A stretch of 64,000 bases of DNA from Chloroflexota bacterium. GTDB lineage: Bacteria; Chloroflexota; Ktedonobacteria; Ktedonobacterales; Ktedonobacteraceae. A program made the translations under genes and the position numbers. Position 1 is the stretch's first letter. Every line of letters starts with the position of its first letter. The notes under the pieces are model-generated. The model had not been told where the DNA came from, did no database searches, and was given only the letters and a program-made list of their open reading frames with translations. The DNA lies in the NCBI GenBank assembly GCA_902812455.1, contig CADDZH010000009.1, positions 1-64,000 on the forward strand. Direction: 5' to 3'. This document shows positions 1-64,000 of the stretch, piece after piece.

Positions 1-42
1 GAGCGTCAATTATGAACATTACTTTTTAAGGACCATATAGCT

Positions 43-168
43 TGTCATCCTGAGCCCGTTCGCTTCGCTCAGGGGAAACTCCGCAAAGGAACTCGGTCGA
101 TCGGCAGCGGATGCTTCCCCTTCCCCTTCACTGCGTTCAGGGCTACGGCTCACGCGCTCAGCATGACA
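43..168. repeat. REP-like dispersed element, copy 1
   Basis: The element is bounded by TGTCATCCTGAGC at 43-55 and its imperfect inverse GCTCAGCATGACA at 156-168. The interior carries GAAGCGAA-type words and a segment that matches, in opposite orientation, the copy at 5779-5872. It has no coding capacity that looks real. Related copies lie at 1484-1546, 5779-5872 and 63362-63395. I infer a non-autonomous dispersed repeat. Confidence 0.75.
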
Positions 169-216
169 TGACCGCACCCTTTGAGGATAGTGTTCAGCCT
201 TAGAAAGGAGGTAGCT

Positions 217-864
217 ATGACCTGTCATTTATGTGAGAACAGCGCAATCGGCCTCTGCCGCCGGTGTTTCAAGTTTTATTGCCGCAATCATGGTGACGGC
301 TTCTGCTCAGCCTGCCAGCAAATGGGATGGTCAATAGAGCAGCCTGGCTCGACTGTGAGCGCGAAAGCAGAAACCAGCACACAGGCAGCATGCGCATGGA
401 ACCCTCGATCGTTGGAGGAACTGACAGCACCGGTCAACTTTGTACGCCTATTACCTATCTTCGGCACATCACTGGTGCACAATGTGCTCATGCTCGTCAA
501 AGGCGTCGAGTTGTACCAGGATGCTTTTAGATTCGATCTAGCTGTACGCTTCAGTACCAGCACAGAACATGATCCTCTCCCCGGCCATCGCCATATGGGA
601 CCCGCCGAGATCACGCTGGCCGATGATGTTGGTACCGCCTACACACTCTACCCGCGTGGAGGTGGTGGCAGCACCTGGGAGTGGTCGCATCATTACGTGG
701 TCACGCCGGTTCCCAGCCCTGCTGCAAGGCAATTGACGATCACTGTTCCACGCCTGCAATTGCATGAATACCGGCAACTCAGGCAAGGCGCGTTGCCCCC
801 AGCAGGAACATATCTTGCCGGCCCTTGGATTATCACTTGCGCCATCCCACCCCTTGAAGACTAG
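217..864 (+). CDS. Zinc-finger (B-box-like) hypothetical protein
   Basis: A 215-residue protein of unknown function. The first 35 residues carry a dense Cys/His pattern (CxxC near residues 3-6, CxxC near 13-16, a CxxH, then a final CxxC) that resembles a B-box or RING-like zinc finger and probably binds two zinc ions. The remaining ~180 residues have no membrane segment and no motif I recognise. The ATG at 217 is chosen over an upstream TTG because AAAGGAGG sits at 204-211. The gene stands alone 27 bp before an acetyltransferase gene on the same strand and may be cotranscribed with it. Confidence 0.7.
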   Translation: MTCHLCENSAIGLCRRCFKFYCRNHGDGFCSACQQMGWSIEQPGSTVSAKAETSTQAACAWNPRSLEELTAPVNFVRLLPIFGTSLVHNVLMLVKGVELYQDAFRFDLAVRFSTSTEHDPLPGHRHMGPAEITLADDVGTAYTLYPRGGGGSTWEWSHHYVVTPVPSPAARQLTITVPRLQLHEYRQLRQGALPPAGTYLAGPWIITCAIPPLED

Positions 865-891
865 AAACAGCCAGAACTAAGGAGCAAATAC

Positions 892-1494
892 ATGACATCA
901 TCACCAGCAACGGGCCTTGACCTGGAATACTACCCGCTCACCCCTGATCGCTGGGCCGATCTTGAAGCGCTCTTCGGAAAGAATGGAGCCTATGGCAACT
1001 GCTGGTGCATGTGGTGGAGGCTCTCTCGCTCCGAGTTTAGCAATCTCTCAGGGAGTGAGAAGAAGGCAGCATTCAAGGGCATCGTTGACTCCAGGCAGGT
1101 TCCAGGCCTTTTAGCTTACACTAGCGGCCAGCCCATCGCCTGGTGTTCGATAGCGCCCAGAGAAACATATCCATCTCTGGAGCGCTCCCGCACACTCAAA
1201 CGTATTGACAACCAACCTGTCTGGTCCATCGTCTGTTTCTTTGTTGCTAAGCCGTTCCGAGGCCAGGGATTGATGGTCAAATTACTGGAAGCGGCCATAG
1301 CCTATGCCAGAGAGCAAGGCGCAAAGATTGTCGAAGGGTATCCGGTCGATCCAGGGGAAAAAGTCCTCGCTCCTGTTTTGAGCTACATGGGCACCGTCTC
1401 CGCCTTCAAAGAGGCCGGGTTTGAGGAAGTTGCAGGCAAAACAGGGCGCAGGCCAATTATGCGCTACTATATCAGGCATCATTTGTCATCCTGA
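892..1494 (+). CDS. GNAT family N-acetyltransferase
   Basis: This 200-residue protein should transfer an acetyl group from acetyl-CoA to an unknown small molecule or protein. The acetyl-CoA pyrophosphate loop is visible as RGQG at residues 123-126, followed by the usual helix, and the C-terminal YYIRHHL strand closes the fold. An unusual Cys/Trp-rich stretch (NCWCMWW) lies near residues 36-42; this feature occurs in a GNAT subgroup found in Gram-positives and Chloroflexota. The start has AAGGAG upstream. The last codons (LSS and the TGA stop) are supplied by a dispersed repeat copy beginning at 1484, so the native C-terminus may have been altered by that insertion. Confidence 0.85.
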   Translation: MTSSPATGLDLEYYPLTPDRWADLEALFGKNGAYGNCWCMWWRLSRSEFSNLSGSEKKAAFKGIVDSRQVPGLLAYTSGQPIAWCSIAPRETYPSLERSRTLKRIDNQPVWSIVCFFVAKPFRGQGLMVKLLEAAIAYAREQGAKIVEGYPVDPGEKVLAPVLSYMGTVSAFKEAGFEEVAGKTGRRPIMRYYIRHHLSS

Positions 1495-1546
1495 GTGAGC
1501 CGCAGCCCTGAACGCAGTGAAGGGAATGGGCTCAGAATGGCATGAT
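1484..1546. repeat. REP-like dispersed element, copy 2
   Basis: It starts with TGTCATCCTGAG at 1484-1495 and ends in a GGGCTCAGAATGGCATGATG-type terminus. It overlaps the 3' end of the preceding acetyltransferase gene and provides its stop codon. Confidence 0.65.
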
Positions 1547-1611
1547 GTGATTGTTCACACGGTCAAGGTCTTTCCTTGATGTTTGAACCTTGAGTTAGGA
1601 AGGATGAAAAT

Positions 1612-2073
1612 ATGAGCATACAACCAACCGACTGTTTCGTCTGCCGCAAGCATAGAGGAGAAATCGATGTACCAGGTGGCCCAATTTATGAAGACGACCT
1701 GCTCTATGCCGGGCACGCGCTGAATCTAGAACAGCCAGATTCTACCTACCTTGGCTATCTCATAGTGGAACCGAAACGCCATGCTCCAGGGCTGGCAGAC
1801 CTGACAGATTCCGAGGCCCAGGCCATTGGTCTGCTCGTGACTCGACTCTGCCGGGCGCTAAAAGCCTGCCAGAAACCCGATCTCATCTACGAGTTTGTAC
1901 TTGGCCATCACGTGCCGCACCTGCACATCCACCTTGTGCCATGCTATCCTGGCACACCTCATGAATATTGGGGAATGCGCGTCGATGAATGGCCGGGTGC
2001 TCCTAAAGCTGGGCCACAGGAGATCGCGGCCATATGCGAGCGCATTCGAGCTTATCTTAGAAACGAGCAATAA
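1612..2073 (+). CDS. HIT family protein
   Basis: A 153-residue histidine-triad nucleotide hydrolase/transferase. The HxHxH triad is seen at H103-L-H105-I-H107, preceded by H100, in the normal position near the C-terminus. An N-terminal CxxC (residues 8-11) with a nearby His (14) may add the zinc site seen in many HIT proteins. Substrates in this family are nucleotide monophosphate esters or adenylated adducts; the specific one cannot be read from sequence. It ends 2 bp before the next gene, a DNA glycosylase, so the two are almost certainly translated from one message. Confidence 0.9.
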   Translation: MSIQPTDCFVCRKHRGEIDVPGGPIYEDDLLYAGHALNLEQPDSTYLGYLIVEPKRHAPGLADLTDSEAQAIGLLVTRLCRALKACQKPDLIYEFVLGHHVPHLHIHLVPCYPGTPHEYWGMRVDEWPGAPKAGPQEIAAICERIRAYLRNEQ

Positions 2074-2075
2074 CG

Positions 2076-2975
2076 ATGTATACAACAACCGGAGTTCTCA
2101 ACCCAACCCCGCCTTTTGATTTTGTCAAAACACTTGCCTTCTTAGAAGGCTTCATGCCCACCAAAGACGAGCAGGCTATCGTGCAGCACTCGCTCACAAA
2201 AGCCATTATCGTCGAAGGATGGCCGGTCGCCTTTCGACTCTCCTCAATTGGCACCATTGAGAAGCCACAACTGGCCTATACGCTTTTCACCAAAGAACCG
2301 ATCACAGGTGAAGTAAAGGATGCAGCCCTTGATCGCATCACCTTTTTCTTAAGCCTGGATGATGATCTCCGGCCTTTTTATGAGATCGGCAAGCACGATC
2401 CACATTTTGAGCCGGTTCTACAAGAGCTTTATGGCTACCACCAGGTGAAATTTACCTCACCCTTTGAAACTGCCTGCTGGGCAATACTGGCACAACGCAA
2501 CCCGATGAGCGTTGCGCGTAAATCCAAAGATGCCATGATGAAGCATATTGGCAGCAGCCTGGATATTGACGGCATCGAATACTGGGCATTCCCCGAAGCA
2601 GCCCAGGTAGCCGTGGTTGAGATCGACGAACTGGCGGCGGTGATCCGCAATGAGAGAAAAGCCGAGCAGGTAAGCTCAATGGCAAAGGGCTTCAGCATGG
2701 TAGACGAGGCCTTTTTGCGCAATGGTCCATATGAGGAGGTCGAGGCATGGCTGCGCAGCTTGAAAGGGATCGGCGACTGGTCGGCCAACTTCATCATGTT
2801 GAGAGGGCTGGGGCGCATGGAACGCATACCTATTTCCGAGAAGAGGTTATACGAGGCTGTTTCCAGGACATATATGCAAGGGAAGCCGGTAACCGCTGAG
2901 GATATACAGCGCATCGCGGATCGCTACGGCCCATATCAAGGCTACTGGGCGCATTACGTAAGAGTCGGCTCGTAA
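2076..2975 (+). CDS. AlkA-like DNA-3-methyladenine glycosylase (HhH-GPD)
   Basis: A 299-residue protein of the HhH-GPD superfamily, expected to excise alkylated purines from DNA. The helix-hairpin-helix is clear at about residues 228-245 (LKGIGDWSANFIMLRG), matching AlkA. The catalytic Asp of AlkA (D238 of E. coli, in a PDD context) falls on residues 254-255, which read Ser-Glu here, so the active residue may be Glu255 or the enzyme may be altered. The N-terminal ~110 residues form the AlkA-N-like beta domain. It begins 2 bp after the HIT gene. No strong ribosome site is seen, which suggests translational coupling. Confidence 0.85.
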   Translation: MYTTTGVLNPTPPFDFVKTLAFLEGFMPTKDEQAIVQHSLTKAIIVEGWPVAFRLSSIGTIEKPQLAYTLFTKEPITGEVKDAALDRITFFLSLDDDLRPFYEIGKHDPHFEPVLQELYGYHQVKFTSPFETACWAILAQRNPMSVARKSKDAMMKHIGSSLDIDGIEYWAFPEAAQVAVVEIDELAAVIRNERKAEQVSSMAKGFSMVDEAFLRNGPYEEVEAWLRSLKGIGDWSANFIMLRGLGRMERIPISEKRLYEAVSRTYMQGKPVTAEDIQRIADRYGPYQGYWAHYVRVGS

Positions 2976-3062
2976 ACAAAAAACAGTAGGACATTGAGCC
3001 TTCGTGATAAGATACATAGATATGGAACTATCTCACTATAGAAAGACAGGCAGGACACACGC

Positions 3063-3803
3063 ATGAAGCAGGCCGCGCGACGTACACGTAATGAAGCTGA
3101 TTATGGCTATCCAACGCCGGATATTGCTGCGCTCTCGGCTAAAGCTCTTGAGGTGACAGAACGGCTCACGAAGTTCTATGGCATTGCGGAGTGGTCAAAA
3201 AAAGACGTGATGAGCATGTTAGTTGATATCATTCTCTCGCATCGCACGAAGGACGAGCAGACCGAAGCCGCCTACCAGAATCTCCTGAAGCGTTTTGGCT
3301 CGTGGGAAGCCGTGCGAGATGCTCCTACACAGGAAGTCCAGGACGCGATTGCCAACGTCAACTGGCCGGAGGTCAAAGCGCCGCGCCTTCAAGCAATCAT
3401 GCGGCGCATCACCGAAGAGCGCGGCAATCTCGATCTGAATTTCCTGCGCGATGTCCCTGTAGAAGAAGGCGTGGCATGGCTCAGTCGCTTCGAGGGTGTA
3501 GGCCCCAAGACCGCTGCCGCTGTTTTACTCTTCAGCGCCCGCAAGCCTATACTACCAGTCGACACCCACGTTCATCGTGTCTCGATTCGCCTGGGGCTGA
3601 TCGGCAAGAAGGTCACAGCAGATCGCGCTCACGAGCTCTTGCTGGCCTTGCTGCCCAACGACCCCCAGGTGATCTTCAATTTCCACAAGGCGCTCCTGCG
3701 GCACGGGCAGCGCATCTGCGTCTACGAGCACCCACGCTGCAGCAGGTGCCCCATCACCGACCTGTGCGACTACTATCACACAGTGGTGAATCCTGGACGC
3801 TAG
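3063..3803 (+). CDS. nth: Endonuclease III-type DNA glycosylase/AP lyase
   Basis: A 246-residue bifunctional base-excision enzyme that removes oxidised pyrimidines and cleaves the abasic strand. The hairpin reads FEGVGPKTAAA, with catalytic Lys149, and the catalytic Asp167 follows in VDTHVHRV. The C-terminal [4Fe-4S] loop is intact with C219, C226, C229 and C235 in the canonical C-x6-C-x2-C-x5-C spacing. Length is slightly over the usual 210-220 residues because of an N-terminal extension of about 20 residues. It is separated by 87 bp from the AlkA-like gene and runs convergently up to the stop of the YggT-family gene. Confidence 0.92.
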   Translation: MKQAARRTRNEADYGYPTPDIAALSAKALEVTERLTKFYGIAEWSKKDVMSMLVDIILSHRTKDEQTEAAYQNLLKRFGSWEAVRDAPTQEVQDAIANVNWPEVKAPRLQAIMRRITEERGNLDLNFLRDVPVEEGVAWLSRFEGVGPKTAAAVLLFSARKPILPVDTHVHRVSIRLGLIGKKVTADRAHELLLALLPNDPQVIFNFHKALLRHGQRICVYEHPRCSRCPITDLCDYYHTVVNPGR

Positions 3804-4358
3804 TTAATAGCGAGTGCGGCGGCTCTCTGTAATGCGCTGCCCCCCTGAGTAGGTGGGAGCGAAGACCAGCCTGACCAGCGACACGAGACCCCAGGCTATC
3901 AAGGCGTATATGAGCATGGCAATGAGCGTGGTGATCTCAAAAACATTATTACCCTGGCCCGGGTTGGTGAAAATGCCCAGAAAAGGCGCCGCGAACACAT
4001 AGCTCAGGTTGTACAGGAACGCAACAAAGCCGTTTCCCGCGTTCGCTCCCAGCAGCCTGAAGAGGAAGCGTAGCAACAATATGACTTCCAGGACACCTAA
4101 TATGTAGTAAATGACCCTCGCGGCCCACCAGCGAATATTGGCTCGCTGCCGGTTTGGATCTTCGTAAACTTCGGCCTGCTGCTCGACCCGGTTGCCCTGA
4201 GGGTCTACATAGCTCCGGCGCTGGCTCTGAGCATAAGTCCCACCTGCGCCCTCGTATGATCTGGAGCTCTCATTGGCAGGATTATATGGCGGCGCATCAG
4301 GTATCGTCTGGTCTGATGCCTCTTGATATCTTGGATCAGGTGGATATGGTTGACCCAT
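3804..4358 (-). CDS. YggT family membrane protein with N-terminal hydrophilic tail
   Basis: A 184-residue membrane protein. About 75 N-terminal residues are polar and rich in Pro, Tyr, Gln and Ser. They are followed by a YggT-like domain with about three hydrophobic segments, including VIYYILGVLEVILLLRFLF, a reentrant AAPFLGIF region, and a final ALIAWGLVSLVRLVF segment. YggT proteins are linked to membrane organisation, but the biochemical role is unsettled. AAGGAGG lies upstream of the ATG. The stop abuts the stop of nth on the other strand with no gap. Confidence 0.8.
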   Translation of the reverse strand: MGQPYPPDPRYQEASDQTIPDAPPYNPANESSRSYEGAGGTYAQSQRRSYVDPQGNRVEQQAEVYEDPNRQRANIRWWAARVIYYILGVLEVILLLRFLFRLLGANAGNGFVAFLYNLSYVFAAPFLGIFTNPGQGNNVFEITTLIAMLIYALIAWGLVSLVRLVFAPTYSGGQRITESRRTRY

Positions 4359-4774
4359 CTTTCATTCCTCCTTATTGTTGATACACTAACACAATGATTT
4401 CAGGATACCGTCCAATACTGGGCGGAAAATGTTCATCTAGCAACCTGTTCGGCTCTTTAGCATGAACTCTGTAGCCATCTGGTACTGCATGTAACTCTCA
4501 TGCACAGGTAGCTATCTTTCCTTATCACGCACAACTGAGCTAAAAAGTGGCACGGGCACAATAAAACAAATTTCCAGGTTTTCCCATCAACTAGGAATCA
4601 TCCCTCATTGAGGGTAGGGGCGAGGCTTCGCCACCGGCCACCATCACCCTGGCCCGCGCTTTGTGGTGGGATCAAATTTTCAAAACAGCAAAAAGGCCTC
4701 TAAAATTCTAGCTATAATAAGCTGAAGATTCAGAGACCTGTAGCAATATCGCAAAACCTGAAAAGAGCTTATTG
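4359..4774. other. Intergenic region without a supported gene
   Basis: This 416-bp gap lies upstream of the YggT gene and downstream of the next minus-strand gene. Around 4613-4640 there is a GGTAGGGGCGAGGCTTCGCC-like word, similar to a stem of the three-hairpin element at 22020-22101. I see no RNA gene and no convincing ORF. Confidence 0.5.
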
Positions 4775-5569
4775 CTAATCCGGGCTGATAACCCTGGGCG
4801 GGATTGGCTCATCAGTGCTATAGATATCATCGACCACGTAGTTCTGCGGTTTAGGCAGAACCTCTTCGCGATGATACGAGCCAGTTGCATCTGTATTAAT
4901 GCCCGGCCATCTTCTTCCATAATTGTAGTGCCCGGTTTCTGCTGGTGATAGTGGCCTCCTGGCAAACTGCGGCGCGCCCCTTACCACAGGAATCTGGGCT
5001 TCTTCTGGAGGCTCCTCGTAAAGATCATCGGGCACCCTGTCAAGTTCCATGCGCTCCAGATCTTCCTCGCTCAATGTAAGGAAGAGGGTATCGTTCCTGA
5101 TCTCCTCTTTTATAGCGCTATGTGGCACATAATAGGCCCTGGGGAGGAAGCCACCGCGCTCCACCAGGATATAGCGGCTAAAACGGGCCTGCACTGTGCC
5201 AAGCCACTTTCCCTGCGCATCGACAACATCCTGGCCAATCTTGTACTTCCACAGATCAGGCTGGATTTCCCGGTAGACGGTCACATACTTTTCCTCCAGC
5301 GGCGCCGTGGGGTCTTCCGCGCCCCATCCTATGATGCACACCAGCGCTCCAATAATGCCGATGAGCGCGATCCAGAAGGTGCTACCAATGAAGAGGAACC
5401 CGACTATCGCTACCGCGATAAATATACCGGCCAGCAGCGGCCAGAAGCTGGGGTTGGGCATGTGAATATGCTCTTCCTGCTCTTCATCACTTTCTTCTTC
5501 TGCCAGAAGAGAGGCATCTAATTCATCCGTTTCCGGCATCGAGTTGGCGCTTTGAGGTGTATACTCCAT
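4775..5569 (-). CDS. Membrane protein with PRC-barrel-like domain
   Basis: A 264-residue protein. After an acidic N-terminus (residues 1-37) come two close hydrophobic segments (about 40-85). The entry MPNPSFWPLLAG resembles the short subunit IV of actinobacterial/Chloroflexi cytochrome oxidase, but no other oxidase gene is nearby, so that identity is weak. Residues ~100-175 look like a PRC-barrel (DUF2171-like) fold: IGQDVVDAQGKWLGTV, then YYVPHSAI, a typical pattern. The acidic, proline-rich tail has no known motif. Function unknown; probably a membrane-anchored regulatory or scaffold protein. Confidence 0.65.
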   Translation of the reverse strand: MEYTPQSANSMPETDELDASLLAEEESDEEQEEHIHMPNPSFWPLLAGIFIAVAIVGFLFIGSTFWIALIGIIGALVCIIGWGAEDPTAPLEEKYVTVYREIQPDLWKYKIGQDVVDAQGKWLGTVQARFSRYILVERGGFLPRAYYVPHSAIKEEIRNDTLFLTLSEEDLERMELDRVPDDLYEEPPEEAQIPVVRGAPQFARRPLSPAETGHYNYGRRWPGINTDATGSYHREEVLPKPQNYVVDDIYSTDEPIPPRVISPD

Positions 5570-5778
5570 AAGCTCTCGCTTTCCTCTACTTTAACATGAT
5601 GTATGACACACGAACATGACCGTTCTCAATTCAAGCATAACAGATGTATGAACCGGATGCAAGCTTATCTGACCGGCAATTGGCAGGAAATTTTCTTCTA
5701 TCCATTGATCAACATGATAAAATCAAGCCTGAGATAATGATTTGTAACAACCAAGTTCGGGAATCATGGTAAATAGCA

Positions 5779-5872
5779 TGTCACCCTGAGCGAAGCGAAG
5801 GGTCTAGCGCACGGGGCAACCAGATGCTTCGCGGAGTTTCCCCTGAGCGAAGCGAATGGGCTCAGCATGACA
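5779..5872. repeat. REP-like dispersed element, copy 3
   Basis: It is bounded by TGTCACCCTGAGC (5779-5791) and GCTCAGCATGACA (5860-5872), and the interior has two GAGCGAAGCGAA words. It matches copy 1 in reverse orientation. It lies within the 5570-5913 gap, which otherwise holds only the upstream regions of the two flanking divergent genes. Confidence 0.75.
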
Positions 5873-5913
5873 TGCCCGGAACATTCCAGGACAACTAGAG
5901 GCGGAGGCTTCTG

Positions 5914-6441
5914 ATGAGCGATTTACCTCAGTTAGCCAGCTTGATCAAATCCAGGAATACTATCGAAGGTAAGATCGCGGCGCTGATTGGACAGCCTGCG
6001 CAGGTTCAGGCTGTGGGTGAGTATATCGCCTCTGTTATTTTCGGCATTGCGCTCGATAGGATCCGCATGCACAAAAGCAGCGATGGCCACTTTACACGAG
6101 GCCCGTTAGCAGGAAAGACCGTCGATGTCCAGTGGCATATCCGGCACGATGGCACCATTCACCTGAAAACCGATCCTCTTCCCGATTACTACCTCGTTTT
6201 TGCCGGCCTCAAAGAAGCGGTTATCCAGCGCAGCCTCTCCATTCCCTGGGTAATCGAGTCCGTCTATCTTTTCCACTCCGCCGAGCTTTTCAATGCATTG
6301 CGCGAACGCGGCGTGCAGGTTGGCACAGGCACAAGCGTCACAGGGCCACTCTGGGAACGAGCCGAGGTTTATCCTGTACAGCGCAACAGCTCCTTGATAC
6401 TTTCCGAGGAAGAGCGAGCCATGCTCGCCCTTTTCAGGTGA
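5914..6441 (+). CDS. DUF6998-like hypothetical protein
   Basis: A soluble 175-residue protein. The pattern of an N-terminal helical region, IGQPAQVQAVGEYIAS, a GPLAG element and LPDYYLVFAG matches my recollection of the DUF6998 family, whose function is not established and which resembles restriction-endonuclease-like folds. The start has GGAGG at suitable spacing. Its stop is 4 bp before a nucleotidyltransferase-fold gene, so the two form a bicistron. Such pairing suggests a two-component accessory module (for example toxin-antitoxin or defence), but nothing in the sequence proves this. Confidence 0.6.
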   Translation: MSDLPQLASLIKSRNTIEGKIAALIGQPAQVQAVGEYIASVIFGIALDRIRMHKSSDGHFTRGPLAGKTVDVQWHIRHDGTIHLKTDPLPDYYLVFAGLKEAVIQRSLSIPWVIESVYLFHSAELFNALRERGVQVGTGTSVTGPLWERAEVYPVQRNSSLILSEEERAMLALFR

Positions 6442-6445
6442 AACC

Positions 6446-6925
6446 ATGCTCGATCCCATGTACCTGAATGTCCTGCGCATTATATACACTCGCCTCAAAC
6501 ATACAACGGTCAACTGGACGCTGACAGGTAGCCTCAGCTTCGCCCTCCAGGGAATACCCATTGAACCACACGATATCGATGTGCAAACCGACAGGGCTGG
6601 CGCATATGAAATCGAACGCCTCTTTGCAGAATACCTCGTCAAAAAGGTCACCTTCTCATCTTCAGATAAGATGCGTTCCCATCTAGGAGCGCTGGCCATT
6701 AATGGCATTACAGTCGAGATCATGGGCGACATCCAGAAACGTCTTGAGGATGGCTCATGGGAAGAGCCGGTCGATCCGGCACGGCACAAACGAATTGTCG
6801 TGGTTGAAGATATGCAGGTGCCCGTCCTCTCCCTTGAATATGAATATCAGGCTTACCTGAAGATGGGCAGAATTGAGCGGGCGCAGATGATTAAACAAGT
6901 TTTATCAAAGAGCGATCAGCCATAA
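6446..6925 (+). CDS. Nucleotidyltransferase-fold protein
   Basis: A 159-residue protein with the minimal nucleotidyltransferase signature: LTGSLSFALQG near residues 26-36, then HDIDVQTD near 41-48, giving the G-S...D-x-D metal-binding pattern. A later ITVEIMGD strand supplies the third acidic residue. Members include the MNT and AbiEii-type proteins, which often act with a partner encoded beside them. The partner here would be the DUF6998-like gene, 4 bp upstream. A weak but plausible assignment to an accessory two-gene module. Confidence 0.65.
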   Translation: MLDPMYLNVLRIIYTRLKHTTVNWTLTGSLSFALQGIPIEPHDIDVQTDRAGAYEIERLFAEYLVKKVTFSSSDKMRSHLGALAINGITVEIMGDIQKRLEDGSWEEPVDPARHKRIVVVEDMQVPVLSLEYEYQAYLKMGRIERAQMIKQVLSKSDQP

Positions 6926-7110
6926 AATTATACAGTTTGCTGACTTAAGCGCTTCCTGACACGTCTTCTACTGAAGAGCATAAAAATCAAAAATTTATTT
7001 TGAGGAATGAAAGCAGGTAACGTCTCTCATTATAGAGGTGGGAATATCAAATGCTTTTTCAGTAATCTGGCAATCTGAGCAATACATCATCCTATGCGAA
7101 AGGAATTCGT

Positions 7111-7974
7111 ATGGTTTTCTGCGGTCAATGCGGTCTCCAACTCGCTCCCGGCAGCACAACCTGCCCGCGCTGCGGAGCTTTCATCGAACCAGACTTGCCT
7201 GAAGGGGCATTGGACGATCCTCACAGAGATGATGCTACACTCCCTTCACTAAGGCAAAATCTTCCCGAGACACAATACCGGTATCCAGGGAATAGACTTA
7301 CGCCTCCTCACCAACCACAGCTCATACTGGGGCCAGGCAGTGCAACTCGGCAGCCCGGCCCACCGGATCCAAACGCCCCCACCAGTCCTACAGCCGCCAG
7401 GAATAGCGGAGCCTATCCTTCGATGCCTCCTAACACACCTGTCTACTCGCCGCTTCCCGGGCAGTACGAACCTCGATTTCCCCAGCCATCTCGACGGCAG
7501 CGACGGGGACGCAAAGTTCTATGGATCATCGCCTTGCTCATCCTGCTCCTCTGCATTGCAATTTTATTGATTACGAGGTCCACCACAATGAAGGAGATCC
7601 TTGGCCATAGCGTTACTCCAACACCCACACCAATTGAACAGGCCAGGGCAGTCATTGAGCGATATTATAATGATATCAACTCACAGAACTACCGCGACGC
7701 ATATAATTTGTGGGGATCAGCCTATCAGAAGGCGACTCCCTATAGCCAGTTTGCAGCAGGCTATACTCACACCAAACACGATGATATCACCATCCTCAGT
7801 TTAACGCTGCTTTCGAATGGGACCGTAAAAGCCAGTATTATCATACAAGCGACTGAAGAAACTGCATCAGGCGTCGTGCATAGCACCTATCAAGGAACAT
7901 ACACCGTCGGGCAGGAAAATGGTACCTGGAAGTTCCTCAGCGGAACCTTTTGCAAAATTAGGCTCAACTGTTAG
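7111..7974 (+). CDS. Zinc-ribbon membrane protein with NTF2-like outer domain
   Basis: A 287-residue single-pass protein. The N-terminus has a CxxC...CxxC zinc ribbon (FCGQCG and CPRCG). It is followed by a ~100-residue Pro-rich linker, a basic RRQRRGRK stretch, one transmembrane segment (about residues 134-155), and an outer domain of ~125 residues beginning ARAVIERYYNDINSQNYRDAY, which is typical of NTF2/DUF4878-like folds. The same fold recurs in the genes at 24181 and 28148. The start follows GAAAGGAATTCGT. No enzymatic residues are visible; a sensory or scaffolding role is likely. Confidence 0.75.
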   Translation: MVFCGQCGLQLAPGSTTCPRCGAFIEPDLPEGALDDPHRDDATLPSLRQNLPETQYRYPGNRLTPPHQPQLILGPGSATRQPGPPDPNAPTSPTAARNSGAYPSMPPNTPVYSPLPGQYEPRFPQPSRRQRRGRKVLWIIALLILLLCIAILLITRSTTMKEILGHSVTPTPTPIEQARAVIERYYNDINSQNYRDAYNLWGSAYQKATPYSQFAAGYTHTKHDDITILSLTLLSNGTVKASIIIQATEETASGVVHSTYQGTYTVGQENGTWKFLSGTFCKIRLNC

Positions 7975-8062
7975 ATACGATGCTTTTCGCCTGCGATTTC
8001 TTGATCCTCTGTAGAATAAGAAGAGAAAACTCTTTTCTACAGTCAAGGAAACCAGGTGAAAT

Positions 8063-9244
8063 ATGCCAAAGACAACAAAAACATATAATCCCGCAATCAT
8101 TATTCTTCCAAAACCTGCACAACCAACGCCAGAGCCTCGCCGACCTCGCATGCGCAGGCCCAACCTGCTGACCCTGCTATGCTCGTTACTGGCGCTAATC
8201 GCCCTCATCCACTTTATCGTTGTGGCGCACCAGACCTCTCCCACCCCCACATCCACGACATGCTCCGGAATGCTGCGCACCACAGACTACACCCAGGTTG
8301 TCCATCTCCAGCCAGCATCGCAGGTCATGGGCGCCGTGGAGTTCGTCAACCAGCTCGTTGGTGGGCAGCCAGCTACACTTGTAGAGATAACGGGTACTGA
8401 TACTGAACATACAATGGATGTCTATATCTTCGGCTGCTCTGCGAAAAAGCAAGGACTCTCGCTCACCACGCTCTTTGCCCAGCGCGGCTTGCCAGAGGGA
8501 ACCGTCTCCATCAGCTCAGATAACACCCTGGTCATTGGCGAGCTTGATACCACGCTCTCACCTCAAAACGCTGCCCTCCAACAGCCGCTGCAGCAGAATG
8601 TCTATCGAGAATATCGCTGGCACAATGGCGCATTCGTGCAGGTTCCTTTCCCTAGCCTCTACCCCGTCACGAGCCGCAGCGAGGCAGAAGCGCTACAGCA
8701 ACAGGCCAATAGCGGCCAATCGCTTCCGTGGAGCGATCCACTCGCCACAGCCGAGCAAATGGCGAAAGATCTCTTCAAATGGGTCGGGAATAATCCACAA
8801 GATGCCGTACTGAACAATAATGGCGTAACTGCCCAGGTGCAACTCATCCAGCAAAATCCGCAGGTGGTCGTCACTGTAACCCTCGAACGGCTGATCCAGC
8901 ACAACAACAGCGGGCTATGGTTCGTCACCGCAGCGCAGGCAGGCAACATCTGGCTAGATCAATCAATTCTCTCAAAGCCTGATGCATCTCCTCTCACCAT
9001 CACTGGCACAGGCGCGCTCGCAGATGGCACCATAACGGCACAGATCTTCGATCATACCCTGTCTCCTATAGCGCTCTCAAATACCCCGGCCTTCACCGTT
9101 GATGCCGGCGGCAACTTCACGGGAACGCTGTCTTTCTCAGGGATCGCTCCTGACCAGGAAGGGCTGCTCTTGCTGCAGTCCCTGCCACCAAACGGCAGCA
9201 CTGAATCAGGCCGGCTCCTGCTGGTAAAGCTGATCCTGGGGTAA
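8063..9244 (+). CDS. Single-pass membrane protein, possible Gmad2 C-terminal domain
   Basis: A 393-residue protein. A basic N-terminus precedes one transmembrane helix (about residues 34-54), and the rest is predicted to lie outside the membrane. The last ~85 residues (SPLTITGTGALADGTITAQIFD...FSGIAPDQEGLLLL) resemble the Gmad2 immunoglobulin-like domain of spore-germination and surface proteins. The central region matches nothing I know. It is 88 bp after another membrane protein of similar build and just before prfB; cotranscription is possible. Confidence 0.6.
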   Translation: MPKTTKTYNPAIIILPKPAQPTPEPRRPRMRRPNLLTLLCSLLALIALIHFIVVAHQTSPTPTSTTCSGMLRTTDYTQVVHLQPASQVMGAVEFVNQLVGGQPATLVEITGTDTEHTMDVYIFGCSAKKQGLSLTTLFAQRGLPEGTVSISSDNTLVIGELDTTLSPQNAALQQPLQQNVYREYRWHNGAFVQVPFPSLYPVTSRSEAEALQQQANSGQSLPWSDPLATAEQMAKDLFKWVGNNPQDAVLNNNGVTAQVQLIQQNPQVVVTVTLERLIQHNNSGLWFVTAAQAGNIWLDQSILSKPDASPLTITGTGALADGTITAQIFDHTLSPIALSNTPAFTVDAGGNFTGTLSFSGIAPDQEGLLLLQSLPPNGSTESGRLLLVKLILG

Positions 9245-9287
9245 TGAAGACCGCACAGGAGCAGCCAAAACGTGGTAAAATATATGC

Positions 9288-10407
9288 ATGAGTGAACTAA
9301 CAAACCGGATTGAACGCCTGCGGGAACGTATCCAGAAAACCATGGTGCGTCTTTGACCTGGCGAACAAGAAAACGCAAATAAACAACCTGGAAACAGAAA
9401 GTATGGCCGAGGGCTTCTGGTCAGATACCCGCAAAGCCCAGGCCCAGATGCAACAATTGAACGCGCTGCGCGAAGAAGTCTCAACCTGGGAAAACATCGA
9501 TGCGCAACTGAACGACTTGCTGGGGCTGGCTCAGTTGTTAGAAGAGGAGCCAGACGAAGAGATGCAGGCCGAGATTGAGCAGTCGGTGAGCGCTATCGAG
9601 CAGGAAGTAGAAAAGCTGCAGTTCGCCTTGATGCTAAGCGGCGAACATGATGCACGCAATGCGATCCTCAGTATACACGCGGGCAGCGGCGGAGTTGATG
9701 CCCAGGATTGGGCAGAGATGCTGCTGCGCATGTATCTCCGGTGGGCCGAGCAGCACAACTTTCGCACCGAGATTTACGAATACAGCGAAGGTGAAGAGGC
9801 AGGCCTGAAAAGTGTCACCGTTGAAATTACCGGGCGCTATGCCTATGGCTACCTGCGCTCGGAAGCCGGTACGCACCGGCTCATTCGCCTCTCGCCGTTC
9901 GATGCCGCGCACCGACGCCATACCTCTTTTGCCAAAGTCGAGGTCATCCCCGATATAGAGGATACGATTGAGATTACGATCCGGCCCGAAGATATCGAGG
10001 TGGATACATATCGCTCAACGGGTGCAGGCGGACAGCATGTGAACAAGACCGATTCCGCCGTTCGCATACGCCACCTTCCTACGGGCATTGTCGTAACCTG
10101 CCAGAATGAGCGCTCGCAAATCCAGAACCGTGAAGTGGCCATGAAATTACTCAAAGCTCGCCTCTACGAACGGGAACTGAAGCGCAAAGAGGAGGAGACC
10201 GCGCGCCTGAAAGGCGAGCATGTGCAGGCCGATTTCGGCACCCAGATTCGTTCGGTGATCATCCACCCCTACAACATCGTCAAAGATCATCGCACGAACT
10301 ACGAGACAAGTGATACCGAGGGTTACCTGGCCGGCAACATCGATCCGTTCATCTACGCCTACCTGCAAATGATGGCCGGCGGCGTCGAAGTCACCGCCGA
10401 GGTGTAG
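9288..10407 (+). CDS. prfB: Peptide chain release factor 2 (programmed +1 frameshift)
   Basis: RF2 recognises UGA and UAA and triggers peptide release. Translation starts at ATG 9288, reads 22 codons to CTT TGA C (TGA at 9354-9356), then shifts +1 so that GAC at 9355 continues the frame, giving about 372 residues, the normal RF2 length. The RF2-specific SPF motif (RLSPFD) and the catalytic GGQ motif (STGAGGQHVNKT) are both present. The frameshift is the classic autoregulation by RF2 level. Odd point: the AGGGGG-like internal Shine-Dalgarno that usually precedes the slippery CTT is not evident; only GGTG is nearby. Confidence 0.95.
9351..9357 (+). other. prfB +1 frameshift site (CTT TGA C)
   Basis: The slippery Leu codon CTT is followed by an in-frame UGA in the poor-termination context UGAC. 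The downstream ORF in the +1 frame encodes the rest of RF2. The usual stimulatory AGGGGG is weak or absent. Confidence 0.93.
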
Positions 10408-10417
10408 GGGCGCAATT

Positions 10418-11440
10418 TCACGCTTGCGCATAATGCCCCATCGTGCTGTCAAAGCGCTCCGGGTAGCGCATCTTGCGCAGGGCTTTCACCTCGATCTGCC
10501 GGATGCGCTCGCGGGTCAATTGAAATTTAGCGCTCACATCATCCAGCGTATGGTAATGGCCATCGCGCAAACCATAGCGCATCTCGATAATGGTGCGTTC
10601 GCGCGGATTCAGCACGGTCATCACTCGCTCGATATACTCGCGTTGCAGCCGCTGCGAGACCTGGTCTACCGGGGCCTTCATGCTCGTATCTTCCAGCGTA
10701 TCGGCCAGGTGATACAGCTCATCCTCCGCAACAGGCGCATCGAGCGAGATAGGCTGCTCAGATACACTCAAAAGCTCGATCACCCGATCTTTTGTCATGC
10801 CCATCTCTGCCGCCAGTTGCTCCGGCAGAGGCTCGGTTCCTTGCTCTTGATAGATACGTCGCGCGACGCGCTTGATCTTGTAAATAAGTTCAACAACATG
10901 AACCGGAATGTGGATCGTGCGGGCATGTTCGGCAATAGCGCGAGTAATCGCCTGGCGAATCCACCAGGTAGCATAGGTGCTGAAACGGAAGCCGCGCCGG
11001 TAGTCAAATTTCTGAGCCGCTCGCATCAGCCCCATATTGCCTTCCTGCACCAGGTCCAGGAGCGGCAACCCCTGATTTGAATAGCGTTTCGCAATGCTCA
11101 CAACAAGCCTCAGATTAGCTTCGATAAGCTTCTGGCGGGCGCGTAAATCTCCTTTTGCAACACACTCGGCCAGGGCCAACTCTTGTTCGGCGGTCAAAAG
11201 AGGATAAGAACCAATTTCTTTAAGATATTGCTTGACAGAATCATCAATCGCTCCCCTTTTGTCTCCCTCTTCTTCCAGCTCATCCTCTTCTTCAAAATCA
11301 CAGTCGTCGCTTATTTCCAGGTCATCAAAGAGATCGTTTTCATCATAGGCGCTGCTCTCCTCCATACGGCTGCGCTTGCCTGGAACGAGAGATACCTCGT
11401 GATCTACACTATACACCGTCCTACTTCCTTTTGCTCCCAT
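10418..11440 (-). CDS. sigA: RNA polymerase sigma factor, primary-type (RpoD/SigA family)
   Basis: A 340-residue sigma-70 factor. An acidic N-terminus (about residues 25-60) precedes regions 1.2 and 2 ([42 protein letters not shown]), region 3, and region 4 with a helix-turn-helix ([27 protein letters not shown]). The domain set is that of a primary or group 2 factor; without the whole genome I cannot exclude a non-essential paralog. ATG 11440 is preferred to the ATG nine codons upstream because GGAGGAG lies at the right distance. It converges with prfB. Confidence 0.88.
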
Positions 11441-11760
11441 TACCGGTACTCCTCCATATACGTTCATTCGATGCTGATACCAGGATTGCCAAACTCATCA
11501 TTGTAGGCAGAATGCGGGAAAACATTGCGTTCGTTTTCGTTTTGCTCTCCTATTGCTCATAAGTGCAATTCTCATGCCAAACGGCATTACAGAACTTTAG
11601 ATGGGGGGTACGTCTCCAATGCCACAAACATAGCACTATATCTATCGGCATCTGGCCTGGATTCTGAAGGACGAACGATGAAGAGATTTCCATACTTGGG
11701 GAATTTTCCGCATCTCCTTCACCGGTACATTGGTAGATATGAATAAATAGAACTAAAAGG

Positions 11761-11789
11761 TTGACGAATTGCACCGCACCTGTTATGCT
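11761..11789 (+). promoter_or_regulatory. Sigma-70 type promoter P1
   Basis: TTGACG at 11761-11766 and TATGCT at 11784-11789 are separated by 17 nt, close to consensus. It reads toward the zinc-ribbon gene and ftsY. It lies in the 11441-12050 gap, which has no supported gene. Confidence 0.65.
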
Positions 11790-11878
11790 AGAGATAGACA
11801 ATGCTGACCTGTGGCCGCATTATTATGGCCCTCTCACTTGCCCATGGGCAGGGAGATGAAAAAATATTCAGAATAATG

Positions 11879-11907
11879 CTGACAGACAGGGCAAAATGTG
11901 GTATGAT
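11879..11907 (+). promoter_or_regulatory. Sigma-70 type promoter P2
   Basis: CTGACA at 11879-11884 and TATGAT at 11902-11907 are separated by exactly 17 nt. A transcript from here would carry a ~135-nt leader before the GTG start at 12051. Confidence 0.65.
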
Positions 11908-11985
11908 AACAGCGGCATGGATAATGGCCTGCTGTGGGGATGCGGATGCAGTGGCGGAGGCTCCCCCTCGGCTTACATGGTTGTC

Positions 11986-12008
11986 CCCTCCTTGTTTGAG
12001 AAGGAGGG
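11986..12008 (+). promoter_or_regulatory. Leader hairpin upstream of zinc-ribbon gene
   Basis: CCCTCCTT pairs perfectly with AAGGAGGG across a 7-nt loop. The 3' arm is SD-like, and the true SD (GGAAGGAGG near 12034-12042) lies just beyond it, so alternative pairing could mask the ribosome site. No known riboswitch class is recognised. Confidence 0.4.
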
Positions 12009-12050
12009 CGTGCATACAATCCTCCAAGGAGTAAGGAAGGAGGCGATCTC

Positions 12051-12266
12051 GTGGAGAATGCTTTTCCCCGGTGTCGCAAATGTGGTGAAGGTGATCTGGT
12101 TCCGCTTTCGGATTTCGGTAGCCAGGGAGCTTCCATTGAGTACAAGGCCTGGGTTTGCACCAACCCTACTTGCCTGTACAATATCAAAATCCGTAACGGC
12201 GACATCATTATTAACGAGCCTATTAGCGACGGGTCACTTCATTCGTATCGCACCAGTCGCCAGTAA
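12051..12266 (+). CDS. Small zinc-ribbon protein
   Basis: A 71-residue protein with a CxxC (CRKC, residues 8-11) and a C-x4-C (CTNPTC) pair, forming one treble-clef or ribbon zinc site. The GTG start is chosen because GGAAGGAGG ends 8 nt before it. The last ~25 residues (IRNGDIIINEPISDG) are unlike a nuclease or tRNA enzyme. Proteins of this size are often transcription or ribosome accessory factors; the role is unknown here. It is followed by an intrinsic terminator before ftsY. Confidence 0.65.
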   Translation: MENAFPRCRKCGEGDLVPLSDFGSQGASIEYKAWVCTNPTCLYNIKIRNGDIIINEPISDGSLHSYRTSRQ

Positions 12267-12351
12267 ACATGGAGTACAACGGGTAAGGTCTATCCTTGCC
12301 CTGCCGCATGATGTGCTGGCGGTCATTGTGTGCATACGAGCAAAACGAGGA

Positions 12352-12390
12352 GGCAAAGGGCAATCTGTATTGTCCCTTTTGCCTTTCTTT
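12352..12390 (+). terminator. Rho-independent terminator
   Basis: GGCAAAGGGCAAT (12352-12364) pairs, with small mismatches, with ATTGTCCCTTTTGCC across a CTGT loop and is followed by TTTCTTT. It separates the small zinc-ribbon gene from ftsY. Confidence 0.7.
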
Positions 12391-12432
12391 GTACTCTCAA
12401 TTGTAATCTCATAAAATGGGAACTTCATTATA

Positions 12433-13350
12433 ATGTCTGAGCAACGCTTCAATCCATTTAAAGATACCTTAAGCCGAACCCGCCGGATCTTTAGCCGCGT
12501 GGGGGACGCCTTCAAACAACCTGATATCACCGATGACCTATGGGATGAGCTGGAAGAATCGCTCCTGCAAGCCGATGTTGGCCCCAGCACCACCCTCTGG
12601 TTAATCGATCGCCTAAAACAGCGCGTTGCCAGCGAACATATGAAAACGAGCACGCAAGTGCAGCGTGCATTACGCGAGGAACTGGTAGCCCTGCTTGGAA
12701 AACCGGCACCGCTCAATTTCGCCAAAGATTCCCCGCTGACGGTCATCCTGGTTATAGGAGTCAATGGTTCGGGAAAAACGACTACCATCGCCAAACTGGC
12801 CTATCGCCTCAAACGCGAAGGACACAGGGTGATGCTGGCGGCTGCCGATACCTTCCGCGCCGCCGCTATCGATCAGCTCAAAGTATGGGCTGAACGTGTA
12901 GATGTTCCCGTGATCAGCCAGAATCCTGGCTCTGATCCGGGTGCGGTGGTCTATGATGCAATCCAGGCGGCAAATACCAGAGGCTGCGACGTTTTAATTG
13001 TAGATACTGCTGGGCGCTTGCAAACGAAATATAATCTGATGGAAGAGCTAAAGAAAATCAGCAAGGTTATTCAGAAATTCATACCCAAAGGGCCACACGA
13101 GTTGTTGATCGTCATGGATGCCACGACTGGCCAGAATGCGCTGCTACAGGCGCGCCAGTTCGCCGCCGATGTTGGTATATCCAGCGTGGTCATCACCAAG
13201 CTAGATAGCACAGCCAAGGGAGGCTTTGCTTTTGCGGTCGCCGACGACCTGAATGTACCCATCAAGTTCATCGGCACAGGAGAAAAGCTCGAAAATCTGG
13301 CACCTTTTGATCCGCAAAGTTTCGTGGCAGCGCTGTTTGCGCAGGATTGA
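12433..13350 (+). CDS. ftsY: Signal recognition particle receptor FtsY
   Basis: A 305-residue SRP GTPase that docks ribosome-nascent chain-SRP complexes at the membrane. The N domain (residues ~1-95) is followed by the G domain with the P-loop GVNGSGKTTT, the insertion-box motif AAADTFRAAAIDQL, DTAGR and TKLD, and it ends with the LAPFDPQSFV helix typical of FtsY. It lacks the long acidic A domain of E. coli FtsY, as is common outside proteobacteria. The start has only a weak ribosome site. It overlaps no gene but lies 14 bp upstream of accD. Confidence 0.95.
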   Translation: MSEQRFNPFKDTLSRTRRIFSRVGDAFKQPDITDDLWDELEESLLQADVGPSTTLWLIDRLKQRVASEHMKTSTQVQRALREELVALLGKPAPLNFAKDSPLTVILVIGVNGSGKTTTIAKLAYRLKREGHRVMLAAADTFRAAAIDQLKVWAERVDVPVISQNPGSDPGAVVYDAIQAANTRGCDVLIVDTAGRLQTKYNLMEELKKISKVIQKFIPKGPHELLIVMDATTGQNALLQARQFAADVGISSVVITKLDSTAKGGFAFAVADDLNVPIKFIGTGEKLENLAPFDPQSFVAALFAQD

Positions 13351-13364
13351 CGAGGAGCTGTTCC

Positions 13365-14255
13365 ATGGTGAAAGAAGCTATCCCTCCATCGACAACTCAA
13401 ACATCCTCAGCTTTTCAAACCAGCACGACGCCACGTGTGGGCAGTATAGCCGTGAAGTGCTCAAAGTGCAAAGAGATGCTACTTGGCCGCGACTGGGAAA
13501 AGAACCTGAAAGTCTGCCCGCGCTGTAATTATCACTTCAGACTTTCCGCCCAGGAACGCATCGAGTTGCTGGTTGACCGCGATAGCTTTGTCGAACAAGA
13601 TGCAGATATTATCTCTGTTGACCCCCTCAAGTTTGTCAGTCGTGCTCAGGTATACGCCCAGAAGCTCGAAGAAGAGCGCAAAGACTCAGGCCTGAATGAA
13701 GCGGTTATCATTGGTCACGCGACCATTGAGTCCATGCCGCTTGCACTGGCTGTGATGGATTTCCGCTTCATCGGCGGCAGTATGGGTTCCGTTGTGGGTG
13801 AAAAGATCGTTCGCGCGATCGAATCAGCTATTGAGAAGAGCATGCCGCTCCTGATCTGCTCGGCCTCCGGTGGCGCTCGCATGCAAGAGGGCCTGTATTC
13901 GTTGATGCAAATGGCTAAAACTTCGGCTGCTCTTGTCAGGCTCAAAGAAGCGAGGCTACCTTTCATCAGCCTGCTAACAGACCCGACCACAGGCGGCGTT
14001 ACTGCCAGCTTTGCCATGCTGGGCGATGTAATCCTGGCCGAGCCCGGCGCACTGGTATGCTTTGCAGGGCCGCGTGTGATCGAGGGAGCCATGCATATCA
14101 AACTGCCTGAAGGGGCTGTAAGCTCAGAATTTGTGCTCCAGCATGGCATGATTGATGCTATCGTGCACCGGCGCGACCTACGCCCAACCGTGGCCCGCTT
14201 GTTGCGCCTATATACCTGTAAAGGGGAACAGCAAACCCGGCAGGCTGGGAAGTGA
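13365..14255 (+). CDS. accD: Acetyl-CoA carboxylase carboxyltransferase subunit beta
   Basis: This 296-residue subunit, with AccA, transfers carboxyl from carboxybiotin to acetyl-CoA to make malonyl-CoA for fatty-acid synthesis. The N-terminal four-Cys zinc ribbon is present (KCSKCK and CPRCNYHF), followed by the crotonase-fold core with SGGARMQEG and TTGGVTASFAMLGD, which form the CoA and oxyanion-hole regions. ATG 13365 is preferred over an in-frame TTG six codons upstream because GAGGAG precedes it. It is followed 12 bp later by accA, forming the usual carboxyltransferase pair. Confidence 0.95.
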   Translation: MVKEAIPPSTTQTSSAFQTSTTPRVGSIAVKCSKCKEMLLGRDWEKNLKVCPRCNYHFRLSAQERIELLVDRDSFVEQDADIISVDPLKFVSRAQVYAQKLEEERKDSGLNEAVIIGHATIESMPLALAVMDFRFIGGSMGSVVGEKIVRAIESAIEKSMPLLICSASGGARMQEGLYSLMQMAKTSAALVRLKEARLPFISLLTDPTTGGVTASFAMLGDVILAEPGALVCFAGPRVIEGAMHIKLPEGAVSSEFVLQHGMIDAIVHRRDLRPTVARLLRLYTCKGEQQTRQAGK

Positions 14256-14267
14256 TGGAGAACTATC

Positions 14268-15251
14268 ATGGCATACGACCTGGAATTTGAGAAGCCACTG
14301 GCGGAACTCGAAAGAAGGATCATCAATTTGCAGCGCAAGGGCGAGCGCTTGCGGCCAGAAGAGCACATCCGGCTCCGGGAAGCAGAGCGCCAATTACGCC
14401 ACCGCACGGAGGAGATTTACAGCAAGCTCACAGCCTGGCAGACAGTGCAGGTTGCCCGCCACAAGGATCGACCTTATTCGGCAGATTACATTCGCCTCAT
14501 GTGTGGTGACTTCTTTGAGTTGCATGGGGATCGCGCCTTCGGCGACGATCACGCCATTATGGCCGGGCCGGCCAGGCTTGATGGCGAAACTGTCATGCTT
14601 ATATGCCATCAAAAAGGGCGCGATACAAAAGAAAAGCAATTGCGTAACCTGGGCATGCCCAACCCGGAAGGCTACCGCAAGGCGGCACGCCTGATGCAGC
14701 AGGCAGAGCAATTTGGCTTCCCCATTATTTGTTTAATCGATACTCCGGCAGCATATCCAGGATTAGGGGCAGAAGAGCGCGGCCAGGCCACCTCTATCGC
14801 GGAAAATCTCTATTTGATGGCCTGCCTGCGCGTCCCCATCATCGCCGCCGTAATCGGTGAAGGCGGAAGTGGTGGCGCTCTTGCCATTAGCGTCGCCGAT
14901 CGCCTCTTAATGATGGAGTTCAGCATCTATTCAGTTGCGCCCCCTGAAGCTGCTGCCAATATCCTCTGGCGCGATACAGCTTTCGCGCCACAAGCCGCTG
15001 AGGCGATGAAGATCACTGCCCGTGAGCTTAAAGCCCTTGGCCTCATAGACGAGCTCATCCCGGAGCCACTGGGTGGAGCGCACCATAACTATCGTGCGGC
15101 AGCAGACAATCTCAAAACCGCTCTCCTCAAAAACCTGGCCCAATTGAAGCAGCTCCCCCTAGATGAACTGCTGGAAATGCGCTACCAGAAGTACAGGAAC
15201 ATCGGGGAATTCGGCCACGCCAGCGAGCAACTATTGACTTCCCAGCACTGA
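14268..15251 (+). CDS. accA: Acetyl-CoA carboxylase carboxyltransferase subunit alpha
   Basis: A 327-residue partner of AccD in the carboxyltransferase component. The N-terminal helical region LEFEKPLAELERRI leads to the crotonase-like core with GRDTKEKQLRNLGM, the TPAAYPGLGAEERGQ loop and EGGSGGALAISVADR, the carboxybiotin-binding oxyanion region. The C-terminus is the standard helical end. The order ftsY-accD-accA with short gaps suggests one operon. A tRNA gene follows 51 bp later. Confidence 0.95.
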   Translation: MAYDLEFEKPLAELERRIINLQRKGERLRPEEHIRLREAERQLRHRTEEIYSKLTAWQTVQVARHKDRPYSADYIRLMCGDFFELHGDRAFGDDHAIMAGPARLDGETVMLICHQKGRDTKEKQLRNLGMPNPEGYRKAARLMQQAEQFGFPIICLIDTPAAYPGLGAEERGQATSIAENLYLMACLRVPIIAAVIGEGGSGGALAISVADRLLMMEFSIYSVAPPEAAANILWRDTAFAPQAAEAMKITARELKALGLIDELIPEPLGGAHHNYRAAADNLKTALLKNLAQLKQLPLDELLEMRYQKYRNIGEFGHASEQLLTSQH

Positions 15252-15302
15252 TAGGCTATCATACTCCTCGCACAGCAACGTGCATATCCCTCACTCAGAC
15301 GA

Positions 15303-15383
15303 GCCGGTGTGGCGGAATGGAATACGCGCTTGTCTCAAAAACAAGTCCCGCAAGGGTTGTGAGTTCGAATCTCACCACCGGCA
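15303..15383 (+). tRNA. tRNA-Leu (anticodon CAA)
   Basis: An 81-nt class II tRNA. The acceptor stem GCCGGTG/CACCGGC is perfect, the anticodon stem CTTGT/ACAAG encloses the loop CTCAAAA with anticodon CAA (reads UUG), the long variable arm pairs CCC with GGG, and the T-arm contains GTTCGAATC. The discriminator base is A; CCA is not encoded. The stress regulon starts immediately downstream. Confidence 0.96.
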
Positions 15384-15439
15384 CCCATCGCATTAGCCAT
15401 TTGAGAGATACCTCTCAGTCCTCACTCACACTTAAGAAA

Positions 15440-15504
15440 TGTGACCACGCTGTGATAAAAGAACCCCCTTTTGTGACGCTTCAGTGATATCCCCCTGGCA
15501 TAAC
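15440..15504 (+). promoter_or_regulatory. TGTGA-box promoter 1 (osmC operon)
   Basis: Half-sites begin at 15440, 15451, 15472 and 15483 (the last reads AGTGA), giving spacing 11-21-11. The -10-like hexamer CATAAC starts 11 nt after the last half-site; TATAGT at 15505 is an alternative -10. It drives osmC and probably the ArsR and DUF302 genes. Confidence 0.75.
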
Positions 15505-15553
15505 TATAGTAGTGAATGAATATTCGCATAAACGAATAGAAAGGAAGAACATC

Positions 15554-16039
15554 ATGGCTGAACACATGACTGTTACCACGAGGCTAGAGACGGGGATGCG
15601 TTTTGATGCCGAGGCCGGTTCCGGCCATCATGTCACCCTTGATGCAGCAGAGCACAGCGGAGGCCACAACGAGGGCTTTCGCCCAATGGAGTTGCTCTTA
15701 GCTGGCCTATCCGGCTGCACCGGCATGGATGTCATCTCCATCTTGCGCAAGAAGCGCCAGCAGGTGACAGCCTATGAGGTGCATGTAAGCGGAATCCGCG
15801 CGGAAGAGCATCCGATGGTCTTTGTAGAGATTACCGTTGAGCACATCGTCACCGGGTATGGCATTCAACCAGAAGCGGTAGCGCGAGCTATAGAGCTTTC
15901 TAAGGAACGCTACTGTGGCGCAGGTGCCATGCTTGGCAAAGTAGCTCATCTCACACACACTTTCCGCATCATTGATGCTGGGAATGCTCAGGACGGGACT
16001 CTAGCAGACAAGCAACTTATTGCTCCAGCGACTGCCTGA
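15554..16039 (+). CDS. OsmC family peroxiredoxin-like protein
   Basis: A 161-residue cytoplasmic protein that reduces organic or lipid hydroperoxides through paired cysteines. The N-terminal catalytic Cys lies in GLSGCTGMDV (near residue 60) and the second in ERYCGAGAM (near 120), both at the expected places, and THTFRI closes the fold. It most resembles the YhfA-type subgroup. ATG 15554 is chosen because AAAGGAAG precedes it; an upstream in-frame codon would add 14 residues lying in promoter DNA. It is first in a line with an SQR remnant, ArsR and DUF302 genes. Confidence 0.9.
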   Translation: MAEHMTVTTRLETGMRFDAEAGSGHHVTLDAAEHSGGHNEGFRPMELLLAGLSGCTGMDVISILRKKRQQVTAYEVHVSGIRAEEHPMVFVEITVEHIVTGYGIQPEAVARAIELSKERYCGAGAMLGKVAHLTHTFRIIDAGNAQDGTLADKQLIAPATA

Positions 16040-16094
16040 GCATGTATTGGTTCAGTTGCCCACAACTTGGAGTGGGTGACCATAGCATTCTTCC

Positions 16095-16397
16095 GTGCCA
16101 CACAGGCCGGAAGGAGCAAGCACACACTCGAAGAGCGGCTCAGCAGCACACTTTGAGGCGAAAGTGGTAGCCCACAGGCTTATCGCGGAAATCCGTGGCG
16201 AGGAGCCTGGCAACGGGGAGGCAACTTACGATGGGGAGGTCATGTGCTTCCTGGAGACGGGCCAGAACCGGGCAACCCAACTGGTCTTCAACTATGAGCA
16301 TCCGCCCCATCCCCCGCGACCCAGCCTGTACTATCATATGGAGAAGCAGCTCTTCAACCGGGCGTACTGGCATATCGTGCCTCAAGGATTGGTCTGA
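16095..16397 (+). pseudogene. Remnant of sulfide:quinone oxidoreductase-like flavoprotein (C-terminus)
   Basis: About 90 codons, from roughly 16125, match the C-terminal part of FAD-dependent SQR/NDH-2-like oxidoreductases: AHFEAKVVAHRLIAEIRGEEP, YDGEVMCFLETG, and YYHMEKQLFNRAYWHIVP. The FAD- and NAD-binding parts are missing; the sequence upstream to the osmC stop has no matching frame. The fragment ends 4 bp before the ArsR gene. I read it as the tail of a deleted gene, consistent with an OsmC-SQR-ArsR-DUF302 sulfur/redox operon before the deletion. Confidence 0.65.
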
Positions 16398-16401
16398 AAA
16401 G

Positions 16402-16758
16402 ATGGAACAAGAACGAGAAGAACAGCTCTATCGACTGCAGGCAGACCTCTGCCGGGTGCTGGCTGAACCGACGCGCTTAAAACTCCTCTCGTTGCTGGGG
16501 GAGAGACCGCGACCAGTCAAGGAGCTGGTCGAAGCAACAGGAGAGCGCCAGGCCAAGATCAGCCAGCACCTGGCCATCATGCGCCAGCGGGGTATCATGC
16601 GCACCCAACGCACTGGCACGGAAATTCACTACTCCCTGGCCGATCCACGCATCCTGGAAGCATGCCGTATCACGCGAGAGATCTTACTCCAGCAACTCAC
16701 GCGACACGCGAGCCTGGCAGCGCCCCTTGTTGCAACCAGAGCAGAGCAGAAAGAATAA
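16402..16758 (+). CDS. ArsR family transcriptional regulator
   Basis: A 118-residue winged-helix repressor. The domain runs from about residue 10 to 95: DLCRVLAEPTRLKLLSLLGERPRPVKELVEATGERQAKISQHLAIMRQRGI, then a wing with TGTEIHYSL. There is no CxC metal site in the recognition helix region, so it is not a classic arsenic sensor; redox or persulfide sensing (BigR/SqrR-like) is plausible given the neighbouring SQR remnant, but the Cys pair of those sensors is only partly evident. It is 18 bp upstream of the DUF302 gene. Confidence 0.85.
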   Translation: MEQEREEQLYRLQADLCRVLAEPTRLKLLSLLGERPRPVKELVEATGERQAKISQHLAIMRQRGIMRTQRTGTEIHYSLADPRILEACRITREILLQQLTRHASLAAPLVATRAEQKE

Positions 16759-16776
16759 TGAAAGAAGGAGAGAACA

Positions 16777-17178
16777 ATGAACACGACCTATGGTTTTGGG
16801 ACAAGCTTGCAAGTCCCTTATGAAGAAGCTATTGCGCGTGTAAAGGAGGCGCTCCAGGCCGAGGGCTTCGGGGTGCTGACCGAGATCGATGTCCAGCGCA
16901 CGCTGCGCGAAAAACTGGGTGCCGAGATGCAACCCTACATCATCCTGGGAGCTTGCAATCCTCAACTGGCGCATCGCGCACTTCAGCAGGAGCCAGATAT
17001 TGGCCTGCTCTTGCCATGCAATGTCGTTGTGCGCGCTCAGGGAAAGGGGAGCCGTATCGACATCGCTGATCCACAGGAGATGCTGGGCATAGTTGGCAAT
17101 GAACAATTGCACCCCATCGCCGAGGAAGCGAAACAACGTTTGCAACGTGTTGTTGCTTCACTTGGTGGTCAGCCATAA
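16777..17178 (+). CDS. DUF302 family protein
   Basis: A 133-residue soluble protein whose residues ~15-125 match the DUF302 fold: YEEAIARVKEALQAEGFGVLTEIDVQRTLREKLG, YIILGACNPQLAHRAL, and LLLPCNVVV. Proteins of this family occur beside ArsR regulators and sulfur-oxidation genes; biochemical function is not established. A ribosome site GAAGGAG precedes the ATG. It is the last gene of the osmC line; a GGGGGG/CCCCCC stem-loop (about 17184-17210) lies just downstream. Confidence 0.85.
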   Translation: MNTTYGFGTSLQVPYEEAIARVKEALQAEGFGVLTEIDVQRTLREKLGAEMQPYIILGACNPQLAHRALQQEPDIGLLLPCNVVVRAQGKGSRIDIADPQEMLGIVGNEQLHPIAEEAKQRLQRVVASLGGQP

Positions 17179-17345
17179 ACCAAGGGGGGGAACAAATATT
17201 TCTCCCCCCGCCGGTCTCCGCTTTCCAGGCCGATATATGGCGGAGAGGATGATGCCTGCCATCGTTCTCCCCGCCACACACCGGCCTCCGTTCTCGCCTG
17301 GCTGTGGGATTGCCCCCTCCACCGCACACGCCTGCACAGCAGTGT

Positions 17346-17585
17346 TTACGCATGCAGGCGACGGCGAACAGCCGCGCCTGACAGCGGCGCCCCAAAGAGC
17401 GGAGCAAACAGGCATATATCGAAGGCACCCGCCAGCAAAGGAACCAGCCCCACAATGGCGACAATCACGCCCGCCGTGACGCTGCCTGTCAGGTACAGGT
17501 AGACGCCGCCAGCGACAATAATCAGCCCGGCCACAATGCGCAGCATGCGCCCGGCAACACTCGACATAAAGGATGCAAATGCCAT
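17346..17585 (-). CDS. DUF2892 (YgaP-like) inner membrane protein
   Basis: A 79-residue protein with two transmembrane helices (IVAGLIIVAGGVYLYLTG and GVIVAIVGLVPLLAG) and the short motif GAFDICLFAPLFG that is characteristic of DUF2892 proteins. Related domains are fused to rhodanese in E. coli YgaP and are linked with sulfur metabolism; as a stand-alone protein the role is unknown. AGGAGG precedes the ATG. It is convergent with the DUF302 gene. Confidence 0.8.
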   Translation of the reverse strand: MAFASFMSSVAGRMLRIVAGLIIVAGGVYLYLTGSVTAGVIVAIVGLVPLLAGAFDICLFAPLFGAPLSGAAVRRRLHA

Positions 17586-17608
17586 GAGAAACCTCCTCTG
17601 GGTACAAT

Positions 17609-17633
17609 CGGCTCTTGCCCAGTGGACAAGAGC
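17609..17633. other. Stem-loop between DUF2892 and ECF sigma genes
   Basis: GGCTCTTG and CAAGAGCC form a perfect 8-bp stem around CCCAGTGGA. There is no T-tract; role unknown. Confidence 0.45.
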
Positions 17634-17728
17634 CCTGTGATACGCTCTATCCTTTCAATGCACGAGGAGCAAAAAGGTTACATTATCCTGTGGTATACTG
17701 CACCAAGAGACAGAAGGGAGGATCCGCT

Positions 17729-18322
17729 ATGCCTGATGATCAGGACTTGCTGACCCGGCTTCGCCAGCATGATGCTGCGGCCTTTACCGAGTTCTTTGAA
17801 GCCTATGCGGATCGCATCTACCGCTTAGCCCTCGGTTTACTGAAGCGGGAGGACGATGCGGAAGAGGTCGTGCAGACCACGTTTGTCTCCGCCTTTGAGG
17901 CTCTTGACCGGTTCGAGCCGCAGGCGCGTCTGGGCACGTGGCTCTATCGCATCGCCTACAACCATGCGCTCATGTTGCTCCGGCGCTGGCATGCCATTGA
18001 CCCTTTGCCCGAGGAAGAGGAGGAGGCCACTCCTTTTCCGGTCCAATTGGTCGATTGGAGCCAGCTTCCCGATCAGCAGGTCTTAAATGGCGAGGCCCAG
18101 GAGGTGCTGCGCACCGCCATCCATGAGCTTCCAGTGGGATTGCGTGCGGCCTTTGTGTTGCGTGATCTGGAGGGCCTCTCGACAGCGGAGTGCGCGCACA
18201 TCCAGGAGTTGACGGAGGCGGCCTGCAAAGTGCGCTTACATCGTGCGCGTTTGCGCTTACGTGAGCAAGTGAGTACCTACTTTAGTGAACGAAGCAGTAC
18301 CCGGGCGGAGGAAACATCATGA
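17729..18322 (+). CDS. ECF-type RNA polymerase sigma factor
   Basis: A 197-residue sigma-70 family member with only regions 2 and 4. Region 2 is visible as FTEFFEAYADRIYRLALGLLKREDDAEEVVQTTFVSAFEAL and RLGTWLYRIAYN; region 4 as LPVGLRAAFVLRDLEGLSTAECA with KVRLHRARLRLRE. The linker is acidic (PEEEEEATP). ATG 17729 follows GGGAGG. It overlaps the next gene by 4 bp (ATGA), a cognate anti-sigma, so the pair is a stress-responsive transcription switch. No TGTGA box is found upstream, unlike most genes around it. Confidence 0.92.
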   Translation: MPDDQDLLTRLRQHDAAAFTEFFEAYADRIYRLALGLLKREDDAEEVVQTTFVSAFEALDRFEPQARLGTWLYRIAYNHALMLLRRWHAIDPLPEEEEEATPFPVQLVDWSQLPDQQVLNGEAQEVLRTAIHELPVGLRAAFVLRDLEGLSTAECAHIQELTEAACKVRLHRARLRLREQVSTYFSERSSTRAEETS

Positions 18323-18558
18323 CGTGTGAGGAACTCGTCTCGTATTTATCTGCGTATCTAGATCAGGAATTGGATGAGGACTTGACGGCGGCCGCTCAAG
18401 AGCATCTGGCGACCTGTCCAAATTGTCAGGTGGTGCTGCATACCACCCAGAAGGTCATTCAACTGGGACAGGTACAGTATCAGGTGGCGCTGCCAGCATC
18501 GCGGCGCGCACGCTTATACACGCGGTTGCGCCAGGCTTTGCTGCAACGAGAACAGTGA
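18319..18558 (+). CDS. Zinc-finger anti-sigma factor (zf-HC2)
   Basis: A 79-residue cytoplasmic protein. The ZAS signature H-x3-C-x2-C appears as HLATCPNC around residues 34-41, preceded by the MTCEELVSYLSAYLDQEL helix typical of zf-HC2 proteins. There is no transmembrane segment, so it is a soluble ZAS protein like RsrA, where zinc loss upon oxidation releases sigma. It overlaps the sigma gene by 4 bp, which argues strongly for cognate pairing and coupled translation. Confidence 0.88.
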   Translation: MTCEELVSYLSAYLDQELDEDLTAAAQEHLATCPNCQVVLHTTQKVIQLGQVQYQVALPASRRARLYTRLRQALLQREQ

Positions 18559-18604
18559 AGGAGTGCTTCAATTTCTCTGTCGCTCTCCCCAATACGAGGC
18601 AAGC

Positions 18605-19324
18605 TCAGCCCTGTGGTACTGGAGAGAACACGCTAGGGTCCTCGACCAGCAACGGTGCGGCGCTGCGAAAAATCTCGGCGTAGGCCACACCAAGCAGGCG
18701 ACCATAGTATTGATCCTCTGCCTCGTATAGCGCCAGCAGGCGATCATCCCTCACCCGGAAAATCGACTGGTAGGCCGCCAGCGCCTGGCGCTTGCGTTCA
18801 TACACCCCGCTCACATCGACGGCAAAGGCAAAATCAGTCCAGGGTGGTTCCATTTTGCAGTGTGGGAAGAAGAGGCGCTCGACTATCCAGGAGTCCTGGT
18901 TCGCCAGCATTTCGCCACCAGGCACGCGGTCCCACTGCCCCAAACGCGCCAGGAACACCGCTGCGCGGGTCAACCCCTCCATCGCCGCATGATCGGGATG
19001 CACGCATGCCTCACTCGTGCTATACACCCAGCGCGGGCGGTGTTTGCGAATGAGCTGAGCAAGCTGGAGCCGGACCTGTATCGTATCGGTGAGGAAGCGA
19101 TCCCGTAGGTCCAAAGACAAGCGCTCGACGCCAAGAATGCGGGCTGCTTCATCTGCCTGCTTTGCACGCACCCCGTATTCAGCAAACTCGGTTGGCTCGC
19201 CATCGGTGAGATCAACCAACAGCACTCGTTGCCCCTTATCAGAGAGTTTAGCGAGCGTGCCGCCCATTTGAGCCTCGGCATCGTCTGGATGGGCAGATAT
19301 AACCAGGGCATCATAACTCATCAT
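18605..19324 (-). CDS. PIG-L family N-acetylglucosaminyl deacetylase
   Basis: A 239-residue zinc deacetylase. The AHPDDAE motif near the N-terminus gives the His-Pro-Asp-Asp zinc/catalytic site, and the distal HPDH (VHPDHAAMEG) provides the remaining zinc ligand. Relatives act in bacillithiol synthesis (BshB) or sugar deacetylation; substrate is not determined by sequence. The start is set at 19324 (ATGATG) because AAAGGAGG is just upstream; an alternative start 28 codons earlier has no ribosome site. Confidence 0.88.
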   Translation of the reverse strand: MMSYDALVISAHPDDAEAQMGGTLAKLSDKGQRVLLVDLTDGEPTEFAEYGVRAKQADEAARILGVERLSLDLRDRFLTDTIQVRLQLAQLIRKHRPRWVYSTSEACVHPDHAAMEGLTRAAVFLARLGQWDRVPGGEMLANQDSWIVERLFFPHCKMEPPWTDFAFAVDVSGVYERKRQALAAYQSIFRVRDDRLLALYEAEDQYYGRLLGVAYAEIFRSAAPLLVEDPSVFSPVPQG

Positions 19325-19441
19325 TGGAACCTCCTTTCCCAGGATACCAACACCCAGCCTCTCTAGGAGAGAGGTTTGCTGGCGACAGCAAGCTAATATG
19401 CTCACCATGTCGCCAGGAAAACCTTGACGCCTTCCATAACC

Positions 19442-20455
19442 TTACATCATATCGAAGACCAGGCGAGCCGGAATGCGGGCTTTTTCGATCTCCTCAAAAG
19501 CCTGATTGACATCTTCTAGATGCCGTTTTTCATAGATCACACGCGTCCTGCCGTCCGCATGCAGCTCGAACACTTCCGCCAGATCAAGGCGGGTCCCCAC
19601 AATCGAGCCCACGATCTTGATGCCATTGAGCACAGTCTCGAAGATCGGCAGTTGCATGTAGTTATCGGCAGGCAGCACGACAAAGACCAGAGTGCCGCCG
19701 CGCCGCAAGGCCCGAAACGCCTGTTCAAAAGCGCGGGGCGAGACGGCCAGGCTGATGGCGGCATCCGCGCCGCCCAGCTTCTTGATAGCTTCAACAGGGT
19801 TCTCGCGTGTCCCATTGACGGTATAGTCGGCACCGAGTTGCTTCGCCAGCTCGAGCTTCTCATCCACGAGATCCACCGCCACCACCGAGGCGCCAGCAAT
19901 TTTGGCATATTGCAAAGCCAGGTGGCCCAGCCCGCCAATGCCAAAGATCGCCACCAGATCGCTGGGGCGGGCCCCACTCATCTTCACGGCTTTGTAGGTC
20001 GTGACCCCCGCACAAGTCAAGGGTGCCGCTTCAAAGGGATCGACCCTGGCCGGCACTTTGACCACATAGCGGCCAAAGGCCCTGGTATAGTCGGCATAGC
20101 CCCCATTCATAAAATAGCCGGTATTGATTTGCTGCTCGCACAGCGTCTCCCAGCCAGAGACACAATACTCACACGTGCCACAGGCATAACCAAGCCAGGG
20201 GATAGCCACGCGATCTCCCTCTTTGATCGTTGTGACCCCCGGCCCAACCTGTTCGACAATGCCTACTCCCTCATGGCCGGGAATAAACGGGAGATGCGGC
20301 TTGACGGGCCAATCGCCATGGGCGGCATGGATATCCGTATGGCAGATCCCCGACGTTTCAATCTTAACAATAATTTGCTCTGGCCCAACTTCGGGTTTCG
20401 CGACATCTTCAACGCTCAAAGGTGACGTGAAATTATGAACGACAGCCGCTTTCAT
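19442..20455 (-). CDS. Zinc-dependent alcohol dehydrogenase
   Basis: A 337-residue medium-chain dehydrogenase that interconverts primary alcohols and aldehydes with NAD(H). Catalytic zinc ligands are C38, H61 (with E62) and the later C in PLTCAGVTTYK; the structural zinc lobe C92, C95, C98 and C106 is intact; the Rossmann motif is GIGGLGHLALQYA. It resembles AdhA/AdhP-type ethanol-active enzymes. ATG 20455 has AAAGGAGC upstream. Promoter 2 (TGTGA boxes on the minus strand) precedes it, so it belongs to the regulon; a role in re-oxidising NADH from fermentation is an inference. Confidence 0.93.
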   Translation of the reverse strand: MKAAVVHNFTSPLSVEDVAKPEVGPEQIIVKIETSGICHTDIHAAHGDWPVKPHLPFIPGHEGVGIVEQVGPGVTTIKEGDRVAIPWLGYACGTCEYCVSGWETLCEQQINTGYFMNGGYADYTRAFGRYVVKVPARVDPFEAAPLTCAGVTTYKAVKMSGARPSDLVAIFGIGGLGHLALQYAKIAGASVVAVDLVDEKLELAKQLGADYTVNGTRENPVEAIKKLGGADAAISLAVSPRAFEQAFRALRRGGTLVFVVLPADNYMQLPIFETVLNGIKIVGSIVGTRLDLAEVFELHADGRTRVIYEKRHLEDVNQAFEEIEKARIPARLVFDMM

Positions 20456-20627
20456 GGTGAGTTGCTCCTTTCCCTTTGTGAAACAGGGCGTGTTCCTGCA
20501 AAAGCAGGATATCAACATAACAATGAGTGTGCCTGAGAAGCCTGAGTGAAATGGGGATGTTCACTCCTGCTCCTCTCTGGTTACCACACAAGGACAAGTT
20601 CCAAACGTGTCCCGGTCATCTTCTGCA

Positions 20628-20691
20628 AGTATGCAAGAAGAATCTCACAAAACGCTCACATTTGCTTGTCTTTCATCACAAATCCATCACA
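20628..20691 (-). promoter_or_regulatory. TGTGA-box promoter 2 (adh)
   Basis: On the minus strand, half-sites occupy 20687-20691, 20676-20680, 20656-20660 and 20645-20649 (spacing 11-20-11). The -10 CATACT lies at 20633-20628, 11 nt beyond the last. It is back to back with promoter 3. Confidence 0.8.
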
Positions 20692-20729
20692 ACAACAAAC
20701 ATGGGAAAGGCTCGACCACAGCAGGACAT

Positions 20730-20794
20730 TGTGATGAGAATGTGAGGTGGTGTAGCCACTTTGTGAGGGCATTGTGAGCAGCAGGTAGTACCCT
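20730..20794 (+). promoter_or_regulatory. TGTGA-box promoter 3 (tandem usp)
   Basis: Four perfect TGTGA half-sites start at 20730, 20741, 20762 and 20773 (11-21-11). A -10-like TACCCT follows after 11 nt; TATAGC at 20799 is an alternative. With promoter 2 it forms a divergent control region. Confidence 0.85.
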
Positions 20795-20944
20795 TCTCTA
20801 TAGCAGAAGAGCGGGGCAGAGAGTGGTGGCAGCAGATGTGAGAAACGAACAAAGCGCTCTGTGAATCCTGGAGAGGTCCAACCCTAAAGCATGAGAGGCT
20901 GGCCAACCGAGGTTAGCCTTCCCGAACGAGAAAGGAATATCAAT

Positions 20945-21934
20945 ATGTTTCAGCATATTCTGGTCCCATTGGATGGCTCAGTCCTATCTGAGCAGGCCAT
21001 CTCTCTGGCAGGGCGTCTTGCCCGCACAACGGGAGGATCGGTGACCCTGTTACGCGTCGTCCGCCCTCCTGACGCCTATGAGTATGAGTTCTCAATGTTG
21101 CGCTCAGCCTCGGTTGAACTCGATTCGAGCGTGCATACGGCCCTGGCAGAGGCCAGGCATTACCTGCAAGGCGTAGCCACTTCCAGCGACCTGTCAGGGA
21201 TCAAGACGAACGTGCTGGCCCGGCTCGGTTGGCCTGCCGCGATGATTGTCGCCGTGGCCAGGACCAGGGACATGGAACTGATTATTATGGGCAGCCGTGG
21301 CCATGCAGGCTTGCAGAACGGTATGCTCGGCAGCGTCGCGCAAGCCGTGACACGCTCTGCTCCGGTGCCGGTGCTGGTCTTGCACCGGCAGGCTACCCCT
21401 GGTGGCCTGCCTTCCTGCATGGAGCGACCCCCGCGGGTGCTCGTGCCCCTGGACGGCTCGCGGCTGGCCGAAGCGGTCATCGAACCTGCTGCACATCTGG
21501 CGGCTGCACTGGCGGCCCCAGGACAAGGAGCCATCCACCTGTTACGGGTCGTCCCACTCGAGCCAGGTTCGCAAGAGATCCTTGACGCGAACACACAAGA
21601 ACGCCCGCTGCGCGAAGCGAAAGCCTACCTTGCCTCAGTAGCAGAAAGGATGCGCCAGGGCATCGCAGCCGGCCTGAAGCTATCAGTGACCTGGTCGGTG
21701 ACGCTAAATAGCGAGATTGCTCAGGCCATCATCAGAGGAGCAGAGGAGGGTGAAGACCTCCGAGGTACAGGCGCGTATGGCGGGTGTGACCTCATCGCCC
21801 TGGCCACCCATGGGCGAGGGGGCTTGCAACTTCTGGAGCTGGGTAGCGTAGCCGGATCCCTTCTTGCTACGACCCGCTTACCTGTGCTCGTTGTCCGCCC
21901 GGAGCGAGCGGCAGTTGAGCAGGGGATGATCTAG
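20945..21934 (+). CDS. Tandem-domain universal stress protein
   Basis: A 329-residue protein with two Usp domains. Domain 1 begins FQHILVPLDGS and ends with the ATP-binding loop GSRGHAGLQNGMLGSVAQAVTRSAPVPVLVL; domain 2 begins RVLVPLDGS and carries THGRGGLQLLELGSVAGSLL. The G-2x-G-9x-G(S/T) pattern is present in both, so ATP binding is expected. Such tandem proteins are induced in dormancy and hypoxia in other bacteria. The start is ATG 20945 with GAAAGGAAT upstream. It is convergent with another usp locus across a three-hairpin element. Confidence 0.93.
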   Translation: MFQHILVPLDGSVLSEQAISLAGRLARTTGGSVTLLRVVRPPDAYEYEFSMLRSASVELDSSVHTALAEARHYLQGVATSSDLSGIKTNVLARLGWPAAMIVAVARTRDMELIIMGSRGHAGLQNGMLGSVAQAVTRSAPVPVLVLHRQATPGGLPSCMERPPRVLVPLDGSRLAEAVIEPAAHLAAALAAPGQGAIHLLRVVPLEPGSQEILDANTQERPLREAKAYLASVAERMRQGIAAGLKLSVTWSVTLNSEIAQAIIRGAEEGEDLRGTGAYGGCDLIALATHGRGGLQLLELGSVAGSLLATTRLPVLVVRPERAAVEQGMI

Positions 21935-22019
21935 GAAGAAGTCAAGCGAGCATCTTCTTAGCCCTCATCAAGAGCAGGCTAAGCAAGGCTCGCCAGGCGG
22001 CAAATGGGCACTACAACCA

Positions 22020-22101
22020 GGACAGGGGCAAGCCCTGTCCCTACCATACAACGGCTTGCGAAGCCGATCCGCGTATGGTAGGGGCGACCTTGCGGTCGCC
22101 C
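22020..22101. repeat. Three-hairpin intergenic repeat element
   Basis: Three stem-loops lie in a row: GGACAGGGGC/GCCCTGTCC (22020-22040); TACCATAC/GTATGGTA (22042-22080) enclosing CGGCTT/AAGCCG; and GGGCGACC/GGTCGCCC (22082-22101). It sits between two converging usp loci. A related word occurs near 4613-4640. Words of this type are dispersed in many genomes; a bidirectional terminator role is possible. Confidence 0.6.
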
Positions 22102-22156
22102 TAGAAGGTCATTCTTGGAGGCCAGCCAGACTATTACCGGGAACAACATGCCCTCT

Positions 22157-22765
22157 TTAGAACAGAGCAGGCCAGCTTTCTACTGCCGTCTTTGCCTCTC
22201 CAACTGGGCTTTGATCCGGGGACTCTGCCGCTTTCGCTACTGCTAGCGGGCGCACAATGAAGAGCGGCAGGCTGGTCCCATGCAGCACACGCTCGGTAAC
22301 ACTGCCCAGGACCCAGCGTGGCATACCGCTACGACCATGGGTTGCCATGGCGATCAGGTGATAGCCGCGATACCCGGTCTCTCCTACCTTACTCTCGGCT
22401 TCGGCGGTCTTGATGATTGTTCCCCCCACGTCACTCTCCATTGCTACCATCGAGGTAATCGCGATAGCGCTGCCTTCTGGGATCGCCTGCTGGAGCTTAT
22501 GGGTAATGGCGACGATATAGTCCATGGCTCCCTTTTCCACCCGAGTGATCGTATCAGAGATAGTAGAGCCCTGGACGTTGCCGATCATGAGCGTAGCCGG
22601 CAGGCTGACAACGCGCAGCAGGTGCAGTTCTTTTGGCGCTCCAGGCGCCAGCGACATGAGCAGTTGGACGGTGGGTTCCAGCGCTGCTTCGGCACATTCA
22701 GAGCCATCGAGCGTGACGAGAACGCGCAGTGGAAGTGGATGGACCGTGATCGGCAGGAGCGGCAC
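22157..22765 (-). CDS. Universal stress protein, second half of an amber-split tandem Usp
   Basis: This 202-residue reading frame starts at GTG 22765, in the same frame and only three codons after the TAG ending the gene at 22775-23203. It holds one Usp domain (LRVLVTLDGS to THGRSGMPRWVLGSVTERVLHGTSLPLFIVRP) plus a ~25-residue tail. Compared with the tandem Usp at 20945, the two halves together form one two-domain protein. It could be made by re-initiation (a weak AAGG lies 5 nt before the GTG), by amber readthrough, or not at all. The domain itself shows no damage. Confidence 0.75.
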   Translation of the reverse strand: MPLLPITVHPLPLRVLVTLDGSECAEAALEPTVQLLMSLAPGAPKELHLLRVVSLPATLMIGNVQGSTISDTITRVEKGAMDYIVAITHKLQQAIPEGSAIAITSMVAMESDVGGTIIKTAEAESKVGETGYRGYHLIAMATHGRSGMPRWVLGSVTERVLHGTSLPLFIVRPLAVAKAAESPDQSPVGEAKTAVESWPALF

Positions 22766-22774
22766 CGGACCTTG

Positions 22775-23203
22775 CTAGCGCAGCACCAGCACCGGCACAG
22801 AGGTGTGGCGAACGATCTTTTCGGCCACACTGCCCAATACCCAGCGTTTGAAGCCACTGTAGCCATGACTGCACAGCACCACCAGGTCTGCTCTATAATC
22901 CTCGACAACTTCGAGCAGTCTCATGGCAGGCGGGCCAGCCTCCACAGCAGTGCTGACTTCGATACCCTTCAGGTCGTCGGATTGCGCGACCTGCTCCAGA
23001 TACCGGCTTGCCTCCTCCTTTTCGTGTTTTTCATCCGGTAGGGCGGCTGGCAAGAACACGTAGGGGGCATAGTTGATCGGACTCTCCACGACGCGCACCA
23101 GGACAATTGACGCAGAAGAGGCGCGGGCAATATGTGCCGTGACGAAGATGGCTCGTTCTGCGCGAGGCGAACCATCCAGTGGCACGAGAATACGCTTAAA
23201 CAC
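22775..23203 (-). CDS. Universal stress protein, first half of an amber-split tandem Usp
   Basis: A 142-residue Usp domain starting at GTG 23203 (AAGGAG 7 nt upstream): VFKRILVPLDGS at the N-terminus and SHGYSGFKRWVLGSVAEKIVRHTSVPVLVLR at the end, with an intact ATP-binding loop. TAG at 22775-22777 ends it exactly at the linker that joins the two domains in the paralog at 20945. An upstream in-frame ATG would extend it by 38 residues, but that region holds promoter 4. A single-domain Usp of this size is normal, so this half is probably functional. Confidence 0.82.
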   Translation of the reverse strand: MFKRILVPLDGSPRAERAIFVTAHIARASSASIVLVRVVESPINYAPYVFLPAALPDEKHEKEEASRYLEQVAQSDDLKGIEVSTAVEAGPPAMRLLEVVEDYRADLVVLCSHGYSGFKRWVLGSVAEKIVRHTSVPVLVLR

Positions 23204-23285
23204 TGTTCTTCTCCTTATAGCTTCTCTGGCTAGCATCTCTGCTACGCCAGGGGACAGAAACATGCTTTCGATTTCTCTGCTATCT

Positions 23286-23350
23286 AGCATAGCCTCGTCC
23301 CGGCACAAACACATCACAACGAGCCAGCTTTATATCACAAGTTGCTCACA
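23286..23350 (-). promoter_or_regulatory. TGTGA-box promoter 4 (split usp)
   Basis: Minus-strand half-sites at 23346, 23335, 23314 and 23303 (plus-strand starts; the last reads TGTGC) give 11-21-11. A -10 TATGCT lies at 23291-23286, after exactly 11 nt. It is divergent from promoter 5. Confidence 0.85.
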
Positions 23351-23411
23351 AAGCATGGCTTTGCCTTAGCACCTGCCAGGCAAGGGAGCGGTCAAGGCTG
23401 TCACGCTCAAT

Positions 23412-23476
23412 TGTGACCTGCCTGTGTGATCGCCTCCCGTAAATGTGACCATTCTGTGAAGCCAGCACCCTATACT
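23412..23476 (+). promoter_or_regulatory. TGTGA-box promoter 5 (rubrerythrin operon)
   Basis: Half-sites begin at 23412, 23423 (TGTGT), 23444 and 23455, spacing 11-21-11, with a -10 TATACT at 23471-23476 after exactly 11 nt. Confidence 0.87.
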
Positions 23477-23599
23477 GAAGCTAGCTGAACCTGAAATTCA
23501 GGCTTGTCCTATCAACAGTGATGGAGTTCATAGATAGCGCTTATAGCCACTCAAACAGGTGACTGTAGCGCTCAAACAAGAAATAGAGAGAGGTGTACC

Positions 23600-24019
23600 A
23601 TGACCACAAAGACAGACATCAACCTGGAAAAGGCTATTGCAGGCGAGGCGAAAGCTCGCTTGGAGTATATGGCCTTTGCCATGCAGGCCATGCAAGAGGG
23701 ATATCCACAAATTGCCCAGTTGTTCATGGAGGCAGCGGGCGCGGAGACCATTCATGGCATCAACCACCTGCATGCTGCCAAACAGATTGGCTCGACCTTC
23801 CAGAACCTGGACGAAGCGGCCAACGGGGAAAACTACGAGATTGAAGAGATGTATCCCACTTTCATCCGTGAAGCCGCACAGGAGGGTCGCGATGAGGCCG
23901 CATCCAGCTTCCACCTGGCTTTAGAGCGGGAGAAACATCACCGGGCCATGTTCAAAGAAGCCTTTGAGGAGTTCAAGGCTGGTTTAATGGAGCAGATGGA
24001 AATACCAGTCTCAAAATAA
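23600..24019 (+). CDS. Rubrerythrin-type ferritin-like protein
   Basis: A 139-residue four-helix diiron protein that lacks the C-terminal rubredoxin domain. Iron ligands are suggested by EAKARLEYMAFA (helix 1), EAAGAETIHGINH (helix 2, E-x2-H), and REKHHR plus the preceding Glu residues (helices 3-4). Rubrerythrins reduce hydrogen peroxide, typically under anaerobic or microaerobic conditions, with electrons from a rubredoxin or another reductase. Promoter 5 lies 124 bp upstream. A perfect inverted repeat (24080-24107) follows the stop. Confidence 0.9.
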   Translation: MTTKTDINLEKAIAGEAKARLEYMAFAMQAMQEGYPQIAQLFMEAAGAETIHGINHLHAAKQIGSTFQNLDEAANGENYEIEEMYPTFIREAAQEGRDEAASSFHLALEREKHHRAMFKEAFEEFKAGLMEQMEIPVSK

Positions 24020-24079
24020 CAGCTTTCTCCTAAAGAACGCAGTTGTGCTCCTCGTTTGTAGTGTGTTTTGTAGCAAGCC

Positions 24080-24107
24080 GTGATTGCGCCGGCAGAGGCG
24101 CAATCAC
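24080..24107 (+). terminator. Perfect inverted repeat after rubrerythrin gene
   Basis: GTGATTGCGCC pairs perfectly with GGCGCAATCAC over a 6-nt loop. There is no T-tract; it could be a terminator or an mRNA-stabilising hairpin. Confidence 0.5.
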
Positions 24108-24180
24108 AGACAAGACGAGAAAAGACGTAGACATGCCTCTTCTTTGAAAGTGGCATGTCCATGTGAAGAAAGGAAAAAAC

Positions 24181-24687
24181 ATGATGTCGAATATTATGAA
24201 ACCACCGCCGGAATATGCTCCTCCACCTGTTGCTGGCTATGAACCGCCACCGGTCTATAGCCAGCCGCCGCGGAAGTCTTACCGCTGGGTATGGATTGTC
24301 CTTGGCGTCTTCGTGGCGGTGAGCATTGTAGTCGTGATGCTGCTCGCGTTAGGAGTAGGCTTTGCCATCAAGACCTATGGTGGTCCTACCATCGCCAGCG
24401 ATCAGTACTACACCGCCCTCAGGAATCAGGACTATGCTGGGGCCTATTCGTTCCTGGGGTCGCACCTGAAGACAGTATATAGCCAGCAGGCGTTCACTCA
24501 GATGGCGCAGCAGCGTGATGCCGCCCATGGCAGAGTGAGCCACTACTCGTATACCAACGTCCCCACTGGCGATCCAGCGTACGTCACCCTGACGGTCACG
24601 CGCACAGATGGAAGCACCTACACCGTGCATCTGGAGATGCGACAAGAAAGTGGCGCGTGGAAAGTCACCGCCTTTGACGGCATCTGA
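24181..24687 (+). CDS. Single-pass membrane protein with NTF2-like outer domain
   Basis: A 168-residue protein: a Pro/Tyr-rich cytoplasmic N-terminus (residues 1-38), one transmembrane helix (about 41-65), and an outer domain starting SDQYYTALRNQDYAGAYSFLGSHL that is clearly homologous to the C-terminal domain of the gene at 28148. The last strand (GAWKVTAFDGI) is also shared. The N-terminus MMSNIMKPP nearly repeats that of the hydrolase at 25469. AGAAAGGA precedes the ATG. No catalytic residue is seen; function unknown. Confidence 0.7.
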   Translation: MMSNIMKPPPEYAPPPVAGYEPPPVYSQPPRKSYRWVWIVLGVFVAVSIVVVMLLALGVGFAIKTYGGPTIASDQYYTALRNQDYAGAYSFLGSHLKTVYSQQAFTQMAQQRDAAHGRVSHYSYTNVPTGDPAYVTLTVTRTDGSTYTVHLEMRQESGAWKVTAFDGI

Positions 24688-24704
24688 CGGAAAGGAGAAA
24701 ACCT

Positions 24705-25376
24705 ATGGCAACCTATTCAAATCAAGGTCCGTCTATCCTGCCCCAGGGAGCACCCCGTTCTCTGAGCGAGGAGATCAAGGAGCTACCCAGGCAGTACCTC
24801 GATGTGCTGACCAAACCGGGCGTCGCCACCTTTGCTGCCGAGATAGGCAAAGCAAGCTGGCGTATGGTCTGGATACAACTCCTTGGCTGGGGAGTCATCT
24901 CCATGATCCTGGGGTGGATAGCACACGCGATCTTCGCGGGCATCAGCTATCGCTTTGCCGGCTCATTAAGCCCCGAGGTGATGCAGCAACTCTCGGCAAG
25001 TAGCAACTCCTATGGAGGGATCATCGGCGTCCCGCTGGGGTTCTTCATCTGGATGGGGCTGGTCTACCTGCTCTCGAAAGCCTTCCATGGGCAGGGCACC
25101 TTCCTGGCCCAGAGCTACACCAGCCTGCTGTTTCAAGCCCCGTTGGGCGTGATTAGCGGCATCCTCGGCCTGGTCCCGTACTTTGGGCTGATCAGCTTTG
25201 CTGTGTTCATCTACGGGATTGTGCTGCAGGTGTTCGCGATCATGGCTGTCCACCGGCTGAGCGGGGGCAAAGCGACCGCAGTCATCTTCTTGCCCGCAGC
25301 GATCATCACGCTACTGGTGATCGTGCTGGTGATCGCCTTCCTCAGCGTGCTGGTAGGCGTGTTCCTGACCCGGTAA
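24705..25376 (+). CDS. Yip1-domain membrane protein
   Basis: A 223-residue integral membrane protein with about five hydrophobic segments, among them MVWIQLLGWGVISMILGWIAHAI, VPLGFFIWMGLVYLLSKAF and a long C-terminal AVIFLPAAIITLLVIVLVIAFLSVLVGVF. The pattern GTFLAQSYTSLLFQAPLGVISGILGLVP...IYGIVLQVFAIMAVHRLSGGKA is that of the Yip1 family in bacteria. Function in bacteria is undefined. The start has AAAGGAG. It lies 17 bp after the previous gene and is followed by a hairpin. Confidence 0.72.
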   Translation: MATYSNQGPSILPQGAPRSLSEEIKELPRQYLDVLTKPGVATFAAEIGKASWRMVWIQLLGWGVISMILGWIAHAIFAGISYRFAGSLSPEVMQQLSASSNSYGGIIGVPLGFFIWMGLVYLLSKAFHGQGTFLAQSYTSLLFQAPLGVISGILGLVPYFGLISFAVFIYGIVLQVFAIMAVHRLSGGKATAVIFLPAAIITLLVIVLVIAFLSVLVGVFLTR

Positions 25377-25402
25377 GCATAGAAGGGAACGTGCCTTAGC
25401 AC

Positions 25403-25434
25403 GGCACACGCTCGCCGCTGAGTGAGCGTGTGCC
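25403..25434 (+). terminator. Inverted repeat after Yip1 gene
   Basis: GGCACACGCTC pairs perfectly with GAGCGTGTGCC across a 10-nt loop. There is no T-tract. Confidence 0.45.
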
Positions 25435-25468
25435 AACTCTCACCACCTTCGAAGAAAGGAGAAAGATT

Positions 25469-26848
25469 ATGTCGAATATCATGAAACCGCCAGCGCCGGA
25501 GAAGAATGCCGCACTCGCCCCGGAAGCCGCATCAGGTAAGCGTACAGGCCCTCGGTTCAGGTTCTCGCGGCGCTGGGTGTGGAGGGGTCTGGGCCTCCTC
25601 GCCCTGGTAGCCGTCGTGGCCCTGGCCGCCTTTGGGCCGTTCCCGTGGCAACTCCTCGGCCAGGGGACATTGCTGCTTTCCGTGGTTGTCGTCGTACTGC
25701 TCGCCCTGGTCGTGCTGCTCATTACCCTCGGCGTTGCGGCCATCACTCGCAGGCGCACGCGCATCTTGCCCTGGCTGGGGAGGCTCTTGCGCCTGTCCTT
25801 CGTCCTGGGGATCTTGTTGGTAGGCGTGGGCGGTGCCGTCGTCGGCTCCCAGTGGCATGCCTCGACGCCCCCGATTCTGGGCGCCAATGGCCAACCGCTC
25901 CCCGGCAGTATTGCCACCATGGAGCAGGTCACCCTCAATGGCAGCCAGCAGTGGATCACCATACGTGGCACGAATGCCCATCATCCGGTGCTGCTCTGGC
26001 TCAACGGTGGTCCCGGTGGGGGCGGCTTCCCCTGGACGACCACGGCGCTTGGACCGTTGGAGCAGCAGTTTGTGGTCGTGAACTGGGACCAGCCCAACAC
26101 AGGGAAGTCCTATGGCGATGTGCCGGCTGCTTCGCTCACCCCGCAGCGCTATGTCTCAGATGCCTATGCCCTGACCCAACTGCTGCGCACGCGCTTCCAC
26201 CAGGACAAAATCTACGTGATGGGAGAATCGTGGGGCACTATTCTGGGCATCATGCTGGTGCAGCAGCATCCCGAACTGTTCTACGCCTACATTGGCAGTG
26301 GGCAGATGGTCAACACCACCGAGAACGACGTGATGGGCTACCAGTTCGCGCTCAAGTATGCCGCCCAGCAGGGCGACACCGCCACGGTGAACACGCTACG
26401 CAGCAACGGGCCACCACCCTACGCCGGGGACGGGATGATCTGGAAGTATGTGGCATATATGAACGTGCTGCAAAGCTATATGGGTTCGGCGGACTACAGA
26501 CTGGGCGTCCTGCTCCTGCCCCAGTTTGCCCCCGAATACGGCATGTTGGATAAGGTGAACTACGTGCGCGGCCTCATCGAGACGTTCACCATCCTGTACC
26601 CGCAACTGAAAGACCTCGATTTCACCACGCAAGCAAGCAGGTTGCAGGTGCCGGTGTACTTCTTTGAGGGGCGCAAGGACGTGAACGCCATGACGTCGCT
26701 GGTCGAACGCTATTACAGTGTCTTGCAATCACCGCACAAGGAACTGATCTGGTCGAACTCCGGGCATGGGATAAGTGGGGCTGATCCCAACCAGCTCATG
26801 GATGTGCTCGTGAACCACGTGCTCAAGCAGACCTGGCCTGGACGATGA
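25469..26848 (+). CDS. Membrane-anchored alpha/beta hydrolase (proline iminopeptidase-like)
   Basis: A 459-residue protein. Residues ~30-125 hold three hydrophobic segments, then a hydrolase domain of the proline iminopeptidase type: oxyanion motif LNGGPGGGGFPW, NWDQPNTGKSYGD, nucleophile elbow GESWGT, and C-terminal GRKDVNAM and NSGHGIS supplying Asp and His. The triad is complete. Substrate is unknown; a peptide or ester is likely, acting outside the membrane. ATG 25469 follows GAAAGGAG and begins MSNIMKPP, as in the gene at 24181. Confidence 0.82.
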   Translation: MSNIMKPPAPEKNAALAPEAASGKRTGPRFRFSRRWVWRGLGLLALVAVVALAAFGPFPWQLLGQGTLLLSVVVVVLLALVVLLITLGVAAITRRRTRILPWLGRLLRLSFVLGILLVGVGGAVVGSQWHASTPPILGANGQPLPGSIATMEQVTLNGSQQWITIRGTNAHHPVLLWLNGGPGGGGFPWTTTALGPLEQQFVVVNWDQPNTGKSYGDVPAASLTPQRYVSDAYALTQLLRTRFHQDKIYVMGESWGTILGIMLVQQHPELFYAYIGSGQMVNTTENDVMGYQFALKYAAQQGDTATVNTLRSNGPPPYAGDGMIWKYVAYMNVLQSYMGSADYRLGVLLLPQFAPEYGMLDKVNYVRGLIETFTILYPQLKDLDFTTQASRLQVPVYFFEGRKDVNAMTSLVERYYSVLQSPHKELIWSNSGHGISGADPNQLMDVLVNHVLKQTWPGR

Positions 26849-26889
26849 GGGTATCGCGGACCCTCACACCTGACCCGATGAGCCTGCCC

Positions 26890-26927
26890 CTCTCTGGATT
26901 GCACCTCCCTCGGTGCAATCCAGAGAG
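26890..26927 (+). terminator. Perfect 16-bp inverted repeat after hydrolase gene
   Basis: A 16-nt arm at 26890-26905 (CTCTCTGGATTGCACC) is perfectly complementary to 26912-26927, with loop TCCCTC. It is the strongest hairpin in the window. No T-tract follows. Confidence 0.6.
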
Positions 26928-27023
26928 ATGACAAAGACTGTGGCTTCTTTAAAGGGAGTGCATAAAATTATCCATCTGCTAGCAAGGTTTCTATCCGGTT
27001 AACTGGCAAGGAGGAATATACAG

Positions 27024-27440
27024 ATGAAACTGGCGAAGATCGCAAGAATGCTCCTGGGGTTATTATATGTGGGGGGCGGGATATTCAATCTTACCGTCAC
27101 CACGAGCCTGATCCGGCGGAACCCCTTACTCTACAGCAAATGGGTGGCTAACCCGCTTGTGCCTTTCTACAAGCCCTTTTTTGCAGAGATCGTCACCCCC
27201 AACGCTCTCCTTCTAACCGTGCTTGTCGCTCTGTACGAACTCCTCATTGGAGGGCTTATCTGGAGTTCAGGGCGCGCTGTCAAAATTGGCTTGCTTGGTG
27301 GCATACTCTTCAATATTCTAATCGCACCCATGTGGAGTGGGCAAGCCGTCTTCAACCTCATCCTCGCGGCATTACATGTCCCGCTCTTCAAATATAACTT
27401 TCCCCCCTTGTTTGCCCATAAATGGGGGATGAAATCGTGA
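27024..27440 (+). CDS. DoxX-like small membrane protein
   Basis: A 138-residue protein with about four transmembrane helices (ARMLLGLLYVGGGIFNL; LLLTVLVALYELLIGGLIW; KIGLLGGILFNILIAPMW; VFNLILAALHVPLF). Spacing and the small polar loops resemble the DoxX/DUF family of membrane proteins, but no diagnostic residue is present. A good ribosome site (AAGGAGGAA) precedes the ATG. The stop overlaps the first half-site of promoter 6. Function unknown. Confidence 0.6.
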   Translation: MKLAKIARMLLGLLYVGGGIFNLTVTTSLIRRNPLLYSKWVANPLVPFYKPFFAEIVTPNALLLTVLVALYELLIGGLIWSSGRAVKIGLLGGILFNILIAPMWSGQAVFNLILAALHVPLFKYNFPPLFAHKWGMKS

Positions 27441-27500
27441 CGGATTTGTGCTTGTGAAGGCTTCAAATGTGCTCTCTCTGTGAGGTTCATGCCATACACT
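27436..27500 (+). promoter_or_regulatory. TGTGA-box promoter 6
   Basis: Half-sites start at 27436 (CGTGA), 27447 (TGTGC), 27468 (TGTGC) and 27479 (TGTGA): 11-21-11. The -10 TACACT at 27495-27500 follows by 11 nt. The half-sites are degenerate but the geometry is exact. Confidence 0.7.
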
Positions 27501-27610
27501 CCATAGTAGAGATGCTCGCACCATGAAGTGATGAGTGCGAAGCATTCAAAGTGAAAGCTGTCAGCGAAACATTTCAAGCTCTCTTCTACAGAGAAGAAAG
27601 GAGAAAACCG

Positions 27611-28042
27611 ATGTGGCGCTTTGTGATTGGAGTCCTACTGATCGTTCACGGGCTGATTGTAGGAGCGCAGTCTTTCGGTAATTTTGGAGGCAGTCCAGGC
27701 GGGGGTATCAATAACCCTTCCTGGCTGAGTTGGTGGTCGGCCAACCTTGGTCAATCCTGGCTGCTCACTAGTCTGGGCATCGAGAAGGGTCTTGCCTTCT
27801 GGTTGGTGGGACTGCTGTGGCTGGTGGCGATGATCTTTCTAGTGGCCGCGGGGTTTGGGGTGATGGGAGTGCTCATTCCACATACGTGGTGGCCGGCGCT
27901 GGCAGTGGCAGGGGCGGCGATTTCGCTCTGCTTGCTGTTGCTGTTCTTCCATCCCTTTTTTGCGCTGGGCACGCTTGTCGATATGGGTGTGCTCATAGCG
28001 CTCCTGTGGGCCGATTTCCCATCAAAAGTACTCGTGAGCTAG
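27611..28042 (+). CDS. Four-helix membrane protein of unknown function
   Basis: A 143-residue protein with about four hydrophobic segments (FVIGVLLIVHGLIVG; LAFWLVGLLWLVAMIFLVAAGFGVMG; WWPALAVAGAAISLCLLLLFF; TLVDMGVLIALLWADF) and a Gly/Asn/Trp-rich loop after the first. ATG 27611 has GAAAGGAG upstream; the longer in-frame version starts inside the leader. It has its own TGTGA-box promoter 6 about 110 bp upstream. The tail of a broken hydrolase gene follows at once. Confidence 0.6.
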   Translation: MWRFVIGVLLIVHGLIVGAQSFGNFGGSPGGGINNPSWLSWWSANLGQSWLLTSLGIEKGLAFWLVGLLWLVAMIFLVAAGFGVMGVLIPHTWWPALAVAGAAISLCLLLLFFHPFFALGTLVDMGVLIALLWADFPSKVLVS

Positions 28043-28044
28043 CG

Positions 28045-28146
28045 CCTGCATTTGAACCGAACAAAGTCGTGGATGTGCTGGTCAATCATATGTTGGCACA
28101 GACCTCCCACAAGATGGGCCTCATGGAGGTCCGGAAAGGAGCATAA
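28045..28146 (+). pseudogene. C-terminal remnant of a second alpha/beta hydrolase
   Basis: Frame codons from 28045 read FEPNKVVDVLVNHMLAQT, matching the end of the hydrolase at 25469 (ADPNQLMDVLVNHVLKQT). The stop TAA is at 28144-28146, one base before the ATG of the next gene, so the remnant carries that gene's ribosome site (GAAAGGAG). The rest of the hydrolase is missing; the preceding membrane protein gene abuts it by 2 bp. Confidence 0.7.
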
Positions 28147-28147
28147 G

Positions 28148-28972
28148 ATGATAAATATTAAAGACGAACAAACAACAAAGACAACGATTCCCGAGGAACC
28201 CATCCCCAGCGGGAGGATCACCTCCCCTCCTGACTATCAGGTTCAAGATGAGACCGATTACCCAGACTGGGAGGGGTACCAGGAGACGTATGACAGGCAG
28301 ACGGTTACTGTGCGCTCCGCCATCTTCGGCGGGCTGGCCGGTGGGATCTTCTTCTTTGGGCTGGCGGCGGCCATCCTCTCAGGCCAGTTCTGGCCGGTGT
28401 TCCTGCTGGCTCTGGCCATGACCTCGCTGGTAGGCTCGCTCAGCAGTGCCAAAGTCCAGGCCATTTATGCAGGCTTCCAGGGCTGTGTGTTCTTCCTGGG
28501 CCTGGCCGCTCTGGCTTATACCGGCTGGTGGTGGCCCGGCATCCTGGTCGTGCTGGGCATCGCGGCCATTCTGGGCATCGGGAGCGGGGTTCTGGCACTC
28601 TGGCCCGTTACGAGGCCGGGCATGACCGTTGATCAGTACTACACAGCCTTGAGAGACCACGACTATGCCCGGGCCTACCGATTCCTGGACGCGAGCCTTG
28701 CTGGTTCGCTCACTCAAGGACAGTTTACCAGGATGGCTCAGGAACAGGATATGGTGCAGGGCACCGTGAGCAAATACAGCATCGCCCCTGACCTGGAAGT
28801 CACGACCGCGCCGCTTCCGGGAGAACCATTCCCGGAGATACACTTCACGGGCAATCCGGCAGAGCATGTCATCGTGACCGTGAGGCGCACGCACGCGCCC
28901 TCCTACATGGTACATCTTATAGTCCGGCATGTAGGGCGGGGATGGAAAATTAGCGCCTTTGACCGCATCTAA
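28148..28972 (+). CDS. Membrane protein with NTF2-like C-terminal domain (paralog of 24181 gene)
   Basis: A 274-residue protein. A polar N-terminus (~58 residues, acidic and Pro-rich) is followed by about four transmembrane helices (residues ~60-160), then a domain starting TVDQYYTALRDHDYARAYRFLDASL and ending GWKISAFDRI. That domain is homologous to the outer domain of the gene at 24181 (SDQYYTALRNQDYAGAYSFL). AAAGGAG lies in the hydrolase remnant directly upstream. Function unknown. Confidence 0.7.
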   Translation: MINIKDEQTTKTTIPEEPIPSGRITSPPDYQVQDETDYPDWEGYQETYDRQTVTVRSAIFGGLAGGIFFFGLAAAILSGQFWPVFLLALAMTSLVGSLSSAKVQAIYAGFQGCVFFLGLAALAYTGWWWPGILVVLGIAAILGIGSGVLALWPVTRPGMTVDQYYTALRDHDYARAYRFLDASLAGSLTQGQFTRMAQEQDMVQGTVSKYSIAPDLEVTTAPLPGEPFPEIHFTGNPAEHVIVTVRRTHAPSYMVHLIVRHVGRGWKISAFDRI

Positions 28973-29031
28973 GGAAAAAGAGGGTGGTATGGCCTCTTCT
29001 TCATTTTGAAGAATGCGGTTGGAAGCGCAGT

Positions 29032-29060
29032 GCGGGAATCGCCATGATCGCGATTCCCGC
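29032..29060 (+). terminator. Inverted repeat before the ferritin-VIT gene
   Basis: GCGGGAATCG pairs with CGATTCCCGC over a 9-nt loop. There is no T-tract. Confidence 0.45.
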
Positions 29061-29102
29061 GTGAACACGCCAGCGTCAATCGCAGAGGAGAGAAGCGAGG
29101 AA

Positions 29103-30236
29103 ATGACAACACCGATGAAAACCGACAGTGAGCGCTATCAAGCTAATTTGCATGCTGAGCAAGAAGGCGCTACACTCTATGAATTACTCGCGCAAAAAGA
29201 ACGCAATGCGCACCTGGCCGAACTCTATCGCTGGATGGCGGAGGTGGAGCGGCGGCATGCCTCTGTGTGGGCGGATTACCTGCGCCAGGCTGGCCAGCCA
29301 GTGCCCGCCTACACTCCTGGCTGGCGCATACGCGCCCTTGCCTGGCTGGCCCAGCGCTTCGGGGTCAGCGCGGTCCTCCCCATGATTTCCAGCATGGAAC
29401 GCAAGGCCCTCAGTACCTACGCTACCCAGCCAGAAACGCAAGCCGCAGGCATGGCACAGGATGAGCGCTCGCATGCCCGCATCTTTCGCTCCCTAGAAAC
29501 GACCATGCGCGGCGGTCTTGCCGGTCCCCTGCTGGCTCAATTCGAGGGGCGTCACCGCGCTACCGGCGGCAATGCCTTGCGCGCAGCCGTGCTGGGAGCC
29601 AGCGATGGCCTCACCACCAACCTGAGCCTGGTGATGGGCGTAGCCGGAGCCAACCTGCCTGGGCACACGATCCTGTTCACCGGTCTGGCCGGCATGCTGG
29701 CGGGAGCGCTTTCAATGGCCATCGGCGAGTGACTCTCGGTGCAGAGTACCCGCGAACTCTATGCCCGCCAGATTGAGGTCGAACGCCAGGAACTGGCCGA
29801 GGTTCCCGAGGAGGAGCAGGAGGAATTGTCTCTCATCTATCAGGCCAAGGGCATTGAACAGGAGACTGCCAGGCGGCTAGCTCAACGTATGGTAGGGCAG
29901 GACGCAACGGCGCTCGATACGCTTTCCCGTGAAGAACTGGGCATCAACCCGGATGAATTGGGAGGCTCGGCGTGGGAAGCCTCGATCACGTCGTTTCTGC
30001 TCTTCTCGATAGGGGCCATTGTCCCTGTGCTCCCCTTTGCCTTTGGCAGTGGCCTCGTCGTTGTGCTGATCAGCCTGTTCCTCAGCATCCTTGGCTTATT
30101 CGTCGTAGGAGTCGGTATTAGCCTGACCACGGGTACATCACTGCTCAAGGCAGGAGGTCGTCAGGTCCTTCTGGGCCTATTGGCAGCGGCTATCACGTTT
30201 AGCCTGGGATCGCTGGTTGGAGGCCGCCTGGGCTAG
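29103..30236 (+). pseudogene. MbfA-like ferritin-VIT1 fusion with in-frame TGA at a conserved Trp
   Basis: The frame reads 209 residues, a TGA at 29730-29732, then 167 more, with no frame change. Residues 1-130 are a rubrerythrin/ferritin-like domain (AEQEGATLY, EVERRHASVW, DERSHARIF). Residues ~155-377 are a VIT1/CCC1 iron or manganese transporter (GASDGLTTNLSLVMGV, GALSMAIGE-stop-LSVQSTRELY, and three C-terminal helices). The family has GEWLSVQ at the stop, so the TGA replaces a Trp codon (TGG). The arrangement matches MbfA, a membrane-bound ferritin that exports iron. Pseudogene, readthrough and sequencing error are all possible. A restart at GTG 29739 would give only the second half. Confidence 0.72.
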
Positions 30237-30279
30237 CTGAGGAAACTGCTGTCGAGCCATTCCGGCATTGAGAACCTCC

Positions 30280-30344
30280 TGTGATGGCACTGTGAGAGTG
30301 CAGCCCACGTTAGTGATGGCTTTGTGAGACCCCTGCTGTACACT
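30280..30344 (+). promoter_or_regulatory. TGTGA-box promoter 7
   Basis: Half-sites begin at 30280, 30291, 30312 (AGTGA) and 30323, spacing 11-21-11. A -10 TACACT at 30339-30344 follows by 11 nt. It leads the small genes at 30429 and 30705. Confidence 0.84.
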
Positions 30345-30428
30345 TTCTATAGGACAAAGGATTGAGGCTTTGCGCAGGGAAGCGCAAGCGCTTTGGTTCG
30401 ATTGTTACCAGAAAGTGAGCAAACAACG

Positions 30429-30653
30429 ATGAAAACTTGCTTATGGAGTGCCCTTGAGGAATCACCTCTCGCACAAGCGAACACATACTGGTATGGTGAC
30501 ATTAAGGTACAGAAATGCGGAAATGACGATTACTTTCTCACATTGGCCCATGGAGAGCTGTCTAAACGAGGGTCATGGAAAGATACTATCAAGAACCTTG
30601 AGGACCTTAACGTCTCCGCAAACCGGACAATGTGGGAAGACATAAAGGAATGA
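30429..30653 (+). CDS. Small hypothetical protein, box-controlled
   Basis: A 74-residue soluble protein (MKTCLWSALEESPLAQ...) rich in Trp, Tyr and Asp, with two Cys (4 and 30). No family is recognised. ATG 30429 is favoured over an upstream GTG-type start by position relative to promoter 7, though the ribosome site is weak. It is followed 51 bp later by another unknown small gene, so the two are likely one transcript. Confidence 0.55.
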   Translation: MKTCLWSALEESPLAQANTYWYGDIKVQKCGNDDYFLTLAHGELSKRGSWKDTIKNLEDLNVSANRTMWEDIKE

Positions 30654-30704
30654 GAGGACAACAAGACTTTAGAGAGGTGAATGTGATAGAACAGGAGCTA
30701 AGAC

Positions 30705-31040
30705 ATGGTAGCCAGGAGATCAAAAGAGATTACAGAGGAGCAGCTTGCGCGTTGCAAGCGGCATGTTTCCAGGAACGGAAATGTGTTCTACACGGTGCGC
30801 TCGGAAAGCGATCCAACTGTTGTGCATATCGTGTGCCAGTACCGCAACACAAACGCCTGGTTCGACAATTGTCGGGCCGGAATCAACGGCATGAGCTGCA
30901 ATCATAAGCGATGGGCTATAGAAGCCGAGCGACGCTACCGGGAACAAGAAGGCCTGGACCGCCACGACGGTCGAGCTATCGCCTATAACGGATGGGGTGC
31001 GTATCAGCGTAAACCCCTCGCATGGCTGAAAATTGCATGA
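30705..31040 (+). CDS. Small hypothetical protein with Cys/His cluster
   Basis: A 111-residue basic protein. The middle part (HIVCQYRNTNAWFDNCRAGINGMSCNHKRW) carries C-x11-C-x8-C-x-H, which recalls a SWIM-like zinc finger, a domain that binds DNA or protein. The identity is weak. The ATG follows AGGAGCTAAGAC. It is probably cotranscribed with the gene at 30429 under promoter 7 and is followed 119 bp later by a membrane protein. Confidence 0.55.
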   Translation: MVARRSKEITEEQLARCKRHVSRNGNVFYTVRSESDPTVVHIVCQYRNTNAWFDNCRAGINGMSCNHKRWAIEAERRYREQEGLDRHDGRAIAYNGWGAYQRKPLAWLKIA

Positions 31041-31159
31041 AAAGGGGCTAGTCGATGACAACCATCCATCATTCTCAGCCGCAGGAGGTCTAATAATTAT
31101 GCCTTCTTGCTGGATGGTTAAGATAAAGCATGCACCAGAGGTGCAAAAGGAGGTTTCGG

Positions 31160-31891
31160 ATGTCAATTACCTTGTGGAGCCAGGTGATCTGGTTTTGTGC
31201 TCTGGCTCTTGGATCGTTTCTGGTGTCATGGGTCTTCACTGATCTGCTCCGCGTCAAACAGGCAGTCTACATAGCGGTCTTTGCAGTCGTCAGCGGAGCA
31301 TTCTTGTATGGATACCTTCAGTGGAGCAACATTGACTGGGGGATCTTCATAAGCCAGCAGTGGCTTTGGGGGCTGCTTGTCGCAGTTGGAGTCGGTCTTG
31401 TAGCAATTGCGGGGTGTGCCTGGCTCGTGCGCTGGCAATCGCTTGCTCTGCTTCCATTGCGACCGCGAGGAATGCGGCTCGCCAGCATGCTCCTGGTCAG
31501 TGGTGTGGTGAATGGAGTAGCAGAAGCGCTCATGCTCTCGGTGCTGCCGGTGCTCATGGTCTGGCAGGCGGTCTCGCCTCTCGCCTGGTTCCACCAGTGG
31601 CCCGGTAACGCCCTCACCTTCGGGATCGCGCTCATAGCCAGTCTCATTATCATAACCACTCACCATCTTGGCTTTCGTGAACTGCGTAGCCATCTCATCA
31701 TCTTCGTGATCCTGGGCAACGCTGCCTTCACGCTGGCCTATCTGCTGACCATAAACCCTCTGGCAGCAGTCGTTGCTCATATCATGATGCATATCGGAGC
31801 TGAGTTTCAGGGAATCGAGACGCCGATCCACCAGCAAAAGAGGGTTCCCGTGACAGCGAGCGGAGTGCTAGTACACTCACGCCGTGTCTAA
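31160..31891 (+). CDS. Multi-pass membrane protein, possibly CPBP-like
   Basis: A 243-residue protein with about seven hydrophobic segments. Near the centre, NGVAEALMLSVLPVLM could be a degenerate version of the CPBP glutamate motif, and late AHIMMHIG might hold a His; the canonical EExxxR is absent, so protease activity is doubtful. AAAAGGAGG immediately precedes ATG 31160. It may be cotranscribed with the two small genes upstream. Confidence 0.55.
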   Translation: MSITLWSQVIWFCALALGSFLVSWVFTDLLRVKQAVYIAVFAVVSGAFLYGYLQWSNIDWGIFISQQWLWGLLVAVGVGLVAIAGCAWLVRWQSLALLPLRPRGMRLASMLLVSGVVNGVAEALMLSVLPVLMVWQAVSPLAWFHQWPGNALTFGIALIASLIIITTHHLGFRELRSHLIIFVILGNAAFTLAYLLTINPLAAVVAHIMMHIGAEFQGIETPIHQQKRVPVTASGVLVHSRRV

Positions 31892-31962
31892 ACGAGGAAA
31901 AATCTTTCATTCATCCTGAAATATTCCCATCACTCCTTGTCTGCCGTCACCTTTCTCTACGC

Positions 31963-32027
31963 TGTGAGCGAAATGTGAGAGGAAGACATGTTGCCGTGAT
32001 TGTTTTGTGATTTCAGGGGGGTATCCT
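31963..32027 (+). promoter_or_regulatory. TGTGA-box promoter 8 (acu operon)
   Basis: Half-sites begin at 31963, 31974, 31995 (CGTGA) and 32006: 11-21-11. The -10 TATCCT at 32022-32027 follows by 11 nt. Confidence 0.84.
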
Positions 32028-32101
32028 TTTCTCTAATGAGAGAGTTATTTTGCAAAGCATTATTCGACCACCGGGTCTGTTCGCCCGGAGAGGAGGGTCC
32101 C

Positions 32102-32302
32102 ATGTACCAGATGGATCATGAAGAAGCCCTTGTCATGCTGCGTAGGCTAGGGTTTTCTGCGCAAGAAATCGATCGGTTAAGCAGACTTCGTAGCAGGTTC
32201 GCTGGAAAACAGGAGATGGATCAAGCACCCCTCGATCTCCGGCGCCTGCAGTTTGTCCGTTGGCTGGTCGAGACCGGTAAACTGACAGATCAGCTCATCT
32301 GA
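32102..32302 (+). CDS. Small hypothetical protein at head of acu operon
   Basis: A 66-residue soluble, charged and helical protein (MYQMDHEEALVMLRRLGFSAQEI...). It resembles no family I know. GAGAGGAGG lies upstream of the ATG, and the next gene (acuB-like) starts 18 bp after its stop, so it is the first cistron of the operon driven by promoter 8. The leucine and arginine pattern suggests a short helical bundle, perhaps a partner or regulator of the CBS protein; this is speculation. Confidence 0.6.
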   Translation: MYQMDHEEALVMLRRLGFSAQEIDRLSRLRSRFAGKQEMDQAPLDLRRLQFVRWLVETGKLTDQLI

Positions 32303-32320
32303 ATCAAGAAGGAGGGAACA

Positions 32321-33082
32321 ATGATTGTCAGCGAAATCATGACCACCAAACTCATCACGGTGAAGACCGATGACACATTGAGCCATGCGGCCAATCTGTT
32401 GCGCCAATACCAGTTTCACCATCTGCCGGTTGTGCGAGCGATCTATGCAAAGGAAACACCTCCCTGGGGACGGAGTAGTGCCACAGCCAGGCTCTTGCTC
32501 CAGGGCCTGTTGACATCCCAGGATATCGATCTGGCCATGGCCCTGGATGAGCAAAGCATGGCTGGCGATATGCTCCATCAACCCTGGCAAGAACGGCGAG
32601 TTGCAGACGTCATGCATCCTGCCCCCATTTGTGTGACCCCAACGACTTCAGTCGCAGCAGCGGCCCAGCTCCTGGTCGAGCGCGGCCTAAACTGCTTACC
32701 TGTGGCCGTCAACGAAGAGACCGATCAAGAAGAGCAGCGTCTTGAAGAGGCAACACGACCTCTCCTCGTTGGCTTGCTGACACGCAGTGATCTGCTCATG
32801 GCCCTCGCCCGCTCTCTGGGAGCTTTTGAGCCCGGAACGGACATGATTCTCACGTTAAACGGAGGCGATCTCAGGCCGTTAGCACAGGCGCTCCTGCTGG
32901 CATCCGAACTGCATATCCCGGTGCGCAGTGTGCTGGCTGTCCCACTGGAAGGAGGCGCCCCCCGTGTGGCAACGCTGCGCCTGGGCACCATTCATCCCAC
33001 ACCCATGTACCTGCGTTTGCAGGAAGCACAGATTCACTATCTCGTGGGCGAACCCATGTTGGAAGGAAAAAACGATGTCTAA
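32321..33082 (+). CDS. acuB: AcuB-like CBS-domain protein
   Basis: A 253-residue protein with two CBS modules (roughly residues 1-95 and 95-165) and a C-terminal ACT-like region (about 175-245). The start MIVSEIMTTKLITVKTDDTL and FHHLPVV match the AcuB N-terminus. Family members bind adenosine ligands and sense energy state; AcuB lies with AcuA and AcuC in Bacillus. Here the stop overlaps the AcuC-AcuA fusion start by 8 bp, giving strong translational coupling. A ribosome site AAGGAGGG precedes it. Confidence 0.82.
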   Translation: MIVSEIMTTKLITVKTDDTLSHAANLLRQYQFHHLPVVRAIYAKETPPWGRSSATARLLLQGLLTSQDIDLAMALDEQSMAGDMLHQPWQERRVADVMHPAPICVTPTTSVAAAAQLLVERGLNCLPVAVNEETDQEEQRLEEATRPLLVGLLTRSDLLMALARSLGAFEPGTDMILTLNGGDLRPLAQALLLASELHIPVRSVLAVPLEGGAPRVATLRLGTIHPTPMYLRLQEAQIHYLVGEPMLEGKNDV

Positions 33083-35066
33083 CACCCTTCCCCAGTCCAG
33101 GGCCTCTCTCCTCTTTGATGAGGGCGAACTCGCCTATGACTTTGGGGGAGATCATCCCTTTCAGTCGCGCCGCCTGGTTGCACTCATCGACCTCCTCGAG
33201 AGCAGTGGTTTATGGCACGAGAGCGATGAGAAAGGCCAGCTTCCCTTCCGAGCTGCTACCACAGAAGAGTTGGAGCTTATTCATACACCGGCATATATTG
33301 CCGCCGTGCAGCAGCTCAGCACGCCACTGCCAGGCACAGCCAGCAAGGATGAACGCGCAGAACGCGAACGCCTTGCCACAGCCTATGGATTCGACGAAGG
33401 GGATACTCCCTCGGTGCCAGGGATGCACGAGGCAGCGGCCCGGGTCGCCGGTGGCACACTCATCGCCTTAAGTGCCGTCATGGGCCTGCCAGAAGGTGGA
33501 ACTTACCATAGAGAGGAGGATCGTCCTCTGCATGTCTTTCATCCAGCCGGTGGCCTGCATCATGCCTGGGCCGAGCGGGCTTCGGGCTTCTGTGTCTACA
33601 ATGATGCCACCATTGCCATTGCGCACGTCCTGCGTGCAACTGAAGCGAAGGTGCTCTATGTTGACTTTGATGCCCATCACGGCGATGGCGTGCAGCGAGC
33701 CTTCTACGATGACCCACGTGTCATGACGGTTTCCTTCCATGAAACGGGGCACTTTCTCTTCCCTGGAACAGGCGACGTGCTTGAATTGGGGCAAGGGGAA
33801 GGACGTGGCTACTCCGTCAATGTCCCATTGGAGCCGTTTACCGAAGACGCTTCCTTTATCGAAGCGATCAATGCCCTGCTGCCTCCCCTGGTGCTGGCTT
33901 TTGCCCCTGATGTCATCGTCAGTCAACATGGCTGTGATAGCCACGCCTGGGACCCTTTGACGCACCTGAAACTCACGCTGCGAAGTATGCAGGCACAAAT
34001 AAAACTCGTCCATCAACTGGCGCATACCTATTGTCATGGTCGATGGGTAGCTTTAGGCGGTGGAGGGTATGACCTGTATCGCGTGGTCCCGCGTGCATGG
34101 AGCATGCTCTGGGCACAGATGTCGGAGCAGCCGCTCCCCCAACGCCTGCCAGAGGAATGGGTGGCGAGCTGGCATCCCGCCTGGCAAGCTGTAGCAGAGC
34201 AGGAGCAAGCAGAACAGCAAGCGTTAGGGAAGGCAGCACCTGCTTCCTCTTTTCCTACCACCTTTCAGGATCGACCGGAAGAGTTTCCTGCGCAACCGCG
34301 TGAATGGTCAATCAGCCGCACGAACCAGCGCACGGTGGCGCTGCTTCGCCAGCTCCTGCTGCCGCCGCCGGTGCGGCAAGCCTTTCCTCACGCTCGCGAA
34401 CCATCACCCATGTCAAGCATGATTGACTTGCTGCACATCCGGGGCCGTGCGACCCCTTCGCGCAGCAAAACGTTCGAGACGCTCAGGGGCCCGCTTCTGC
34501 TGCGGGACTTCTGCCCACTTTCGCTGGTGGAGCGGCTGAAAGTAGAGAGCGGCATGCATGCTTTTACCCGTGTGCCAGAACGCGAGCACCAGCTCCTCCT
34601 CACCATCGCGAAAAGCCCGGACTGTGCGCTCACGCTGGCGCATACGCCTGCTGGTGAGATCGTGGGTGAAGTGAGCCTGGTCCCAGGGGAAGAATGGTTC
34701 AAGGGTCTGGTGGATGTTTATGAGGTCGCTGTCGAGGTCAGTTCCCACTGGCGAGGATTGGGAATTGCGCGAGCCTTATTGGCCTTTGCGCTCGAATTTG
34801 AAACCCTGGAAGACGTCATCCTGTTTGCCATGGGACTCTCCTGGCATTGGGATATGGAAGGGCTAGGCATTTCTGTGTACAGTTATCGAAAATTGATCTC
34901 ACGGCTCTTTGGATCACAAGGCTTTGTAGAATATCCAACGACCGAGCCAGATATCAGGATGGATCCCGGGAACATTTTTCTAGCCCGCATTGGCAAGCGT
35001 GTGGATCAGCAGAGTATCGATCGATTTATGAAGAACCTGCTCGCCTCACCCCTCTCCACTCATTAG
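33075..35066 (+). CDS. AcuC-AcuA fusion: class I/II deacetylase joined to acetyltransferase
   Basis: A 663-residue fusion. Residues ~1-385 are an arginase-fold zinc deacetylase like AcuC: HHAWAERASGFCVYNDATIA, YVDFDAHHGDGVQ (metal ligands D and H), SQHGCDSHAWDPLTHL, and ALGGGGYDLYRVVPRAW. A Pro/Gln-rich linker (~385-455) leads to an AcuA-type GNAT domain with RGLGIARALL (acetyl-CoA loop), LSWHWDMEG, YRKLISRLF and GNIFLARIGKRV, which match AcuA. In Bacillus the separate proteins acetylate and deacetylate acetyl-CoA synthetase. It overlaps acuB. The substrate in this organism is inferred; no acs gene is in the window. Confidence 0.88.
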   Translation: MSNTLPQSRASLLFDEGELAYDFGGDHPFQSRRLVALIDLLESSGLWHESDEKGQLPFRAATTEELELIHTPAYIAAVQQLSTPLPGTASKDERAERERLATAYGFDEGDTPSVPGMHEAAARVAGGTLIALSAVMGLPEGGTYHREEDRPLHVFHPAGGLHHAWAERASGFCVYNDATIAIAHVLRATEAKVLYVDFDAHHGDGVQRAFYDDPRVMTVSFHETGHFLFPGTGDVLELGQGEGRGYSVNVPLEPFTEDASFIEAINALLPPLVLAFAPDVIVSQHGCDSHAWDPLTHLKLTLRSMQAQIKLVHQLAHTYCHGRWVALGGGGYDLYRVVPRAWSMLWAQMSEQPLPQRLPEEWVASWHPAWQAVAEQEQAEQQALGKAAPASSFPTTFQDRPEEFPAQPREWSISRTNQRTVALLRQLLLPPPVRQAFPHAREPSPMSSMIDLLHIRGRATPSRSKTFETLRGPLLLRDFCPLSLVERLKVESGMHAFTRVPEREHQLLLTIAKSPDCALTLAHTPAGEIVGEVSLVPGEEWFKGLVDVYEVAVEVSSHWRGLGIARALLAFALEFETLEDVILFAMGLSWHWDMEGLGISVYSYRKLISRLFGSQGFVEYPTTEPDIRMDPGNIFLARIGKRVDQQSIDRFMKNLLASPLSTH

Positions 35067-35125
35067 GAGTGACAACCGGGGTAGAGTAGAGAGTAGGCTG
35101 AACTATACAGTACCATACATGGACA

Positions 35126-35545
35126 TTACATCGCGGGGACAAGACCGAGTTGTTGCATCATGCCCAGCCTGTCATCGAGGCCCCAATCTTCCACAATCCT
35201 GCCATTAGCGATGCGGGTGATTTCAATGGTCGTGACCGCTACCTGCTTCCCGGTTGGGGGGATACTTCCAAGCGTCCCCTGCTGTGTTCCATGGGTCGTA
35301 AATCTGGTGACTACCTTGTCCCCTTCCGCGATCATGTCCTCAATGGTGACGTGCAGATCAGGAAAACCCTCCAGCATCACGGCGATGGCTTGTTTGGTTC
35401 CCCCGGGGCTGGTTGGCAGGCCAGGAGGGAGTGTGTGATCGACGTGATCGAGTGCATAGAATTCATCGAGGGCCGCCAGATTCCTCTTGTTGAACACTTC
35501 CTCGTAGAAACGGCGTATCAGGGCCTTGTTATCTTCAGTTGACAT
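35126..35545 (-). CDS. SnoaL-like ester cyclase family protein
   Basis: A 139-residue NTF2-fold protein: NKALIRRFYEEVFNKRNLAALDEFY, HVDHTLPPG, GFPDLHVTIEDMIAEGDKVVTRFTTHGT and IANGRIVEDWGLDD, the standard signature of SnoaL-like polyketide cyclases. Members catalyse ring closures or bind small molecules; here no biosynthetic cluster is present, so its role is unknown. AGAAAGGAG precedes the ATG. It is last of a five-gene minus-strand run starting at 38014. Confidence 0.85.
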   Translation of the reverse strand: MSTEDNKALIRRFYEEVFNKRNLAALDEFYALDHVDHTLPPGLPTSPGGTKQAIAVMLEGFPDLHVTIEDMIAEGDKVVTRFTTHGTQQGTLGSIPPTGKQVAVTTIEITRIANGRIVEDWGLDDRLGMMQQLGLVPAM

Positions 35546-35588
35546 AGTAGAAACTCCTTTCTGTGTGTTGATCCCTTCTTCTCCTTAT

Positions 35589-36047
35589 TCACCTATGCTT
35601 CATTTGCAAGCGATGACGCTGATGTCCAGCCATCCAGAGGTACGTGGCCAGCCCGGTGATCGCCAGGCCAAGCCCAAAGTACAGGCCCTCAACCCAGGAT
35701 ACTCCTTGCTTGAGCAGCACCACCTCTCCGCTGATAAACCCGGCCATGGCCAGTCCTGCCACCACAGATGCAAGGGCGCCCTCGTCGCGGCCCATGAAGA
35801 CCAGTACCGCTGCGATAAGCGAGCTTCCCCCGACGCCAACCGTCAGGATGAGCGCCGGAATGGTGTAATCGCTGAACGGCGTGTTTTGCAGCCACTCAAG
35901 TGGGAAGCGGGCCTGTCCTCCCGCTTCGATCAGGACGCCATCCTGGTAGGTGCCGGTCAGCAGGGCGATACCACCCCCGATCGCCGATAGCCCGTTAAAC
36001 GCCGCCGGCACACCCACAGCGATACGGATCAGTTTGTGTTGCATCAT
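35589..36047 (-). CDS. Four-helix membrane protein of unknown function
   Basis: A 152-residue protein with about four hydrophobic segments: VGVPAAFNGLSAIGGGIALL; IPALILTVGVGGSSLIAAVLVFMG; ASVVAGLAMAGFISGEVVLL; YFGLGLAITGLATYLWMAG. There are no Cys or His motifs. The start may be 36047 or 36044 (two adjacent ATGs), with AGGAGG ahead. It is part of the minus-strand membrane-protein run. I know no family that fits closely. Confidence 0.6.
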   Translation of the reverse strand: MMQHKLIRIAVGVPAAFNGLSAIGGGIALLTGTYQDGVLIEAGGQARFPLEWLQNTPFSDYTIPALILTVGVGGSSLIAAVLVFMGRDEGALASVVAGLAMAGFISGEVVLLKQGVSWVEGLYFGLGLAITGLATYLWMAGHQRHRLQMKHR

Positions 36048-36091
36048 CCTACCTCCTCCAACTCGCTTTCGCGCAGCGCCGCACGTTCAGC

Positions 36092-36859
36092 TTACTCATC
36101 AGAAACCTCCTTTTTTATGGCCTTGTAGTTCTGCGCAAGCTGGAAAAGCCTGAGGGCAATCAGGACATACCAGATCAGCAAACCTACGACAGAAATGAGC
36201 GAGAGGAAGACTCCTATCGCCGGCACGAAAAATCCGAGCGCGAGCACGTTTGCCACAATTCCCATAGAAGCGGTGACTTTCCCGAAGGTATTGCTCCGCA
36301 GCATCACAACCGAGATGATCAGAGGAGCAATGGCCAGAAGGACGTAACTCACAACGAAGGCAGTGCCCTGATAGATTGCAAGCATTGCCTGCCCTGAGGC
36401 CTCGATCAGCGATTTCTGCGCCGCTGTTGTGGCAGCCGCGTACTGGTTGCTGAGGGAAAGCATCTCGAAGGCCGTATTCGACGCGAAGTAGGTCGCTATC
36501 CCTACCAGCGCAAGGGTCGTAGCGATGGCCATGAACGATGGGCTGGCTCGCCTGAGGGCCATGTAGAGGGCCAGAAACATCGGCACAAACAGGGCATAGT
36601 CAGCAAGACTCAAGAGATCAAGGTCCAGCAGCCCAAGGAGCGCATTCTTGTGGAAGAGCGTAAAGTAGCCGATCGCGGTGCTCGGTGGTGGCCAGGCGAC
36701 CAAGACGATGATCTGGATCACATACAACACTACTACGGTCAGGGCAGCCGCTCCGCCAACCCGGTAGAGACTCTTCCAGGCAAACTCTGTGGTTCCGGCA
36801 TGAGGCTCTTCCATTGACTTCTGGCGAGCGTCCGAGGATACTATACTGGGCGTTTTCAT
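36092..36859 (-). CDS. DUF4386-like membrane protein
   Basis: A 255-residue protein with about six to seven transmembrane helices. Residues ~30 onward (SLYRVGGAAALTVVVLYVIQIIVL, ...TYFASNTAFEMLSLSNQYAAATTAAQ, ...VLLAIAPLIISVVMLR) match DUF4386 proteins, whose function is unknown. The tandem paralog at 36916-37662 shares the SDQYAAATTAAQ word and topology. ATG 36859 follows GGAGC; a GTG one codon earlier is possible. It lies in the five-gene minus run behind promoter 9. Confidence 0.78.
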   Translation of the reverse strand: MKTPSIVSSDARQKSMEEPHAGTTEFAWKSLYRVGGAAALTVVVLYVIQIIVLVAWPPPSTAIGYFTLFHKNALLGLLDLDLLSLADYALFVPMFLALYMALRRASPSFMAIATTLALVGIATYFASNTAFEMLSLSNQYAAATTAAQKSLIEASGQAMLAIYQGTAFVVSYVLLAIAPLIISVVMLRSNTFGKVTASMGIVANVLALGFFVPAIGVFLSLISVVGLLIWYVLIALRLFQLAQNYKAIKKEVSDE

Positions 36860-36915
36860 CACATTGCTCCTTTCGCCTGCGTAGAGCCAAGAGCTTGACA
36901 GGCGTACTCAAGATT

Positions 36916-37662
36916 TCACACTGCATGCTCAGGCTCGCTGCTCGTTCCCAGCCTGTAGAGTTTCCAGCCGGCCGCGATAAACCAGATCGGCAGAAGCAGG
37001 CCGTACAGGAAGTAGCCAGGGCCTATCATGTTCCTAAGCACCTCGCTCACGATGCCTATAGCTCCCGTTGCTATACCCATATAAGCAATACCTTTAGGGA
37101 AAACGCCCTTCAGTATGACGAGCGAGATGATCAGAATGGCGAGCGCGGTCAAGATGCCAGCAGCATTCACTCCGTTCGTCATGGCGATCAGGCTCTCAGC
37201 GGCAGTCGCGAAGGCGGTGTGTTGCGCTGCGGTAGTGGCTGCCGCGTATTGATCGCTCAGGTACAGCAGGCCAGGGTTGAGCGATTGGGGACTGCTGTTG
37301 TAGGCCAGAGCGATCACCTCGGAAGCGATGCCGATAATGGCGCCCAGCGCGGCGTAGCTCTTGTTCAGATGCTTGAGCCCCATGTAGAGAGCCAGGAAGA
37401 CAACCATGGCCGGGAGACTCAGCCCCACGAACGATACGAGTTCAGTGATGTAGACCAGCTTGTTTGAGGCGATGTATTGCAGCGTAGCGGCCCCACCCGC
37501 GAGCGGAGGCTGCGGGGTGGTAAACATCAGCACAAGTGGTACTATCACCAGGACGACATAGAGCGCTGCTGAGACAGCCCCGACTCGGTAGAGGCCTCTC
37601 CAGGATGGGTCTGGAGCAGCCTCAACTTCTCTTGATGATCGTTCGACACTTAACGTTTTCAT
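36916..37662 (-). CDS. DUF4386-like membrane protein, paralog
   Basis: A 248-residue membrane protein with about six helices, homologous to its neighbour at 36092-36859 (shared GLYRVG opening, SDQYAAATTAAQ, and a similar order of helices). It starts at ATG 37662 with GAAAGGAGG upstream; the longer in-frame version would begin inside the preceding gene. The two copies are in tandem, 56 bp apart, a clear local duplication. Function unknown. Confidence 0.78.
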   Translation of the reverse strand: MKTLSVERSSREVEAAPDPSWRGLYRVGAVSAALYVVLVIVPLVLMFTTPQPPLAGGAATLQYIASNKLVYITELVSFVGLSLPAMVVFLALYMGLKHLNKSYAALGAIIGIASEVIALAYNSSPQSLNPGLLYLSDQYAAATTAAQHTAFATAAESLIAMTNGVNAAGILTALAILIISLVILKGVFPKGIAYMGIATGAIGIVSEVLRNMIGPGYFLYGLLLPIWFIAAGWKLYRLGTSSEPEHAV

Positions 37663-37708
37663 GTCTTTCTTCCTCCTTTCGGAGAGATGTTCTAGCACAA
37701 CACCGGGA

Positions 37709-38014
37709 CTAGATGGTCCCAGGTTGGGTAGGGCTGCCGCCTCTTGTGCTTCTTGCTCGTGCCGCGTTCCTGGCGGGCCAACTATGCGCAGCCAGGTCGA
37801 GAATGACTGCCAGGGCGACAAAGAGCCAGCCCCAACCCGTCACACTTCCAGCGATGTAGTAGACGAGGACATAGGTCAGGGTAGTAATCGGCAATATGAG
37901 CAGCCCCAGCAATGGCAGGATCCAGCCCCCGTTAAACGCACGTTGTACTAAAGGCGTAGCTAGCCAGACGACCAGCAATGCTATACGGGCGAAAAGTGCA
38001 ACTAACCAGCTCAT
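37709..38014 (-). CDS. Small three-helix membrane protein
   Basis: A 101-residue protein with about three hydrophobic helices (LVALFARIALLVVWLATPLV; WILPLLGLLILPITTLTYVLVYYIAG; GWGWLFVALAVILDLAAHSW) and a basic C-terminal tail. Similar proteins are annotated only as membrane proteins in Chloroflexota and Actinobacteria. AAAAGGAGG precedes the ATG. It is the first gene of the minus-strand run, with TGTGA-box promoter 9 directly upstream. Confidence 0.68.
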   Translation of the reverse strand: MSWLVALFARIALLVVWLATPLVQRAFNGGWILPLLGLLILPITTLTYVLVYYIAGSVTGWGWLFVALAVILDLAAHSWPARNAARARSTRGGSPTQPGTI

Positions 38015-38082
38015 GATCGAAACCTCCTTTTCTTACGAATGGATGTCAAGCCCATCTCAATGCTGCATTTCCCTTCAAGGAG

Positions 38083-38147
38083 ACCATACTATGCACACCT
38101 CACACCGGCGTCACGTTTCTCAGTTCTGGTCTCTCACTCGCGTCACA
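38083..38147 (-). promoter_or_regulatory. TGTGA-box promoter 9 (membrane-protein operon)
   Basis: Minus-strand half-sites at plus-strand starts 38143, 38132 (TGAGA), 38111 (CGTGA) and 38100: 11-21-11. The -10 TATGGT at 38088-38083 follows after 11 nt. It drives the 38014-35126 gene run. Confidence 0.78.
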
Positions 38148-38149
38148 AT

Positions 38150-38430
38150 CCTTTCCTGCTCCTATCGTTGTAGAGCAGGAAGAAGCGCCTCCACCTCGTT
38201 AAAGAGCATCCGAGCCCAGGTGGCGGCTCGCTCCACTTCCCAGCCAGCAGGGGGCCCTCCGCTTTCATGGCCTTTACGAAGAAGTTTTCAGGCGGAACGA
38301 TCGGTTCGATTCCCAGCGTTGGCGATTGGTCCCTATAGCCAGCACACAAAAAAGCTTTACCTTCCCCTGGGATGCTCTATGAAACAGCCTAGAGATGTCG
38401 CTTATGAGCAAGCTGTTGTATGTTCTCTGG
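38150..38430. other. Intergenic region between promoters 9 and 10
   Basis: About 280 bp without a supported gene. A minus-strand reading (near 38170-38350) gives MKAEGPLLAG... in one frame and ERAATWARMLF... in another, which looks like a decayed coding fragment but could not be assigned. Confidence 0.4.
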
Positions 38431-38431
38431 T

Positions 38432-38496
38432 TGTGAGTTTTTTGTGAGATTGTTGCCCGCTCTCGTGATATGTTTGTGATATGCACGACCTAAGAT
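38432..38496 (+). promoter_or_regulatory. TGTGA-box promoter 10 (Fd-GltD operon)
   Basis: Half-sites begin at 38432, 38443, 38464 (CGTGA) and 38475: 11-21-11. The -10 TAAGAT at 38491-38496 follows by 11 nt; TATACA at 38503 is an alternative. Confidence 0.83.
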
Positions 38497-38604
38497 TGCT
38501 TCTATACAAAACGATTTCCGGCGGCAACAATGCCTGAACCCCGGTGAAAAGAGAGCGCCGGGGCTGTGCCGGAAGCAAGAAGCTACTTGTGAGAGGAGGT
38601 TGAG

Positions 38605-40581
38605 ATGGCCTATCGCTTTCAGGTCAATCAACAGACATGTATTAATTGTGGTATTTGTATGGATTTATGCCCGGTACGCTGCCTGGACATGACCCGGCCA
38701 GCAGGGGAAGGCGAACACGGGCAGGAGGAACAACTGCTGAGTCCTATTCCTGATGGTTCGGCGATGCACCCATGGATGATGCTAGCGCCAGTCCAGGTCG
38801 CCCCATGCATCGGCTGCCAGGTCTGCGCCCAGGAATGTCCCACCAATGCCATCACGATCGAGAGCAGCGTCCAGGAAGTCGTGTACAGCCAGCGCGGTAT
38901 TGTCACCCACGTGCCGGACGAGCGCGGCTGGCACTCGCTGGATGCCTATACCCGCGCCACCGCCGAAGAGCCGGGGGAAACTCCTTGGGGCGAGGGACGC
39001 GCCTGGCATGTGGCCGAGCGGCAGGCTGTCTGGCAGAGCTGGCGGAGCTGGCTAGGGGAGCGCAAAGAAGACCTGCGGGCTCCCTGCCAGGCGGCCTGCC
39101 CGGTTGGTACCAACGCGGGGCTGTATGTGAGCCTGATTGCCCAGGGCCGCTATGACGAAGCGCTGGAGGTAGCTTCGGAACCCAACCCGTTCCCGGCTAT
39201 TTGCGGGCGGGTCTGTACGGCGCCCTGCGAGGATGCCTGCCGCCGGGGGGAGTTTGATCTGCCCATTGCTATCCGCGATCTCAAGCGCTTTGCCACCGAC
39301 CATGGCACACCCGGCAAGCGCAGAGTGAGACCGCCAAAGCAGCATTACGCCGAGAAAGTGGCCATTGTGGGCGCCGGGCCAACCGGGCTCTCCGCGGCTT
39401 ACTACCTGGCCCGCCGGGGCTACACGGTGACCGTCTTTGATGCCATGCCGGTCGCCGGGGGCATGATGGCGATCGGTATCCCCGAATATCGCCTGCCACG
39501 CGCCGAGTTGAACCGCGATATTGACGCTATGCGCGAGCTGGGCGTCGAGATCCGCCTGAACACGGCTCTGGGGCGCGATATCTCGCTGGAAGAACTCCAG
39601 GAGAGCTATCAGGCGGTGTTGTTAGCAGTTGGCGCACAACGCAGCCAGACGCTCAATATTCCGGGCGAGGGCCAGCTCTCTGGCGTCCTGCCGGCGACCA
39701 CTTTCCTCAAGGATTTTAACCTCAACCCGGATACCCGGCTCAGCGGCGATGTGGCCGTCATCGGTGGTGGCAGCACGGCGATGGATGCCGCCCGCTCCGC
39801 CTTGCGCGCAGGCGCCTCGAGCGTGCACGTGCTCTACCGGCGCCGGCGCGTCGATATGCCGGCCCAACTCGAAGAGGTGCGGGCTGCGCTGGCTGAAGGC
39901 ATCCAGATCCACGAACTCGCGAGCCCACGCCTCTTCATTGGGACGGAAGAAGGCCATGTACAGGCCATTCGCTGCCAGCGCATGACCGTAGGGGAACCAG
40001 ATGCCAGAGGCCGGCGCAACCCGCTGCCCATTCCAGGCGAGGAGTTCGACTTGGCCGCCGATGTGGTGCTGGTGGCCATTGGTGAGGCGCCCGATCCGTC
40101 CTTCTTACCACAGGGCACCAGTGTAGGCGTGGCTCCCTGGGGTGGGCTGCTCATCAATCCGGTGACCCTGGCCACCGGGGCTCCCGGCATCTTTGCCGCA
40201 GGCGATGTGACCTATGGACCCAAGTCGATTATTCACGCGGCGGCCCATGGCCGCAAAGCGGCACAGTCCATCCATGCCTACCTGCGCAAGCGCTCCCCGG
40301 CTGAGGTCTCTGAGATGCCTGAGGATGAATTCCAGACGGTCTCTACGCTGCCACCTGATGGTCGCATCACGCTCGACCTGCGGCCTACCCCGCGCGAGGT
40401 CATGCCACTGAGAGATGGCAATGCCTCAAGGGACCGCTCTATTGAATTCGCCACAGGCTTTACCGAAGAGCAAGCCCGGCGCGAGGCGAGCCGTTGCTTG
40501 CGCTGCGACCTGGCCTACCTTTGCCCAACTGTCCATGTCATTGCTGCCGAGAGCGTCACGCTGGCCCCGGCCAACCGGTGA
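38605..40581 (+). CDS. Ferredoxin-GltD-like NAD(P) flavin oxidoreductase
   Basis: A 658-residue iron-sulfur flavoprotein. Two [4Fe-4S] ferredoxin motifs lie at the N-terminus (CINCGICMDLCPVRC, about residues 12-26, and CIGCQVCAQECP, near 71-82). A GltD-type domain follows: CQAACPVGTNAGLY, CGRVCTAPCEDACRRG, the FAD motif VGAGPTGLSAAYYL, NADP motif IGGGSTAMDAARSAL with a following VLYRRRR, and a C-terminal CLRCDL. This is the build of glutamate-synthase small subunit or NfnB-type oxidoreductases, which move electrons between NAD(P)H and ferredoxin. With no glutamate synthase nearby, ferredoxin-NAD(P) exchange is more likely. Promoter 10 lies upstream; two membrane proteins follow. Confidence 0.88.
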   Translation: MAYRFQVNQQTCINCGICMDLCPVRCLDMTRPAGEGEHGQEEQLLSPIPDGSAMHPWMMLAPVQVAPCIGCQVCAQECPTNAITIESSVQEVVYSQRGIVTHVPDERGWHSLDAYTRATAEEPGETPWGEGRAWHVAERQAVWQSWRSWLGERKEDLRAPCQAACPVGTNAGLYVSLIAQGRYDEALEVASEPNPFPAICGRVCTAPCEDACRRGEFDLPIAIRDLKRFATDHGTPGKRRVRPPKQHYAEKVAIVGAGPTGLSAAYYLARRGYTVTVFDAMPVAGGMMAIGIPEYRLPRAELNRDIDAMRELGVEIRLNTALGRDISLEELQESYQAVLLAVGAQRSQTLNIPGEGQLSGVLPATTFLKDFNLNPDTRLSGDVAVIGGGSTAMDAARSALRAGASSVHVLYRRRRVDMPAQLEEVRAALAEGIQIHELASPRLFIGTEEGHVQAIRCQRMTVGEPDARGRRNPLPIPGEEFDLAADVVLVAIGEAPDPSFLPQGTSVGVAPWGGLLINPVTLATGAPGIFAAGDVTYGPKSIIHAAAHGRKAAQSIHAYLRKRSPAEVSEMPEDEFQTVSTLPPDGRITLDLRPTPREVMPLRDGNASRDRSIEFATGFTEEQARREASRCLRCDLAYLCPTVHVIAAESVTLAPANR

Positions 40582-40625
40582 TGCTCCACGTCGTCTGTTT
40601 TTGTTTGAAAGAAGGAGCTATTCCG

Positions 40626-41264
40626 ATGAGTGTTGATCAACTGACGCAAGCCATTATTAATGGCATCAATGCCGGAGGTGAGCAGTTCCTGGAAGGCACG
40701 CTCGCCGCAGTCTTGCCCATCATGTGGCTGGCCATCCTGGGCTTGCACCTGGGCCGGCCTTACATCCTGGACATGATCGACCGCTTTACCCTGCGCCTGG
40801 GCGCCGACCTGCTCTGGCTGGTCTACATCGCCCTGCGCGATTTGCTGATCGTCTCTGGCGTGGTGATGAGTTTTATGTTTTTCTTCCCCGATGTGGTGAT
40901 AACTGACCAGCTCCCGCTCACCGGTGGTCTGGCCGCTGCCAGCCTGTTCGGCGTCCTGCTGGTCAAACTGATGGGCGATCCCGATCATAACCTGCGGGAC
41001 TTCCAAATTGTCACCGTGTTGCTGGGGATTGGAGCGATTTTTTACTTTGTCCCCTATGTCTTTGGCGTACAGTTCAGCAGCCTGGCTCCAGGCTCTCTTG
41101 CCCCGGTCAGCAATTTCCTGGTAACAAACAGTAATCCAGGCTGGGCCGTGGGCATGGCCTATGTCTCTATCGCCTTGCTGGCTATTATGGGAGCAGTTGC
41201 GGCTGGCTATACCCTGCTCACCGGTGGGCGCGCCGAGGTCGAGGAACCGGCAGCCAATCAGTAG
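40626..41264 (+). CDS. Five-helix membrane protein, possible redox partner A
   Basis: A 212-residue protein with about five transmembrane helices: LPIMWLAILGLHLG, LWLVYIALRDLLIVSGVVMSFMFF, GGLAAASLFGVLLVKLM, VTVLLGIGAIFYFVPYVFG, GMAYVSIALLAIMGAVAAGYTLL. It shares the pattern LHLGRPYxLxxxxRxxLRxGADxxWxxYxxxRD with the next gene. No heme or quinone motif is obvious; few His. AAGAAGGAG precedes the ATG. It starts 45 bp after the Fd-GltD-like gene, so a membrane-anchored redox complex is possible but unproven. Confidence 0.65.
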   Translation: MSVDQLTQAIINGINAGGEQFLEGTLAAVLPIMWLAILGLHLGRPYILDMIDRFTLRLGADLLWLVYIALRDLLIVSGVVMSFMFFFPDVVITDQLPLTGGLAAASLFGVLLVKLMGDPDHNLRDFQIVTVLLGIGAIFYFVPYVFGVQFSSLAPGSLAPVSNFLVTNSNPGWAVGMAYVSIALLAIMGAVAAGYTLLTGGRAEVEEPAANQ

Positions 41265-41306
41265 AACATACGCTAGAAGCCCAAAGAACGAAAAAGGAGA
41301 GTTCTC

Positions 41307-41978
41307 ATGAAACCTGATGATGTCGCTACTGCGATAACCAATGCCTTGATCCAGGGAGGAGCCCAGTGGCTGGTGAGTACCATCGTGGCCTTCTTACCCG
41401 CCCTGTGGACCATGACCCTGCTCTTACACCTGGGCCGGCCCTACATGCTGCGCACGCTGCGTCGCTGTGGCTTGCGCTTTGGGGCAGATGTGTGGTGGAT
41501 GTCCTACTTGCTTATGCGTGATGCCGTCCTGCTGATGACCTTCGCGCTGAGCTGGATTTTCTTCTCGCCGGCCATTGTGGCCAATGCGTCCCTGCCAATC
41601 ACCGGTCCCCTTGCCGCGCTCTGCCTGCTCCTGGCGCTGGCAGTCAAGCTCTCGCGGCGCGTGGATGATGACCGGCAGGCCTATCGCCTCTCGACGGTCT
41701 TCCTGGTGGTGGGAGCGACGCTGTACTATGCCGTGCAGGTCTTCGCGGTGGAAGCCACCAGCCAATCCTACTATGGCTTTGCGCAATCCTTCGTGAGCAG
41801 CGCCAACCCGGCGGTGGCCCTCGTGATCATGTGGATATCGATGGCAGGCGTGGCGCTGGTCGCTGCATGGCTGTTCGTGCGGCTCTTGATTTCCGCCAAT
41901 CGCTCGATGGCACGCCGGTTGGCCAGGGAAGAATCCCAACCCCAGCCTCCTCGCGAACGGATTCCGGCTGTGCAATAG
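41307..41978 (+). CDS. Five-helix membrane protein, possible redox partner B
   Basis: A 223-residue paralog of the preceding gene, with the same opening (AITNALIQGGAQWLVSTIVAFLPALW), the LHLGRPYMLRTLRRCGLRFGAD motif and five hydrophobic segments, followed by a basic tail. The two genes are 43 bp apart and form a pair arising by duplication, a common pattern for the two subunits of membrane heterodimers. AAAAGGAGAG precedes the ATG. No family I know covers both. Confidence 0.65.
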   Translation: MKPDDVATAITNALIQGGAQWLVSTIVAFLPALWTMTLLLHLGRPYMLRTLRRCGLRFGADVWWMSYLLMRDAVLLMTFALSWIFFSPAIVANASLPITGPLAALCLLLALAVKLSRRVDDDRQAYRLSTVFLVVGATLYYAVQVFAVEATSQSYYGFAQSFVSSANPAVALVIMWISMAGVALVAAWLFVRLLISANRSMARRLAREESQPQPPRERIPAVQ

Positions 41979-42139
41979 GGCATAAGAGAATCAAGTCTGG
42001 CCCAAGTGCGTATTATATAAAGGAAGGGCAGGGCTACCTCATGAAGAGAGGCCCCGCCTTTCAACCCCTTTCGCACAACTCCGGCTTCAGAAAAGAGGAA
42101 CAGAAGTATAGCTGAGCTCTGTGATGGTAGTGATTAGCG

Positions 42140-42158
42140 AGGCTTAACCAATAAGCCT
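42140..42158. terminator. Short hairpin at convergent gene ends
   Basis: AGGCTTA and TAAGCCT form a 7-bp stem with loop ACCAA, followed on the plus strand by TATATT. It reaches the stop codon of the response regulator gene (42158-42160). It lies between the convergent membrane-protein and response-regulator genes. Confidence 0.5.
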
Positions 42159-42886
42159 TATATTGCCTGTGTGATCTCAGGGTGGGTGGCGAGATAATAG
42201 CCGACGCCCACTTTGGTCAGGATATAGCGCGGATGAGCAGGATCGGCTTCCAGTTTGTGCCGTAAGCGGTTGATATTCACCTGGAGCATATGGCTCTCTC
42301 CCACATACTCGGCTCCCCATACACGCTCCAACAGGAGGTCCTGCGTCACCACCCGCCCCGCATTTTGCGCCAGGTAGGCAAGGATACTATACTCTGTGGG
42401 AGTTAGAGGCACCTCCTGGCCAGCCAGGGTGACCAGGTGCTGGGAGTAATCAATGGTGAGATCTCCAATGCTGAACATTGCCTGCAGGCCCTGTGTATGT
42501 TCTTTTGCCATCAACTGTGAGCGGCGCAAGACCGCCCGCACTCGTGCCAGCAGTTCGTCAACGCTAAACGGCTTGGTCAGGTAGTCATCTGCTCCCAGGT
42601 CGAGGCCACGTACTTTGTCCTGTTCCTGTCCACGAGCAGTGAGAATAATGATCGGTACGGTTGAGTACTCGCGTACCCGTTGGCAAACGGTGAAGCCGTC
42701 CATCTTAGGCATCATCACATCAAGGATGACCAGATCGGGCATGCGGCTCTCAATCTGCTCCAGGGCTTGCTGGCCATCGCTAACCGGGATGACATCATAG
42801 CCTTCCAGTTCGAGGTTGCGCGTGACCAGCCTCAGAAGCTGCGGGTCATCGTCGGCTGCGACAATGGTTATTTTCTTTGCTGGCAT
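42158..42886 (-). CDS. OmpR/PhoB-family response regulator (candidate TGTGA-box regulator)
   Basis: A 242-residue response regulator. The receiver has the acid pair (ADDD, residues 11-14), phosphoacceptor D56 in LVILDVMMP, a conserved Thr and Lys (LTARG, KPF). The C-terminal winged-helix domain (about residues 135-235) has PLTPTEYSILAYLAQNAGRVVTQDLLLERVW and VNINRLRHKLE. Members of this family bind tandem 11-bp-spaced direct repeats as head-to-tail dimers, exactly the spacing of the TGTGA boxes. The gene lies 36 bp downstream of the kinase gene that has such a promoter, so it is probably autoregulated. DNA binding here is inferred. Confidence 0.9.
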   Translation of the reverse strand: MPAKKITIVAADDDPQLLRLVTRNLELEGYDVIPVSDGQQALEQIESRMPDLVILDVMMPKMDGFTVCQRVREYSTVPIIILTARGQEQDKVRGLDLGADDYLTKPFSVDELLARVRAVLRRSQLMAKEHTQGLQAMFSIGDLTIDYSQHLVTLAGQEVPLTPTEYSILAYLAQNAGRVVTQDLLLERVWGAEYVGESHMLQVNINRLRHKLEADPAHPRYILTKVGVGYYLATHPEITQAI

Positions 42887-42922
42887 AGTATCTGTCGTCC
42901 CTTCTGTGTATTCTGTCCATCT

Positions 42923-44434
42923 CTATTGTATACTTTTTAGCCGATGGATGTCTTCTACGCTCGTGCTTGGCTCATCTATTGGCAGCAGGACATGGAAGGC
43001 GCTTCCTTCTCCCGGTGAGCTCTCAGCCCAGATGCTACCGTCATGCAATTCGACAATGCGCTTGCAGATTGCCAAACCGAGTCCAAGGCCACCCGTTTCT
43101 CTCGTGAGTCGCATATCGACGCGATGGAAACGGTCGAAGATGCGTCCAAGTTGCCCGGCAGGGATACCCATCCCGGTATCAGAGATGCACAGTTCTAACA
43201 TGGGCTGTGGCGGCTCGACTGGTGTTTGAGTATCAGGGCTTCTGGTATGACCATTGGGGTCGAATGCTGATACCTGCTCGAGAGCGCGCCGGCTTTGCAT
43301 GACTGGACGTACCAGAACGCGGATGGTGCCGCCTTGCGGGGAATAGGTGATCGCATTCTCAAGCACATTGTCCAGCACTTCTCGCAGGCGCCGCCGGTCG
43401 GCCTGGATCAGCGGAACGGTTGTGGCGGACTTTCTGTCCAGTGTCTCCAGTTGCAGGTGGAGAGTGAAGCGGCCAGGAGCCTGCTGGTTGACCCGCTCCT
43501 CGAGAGCAATAAGCGCTTCCTGCACCAGGCGGGCCATGTCCACCGGCGAGCGCTGGATGCTGATCGCCCCGGTATCCAGTTGCGACATTTCCAGCAAGCG
43601 CTCAATAATGAGTTCCAGCCGGTCGCTCGCCTCGTTAATAGCGAGCAAGAACTGGTGCCGCTCCTCGCGAGACAGACGCCGCTCATGGCGCAAGAGCGTG
43701 GCGGCATAGCCTTTAATAGAGGCCAGTGGGCTGCGCAGTTCATGGCTGATGGTGGCCAGCAGTTCCGCTTTGAGCAACTCCATGCCTCGCAGGGCTTCCC
43801 GCTCTGCCGTCTTCTCAAGTTCCTGGATACGTTCAGCCTGCAAGAGGCTCACGATCACAGCACCAACGGCATCTGCCACAAAAGGCAGGATTTTGTGCCC
43901 TTGTTCGGAGGCCCTGGCGCACACCCCTTCTTCCAACCCATCCCAGCCCAGGACTAGTTGAACATGCAGGCGCTCCTTCCCCAGCGTGGCTGGCATCCCT
44001 GCCTGGCTTTGAGAGAAGCTGCTTTCTCCCGCAGGCCCATCGAGAGCTACATGATACATGATCCAGCATGAGAGGTCTGGTGTGGCCTGGATGGCAGCGG
44101 CAGCGGCTCCTGCTGATGGAGAGGTAGACAGCAGCGAGGATGCCTCTTCCTCGTGCATCCTATGCATGGCTAACACACGCGTTCCCTTGCGGTCCGGCAC
44201 TCGAGGCGAAGCGGATGGTTCAGGTGCTACAGGCTCCTCACTTGTTAGAAGGAATATAGCTCCACGTTGTGCCGAACAAAGCGCGAGCAGGCGCTCTAGC
44301 AATCTATCTGCCACCCGCTGCCCTGTCGCTTCTGAGCCGATCCCCACGATCTTCGCGAGTTTCGCCAGATCGATCAGTGCCGCCGTTACTTCAGGCATAG
44401 CTAATCCAGGGGATGTTATTTCGGGCGCTTCCAT
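42923..44434 (-). CDS. Cytoplasmic sensor histidine kinase
   Basis: A 503-residue kinase with no transmembrane segment. Residues ~30-200 look GAF-like (RLLERLLALCSAQRGAIFLLT), with C53, C123 and C172 available for ligand or redox sensing. A helical linker leads to HisKA with phosphoacceptor H231 (ATISHELRSPLASIKG), then the HATPase domain with N (NVLENAITYSP), G1 (DTGMGIP), F (FDRFHR) and G2 (GGLGLGLAI). A soluble GAF-kinase beside an OmpR regulator could sense redox or oxygen state, like DosS, but no heme-binding residue can be named. TGTGA-box promoter 11 lies upstream. Confidence 0.9.
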   Translation of the reverse strand: MEAPEITSPGLAMPEVTAALIDLAKLAKIVGIGSEATGQRVADRLLERLLALCSAQRGAIFLLTSEEPVAPEPSASPRVPDRKGTRVLAMHRMHEEEASSLLSTSPSAGAAAAAIQATPDLSCWIMYHVALDGPAGESSFSQSQAGMPATLGKERLHVQLVLGWDGLEEGVCARASEQGHKILPFVADAVGAVIVSLLQAERIQELEKTAEREALRGMELLKAELLATISHELRSPLASIKGYAATLLRHERRLSREERHQFLLAINEASDRLELIIERLLEMSQLDTGAISIQRSPVDMARLVQEALIALEERVNQQAPGRFTLHLQLETLDRKSATTVPLIQADRRRLREVLDNVLENAITYSPQGGTIRVLVRPVMQSRRALEQVSAFDPNGHTRSPDTQTPVEPPQPMLELCISDTGMGIPAGQLGRIFDRFHRVDMRLTRETGGLGLGLAICKRIVELHDGSIWAESSPGEGSAFHVLLPIDEPSTSVEDIHRLKSIQ

Positions 44435-44505
44435 GTTCTTTCTCTACCATTCCATCTTAGGCGCTTTATGATACATTCATACCCCGCTTGCGTTCTGTTT
44501 TATTA

Positions 44506-44569
44506 ACTATACGAAGGAATGCTCACAACCAAATCACGAAATGTGCGCTCGTATCACAATCACATCACA
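44506..44569 (-). promoter_or_regulatory. TGTGA-box promoter 11 (kinase-response regulator operon)
   Basis: Minus-strand half-sites at plus-strand starts 44565, 44554, 44534 (CGTGA) and 44523, spacing 11-20-11. The -10 TATAGT at 44511-44506 follows by exactly 11 nt. The regulator operon thus carries its own box. Confidence 0.86.
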
Positions 44570-44619
44570 AAAGCAAGTTCTCTCTTCTCTGAGAGGCAAG
44601 CTTGTTTACTTTTGCCTGG

Positions 44620-44865
44620 CTATGGCACCGGGCTACTTTCTATGCTCGTTTCTGCTGTGATGGTGCGCGTAAGGGACTCGGCAACGGCACGGACAAATGC
44701 CTGGCCACAGTCAAGGCAGAAGAATCCCCCATCGTTGTGATATTTCCCACCGATAGCCGTGAGCTGCCGGACAGCAGGCTTCCCACACCACTCACACAAC
44801 TGCCCTTCCGGGGCAAAGTCAACAGAAACAGGCTGGCGAAATTCATTGGATTCATTCTTAAACAT
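44620..44865 (-). CDS. Small zinc-ribbon protein
   Basis: An 81-residue protein with two CxxC knuckles (CEWCG and CLDCG), separated by ~24 residues, giving one zinc ribbon. The remaining sequence is polar. ATG 44865 follows GAAAGGAGG; the 38-residue upstream extension lies in promoter DNA. TGTGA-box promoter 12 drives it, so it is a member of the regulon. Function unknown; it may bind nucleic acid or a partner protein. Confidence 0.65.
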   Translation of the reverse strand: MFKNESNEFRQPVSVDFAPEGQLCEWCGKPAVRQLTAIGGKYHNDGGFFCLDCGQAFVRAVAESLTRTITAETSIESSPVP

Positions 44866-44904
44866 CAGCTTCCTCCTTTCCTGTTCACGCAGGTCCATGC
44901 TACC

Positions 44905-44969
44905 AGCGTACAGGATTGATCTCACAACCCGCTCACAATCTGGCAAGCAGGCATCACAAAATAGTAACA
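44905..44969 (-). promoter_or_regulatory. TGTGA-box promoter 12 (zinc-ribbon gene)
   Basis: Minus-strand half-sites at plus-strand starts 44965 (TGTTA), 44954, 44933 and 44922: 11-21-11. The -10 TACGCT at 44910-44905 follows by 11 nt. It is divergent from promoter 13. Confidence 0.8.
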
Positions 44970-45093
44970 GCATTGGCATAGGAGATGGCTATGTACTTGC
45001 TTCATTCCTGGGGTTCACCATTGGACAGGAAACCGGTCGGGTTGACCGTCACTCACTTCAGGATCAGCAAACAATTATGCCTCTTGCATAGAA

Positions 45094-45158
45094 TGTGATG
45101 ATTTTGTGATATCCCAATCGCAGGCTGTAACCATTTTGTGATATCAAGCGCATATGCT
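45094..45158 (+). promoter_or_regulatory. TGTGA-box promoter 13 (nifJ operon)
   Basis: Half-sites begin at 45094, 45105, 45126 (TGTAA) and 45137: 11-21-11. The -10 TATGCT at 45153-45158 follows by 11 nt. Confidence 0.86.
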
Positions 45159-45227
45159 TGAAGCTAAGCATTGTATCAATGGCGAAGAAGAGCCTTCTAA
45201 ACCTCGTCCTAGATATTGGAGGAAGAA

Positions 45228-48200
45228 ATGGAACGTACCTGGGTCACTTTGGAGGGGAATGAGGCAGTCGCCCATATCGCGTACGCCTTGAGCGACGTGG
45301 CGGCGATATACCCCATTACCCCATCAACGCCAATGGGCGAACTTGCTGATGCATGGTCTGCGGAGGGCCGCCCCAACCTATGGGGAACGGTGCCGATCAT
45401 TATCGAGATGCAATCGGAGGGTGGAGCTGCTGGGGCACTGCATGGGGCGCTGCAAACAGGAGCGCTCGCAACAACCTTTACCGCTTCTCAAGGATTGCTC
45501 TTGATGATTCCCAACATGTACAAGATTGCTGGCGAATTAACATCCACTGTCTTCCACGTGGCGGCCCGCTCACTGGCGGCGCAGGCGCTTTCGATCTTTG
45601 GCGATCACTCGGATGTGATGGCCACACGCTCTACCGGCTTTGCCCTGCTCGCCTCTAGCTCGGTGCAGGAAGCCCAGGATATGGCTTTGATTGCCCATGC
45701 TTCAACGCTCGAAGCCCGTGTCCCCTTCCTGCATTTCTTCGATGGCTTTCGCACCTCACATGAGATCAGTAAGATCGAGCAACTGGCGCGAGACGATATG
45801 CGCGCCATGATCGATGACCGCCTGGTAGCGGCGCACCGGCAACGGGCTCTCTCGCCGGAGCATCCCTTCATTCGTGGCACCGCCCAGAACCCTGATGTGT
45901 ATTTTCAGGCTCGCGAGACGGTCAATCCCTACTACCAGGCATGTCCAGGTATTGTACAGAACACCATGGACAAATTTGCCGCCTTGATTGGCCGCTCTTA
46001 TCACCTGTTTGACTATGTAGGAGCGCCAGATGCTGAACGTGTGATCGTCGTTATGGGCTCCGGGGCTGAGACTGCGCAAATGATGGCCAAATACTTGATT
46101 GCTCACGGTGCAAAGGTCGGAGTGGTTAACGTCCATCTCTATCGTCCCTTTTCTGTAGAGCGCTTCTTGCAGGCGCTGCCGTCTACTGTGAAGACCATAG
46201 CAGTGCTGGACCGCACAAAAGAGCCGGGCAGCATTGGGGAACCGCTCTACCTGGATGTCGTGGCTGCGGTCAACGAAGGCCAGGAGCAGGGAATGTCCCT
46301 CTCGCCGCGCATCATTGGCGGGCGTTATGGTCTCTCCTCAAAAGAATTCACGCCTGCCATGGCCAGGGCAATCTTCGATGAAATGGGCCAGGACGAGCCA
46401 AAACAGCACTTTACGATTGGCATCAATGATGATGTGACGCATACCAGCCTGGAGTACGATCCGGCCCTCTCCGTCGAGCCCGGAGATACCGTACAGTGCG
46501 TCTTCTGGGGGCTGGGTTCCGATGGTACCGTGGGAGCCAATAAAAACTCGATCAAGATCATCGGCGAAGAGACGGATAATTACGCCCAGGGCTACTTCGT
46601 CTATGACTCCAAGAAATCCGGGTCGGTGACTATCTCCCACCTGCGCTTTGGCCCCAGCGCGATTCGCGCTCCCTACCAGATCGGGGCTGGCCAGGCTCAT
46701 TTTGTCGCCTGCCACCAGTTCTCGCTTCTGGAGCGCTTTGATATCCTCAAGTACGCCTCGCCAGGTGGCATTTTCCTGCTTAATAGCATCTATGGGCCGG
46801 AGGACGTATGGAATCACCTGCCCGGCGAGGTGCAACAGGCAATCATAGACAAGGAACTGCGCTTCTACGTCATCGATGCCTACAAAGTGGCAGCGGCCAC
46901 CGGTATGGGAGGACGCATCAATACCGTGATGCAAACCTGCTTCTTTGCGATCAGCGATATCCTGCCGCGCGAACAGGCCATTGCCCAGATCAAGAAGAGC
47001 ATCAAGAAGACCTATGGCAAACGCGGCGAAGCGGTCGTGCAAAAGAACTTCCAGGCCGTTGATGAAACCCTGGCGCATCTCTACGAAGTACATGTTCCTT
47101 CACCTCGAGAAGGAGAGATGAGCGCAGATACTGTTACAGCGAAGCGGCGCGCGCCTATCGCCTTGCCGGTGCTCACACGCCGCCCGCCGGTCCCATGTGA
47201 GGCTCCCGATTTTGTGCGCCAGGTGCTGGGCAAGTTGATTGCCGGAGAAGGGGATTCCTTGCCCGTCAGCGCCTTGCCCGTTGACGGCACGTATCCTTCC
47301 GGCACCGCTCAATGGGAGAAGCGCAACCTGACATTGGAGATGCCGGTGTGGGATCCCGATATCTGCATCCAATGCGGCAAATGTGTCATGGTCTGCCCCC
47401 ATGCGGTTATTCGCGAGAAAGTCTATGACCCGGCCAATCTGGAAGGCGCTCCGGATTCATTCCTGTCAACAGACGCGCATTTCAAAGAGTTTCCCGGCAT
47501 GAAATACACGCTCCAGGTCTCGCCCGAAGACTGCACCGGCTGCAGCCTCTGTATCGAAGCCTGCCCGGTCAAAGATAAGCGGCAGGTGGGCCGTAAGGCC
47601 ATCAATATGGCTCCGCAGCCACCCATTCGTGAACGGGAAAAGGAAAACTGGCAGTTCTTCCTCTCGTTGCCCGACGTCGATGCGACAGGCCTCAACCTGG
47701 CCGCGATCAAGAACTCGCAACTGCTCGCGCCCCTGTTCGAGTTCTCGGGCGCCTGTGAGGGGTGCGGCGAAACGCCCTATATCAAGCTGGCAACACAGTT
47801 GTTCGGCGACCATATGGTCGTTGCCAACGCAACCGGTTGTTCATCCATCTATGGCGGCAATCTACCTACCACACCCTGGACGGTCAACCGCGAAGGACAC
47901 GGTCCAGCCTGGTCGAATTCGCTCTTTGAAGACAATGCCGAGTTTGGCCTCGGTATGCGTATATCCTTAGATAAACAGCAAGAATATGCGGGTGAGTTGC
48001 TCTCGCAATGTACAGACATTATCGGTGAGGAACTGATCTCTGCATTACGCAGCACCGATCAAACCACCTTAGCAGGAGTACAGGCACAGCGCGAGCGGGT
48101 TGCCGTGCTCAAACAGCGCTTGCAGAACCTGCAAAGCGATGATCCTTCCGTCACCTCGTGCGCACAGAACTTGCTCAGCGTGGCCGATGCCCTCATTAAG

Positions 48201-48866
48201 AAAAGCGTCTGGATCATCGGGGGCGATGGCTGGGCCTACGATATTGGCTATGGCGGGCTTGACCATGTGCTGGCTTCCGGTCGCAATGTGAACATCCTGG
48301 TGCTGGATACCGAGGTTTACTCGAACACGGGCGGCCAGGCATCCAAATCCACGCCGCGCGGAGCCGTAGCGAAATTCGCGGCTCGCGGCAAGGCTACCCC
48401 CAAGAAAGACCTGGGCCTGCTTGCTATGGCCTATGGCAACGTCTATGTCGCCCGGGTCGCGCTGGGGGCAAACGATCAGCAGACGCTGAAAGCGTTCCTG
48501 GAAGCCGAGGCCTACGATGGCCCATCGCTGATTATTGTCTACAGCCACTGTATCGCTCATGGCATCGAGATGAGCAGAGGGCTTGAGCAGCAGCGACTGG
48601 CGGTGCAGTCAGGATACTGGACGTTGTACCGCTATAACCCTGACCTGCGCGAAGAAGGCAAGAACCCTCTGATCATCGACTCGAAAGAACCCACGCTTCC
48701 CCTGGAGCGCTACGCCTACAACGAGACGCGCTACCGTATGCTCGTGCAGAGCAATGAGCAGCGAGCCGAAGCCTTGATCCACCTCGCTCAAGAAGATGTG
48801 CGCGAGCACTGGGATATGTACCAGCAACTGGCCACAATGAACGGCCAGCATGAAAGTGAGAAGTAA
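45228..48866 (+). CDS. nifJ: Pyruvate:ferredoxin (flavodoxin) oxidoreductase
   Basis: A 1212-residue single-chain PFOR that converts pyruvate and CoA to acetyl-CoA, CO2 and reduced ferredoxin. Domains in order: pyruvate-binding N-terminal region (YPITPSTPMGELADAW), gamma-domain (KIIGEETDNYAQGYFVYDS), two [4Fe-4S] motifs (CIQCGKCVMVCPHA; CTGCSLCIEACPV), and the TPP-binding domain with the proximal-cluster cysteines (GACEGCGETPY, NATGCSSIYGG) and GGDGWAYDIGYGGLDH. All catalytic landmarks are intact. ATG 45228 has GGAGG five nt upstream. It is a regulon member; low-oxygen pyruvate fermentation is the expected role. Confidence 0.96.
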   Translation: MERTWVTLEGNEAVAHIAYALSDVAAIYPITPSTPMGELADAWSAEGRPNLWGTVPIIIEMQSEGGAAGALHGALQTGALATTFTASQGLLLMIPNMYKIAGELTSTVFHVAARSLAAQALSIFGDHSDVMATRSTGFALLASSSVQEAQDMALIAHASTLEARVPFLHFFDGFRTSHEISKIEQLARDDMRAMIDDRLVAAHRQRALSPEHPFIRGTAQNPDVYFQARETVNPYYQACPGIVQNTMDKFAALIGRSYHLFDYVGAPDAERVIVVMGSGAETAQMMAKYLIAHGAKVGVVNVHLYRPFSVERFLQALPSTVKTIAVLDRTKEPGSIGEPLYLDVVAAVNEGQEQGMSLSPRIIGGRYGLSSKEFTPAMARAIFDEMGQDEPKQHFTIGINDDVTHTSLEYDPALSVEPGDTVQCVFWGLGSDGTVGANKNSIKIIGEETDNYAQGYFVYDSKKSGSVTISHLRFGPSAIRAPYQIGAGQAHFVACHQFSLLERFDILKYASPGGIFLLNSIYGPEDVWNHLPGEVQQAIIDKELRFYVIDAYKVAAATGMGGRINTVMQTCFFAISDILPREQAIAQIKKSIKKTYGKRGEAVVQKNFQAVDETLAHLYEVHVPSPREGEMSADTVTAKRRAPIALPVLTRRPPVPCEAPDFVRQVLGKLIAGEGDSLPVSALPVDGTYPSGTAQWEKRNLTLEMPVWDPDICIQCGKCVMVCPHAVIREKVYDPANLEGAPDSFLSTDAHFKEFPGMKYTLQVSPEDCTGCSLCIEACPVKDKRQVGRKAINMAPQPPIREREKENWQFFLSLPDVDATGLNLAAIKNSQLLAPLFEFSGACEGCGETPYIKLATQLFGDHMVVANATGCSSIYGGNLPTTPWTVNREGHGPAWSNSLFEDNAEFGLGMRISLDKQQEYAGELLSQCTDIIGEELISALRSTDQTTLAGVQAQRERVAVLKQRLQNLQSDDPSVTSCAQNLLSVADALIKKSVWIIGGDGWAYDIGYGGLDHVLASGRNVNILVLDTEVYSNTGGQASKSTPRGAVAKFAARGKATPKKDLGLLAMAYGNVYVARVALGANDQQTLKAFLEAEAYDGPSLIIVYSHCIAHGIEMSRGLEQQRLAVQSGYWTLYRYNPDLREEGKNPLIIDSKEPTLPLERYAYNETRYRMLVQSNEQRAEALIHLAQEDVREHWDMYQQLATMNGQHESEK

Positions 48867-49865
48867 ATGAGCATGCCTGATCTGACAACGACCTACCTGG
48901 GTCTCCGGCTCAAAAACCCGCTGGTTGCTTCCGCTTCGCCGCTTTCGCGAAAAGTGGAGACGGCGCGCCGCCTGGAGGATGGTGGAGCAGCGGCCATCGT
49001 GATGTACTCCTTGTTTGAGGAGCAGATCACGCATGAGAGCCAGGAGCTTGATCACTACCTGGAGCGAGGCACGAACTCCTATGCCGAGTCGCTGAGCTAC
49101 TTCCCCGACCTGGATTTTTATAACCTGGGACCTGAGCCTTACCTTGAGCACCTGTACCGCATCAAGCAGGCGGTGGATATTCCTGTCATCGGTAGCCTGA
49201 ACGGTATCTCGTCGGGCGGCTGGATAGAGTACGCCCACAAGATCGAGCAGGCGGGCGCCGATGCTCTGGAATTGAATATCTATTACCTGCCGACCGATCC
49301 GGACTTGAGCGGCACAGAACTGGAAGAGACCTATGTGAACCTGGTCAGGGATGTGCGCGCTACGGTGAAGATTCCCCTGGCGCTCAAGCTCAGCCCCTTT
49401 TTCACCTCCCTGCCTCATATGGCGAAGCGCTTTGTCGCAGCGGGCGCGAACGGGCTGGTGCTCTTCAATCGTTTTTACCAGCCTGATTTTGACCTGGACA
49501 ACCTGGAAGTCATTCCCAACCTGGAGCTCAGCTCTTCGCATGACCTGCGCCTGCCTTTGCGCTGGATTGCCATCCTCTATGGGCGTATCCCAGCCGATTT
49601 CGCCCTGACCAGTGGCGTGCATACGGCGCAGGATGTGCTCAAAGCCATGATGGCCGGCGCCAGCGTGACCATGCTTGCCTCCACGCTGCTGGCAAACGGT
49701 ATTGGCCGGCTGATGCATATCTTGACGGATCTCCAGGAGTGGATGGTCGAGCACGAATACCCATCGATCGCCTATATGAAGGGCAGCATGAGCCAGCAGG
49801 CCGTAGCCGATCCAGCCGCTTTCGAGCGTGCCAATTACATGAAGGCCCTTAGCTCCTTTTTTTGA
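48867..49865 (+). CDS. Dihydroorotate dehydrogenase-like protein
   Basis: A 332-residue TIM-barrel flavoprotein of the DHOD family: [54 protein letters not shown], and [26 protein letters not shown] (FMN phosphate site). The catalytic Cys/Ser region of true PyrD is not conserved, so pyrimidine synthesis is doubtful. Adjacent DHOD-like genes follow nifJ in other bacteria, suggesting a role with PFOR. Its ATG is immediately after the nifJ stop, so the two are cotranscribed and coupled. Confidence 0.87.
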
Positions 49866-50024
49866 TCCAGAGCTGCTCAATATTCCCTCGTTGTGAGCAA
49901 AAGAAGCAGCCAGAGGGCAAGGGTTGACATTAAGCATTATCATTAGCATTAGAGAAGGGGCATCTGGCATGGCTGCCCTTATCCCGTACCAATTCTTCTA
50001 CCAATTCTTCGCGATGCTCTGTAT

Positions 50025-51509
50025 ATGGGGACATCTGGTAATAGTGGAGATGCGGGCTGCGTGATTTCTGACAAAAACAAAACAGCTATTTCAGGCCATA
50101 CCAGAGCAGCTCATCAAGAGCCTTTCGAACGTGTCACGCCGGTTCTCATGGCGGCGCTATTATTAGGCACCGGCGGCGGTTTCGTACTGGCCTGTATCCT
50201 GACCCTTACCTCTATGCTTCACCTGGTCACTGGCCCCTGGTGGACCAGCGTTGTACAAGCCCATGGCCACCTGCAGCTCTATGGCTGGGCGGGACTCTTT
50301 GTGATAGGAGTAGCTTTCCATTTCCTCCCGCGCTTGCGGGGCATACCACTTGCTTTCCCACGGCTCGTCCCCTGGATTCTTGGCTGTCAAGTCACAGGGT
50401 TAGTTTTAAGGGCATTCAGCCAGCCGCTTGTGACAACGACAGGAGCCGACATCTACCGTGTTGCCCTGGGCGTTAGCGGTGTGCTCGAAGGCATTGCGCT
50501 CCCCGGCGCGGCCTGGATACTCATTGTGACGATCATTCGTGGTCCCTCGCTGGCTCAACGGGCTGCATTCCGTGGCGTGCTCCCGTTGATTGTTGGCGCG
50601 TTCGCAGCACTCGGCTTCGCATCCATCGTTAACCTGATCAACGTGGTCATCGCGGCTGCCTCCAGCGGTATAATCATAAACACCTACGATGATCTCAACG
50701 TGACGCTTGGTCTCTTCGGCTTCCTTGTCCCAATGGCGCTGGCTATGTCCGCTCAATCACTACCTCTGTACGCCGGGCTTGATACATTTCCACGCCGCAT
50801 CTTGTGGCCACTTGCCGGTACCTATATGGCTGGGCTCATCCTGCTGTGCAGCAGCATACTTGCCAATAGACAAGCTGCTGCGCTCCCCGGCATGCTTGAC
50901 GGCTCGGGCATGTTGTTGATAGGAATGGTGCTCCTGATCTTTATCGGAGTCTTTCTTAACCTCATGCGTAAACGCGGGCGTCTTCCCCGTCGCGTCGCTG
51001 AATTAGCCCCTAAACGCGAAGCGCTTGCGAGTTCATACAGAGCAAAAGTATCGATCGAGCGAAGCGCTTTCGGGCCATTTGTCGAGCTTATCGCTAGCGC
51101 ATACATATGGGCTATTCTTGCAAGCCTGTTGCTGGTTATCGATGGGGGCCTACTGCTCCTGGGTGGGGAGCCGCTCTTCGCAATTGACGCTATCCGCCAT
51201 AGTTTAACAGTGGGCTTTATTACGCTTTTGATCTGTGGTATCGCACCACGCATGATTACAGGATTCTCAAGAGGAAAAATTGTCTCGCCGCACCTGGTGA
51301 CGATAACATTATGGCTCGGCAATATAGCTGCGCTGCTGCGGGTAGGCTCAGTTCTCTTTTTGCCGCTACTCAGCTCACTCAGCACTGGGGGTTTCTCCCT
51401 GTATAGCATCCTTTTTGGGCTATCAGGCCCCGCCGGACTGGCGCTCTCAGCCTGCCTGACGATCAATCTGTGGCCCGCGCTCAAACCGGCTAAGCCAAGA
51501 GCAGGTTAA
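50025..51509 (+). CDS. NnrS-like multi-pass membrane protein
   Basis: A 494-residue protein with about 12 hydrophobic segments. QAHGHLQLYGWAGLFVIGVAFHFLPRLRG near residue 78 matches NnrS and cytochrome oxidase subunit I-like proteins; the two His (HGH) and the later His (RHSLTVGF, about residue 395) could bind heme. NnrS proteins protect against nitric oxide or help denitrification in other bacteria. The ATG at 50025 has no good ribosome site; GTG 50061 (GGAG nearby) is an alternative. There is no TGTGA box; a TTGACA lies near 49924. Confidence 0.72.
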   Translation: MGTSGNSGDAGCVISDKNKTAISGHTRAAHQEPFERVTPVLMAALLLGTGGGFVLACILTLTSMLHLVTGPWWTSVVQAHGHLQLYGWAGLFVIGVAFHFLPRLRGIPLAFPRLVPWILGCQVTGLVLRAFSQPLVTTTGADIYRVALGVSGVLEGIALPGAAWILIVTIIRGPSLAQRAAFRGVLPLIVGAFAALGFASIVNLINVVIAAASSGIIINTYDDLNVTLGLFGFLVPMALAMSAQSLPLYAGLDTFPRRILWPLAGTYMAGLILLCSSILANRQAAALPGMLDGSGMLLIGMVLLIFIGVFLNLMRKRGRLPRRVAELAPKREALASSYRAKVSIERSAFGPFVELIASAYIWAILASLLLVIDGGLLLLGGEPLFAIDAIRHSLTVGFITLLICGIAPRMITGFSRGKIVSPHLVTITLWLGNIAALLRVGSVLFLPLLSSLSTGGFSLYSILFGLSGPAGLALSACLTINLWPALKPAKPRAG

Positions 51510-51565
51510 AAGTCAACTCCCCTTCTAACTTTTGAGAAACGTCTAACCTGCTTAGTAACCTTTCT

Positions 51566-52738
51566 TCATGGGGTCATCTCCCCAACATAGTTGGCTGCCG
51601 CACCACCGGCAGTAAACCATAGCTTGCCAGATGGGTCAAGCGTGAGACCGAAGGGTGCACTAGATGGCAGGGAGAGCTGGAAGAACGTCAAGGTTCGCTT
51701 GCCAGGTGAATAGCAGACCAGCATGTTGGCGCCCACATCCACGAACCAGATATGTTCCTGGCGGTCAACGACAAGGTTGTACAGGGCAGGAGGACCACCG
51801 GCAAGCGTTGGCACGGGCAGTTCGATCAAGCTGTCCGTCGCCGGATCAAACATACCCAGCCTGCCGGGTAAGACTTCCGTGAACCAGAGGCGTCCTGCGG
51901 CATCAGTCGCCATCGCATAGACCATGACCTGTGAGTTGGGCAGGTGATAGAGGGTGATATGGTTCGTGAGCGGGTCCAGGCTACCGATCGCACCGCCTGC
52001 CATCTCCCCGAACCAGACCCGTCCGGTAGGCGTGATGGTCAGACTATAGGGAGCTGAAGGAATCCCTGGAGCGGGAGAAGGAACAGGCCACAGGCGGATA
52101 GCGCCACTCCTGGGATCGAGCCGTCCAATTGCTCCAGCGGCTACTGCTGTAAACCAGAGAGAGCCATTGCGATCGAATTGGAGGTCTTGTGGCCCGAGCG
52201 GGCTCCCCTTCCAGGTCCCGAGAGGGAAGATACGAAATGCCTGCTGCCTGGGATCAAAGCGCCCAATGTAGTTGGCATTCTGTTCGGCGAACCAGACATT
52301 TCCCTCGACATCAATGGTCGTGGTCATGATGCCATACCTGGCCTCAGGTGGAGTCCAGTTGGTCACGGCGCCTGTGCGTGAGTTGAGGCGACCGAGACGA
52401 TTGGCATGCATCTCGCCCACCCAGACATTGCCCTGCGCATCCACTGCTGGCTGCATCAAGCCCACATTGGACGTGGAAAAGGTATACAGATGCTCCTGCC
52501 CGGTGCGCACGGTCGTCGAGATGTTGGGTGCCGGGATAACATGCACCCGCACCTGTTGCGCGAACGGAGCTTGGGCTAGAGGGGCAGTCAGAGCGGCCTT
52601 CCCGGCACCCGCAAGAGCACAACCGCCCAAGAAGACGAGCAAGAAGCAGAGGGCCAGCAACGCCACAAAGAAGGTCACTGATTCCCGCCGTCCTCTCGCT
52701 TGCTCGCGAGGTGCCCTGATTCTGTGAGTACCAAACAT
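51566..52738 (-). CDS. Vgb-like NHL/beta-propeller lipoprotein
   Basis: A 390-residue protein. A signal ending LLVFLGGC (lipobox near residues 33-39) shows it is a lipoprotein. The mature part has seven repeats of the type NVWVGEMHANRLGRL..., GNVWFAEQNANYIGRF, GSLWFTAVAAGAIGRL, GRVWFGEMAGGAIGSL, RLWFTEVLPGRLGMF and HIWFVDVGANML, a virginiamycin B lyase-like propeller. The catalytic residues of true Vgb cannot be verified, so an unrelated binding role is as likely. ATG 52738 follows GGGAGAACGAGG. It is cotranscribed with the cupredoxin-like gene upstream. Confidence 0.8.
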   Translation of the reverse strand: MFGTHRIRAPREQARGRRESVTFFVALLALCFLLVFLGGCALAGAGKAALTAPLAQAPFAQQVRVHVIPAPNISTTVRTGQEHLYTFSTSNVGLMQPAVDAQGNVWVGEMHANRLGRLNSRTGAVTNWTPPEARYGIMTTTIDVEGNVWFAEQNANYIGRFDPRQQAFRIFPLGTWKGSPLGPQDLQFDRNGSLWFTAVAAGAIGRLDPRSGAIRLWPVPSPAPGIPSAPYSLTITPTGRVWFGEMAGGAIGSLDPLTNHITLYHLPNSQVMVYAMATDAAGRLWFTEVLPGRLGMFDPATDSLIELPVPTLAGGPPALYNLVVDRQEHIWFVDVGANMLVCYSPGKRTLTFFQLSLPSSAPFGLTLDPSGKLWFTAGGAAANYVGEMTP

Positions 52739-52844
52739 CCTCGTTCTCCCTTTCCCGCTTCGCAAAAGTGCCCCGCTGTCCTTCACATGCTCCATTCCCG
52801 GCTCAGCCATCTTGAACAGGGCAGACCGGTGAGCAAAGCCATCT

Positions 52845-53501
52845 TCATCCCTGAACGGTCAAGGTGCCCAGCATGTATCCCCTGGTCAGCATCGGGCCTT
52901 GCCAGCCACTTGAGCCTGTCCCACAGGGATCAAAACAGCGGAAGTAGTAGGAGCCAGCCGCTCCCGTGTGGAAGGTAAAGCGCACCTCGACATAGGGTTT
53001 GCCAGTCGTCGTATCCCCAGGAATGGGTACATTGATGTTGAGCTGTGGCACGGTAAAGGTATGGGCCACTTTCTCTGGCGCTAAGGCCTTGTAGGCATGC
53101 CCATCCGCGTATGCCATACCACCTACGACGCCCTGCACTGCCGTGAAGGGAGAGCCCTGGGGGAGGGGAGTATCACCCAAATCGTAGTTGCGAATGGTGA
53201 CGGTCACAAGACTATTGGCAGGCACAACCAGGGTGGTGGGCGCATAAGCCGGCCAGTCCTTCTGGTAGCCAGCTTGATTGATGACAATATTCAGGTTCAC
53301 CTGGACATGGCGCTCAACCCGTGCTGCGTGCGCCACCGGCGGCCTCGGGCTTCCTAAAGTGGCTTCAAGGGCGAAATAGACCCCTGTGACGAATGCAATG
53401 GATACCAGGATGCCAACGAAGACTTCTACATACAAGAATGCTAAAGAAGCAAGTTTTTGTTTCCCCCGGCTGCGCGGAGCTGTTCTCGGTAGTTGACTCA
53501 T
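52845..53501 (-). CDS. Membrane-anchored cupredoxin-like protein
   Basis: A 218-residue protein: short basic N-terminus, one transmembrane helix (about residues 24-46), then a cupredoxin-type beta barrel. The C-terminal part (FTFHTGAAGSYYFRCFDPCGTGSSGWQGPMLTRGYMLG) resembles the CuA region of oxidase subunit II, with two Cys four residues apart (CFDPC) and a Met (QGPM), but the second His of CuA is replaced. It may bind mononuclear copper or none. AGGAGGAAAG precedes the ATG; promoter 14, with three repeat pairs, lies upstream. Confidence 0.7.
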   Translation of the reverse strand: MSQLPRTAPRSRGKQKLASLAFLYVEVFVGILVSIAFVTGVYFALEATLGSPRPPVAHAARVERHVQVNLNIVINQAGYQKDWPAYAPTTLVVPANSLVTVTIRNYDLGDTPLPQGSPFTAVQGVVGGMAYADGHAYKALAPEKVAHTFTVPQLNINVPIPGDTTTGKPYVEVRFTFHTGAAGSYYFRCFDPCGTGSSGWQGPMLTRGYMLGTLTVQG

Positions 53502-53554
53502 TTCTTTCCTCCTGAAACTATATGGATATGACGCTCTCTTTGAGATTTATAAAG

Positions 53555-53650
53555 AGCATATTCACCGCGTATCTCAAACACATCACAGCAGCGCCAAAAA
53601 GCATCACATTGCAATCACAGAATTCGGAAACAGGTCACAGCGATATCACA
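53555..53650 (-). promoter_or_regulatory. TGTGA-box promoter 14 (cupredoxin operon), extended
   Basis: Minus-strand half-sites at plus-strand starts 53646, 53635, 53615, 53604, 53583 and 53572 (the last TGAGA), spacing 11-20-11-21-11. The -10 TATGCT at 53560-53555 follows by 11 nt. It is the only site here with three pairs; the outer pair overlaps the 3' end of the DUF6544 gene. Confidence 0.82.
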
Positions 53651-54425
53651 GCACCTTCACCTTTCCTGATTGGTTGTATTCGATCTCAATAATCTTGAAT
53701 TTGAACCAGGTAAAATCTCCGGAGGCAAGATGCCAGGTGACTTCACTTCTGGTGGGGATCCACATCCCCTCGACCTCCTTATAGTCGCTGGACTCTGCCG
53801 TCCAGGGATCGAGCCGGTAGTGTCCATGCTCTTCCCTATACCGTTGCGCCGTCAAGTGGGTCAGTTGGCCCTGCTCATTCACATGCAGCGTCCCCGAAGC
53901 TGTCACACCCTGATGATGAATAGTGGCCTGCACTGAGCTAGCATCGATGGCTTGCCATTTAATAGCATCCGAGAGCCAGGCCGCCGGGAACCAGGCCATT
54001 TCAAGCAGGAAGCGCTGCAACTCGCCCTGGTCCATTTCTGGCCCACGGGCATTGCCCAGCGGAATGACAGACCAGAGCTTGATGCGCATGCTGCCGTGTC
54101 CCTGCCAGAACTGATCGGTGGCCGAGATCGAGGCGAGTGGAAACGGCCGGATCGTGGTGTGCCAGAGAAAGGCAGGGGGAGTCGTCGTGAAGTATTGTTC
54201 GGCGACCATGGGAAGCCATTTCTGCCCTGGCTGCATTCTCATGTACCCCTGTTGCCTGAGGCGTACAGTGCGGATGGCTTCTTTGCCCACCACCTGCGCA
54301 TAGCTGAGATACCGTTGTGCTGGTTCAGGTAAGGCCAGCACCTGATCTTGCGTGATGAGACGAGGCTGTGCCTGTTCACCGTGCTGCAACAGTGCTAGCC
54401 CATCATGGTGTATCGTCTTTTTCAT
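53646..54425 (-). CDS. DUF6544-like protein
   Basis: A 259-residue soluble protein. The opening PEPAQRYLSYAQVVGKEAIRTVRLRQQGYMRMQPGQKWLPMVAEQYFTT... and late VEGMWIPTRSEVTWHL match the DUF6544/DUF6920 family, which has no assigned function. AAAACG-type spacing precedes the ATG (54425). It lies 156 bp downstream of the CPBP-family gene on the same strand and may share promoter 15. Confidence 0.78.
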   Translation of the reverse strand: MKKTIHHDGLALLQHGEQAQPRLITQDQVLALPEPAQRYLSYAQVVGKEAIRTVRLRQQGYMRMQPGQKWLPMVAEQYFTTTPPAFLWHTTIRPFPLASISATDQFWQGHGSMRIKLWSVIPLGNARGPEMDQGELQRFLLEMAWFPAAWLSDAIKWQAIDASSVQATIHHQGVTASGTLHVNEQGQLTHLTAQRYREEHGHYRLDPWTAESSDYKEVEGMWIPTRSEVTWHLASGDFTWFKFKIIEIEYNQSGKVKVL

Positions 54426-54581
54426 GATTCATCTTCTAGCGGAACGACTCTCCCATTCCGAACACCATCTTCCAGAGGAAGTATCTCTCCGTTCCACATT
54501 CTTCCTCTTTTACTTAGGGACGTACACCCAGCGACTGCTTGCCGGAACAGAGGATACACGGCGAGAGTGAGCTCCTTCTCT

Positions 54582-55454
54582 CTATGAGGCAACGTGAGCA
54601 GCTACGACCATCTCGGCTTGTTGTGGCTGCTGTGCCGTCCACCAGCCGCGATCCAGCAGGATCACTGCTCCGGCGGCAGCCCACCAGACCAGATCGATCA
54701 GCAGTGCCCACAGCGCGTAGACGGCGCTCGAGGGATAGTTCACCGCAAGCAGGAAGGCGCTTGAGGAGATACACATGTGAAACAGCACGCAAGGGAGCCT
54801 CTTGCTCTGCGTGCGGTTGTACACCCAGGTGATCAAAATGCGCTGCGCCATGAGCAGAATCGGAGCTTGCAGGACAACCAGTACAACGCCCCACCAGCCG
54901 CGATTCCCAAAAGCCCCAAGGTAGTCAGCGTACAGGTGCCAGACACCTCCCCAGAAGAGCCCGACAAGCAGCGCCGCAAGGAGTGGATTGAAACGCCGTT
55001 GCAACTTGGGCAACATGAACCCGCTCCAGCCCATTTCCTCAAAGAAGCCGGAGAAGAGTCCAATCCCGATGGCAGGACCAATCAGCAGCGGGATCGGGCC
55101 TATCGACACTCCCCCTACAGTGTATGCATACAGGACATACATGGCAATCGTGATCAGCGGTGGAATAAGCAAGGTGAGCCACCACCGTCCGACACGCCAC
55201 CGCTTCAGCCGAGCCAGTAGAGCGCTGACGCTTCCCCTACCATCCACGATACGTGTCAGGATAAGTCCGCCCAGGATTGGCCCTGCCAACCCAATAATCA
55301 TCAACACAATCGCTGCCGGGTGCATCGGCGTAGCAAAGAGAGTCCCGATGGGAACCACCGTCAAGAAAAGCGCCCACCAGCTAAACGACCAGAGCATGAC
55401 GAAGGCACAATAGCTCAGAACAGGGTGTTGCTTAATGCGATAACTCAGTTCCAT
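54582..55454 (-). CDS. CPBP family intramembrane metalloprotease
   Basis: A 290-residue membrane protein with about eight hydrophobic segments. The CPBP (Abi) motif is present as EEMGWSGFMLPKL near residue 150, followed by FWGGVWHLYAD, whose His is the expected metal ligand; the Arg normally after the EE pair is Ser here. Members cleave membrane proteins or prenylated substrates; the target is unknown. ATG 55454 follows AAAGGAGC. Promoter 15 lies ~85 bp upstream. Confidence 0.82.
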   Translation of the reverse strand: MELSYRIKQHPVLSYCAFVMLWSFSWWALFLTVVPIGTLFATPMHPAAIVLMIIGLAGPILGGLILTRIVDGRGSVSALLARLKRWRVGRWWLTLLIPPLITIAMYVLYAYTVGGVSIGPIPLLIGPAIGIGLFSGFFEEMGWSGFMLPKLQRRFNPLLAALLVGLFWGGVWHLYADYLGAFGNRGWWGVVLVVLQAPILLMAQRILITWVYNRTQSKRLPCVLFHMCISSSAFLLAVNYPSSAVYALWALLIDLVWWAAAGAVILLDRGWWTAQQPQQAEMVVAAHVAS

Positions 55455-55535
55455 TGTTGTGCTCCTTTTTCTAGCGGAATGCAATTCCATTCTGAATAAC
55501 GTCTTCACATGGAGCACCTTTTTACTCCAGAGGAA

Positions 55536-55600
55536 AGTATCGTCGATTGACCTCACATTGCCATCACAACGGCTCGCTCGATTCTCACAGAATGATCACA
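55536..55600 (-). promoter_or_regulatory. TGTGA-box promoter 15 (CPBP gene)
   Basis: Minus-strand half-sites at plus-strand starts 55596, 55585, 55564 and 55553, spacing 11-21-11, all TGTGA. The -10 GATACT at 55541-55536 follows by 11 nt. It is divergent from promoter 16. Confidence 0.86.
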
Positions 55601-55668
55601 GCTCGGGCTTCCCTGAAAATGGGGAGAGGGTAAAACATTTTCATGGACAGTGGGGTGCCTGACAACAT

Positions 55669-55733
55669 TGTGAGTGATTTGAGATAAAATAATCCCTAAT
55701 TGTGATATGCCTGTGAGAGAGATGATGTATATA
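55669..55733 (+). promoter_or_regulatory. TGTGA-box promoter 16 (plastocyanin gene)
   Basis: Half-sites begin at 55669, 55680 (TGAGA), 55701 and 55712, spacing 11-21-11. The -10 TATATA at 55728-55733 follows by 11 nt (TATACT at 55730 overlaps it). Confidence 0.84.
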
Positions 55734-55780
55734 CTCGGTAGGATAGAACAGTTATACCTATCCAGACGGGAGGAATCAAG

Positions 55781-56197
55781 ATGCGTAACCGAGCAGTGTG
55801 GTTCTTCGTAGGTGCAATCCTGGTGAGTGTTCTGGCATTGGCCAGCACAGGCATAGCTCTTGCCGCGATGCATGGAGCCTTCGGGACGGCGGAGAGGCCA
55901 GCGGCGCAAGAAGCAGCGGGCGTGGGTGTAACGCACGTGTTCATGCGCAACGACCAGTACTTCCCCTCACGTATCCAGGTAGTCACCGGCACGACCGTGA
56001 CCTGGACCAACCAGGACAACGTCCCTCATAGTGTGATCCTAACCCCTGTGGTGATCTCTTCGACGGCTGATATCTGGGAGAGCGGCCTGCTCAGCCCAGG
56101 GCAGTCCTTCAGCTATACCTTCACCGTACGGGGAACCTTCAAGTACTACTGTTCCGAGCATCCTAATGAGATGATCGGGATAGTAACCGTGACGTAA
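55781..56197 (+). CDS. Secreted plastocyanin-like blue copper protein
   Basis: A 138-residue exported cupredoxin. An N-terminal signal (AVWFFVGAILVSVLALASTGIALA) precedes a domain with type 1 copper ligands His in NVPHSV and Cys, His and Met in YYCSEHPNEM. It resembles amicyanin or plastocyanin, small electron carriers. AGGAGG precedes the ATG. It is controlled by promoter 16 and faces a minus-strand kinase gene. A partner in periplasmic electron transfer cannot be named from sequence. Confidence 0.88.
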   Translation: MRNRAVWFFVGAILVSVLALASTGIALAAMHGAFGTAERPAAQEAAGVGVTHVFMRNDQYFPSRIQVVTGTTVTWTNQDNVPHSVILTPVVISSTADIWESGLLSPGQSFSYTFTVRGTFKYYCSEHPNEMIGIVTVT

Positions 56198-56201
56198 GTG
56201 G

Positions 56202-58226
56202 TTAGTCGCTCTCCTGCTCAGCAGCAAGGGGGAGTGCCAAGAAGAAGGTCGAGCCTTTGCCTTCTTCTGACTCAAACCAGAGCGCTCCCCCGTGCTGCAC
56301 GACCAGTTCGCGGCTGATGTACAGGCCCAGCCCCGTCCCGCTAATCCCCCAGGCCAGGGCGTTCTCCGCACGCATGAAGCGCCCGAAGATCTGGGCGTGT
56401 TGATGCTCAGGGATGCCGATGCCCCTATCCTGGACACTGATGCGCACAACCCGGCTGGCCGTTTCTTCCAAGATGCTTATGGTGATCGGGCCTCCCTGCG
56501 GGCTGTACTTGATAGCGTTACCGATCAGATTGGTAAGGACTTGCTCGATACGCCCCGGGTCGATGTCTGCCACCACTGCTGCCTGCGCCGTGCGCACCTC
56601 CACCTGGTGCCGCGTCGTCGTCTGCTGCAACTGCGCCGCGACACGCTGTGCCAGGGGGATCATATTGGTTGGTGCCCGCTGCAAGTGCAAGCGCCCGGCC
56701 TGTAAGCGTGTCACGTCCAAGAGTTCCTCCGTAAGCGTGGCCAGGCGGGTTGTGGCCAGCTCGATCTCCTCCAGCGCTTCCTGCTGCCAATCAGCGAGCT
56801 CCGGCCCGCGCCCCCGCGCCGTTTGGACGAGCAGCATATCGGCAAAGCCCTTGAGCGCGGCCAGGGGCGTCCGCAATTCATGGGCCACAATGCCCACAAA
56901 CTCATCCTTGAGCCGTTCGGCTTCTTTGAGGGCGCTGACATCTTGATGCACCACCAGGGCCACACCTTCGCCAGCTCCCCCCTGTACATATTGCCCTGCC
57001 TCCCGCTGCGATGGGCTTCCCAGGCGCGCTCCTGGCAAAGGCACCGCGCTGACCAGTACAGGCAGGCTCGAGCCGCCAGGTTGTCGGATCAACTCCTGCT
57101 GTTGCAAGACCGTCTCTCCCTGCCGCACTGCACGGATGGTCGCATATCGCTCAGGGGCAATGAGTCGCCCTTGCGCATCAAAGATGCCGATGCCGTGCCT
57201 GCTGAGAAACGCCAGCATCGGCTGCTCAACCGGCCACTGTGCTCCCCAGACGCTGGCGGCTGCACGATTGGCGAGCATCAGGCGGGCATCTGGCCCATGC
57301 ACGAGATAGACCCCACTGGGCAAGGCATCCAGCACATCCCGCAGGAAGTCCAGGCGTGCCACCGTCTCGGCATGGGCCGCTTGCTCAGCCTGCTCAAGCT
57401 GGCGGCGCCGGGTGATATTCCGGTTGATCTCCAGGATGGCAACGGGCTGGCCCTGCTCATCGCGCACCAGAGCCCAGCGACTTTCCACGATCACGATGCT
57501 CCCATCCCGGCTAGTATGCACGAGTTCGCCCTCCCAGCGGCCATCGCGCTCAAGCTGGGCATCAATGTCTGAGAGAGCACTGGGGAAACGCGTTTTGAGC
57601 AACGTATGGATGACCCGGCCCTGCGCCTCTTGTGCCGACCAGCCATACAGCTCCTCGGCTCCCTTATTCCAGAAAGTGATGCGACCAACGGGGTCACGCT
57701 CGATGATGGCATCATGCGCGAGATTGATCAGGCAGGCCTGCTGGCGAATCTGCTGTAATTGCTGGAGCCGCTCTCGCTCGGCGGCTCGCTGAGCGCTCAT
57801 ATCGCGAATGGCAGCCAGGACATGCAGCGCCCCATCCAGCAGCACAGGACTCAGGCTGATTTCCACCGGAAATTCGGTGCCGTCCTTGCGCCATCCGGCC
57901 AGGTGCAGCCCTATACCCATCGGACGCGTGCGCGGGGCAGCAAAATAGCGCTTCATATGGGCAGCATGCACCTCACGGAAGCGCGGCGGCAGCAGCAGTT
58001 CGAGTGGCTGCCCTACTAGCTCCTCTCGCGAATAGCCAAAGGCGGTTTCTGCCTGCCTGTTCACCATCGTGATGGCCCCAGCTTGATTGACAACCACCAA
58101 CGCATCAGGCAACACGTTCAGGAACGGAAGAATATCGGCAGAAGAGATGGGGATGGATACTGATGAGGAAGAAGCAAGGCCGTTCTGAGATTTCCGTATG
58201 CCAGTCATTCGTAGATGTTCCTTCAT
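56202..58226 (-). CDS. Multi-PAS sensor histidine kinase
   Basis: A 674-residue cytoplasmic kinase. Three PAS domains are read in order: FLNVLPDALVVVNQAGAITMVN...AAFGYSREELVGQPL; a second (NLAHDAIIERDPVGRITFWNKGAEELYGWSAQEAQG); and a third around FLRDVLDALPSGVYLVHG. The HisKA domain has His near residue 449 (FVGIVAHELRTPLAALKG), and the HATPase domain has NLIGNAIKYSP, DRGIGIP and ISGTGLGLYISREL. No transmembrane segment is seen. ATG 58226 is chosen over 58256 because AGAAGAGG lies close. No response regulator lies beside it, so it may be an orphan or feed another regulator. Confidence 0.9.
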   Translation of the reverse strand: MKEHLRMTGIRKSQNGLASSSSVSIPISSADILPFLNVLPDALVVVNQAGAITMVNRQAETAFGYSREELVGQPLELLLPPRFREVHAAHMKRYFAAPRTRPMGIGLHLAGWRKDGTEFPVEISLSPVLLDGALHVLAAIRDMSAQRAAERERLQQLQQIRQQACLINLAHDAIIERDPVGRITFWNKGAEELYGWSAQEAQGRVIHTLLKTRFPSALSDIDAQLERDGRWEGELVHTSRDGSIVIVESRWALVRDEQGQPVAILEINRNITRRRQLEQAEQAAHAETVARLDFLRDVLDALPSGVYLVHGPDARLMLANRAAASVWGAQWPVEQPMLAFLSRHGIGIFDAQGRLIAPERYATIRAVRQGETVLQQQELIRQPGGSSLPVLVSAVPLPGARLGSPSQREAGQYVQGGAGEGVALVVHQDVSALKEAERLKDEFVGIVAHELRTPLAALKGFADMLLVQTARGRGPELADWQQEALEEIELATTRLATLTEELLDVTRLQAGRLHLQRAPTNMIPLAQRVAAQLQQTTTRHQVEVRTAQAAVVADIDPGRIEQVLTNLIGNAIKYSPQGGPITISILEETASRVVRISVQDRGIGIPEHQHAQIFGRFMRAENALAWGISGTGLGLYISRELVVQHGGALWFESEEGKGSTFFLALPLAAEQESD

Positions 58227-58256
58227 AGTACCTCTTCTGTGCAGTAGGTGAGCCAA

Positions 58257-58570
58257 TGCTTGATAAATACTGCCAGGTGCTGTATGAAGAGGCTTGCCAG
58301 TTACAGGCGCTCCAGACGGCTCAGGACAAGCAAGCTAGAGGAACTATCGCTGTTCCAGCAAAGCCCATACTCGTTTCTGCCCGCTCTTCATCCAAAGAAA
58401 CAACTCTTTCTCTACCGAACAGATTACGCGATTTCTGCCCCAAAAGCAAGTATGACTTGTAAAAGATTGTGATTGTGTTGCTATCTGTGCGGTTATCGAA
58501 ACATGCCGAGGCCCTTGCACTTAATATGCAGGGATATAGGGCGCGATGCACGTAGGCCTGGGTCTATGCA
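58257..58570. other. Intergenic region without a supported gene
   Basis: About 310 bp. Two overlapping plus-strand ORFs of ~70 codons start here, but neither has a good ribosome site or a recognisable motif. No box or RNA gene is seen. Confidence 0.4.
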
Positions 58571-59452
58571 TTATCCAGGGCACCCTGCTCTGCTCACGCG
58601 CGCCACAATAGCGCTCACGTTATCATCGCCTCCGCCTGCCAGGGCCGCCTGAAGAAGTGTACGGGCCGCCTGCGAGGAATCACTCGTAGAGGATGACAAG
58701 ATGGCGGCGATCTGAGGGTCACGCACCATTTCCCACAGCCCATCAGAACAGAGCAGCAGGATATCACCGGGAGCAAGCGCTACCGCATACGTGTCTACCT
58801 CCACGGTCGATTTCTCCCCCAGGCAGCGATAGATGAGATTGCGGTTTGGATGGCTATAGATGTCTTCTGGCTGGATCATCCTTGCCGCTGCCAGGGCGGC
58901 AATCAGCGAGTGATCACGCGTGATCTGTGACAAACCCTCGGGCTGGCGATAGAGGTAGAGCCGGCTATCGCCCACGTGCGCCACATACGCCCTGGCATCG
59001 ACTACCAGTGCTGCCGTCATCGTCGTTCCCATGCGGGTATTCTGCTCCTGATTGCGCTGGTACACCGCCTGGTTAGCTGACTGGACACCTGCTTTGAGCA
59101 GGGGGAGAAAATCCTCCGCCTTCACCGGCTGTGAGTAGAGGAAACGAGCTACATACTCTGCCAGGATATGAACTGCAAGCTGGCTCGCTTCTTGCCCATG
59201 GCCCTGTCCCCCCATGCCATCTGCCACCATGAGCAGGACAAACGGTCGCGGCGGCGCAGAGGGGGTAGAAGGAATAACCCCGCGAGTGATGGAAATGGTA
59301 TCCTCGTTTGGGAGCTGCTTACGTTTTATACCCGGATCAAGAGCGGATCCCACTTGCAATGTGAGTGGTCTCGTATCAACGCTCTTTGTTGGCCTGACCA
59401 GCGTTTGCAATCGTCCCTCTTGTGAGGCCTCATTTACTTGTTGTAGAAGCAT
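58571..59452 (-). CDS. PP2C-type serine/threonine phosphatase
   Basis: A 293-residue phosphatase with metal-dependent PP2C motifs: VADGMGGQGHGQEAS (motif 2), GTTMTAALV, AHVGDSRLYL (motif 6), SDGLWEMV and DNVSAIV near the C-terminus. These Asp residues bind the catalytic metals. Bacterial relatives (Stp/PrpC) reverse Ser/Thr kinase signalling; no Hanks kinase lies in the window. GAAGGAGG precedes the ATG. TGTGA-box promoter 17 lies upstream and is divergent from the MaoC-PTA gene. Confidence 0.92.
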   Translation of the reverse strand: MLLQQVNEASQEGRLQTLVRPTKSVDTRPLTLQVGSALDPGIKRKQLPNEDTISITRGVIPSTPSAPPRPFVLLMVADGMGGQGHGQEASQLAVHILAEYVARFLYSQPVKAEDFLPLLKAGVQSANQAVYQRNQEQNTRMGTTMTAALVVDARAYVAHVGDSRLYLYRQPEGLSQITRDHSLIAALAAARMIQPEDIYSHPNRNLIYRCLGEKSTVEVDTYAVALAPGDILLLCSDGLWEMVRDPQIAAILSSSTSDSSQAARTLLQAALAGGGDDNVSAIVARVSRAGCPG

Positions 59453-59585
59453 CTTAATGCCTCCTTCTGTGCAGGAGAGATGAAGCCCTCTCCGCTTTTA
59501 GAGCGAACCAATGCCTGTTGCTGCTATATATCCACCTGCAACTTGCGGATGTAATCAAACAACCTACTCTCTTCATTCATACATA

Positions 59586-59650
59586 AGTGTACTGCTCTGG
59601 CCACACAAGACCATCACAAATCAGCCATTTCCTATCACGTAAGCATCACA
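59586..59650 (-). promoter_or_regulatory. TGTGA-box promoter 17 (PP2C gene)
   Basis: Minus-strand half-sites at plus-strand starts 59646, 59635 (CGTGA), 59614 and 59603 (TGTGT): 11-21-11. The -10 TACACT at 59591-59586 follows by 11 nt. Confidence 0.82.
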
Positions 59651-59688
59651 GATCTAAGCATCAGGGCCATTTGATATGGTGTAGTGTC

Positions 59689-59754
59689 TGTGACATATCT
59701 GTGATTTGCCCTTCATCACTTTGTGATTGAATTGTGAGGTGCCGGTGCTATCTT
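59689..59754 (+). promoter_or_regulatory. TGTGA-box promoter 18 (MaoC-PTA gene)
   Basis: Half-sites begin at 59689, 59700, 59722 and 59733, spacing 11-22-11. A -10 TATCTT at 59749-59754 follows by 11 nt; TATAAT at 59759 is another candidate. Confidence 0.84.
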
Positions 59755-59770
59755 TCCTTATAATCAAAGG

Positions 59771-61189
59771 ATGCAGAAAGCGAGCAGTATACTCATGGAT
59801 ATGATTGAAAATCGGACGTTTGATGAGATCAAGCCGGGTGATACAGCCAGCCTTGTACGTACTCTGAGCAAGGAGGATATCGACCTCTTCGCTCTCATGT
59901 CGGGCGATGTCAACCCTGCCCATGTCGACGAGGAGTATGCCAAAAGCGACATGTTTCACAAGATCATTGCCCATGGCATGTGGGGTGCCTCGCTGATCTC
60001 CACGCTGCTGGGCACGAAGCTTCCCGGCCCCGGCACCATCTATCTCGACCAGACGCTGCACTTCCACCACCCGGTCACGATAGGCGATCGCATCACCGCC
60101 AGCGTGACAGTCACAGCGAAAGAAAGAGATGGGCAGCGGGTCAGCCTGGACTGTCAATGTATCAACCAGCGCGGCGAAGTCGTGATCAGCGGCAGCGCCG
60201 AGGTGATGGCGCCGGCCACCAAGGTGAAACGGCCCAGGACCATCCTGCCTGAGATCCACCTGCATGAACATGGGAACTGGTACCGGCATATGCTTAGCCT
60301 GGCAGCCGGGGTGGCACCGATCCGCATGGCAGTGGTCCATCCGGTGGATAGCAATGTGCTCGTGGGAGCCATCGAGGCGGTCCAGGCCCACCTGATCACC
60401 CCGATCCTGATCGGTCCGGAGCAGCGCATTCGCCAGGTCGCCGAGGCCGAGGACGTTGATCTCTCACCCTATACCATCATTCCGACGGAGCATAGCCATG
60501 CCGCAGCCGAACAAGCCGTAGCCATGGCCCGGGCCGGGGAAGTGGATGCGCTCATGAAAGGGAGCCTGCATACCGATGAACTGATGCATGCTGTGCTCGC
60601 CCCTGGTATCGGTTTGAGGACTGATCGCCGCATGAGCCATGTCTTTATGCTGGATGTGCCCGCCTATCCACGCCCACTCTTCATTACCGATGCCGCCTTG
60701 AATATCTTGCCAGATCTGCCTGCCAAGCGCGATATCGTGCAAAACGCCATTGACCTGGTGCATGCGCTGGGGATTGAGACTCCCAGAGTCGCGATCCTCT
60801 CGGCCGTTGAGATGGTCAATCCCGATCTGCCTTCCACGCTGGATGCGGCAGCGCTCTGCAAGATGGCCGATCGTGGCCAGATCACCGGCGGGGTGGTCGA
60901 TGGCCCGCTGGCCTTTGATAACGCGGTCTCACCGGAGGCCGCTCGTACAAAGGGGATCATCTCCCCGGTGGCCGGTCTGGCCGATATCCTGGTCGTGCCG
61001 GACCTGGAGGCGGGCAACATGCTGGCCAAACAACTGGAGTACCTGGCCGATGCGCAGGCAGCGGGGATCGTCTTGGGCGCGCGCGTCCCGATTGTCCTGA
61101 CCAGCCGGGCCGATAACCCTCTCTCCCACATGGCCTCCTGCGCGCTCGCGTTACTGCTGGTGCAGAGTAAACGGAAGGTGAAGCCATGA
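59771..61189 (+). CDS. Bifunctional MaoC-type hydratase/phosphate acetyl(butyryl)transferase
   Basis: A 472-residue fusion. Residues ~15-150 are a hot-dog MaoC hydratase (GDVNPAHVDEEYA...KIIAHGM, the catalytic Asp and His), and ~165-470 are a phosphotransacetylase/butyryltransferase domain (MKGSLHTDELM, ITDAALNILPDL, VDGPLAFDNAVS). The family is known as bifunctional enoyl-CoA hydratase/phosphate acetyltransferase and occurs in low-oxygen clusters. It would turn acetyl-CoA from PFOR into acetyl phosphate for ATP via acetate kinase (not in the window). The leader is very short: the predicted start of transcription is about 10 nt before the ATG. Confidence 0.9.
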   Translation: MQKASSILMDMIENRTFDEIKPGDTASLVRTLSKEDIDLFALMSGDVNPAHVDEEYAKSDMFHKIIAHGMWGASLISTLLGTKLPGPGTIYLDQTLHFHHPVTIGDRITASVTVTAKERDGQRVSLDCQCINQRGEVVISGSAEVMAPATKVKRPRTILPEIHLHEHGNWYRHMLSLAAGVAPIRMAVVHPVDSNVLVGAIEAVQAHLITPILIGPEQRIRQVAEAEDVDLSPYTIIPTEHSHAAAEQAVAMARAGEVDALMKGSLHTDELMHAVLAPGIGLRTDRRMSHVFMLDVPAYPRPLFITDAALNILPDLPAKRDIVQNAIDLVHALGIETPRVAILSAVEMVNPDLPSTLDAAALCKMADRGQITGGVVDGPLAFDNAVSPEAARTKGIISPVAGLADILVVPDLEAGNMLAKQLEYLADAQAAGIVLGARVPIVLTSRADNPLSHMASCALALLLVQSKRKVKP

Positions 61190-61209
61190 ACAGCAGCAGG
61201 GAGCTATGA

Positions 61210-63142
61210 ATGGACAAGCAAGCCATCGCCGTATTGCCGGCGCAACAGGCGCTTGGGCAGCTACATACTTCGCTCGAAGGGTTGAGTTCGAGCGAAGCCG
61301 AGCAACGTCGTGCGACCTCCGGCCCCAATATTCTCACCAAAAGCAAGCATACAGCGCTGGGCATCCTTGTAAGGCAATTGAAAAGTTCCCTCATTTACCT
61401 GTTAGCCTTTGCCAGTCTCTTCAGCTTTGTCCTCGGCGATCTTTCGGATGGCATCATCATCGCCATCATCCTCGTGATCAACACCTCACTCGGCTTTGTG
61501 CAGGAATACCGCGCAGAGCGAGCTGTCGAAAAGCTCTCTTCCTTTATTCGCAAGAAGGTGGTCGTCAAACGGCTCTCCTCGCTGGAGGATCTCGGCAATA
61601 TTACGCTGCTCTGCACCGATAAAACGGGAACGCTGACCGAGGGGAAGATGCGCATTCAGAAGATCGTGGCAGAGGATCCCCTGCGCTGGCAGCTTTTCGC
61701 CGCTGCCAGCGTCGAGTCTACGGGGGAAAAAGGCGCATTGCAGTCAAACTCCTACGATGCGGCCTTTCTCGCCTACATCTCGCCCGAGATGCAGGAGCAG
61801 GCCAGGGAGTACCGGCAGGTGCAGGCCTTCCCCTTTGATCCAGAGCGGCGCAGGAGATGCGTGGTCCTCGAAGCGAGCAGCACGCACACACGTTACCTGG
61901 TCGTGCTGGGCGCGGTCGAGACCCTGCTTGCGCTCAGCGATGGCCAGGATCAGCAAAAAGAGCAGTATCTCGCCGAAGGGGCTGCGCGACCTGGCCCTGG
62001 CTTATCGCGAGCTACCTGCCTCCAGGCCCATTGACATCCCGCAGTATGAGCAGCAGCTAACTTTTTTGGGTTTTGTCACGCTCGCCGATCCCCTGCGGCC
62101 AACTGCGAAACAGGCCATCGAGCAGGCAGAAAACCTGGGGGTGGCCATCAAAATCCTGAGTGGCGATAGCAGGGAAGTCGCGGCCTACATCGGGAACCAG
62201 ATCGGACTTGGAGGGGATGTTTATACCGGCGATGAACTGGCAAAGATGCCCCCTGACGAACTCGAGCGCGTGGTGAAGAGTTGTAACGTCTTTGCCCGTG
62301 TTTCTCCTGCCCAGAAATATACCATCATTGAGACCCTTAAACGCGATCACGTTGTTGGCTACCAGGGCGATGGCATCAACGATGCCCCGGCGCTCAAACT
62401 GGAGGATGTAGCCCTGGCGGTAGATAGCGCGGCGGACGTGGCCAAAGAAAGCGCCGATATAGTGCTGCTGAACAAGGACCTGGGCGTGATCATCAATGGC
62501 ATTTACGGCGGGCGAGCAATCTTCCTCAATATCGATAAGTACCTGAAATACACCATGGTCGGCAACTTCGGCAATTTGTTTGCCCTGGCTATTCTCTACC
62601 TCCTCTCGCTCAACTTGCCGCTCCTTCCCGTGCAGGTATTGTTAAGCAGTCTGATCACGGATGTCCCCCTGATTACCATCGCTTCCGACAGGGTCGCGAG
62701 CCGGGAGGTGATGAGGCCAGAGCAGTACAATACGCGATCGTTGATGCTGATCTCGCTGGTGCTGGGCTCGTGTACGGCGCTGTTCGAGCTGCTCTACTTT
62801 GCGCTCGTGAGCACCCGGCCACCGTTGTTCGTCCAGACCAACATGTTCCTCTTTCTCACCTTGCTCCAGTTCATTGTCATTGTGTCCATCCGCAACCGTG
62901 ATTTCTTGTGGAGAGGCACAAGGCCATCGAAGCTCTTAGCGACTGCCGTCGTGTTGGCACTGGTCGTCTCGTTTGCGTTACCCTATATCCCGCTCTCAGC
63001 GCACCTGTTCTCGTTTACACCGCTGCCAGGGCCCGAGCTGGCGATCGTCTTCGGGCTGGCCCTGCTCTACCTGGTGGTCCTGGATGTCCTGAAGGTCTGG
63101 TACTACCGGCTCATTGAACGAGAAGCCAGTATCGTGATGTGA
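61210..63142 (+). pseudogene. P-type cation ATPase (CtpF/P2-like), internally deleted and frameshifted
   Basis: The N-terminal part (M1-M2, to SSFIRKK) is joined in frame at VVVKR to LSSLEDLGNITLLCTDKTGTLTEG, the phosphorylation site. In intact relatives ~200 residues lie between them: the actuator domain (TGES) and helices M3-M4 (PEALP). The frame then shifts +1 at a run of four G (61978-61981). The rest reads GDGINDAPALK, the hinge motif, and helices M5-M10 intact. Without actuator and M4 the protein cannot transport ions by the known mechanism. The start ATG 61210 follows GGGAG and lies 20 bp after the MaoC-PTA gene. Confidence 0.88.
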
Positions 63143-63197
63143 TTGTGACAGTCGGGCCAGGGTATGTGACAGCAATGTGACGCCTGGGCTCTATTCT
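63133..63197 (+). promoter_or_regulatory. TGTGA-box promoter 19 (truncated usp)
   Basis: Half-sites begin at 63133 (CGTGA), 63144, 63165 and 63176: 11-21-11. The -10 TATTCT at 63192-63197 follows by 11 nt. The first half-site overlaps the end of the ATPase pseudogene. Confidence 0.84.
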
Positions 63198-63361
63198 TGA
63201 GAGAAGAAAAGTCTGGGGCAGACAGAGACGCTCCTTCGCAATGGCGAGGTACTCGTCGCTGGCGGCGGCGATCTCACACCCATCACCTCTGCTGAACTGT
63301 TCACCCGTTAGGCAAGGTTCAAACATGAACGATAGAACTTGACAATTGAACAGTCATATCA

Positions 63362-63395
63362 TGTCATCCTGAGCGAAGCGAAGGACCTCTGTCAC
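63362..63395. repeat. REP-like dispersed element, copy 4 (partial)
   Basis: TGTCATCCTGAGC at 63362-63374 continues as GAAGCGAAGGACC, the same words as copies 1-3. It lies between promoter 19 and the truncated usp gene. Confidence 0.65.
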
Positions 63396-63438
63396 GTTCA
63401 TTTGAACCATGCCTTAGCCATAGAAAAGGAGTAACAAG

Positions 63439-63564
63439 ATGTTCCAGCGCATTCTGGTTCCTTTGGATGGATCGCTGCGTGCGGAGCGGGCCCTTCCGGT
63501 CGCAGCGCGCATTGCACGGGCCTCTGCTGGTTCAATCACAAGGCATGGTAACTTTGAAGCCTGA
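63439..63564 (+). pseudogene. N-terminal fragment of a universal stress protein
   Basis: The frame starts at ATG 63439 (AAAAGGAG upstream) and reads FQRILVPLDGSLRAERALPVAARIARASAGSI, the first ~33 residues of a Usp domain, then eight unrelated residues and a stop at 63564. The rest of the domain is missing. The C-terminal part of a Usp second domain occurs just downstream on the opposite strand, so the locus was probably broken by an inversion or deletion. Promoter 19 is still present upstream. Confidence 0.8.
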
Positions 63565-63604
63565 AAAGAGAGCGCAGGTTGGTCAAAGAGCATCAAGGGG
63601 ATAG

Positions 63605-63769
63605 CTAGCTTACCTGCTCATGGGTGGCATTTTCTTCAGGGGCAGGTCTCACAATGAGCAGGGGAATGCTTGTCGCACCGAGCACACGCTCTGTCACACT
63701 CCCCACAGCCCAGCATTTGAGCCAGCCCCGCCCATGCGTGACCATAGCGATGATATCACAGCCACCCAG
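63605..63769 (-). pseudogene. C-terminal fragment of a universal stress protein
   Basis: Minus-strand codons from about 63769 read GGCDIIAMVTHGRGWLKCWAVGSVTERVLGATSIPLLIVRP, matching the ATP-loop end of the Usp domain at 22157 and 20945, followed by a short tail to the stop at 63605. The upstream part of the domain is absent; the next sequence (63774 onward) is murB. The junction lies within 5 bp of the murB stop. Confidence 0.78.
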
Positions 63770-63773
63770 CCCT

Positions 63774-64000
63774 TTATTGCCACTCCCCCAGCAGTTCGAC
63801 ATTGAGCGCGAGATGGACACCACTTTGTACGAGCACCTGCTGGTGCGCTTCGACGATCAGAGCGGCAATATCAGCCGCATAGGCTCCCTTTGTGTTCACG
63901 ATGTAGTTCGCGTTGCGTTTGGAGATCTGCGCGCCGCCGCGCATTCTTCCTGCTAAGCCTGCTCGCTCAATCAGCGCCCGTGCCGTGGTCCCAGGAGGAT
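63774..64000 (-). CDS. murB: UDP-N-acetylenolpyruvoylglucosamine reductase, C-terminal end (partial)
   Basis: The window ends inside this gene. The last ~74 codons read TTARALIERAGLAGRMRGGAQISKRNANYIVNTKGA and later VELLGEW, matching the MurB C-terminal domain (the Ser of the general motif GGAQIS and the conserved NYIVN). The TAA stop is at 63774-63776. MurB reduces UDP-GlcNAc-enolpyruvate to UDP-MurNAc in peptidoglycan synthesis. The remaining, catalytic part lies beyond the window. Confidence 0.85.
   Translation of the reverse strand, partial: PPGTTARALIERAGLAGRMRGGAQISKRNANYIVNTKGAYAADIAALIVEAHQQVLVQSGVHLALNVELLGEWQ

Follow-up and report, generated by a model that had tools for sequence, protein, structure and literature searches.

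A fixed four-repeat box of probable promoters recurs across Ktedonobacteria together with an OmpR-type response regulator, its likely binder

Introduction

Promoters at which direct repeats for an OmpR/PhoB-type regulator replace the −35 element are a known kind. At PhoB promoters of Escherichia coli, the pho-box consensus half-site is TGTCA, arrays hold an 11/22-bp register, and the box adjoins the −10 element in place of the −35. The actinobacterial regulator DevR (DosR), by comparison, belongs to the NarL/LuxR family. Excerpts of the structural work on PhoB describe how a dimer of the effector domain sits in tandem symmetry on the direct repeats of the pho box and place it, in a model, in contact with RNA polymerase subunits (PMC3348028). 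The PhoP box of Mycobacterium tuberculosis, according to excerpts of PMC4832192, consists of 7-bp direct repeats with a strict 4-bp spacer and thus an 11-bp period, and PhoP also binds three or four such motifs in a row. For low-oxygen regulons, the excerpted text of PMC5069765 gives GC-rich near-palindromes as the Streptomyces coelicolor OsdR sites (its Table 1) and reports that M. tuberculosis has more than one kinase responding to oxygen.

The locus described here shares with PhoB and other boxes of this family a winged-helix response regulator, head-to-tail half-sites, an 11-bp register and a box next to the −10. It differs in its half-site, YTGTGAY (TGTCA in the same layout yields no match in the analysed DNA, and TGTAA one; sites across the class were searched as TGTGA, which is no test of TGTCA half-sites), in having two boxes at a fixed 32-bp distance around an unconserved middle, and in its gene content. 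The PhoP motif TCACAGC, read on the other strand as GCTGTGA, contains TGTGA as well, but its further motifs keep the 4-bp spacer in the excerpted description, whereas the second-to-third half-site step here is 21 nt (PMC4832192). With the DosR/DevR and OsdR islands, as excerpted from PMC5069765, the locus shares an island that encodes a two-component regulator and is rich in sites for it, together with universal stress proteins, an alcohol dehydrogenase, and redox and heat-shock genes. In contrast to DosR/DevR, the regulator is OmpR-type and its site is built of direct repeats, with neither a palindrome nor a NarL/LuxR-type protein; the likeness is one of function, not descent.

Results

A rigid repeat layout in the window

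The window, the whole 64,000-nucleotide stretch of contig CADDZH010000009.1 that was analysed and that probably stems from a member of Ktedonobacteria, contains 20 matches to four TGTGA half-sites starting at 0, 11, 32 and 43 (each with at most one change, middle spacing 20–22), all between 15440 and 63197. Because the minus-strand matches at 53650 and 53619 overlap and only 53619 has a −10, they amount to 19 distinct sites. Sixteen are spaced 11-21-11, while the middle spacing is 20 at 20691(−) and 44569(−) and 22 at 59689(+), which agrees with the 19 promoters of common layout and the three spacing exceptions that a sequence-only reading of this DNA had listed. The sites, each with its −10-like hexamer, and the candidate regulatory proteins are as follows.

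15440..15504, +: four-repeat box, CATAAC, before OsmC-like gene 15512-16039
20628..20691, −: four-repeat box (middle spacing 20), CATACT, before alcohol dehydrogenase 19442-20518(−)
20730..20794, +: four-repeat box, TACCCT, before universal stress protein 20891-21934
23286..23350, −: four-repeat box, TATGCT, before universal stress protein genes 22775-23263(−) and 22157-22765(−)
23412..23476, +: four-repeat box, TATACT, before rubrerythrin 23600-24019
27436..27500, +: four-repeat box, TACACT, before 27551-28042 (without Pfam match)
30280..30344, +: four-repeat box, TACACT, before small ORF 30393-30653 (without Pfam match)
31963..32027, +: four-repeat box, TATCCT, before 32036-32302, CBS-domain gene 32321-33082 and histone-deacetylase-like gene
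38083..38147, −: four-repeat box, TATGGT, upstream of DUF4386 gene 36916-37821(−)
38432..38496, +: four-repeat box, TAAGAT, before ferredoxin/FAD oxidoreductase 38605-40581
42158..42886, −: OmpR-type response regulator, predicted box binder
42923..44434, −: histidine kinase in the same operon as the regulator, weakly GAF-like sensor region
44506..44569, −: four-repeat box (middle spacing 20), TATAGT, before the kinase-regulator operon
44905..44969, −: four-repeat box, TACGCT, before small ORF 44620-44898(−)
45094..45158, +: four-repeat box, TATGCT, before pyruvate:ferredoxin oxidoreductase (PFOR) 45216-48866
53555..53619, −: four-repeat box, TATGCT, before 52845-53501(−) and Vgb-lyase-family gene 51566-52810(−)
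55536..55600, −: four-repeat box, GATACT, before CAAX-protease-like gene 54582-55517(−)
55669..55733, +: four-repeat box, TATATA, before cupredoxin-like gene 55781-56197
56202..58256, −: histidine kinase with FixL-like PAS domain, possible second sensor
59586..59650, −: four-repeat box, TACACT, before PP2C phosphatase 58571-59452(−), with kinase 56202-58256 further downstream
59689..59754, +: four-repeat box (middle spacing 22), TATCTT, before MaoC-phosphotransacetylase 59771-61189
63133..63197, +: four-repeat box, TATTCT

Equal frequency in shuffled DNA had been set beforehand as a refuting outcome; 60 dinucleotide shuffles of the window gave no match at ≤3 total mismatches, against the 20 observed, and a mean of 0.03 at ≤4. 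Among 735 three-spacing combinations, 11-21-11 ranked top with 16 matches (median 0). Exact TGTGA pairs number 21 at offset 11 and at most two at offsets 5–10 and 12–18. The hexamer TAnnnT lies exactly 11 nt past the last half-site in 15 of 19 sites (background 0.7%), as had been claimed for a −10-like element, whereas none of the other offsets between 0 and 39 has it in more than 2 of 19; the four departures are CATAAC, CATACT, GATACT and TATATA. Every one of the 15 proximal boxes with TAnnnT downstream has its distal box. A model trained on other genomes alone returned 22 matches in the window at E ≤ 1, all on or touching the 19 sites (one just upstream of the 53619 site, in the overlapping 53650 match), and none in the first 15 kb, in whose intergenic DNA the sequence-only reading had noticed no box. 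A tRNA-Leu gene at 15303-15385 has no exact copy of ≥12 nt in the window of the kind that might mark an integrated island.

The box and its −10 element across the class

Searched by the repeats alone, the box was found in 41 of 47 Ktedonobacteria genomes and in 8 of 353 other Chloroflexota genomes; a reversed control pattern occurred in none of the 47 and, relaxed to three mismatches, matched once in three genomes. The −10 played no part in selecting the 229 class sites. Their logo nevertheless displays TATGCT at +59..+64 (T 74, A 87, T 64, G 43, C 53, T 88%), with no conserved −35 and with unconserved spacers between half-sites. TAnnnT stands at +59 in 152 sites and is lacking there in 77, and each other offset from 45 to 84 accounts for at most 11 of 229; the non-redundant set gives 114 of 163, with 9 at the next best offset. 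No cryptic central half-site emerged at offsets 16–28, where no more than 8 of the 163 match TGTGA with at most one change.

Whereas 79% of random positions fall inside ORFs, 201 sites lie outside and 28 inside, so that the pattern is not equally frequent within genes, the other outcome named in advance as refuting. With genes in relatives called by a longest-ORF heuristic, 186 of 229 sites have a same-strand gene start within 500 nt (median 91 nt). The proposed scan of related genomes thus returned class-wide recurrence at mostly intergenic positions, and across the class the regulon is scattered or clustered genome-wide, not confined to one region. Model R1 was built from 105 sites. The pool for it was the 137 of 229 sites located outside ORFs with TAnnnT at +59, from which near-duplicates were removed and at most six per genome taken; since it derives from class sites, its counts in class genomes are partly circular, which the window search is not. 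Nine class matches, kept among the 229, sit in loci with a different response regulator of 42–44% identity (L307, L311, L314, L317, L322, L326, L230, L168 and L338).

A response regulator that tracks the box

The protein encoded at 42158-42886 joins a receiver domain (Response_reg, 6.3e-34) to a winged-helix domain (Trans_reg_C, 2.4e-27), the OmpR/PhoB-type composition. A box at 44569(−) precedes its own operon, and autoregulation is therefore likely. Its ortholog clade is present in 37 of 47 class genomes (324–429 bits; the next class response regulators reach at most 260), which carry 6.0 boxes on average versus 0.7 in the 10 genomes without it (Mann-Whitney p = 2e-5, genomes of one genus not being independent); sites with TAnnnT at +59 number 151 and 1, respectively. 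One genome (G047) has a site with a −10 and lacks the regulator, and another (G010) has the regulator and no box match; as genome completeness is not given, absence of the ortholog in the 10 genomes can be due to incompleteness. A box lies within 2 kb of 23 of 52 orthologs, where random box placement predicts 0.25, and within 5 kb of 28, the other 24 having no box of ≤2 mismatches there. In a clustered regulon, co-localisation cannot fully separate a regulator from other genes.

The recognition-helix core L-Q-V-[NS]-[IV]-N-R-L-R is found in all 24 aligned orthologs and in none of four aligned paralogs. Among the best 25 of 102 matched NCBIfam models, no curated cut-off was passed, and by sequence RegX3 (196 bits) is a closer match than PhoP (168 bits). 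We consider this OmpR-type response regulator of the island the likely binder of the boxes. The idea that one regulator of this type serves the region agrees with its co-distribution and co-localisation with the boxes, although the regulon reaches beyond the region.

Outside the class, a box was found near distant regulator relatives (54–60% identity) at 5 of 10 loci (E ≤ 0.0056). All five have four half-sites, share the strand of the regulator and lie downstream, at up to 0.3 kb (L339, L342, L344 and L345) or 1.1 kb (L340); they match the model only to position 54–57, without the −10. The ten loci are nine among the best-scoring relatives plus G170, out of at least 19 genomes among the matches listed (to E 1e-75), and because G170 was picked for a known box and the G197 match was already known, the unbiased count is 3 of 8. 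When genomes outside the class are counted, the coincidence of a box with a regulator relative is weak (2 of 8, p = 0.06).

Downstream genes and possible signal

The downstream set comprises the 186 genes that passed the same-strand gene call. Pfam families were tallied among the 25 commonest of 78 and of 61 families, in batches of 94 and 92 proteins, 'at least' marking a lower bound. Universal stress proteins (Usp, 27) lead, followed by phosphoketolase (at least 12), DoxX (11), multicopper oxidase (at least 6), P-type ATPase (5), cytochrome bd (4), Hsp20 (at least 4) and PFOR (3). The Usp, heat-shock and redox genes among them give the set a DosR-like content, and the regulon is probably of a low-oxygen/energy-stress type.

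The solved structures that best match the PAS domain of kinase 56202-58256 include FixL and DosP; the proximal-histidine position is kept in 8 of 8 aligned sequences, and the distal FixL residues differ. For the sensor of kinase 42923-44434 no Pfam name was found, and a fold search started from a model of its N-terminal part (mean pLDDT 68) yielded nothing at E ≤ 0.001, the best match being a weak one to a GAF domain (E 0.011). Gene content and the PAS resemblance make oxygen or redox state a candidate input.

Discussion

The box stands close upstream of the −10 with no −35, the arrangement typical of OmpR/PhoB promoters as far as sequence can tell. From the rigid 11-21-11 layout, the −10 at a fixed 11 nt, the mostly intergenic and class-wide placement and the co-distribution with the regulator clade, we infer regulator binding and activation, and from gene content and the PAS resemblance an oxygen signal. 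With a probability of roughly three in four, the boxes are activator-dependent promoters at which the 42158-42886 protein, as two dimers, replaces the −35 and switches on a low-oxygen/energy-stress regulon. At each box this two-component regulator would form a pair of head-to-tail dimers spaced by 32 bp, with every 11-bp half-site pair occupied by a single tandem dimer in the manner of PhoB and of PhoP from M. tuberculosis. The proximal dimer would contact sigma in place of a −35 element, and the distal dimer, some three helical turns off on the same face of the DNA, would assist, the bound regulator activating and not repressing. An oxygen or redox signal could enter through the GAF-like partner kinase 42923-44434, the FixL-like PAS kinase 56202-58256, or both.

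Given that TGTGA is one base from the pho-box TGTCA and that the layout resembles that of PhoB, a stress regulon of general or phosphate type, unrelated to oxygen, deserves some weight. We regard it as improbable: against the PhoB equivalog model the regulator reaches 207 bits, under the cut-off of 296, and no phosphate transport family appears among the 25 commonest of 78 and of 61 downstream families. Slightly less probable still is that the same regulator is a repressor or dual regulator whose half-sites, overlapping the −35 region, keep RNA polymerase blocked for as long as the signal lasts. OmpR-family proteins can repress, and the third and fourth half-sites do occupy the −35 position; yet a fixed 11 nt to the −10 is needed by a sigma-contacting activator and not by a repressor, and since no −35 is conserved, the promoter would be weak unless activated.

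TGTGA is also the classic CRP half-site, and each of the 47 class genomes has HTH_Crp_2 proteins, but CRP/FNR dimers read inverted repeats, and exact TGTGA-N6-TCACA pairs (offset 11) are absent from the whole window. The family is present in the 10 genomes almost without boxes too, and its presence thus does not predict them; a box comes within 5 kb of 3 of the 117 listed HTH_Crp_2 places, as against 28 of 52 for the response regulator. With direct repeats, and a family found in every genome whatever the box number, we rejected a CRP/FNR-type binder as very unlikely. That the boxes are mobile or recombination repeats and not promoters, as many copies clustered in one region might suggest, is next to impossible, because the unconserved spacers speak against shared ancestry of the copies, the −10 is fixed and a same-strand gene follows 186 of 229 class sites.

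In the activator reading, the 11-bp direct repeats in place of the −35 belong to what OmpR/PhoB regulators are known for, so the claim of a new architecture holds for the second box 32 bp upstream at a fixed gap. This two-box 11-21-11 layout and the class-wide regulon look new, and among the papers found on response regulators of Ktedonobacteria or Chloroflexi, as represented by titles and the beginnings of abstracts, none describes such a promoter. Taken jointly, and at somewhat less than even odds, the results would describe a class-wide, DosR-like hypoxia/dormancy programme run by an unrelated OmpR-type regulator, an obligate four-protomer activator replacing the −35, whose pairing with the box is older than the class and shared with other Chloroflexota; its promoters would form a previously undescribed class with two tandem dimers three helical turns apart. 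A little-studied class would thereby gain a readable regulon, in which one pattern points to promoters, transcription starts and target genes from sequence. The boxes would also offer a clean natural system for the cooperation of two spaced activator dimers at a −35-less promoter, and the regulon may be a second, separately built version of the actinobacterial hypoxia/dormancy regulon.

The four-repeat box in the window

A pattern scan of the window, allowing at most one change per half-site, returned 20 matches to four TGTGA half-sites at 0, 11, 31–33 and 42–44. Two of these form an overlapping pair (53650/53619(-)) with a -10 hexamer only at 53619, which leaves 19 sites, from 15440 to 63197. 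The spacing 11-21-11 ranked first among the 735 spacings tried in the window, where TGTCA in the identical layout gave no match, and the box was not found at up to 3 mismatches in shuffled window DNA with dinucleotides kept. A TAnnnT -10 hexamer lies exactly 11 nt past the last half-site in 15 of the 19 sites, and all 15 proximal boxes (the last two half-sites) with this hexamer have a distal box (the first two) upstream. Neither the pattern scan nor R1, a sequence model of the box built from 105 relatives' sites, detected a box in the first 15 kb, which carries housekeeping genes (sigma-70, release factor, SRP54-type GTPase, acetyl-CoA carboxylase). R1 recovers all 19 window sites; the middle spacings of 22 and 20 at 59689 and 20691 mean that these two are matched only piecewise. 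The four-repeat observation, which the sequence-only reading had made together with the fixed 11-nt distance to the -10 and the lack of boxes in the first 15 kb, is real and strong.

The box across Ktedonobacteria

We searched 47 genomes of the class with the repeat pattern alone (up to 2 mismatches in 20 positions, without the -10 hexamer) and obtained 229 matches, with at least one in 41 genomes; R1 matched in 40 of the 47. The reversed pattern gave 0 matches at up to 2 mismatches in the 47 genomes, and at 3 mismatches 1 match in three genomes, against 25 for the box pattern. Among the 400 Chloroflexota genomes drawn, the 49 with a match comprise these 41 and 8 of the 353 others. All 229 class sites were fetched, in 174 regions, and their logo displays YTGTGAY at every half-site, an unconserved middle and a -10 consensus TATGCT at +59..+64. 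Since this hexamer was absent from the search pattern, finding it there counts as independent confirmation. Of the 229 sites, 152 have TAnnnT at +59 and no more than 11 have it at any one of the remaining offsets between 45 and 84; in a non-redundant set the corresponding numbers are 114 of 163 and, for the next best offset, 9. The logo contains no conserved -35. That the pattern might be equally frequent inside genes is contradicted by the finding that only 28 of the 229 sites fall in ORFs, whereas 79% of positions drawn at random from this DNA do so.

Some relatives show clustering as in the window and others do not: in G016, 15 of the 16 intergenic sites lie no more than 30 kb from another site (2.4 expected), and 0 of 4 do so in each of G021 and G029.

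A predicted regulator of the box

Two features of the window bear on which protein binds the box:

42158-42886, minus strand: OmpR-type response regulator, adjoining the histidine kinase at 42923-44434
44569, minus strand: box heading the operon of this regulator and kinase

Homologs from Ktedonobacteria share up to 82% identity with the regulator, so the window most likely comes from this class or near it. The regulator's ortholog clade, delimited by score from the class's other response regulators, comprises 52 genes in 37 of the 47 genomes. Class genomes with an ortholog contain on average 6.0 boxes, compared with 0.7 in those without, and box sites with a -10 number 151 and 1, respectively; R1, itself trained on sites of this kind, gives averages of 10.8 and 1.1. 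A box lies within 2 kb of 23 of the 52 orthologs (0.25 expected) and within 5 kb of 28. The recognition-helix core is identical in 24 aligned orthologs and different in 4 aligned paralogs. The inference that one regulator controls the region is supported by independent comparative tests, with the OmpR-type protein as the predicted box binder.

Box-like repeats also occur near a different OmpR-type regulator (42–44% identity to that of the window) at nine loci (L307, L311, L314, L317, L322, L326, L230, L168 and L338), where conserved coding DNA or a second type of box may account for them.

Outside the class, 19 of the 353 genomes encode a weaker relative of the regulator (E ≤ 1e-75). Five of ten loci read have a four-half-site box downstream of the regulator gene on the same strand (E ≤ 0.0056), at a distance of at most 0.3 kb in four and of 1.1 kb in L340; none of these five boxes has a -10 at +59. 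For two of the box-positive genomes, G170 and G197, a match had been known beforehand, and with both set aside the box is present in 3 of 8 loci. The genome-level overlap of box matches and regulator relatives (2 of 8, p = 0.06) is only suggestive.

Proposed architecture

For both PhoB and M. tuberculosis PhoP, binding to direct repeats by tandem head-to-tail dimers has been described (PMC3348028, PMC4832192), PhoP requiring a strict 11-bp period on a motif whose other strand contains TGTGA (PMC4832192). The general kind of promoter is known; the difference is that here two such pairs occur, 32 bp apart. As this is about three turns, both pairs would face the same DNA side, with the proximal dimer replacing the -35 contact and the distal dimer stabilising or extending contact. 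The distal box is constantly present in the window, which argues that the promoters would need both boxes. At the level of listings, a literature search turned up neither the fixed two-box layout nor this class-wide regulon.

Start codons only 6–8 nt past the -10 position at 15440, 31963 and 44969 suggest leaderless transcripts at these boxes; among the relatives' sites that have a -10, 9 of 131 show a start codon 4–12 nt past it.

Possible boundary and contents of the cluster

A tRNA-Leu gene (15303-15385) ends 54 nt ahead of the first box and coincides with a G+C step from 0.53 to 0.57. Possibly the regulon cluster is a genomic island whose right end lies outside the window; inside the window, a search for exact repeats of at least 12 nt of the tRNA-Leu was negative. 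The last box (63133-63197) is followed by no ORF of at least 40 codons starting within 160 nt, and it may serve a gene located farther downstream or outside the window.

A TGA stop at 29730-29732 closes a rubrerythrin-VIT1 type ORF (29013-29732) after 52 of 214 VIT1 model positions, the frame being open again from 29739 to 30236. Recognition at 61206-63142 is limited to the C-terminal part of a cation-transporting P-type ATPase (61757-63142); longer P-type ATPases stand behind the same box in some relatives (e.g. L237:3070-5676). A Vgb_lyase family protein (virginiamycin B lyase; 2.2e-63) is encoded at 51566-52810, behind the box-headed 52845-53501.

Candidate signal and regulon content

A second kinase (56202-58256(-)) is encoded downstream of a PP2C gene headed by a box, and its relatives share a fetched locus with the regulator in G045, G034 (two loci), G037 and G002. 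The heme-PAS oxygen sensors FixL and DosP head the PDB matches of the kinase's first PAS domain, except that one other multi-sensor kinase (10jx) ranks second. All 8 aligned sequences retain the position of the proximal histidine of FixL, which is His194 in S. meliloti (PMC10765370). Because the distal FixL residues are not kept in these sequences and the sensor region of the partner kinase (42923-44434), which has no Pfam match, is weakly GAF-like by fold, oxygen or redox as the regulon's input is a prediction.

In the window, boxes precede genes for OsmC-like, cupredoxin-like and CAAX protease-like proteins, alcohol dehydrogenase, rubrerythrin, a ferredoxin/FAD oxidoreductase, pyruvate:ferredoxin oxidoreductase (PFOR), universal stress proteins (Usp; both strands), the PP2C phosphatase and a fused MaoC-phosphotransacetylase, as well as the regulator's own operon. 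The 186 downstream genes across the class include Usp (27), DoxX (11), P-type ATPase (5), cytochrome bd (4) and PFOR (3), together with at least 12 phosphoketolases, 6 multicopper oxidases and 4 Hsp20 proteins. The DevR regulon, with the sensors DosT and DevS, is described as containing universal stress proteins, nitroreductases, and redox and heat-shock proteins, and a Streptomyces island as carrying numerous binding sites that surround the regulator gene osdR (PMC5069765). The gene content behind the Ktedonobacteria boxes recalls low-oxygen and energy-stress programmes.
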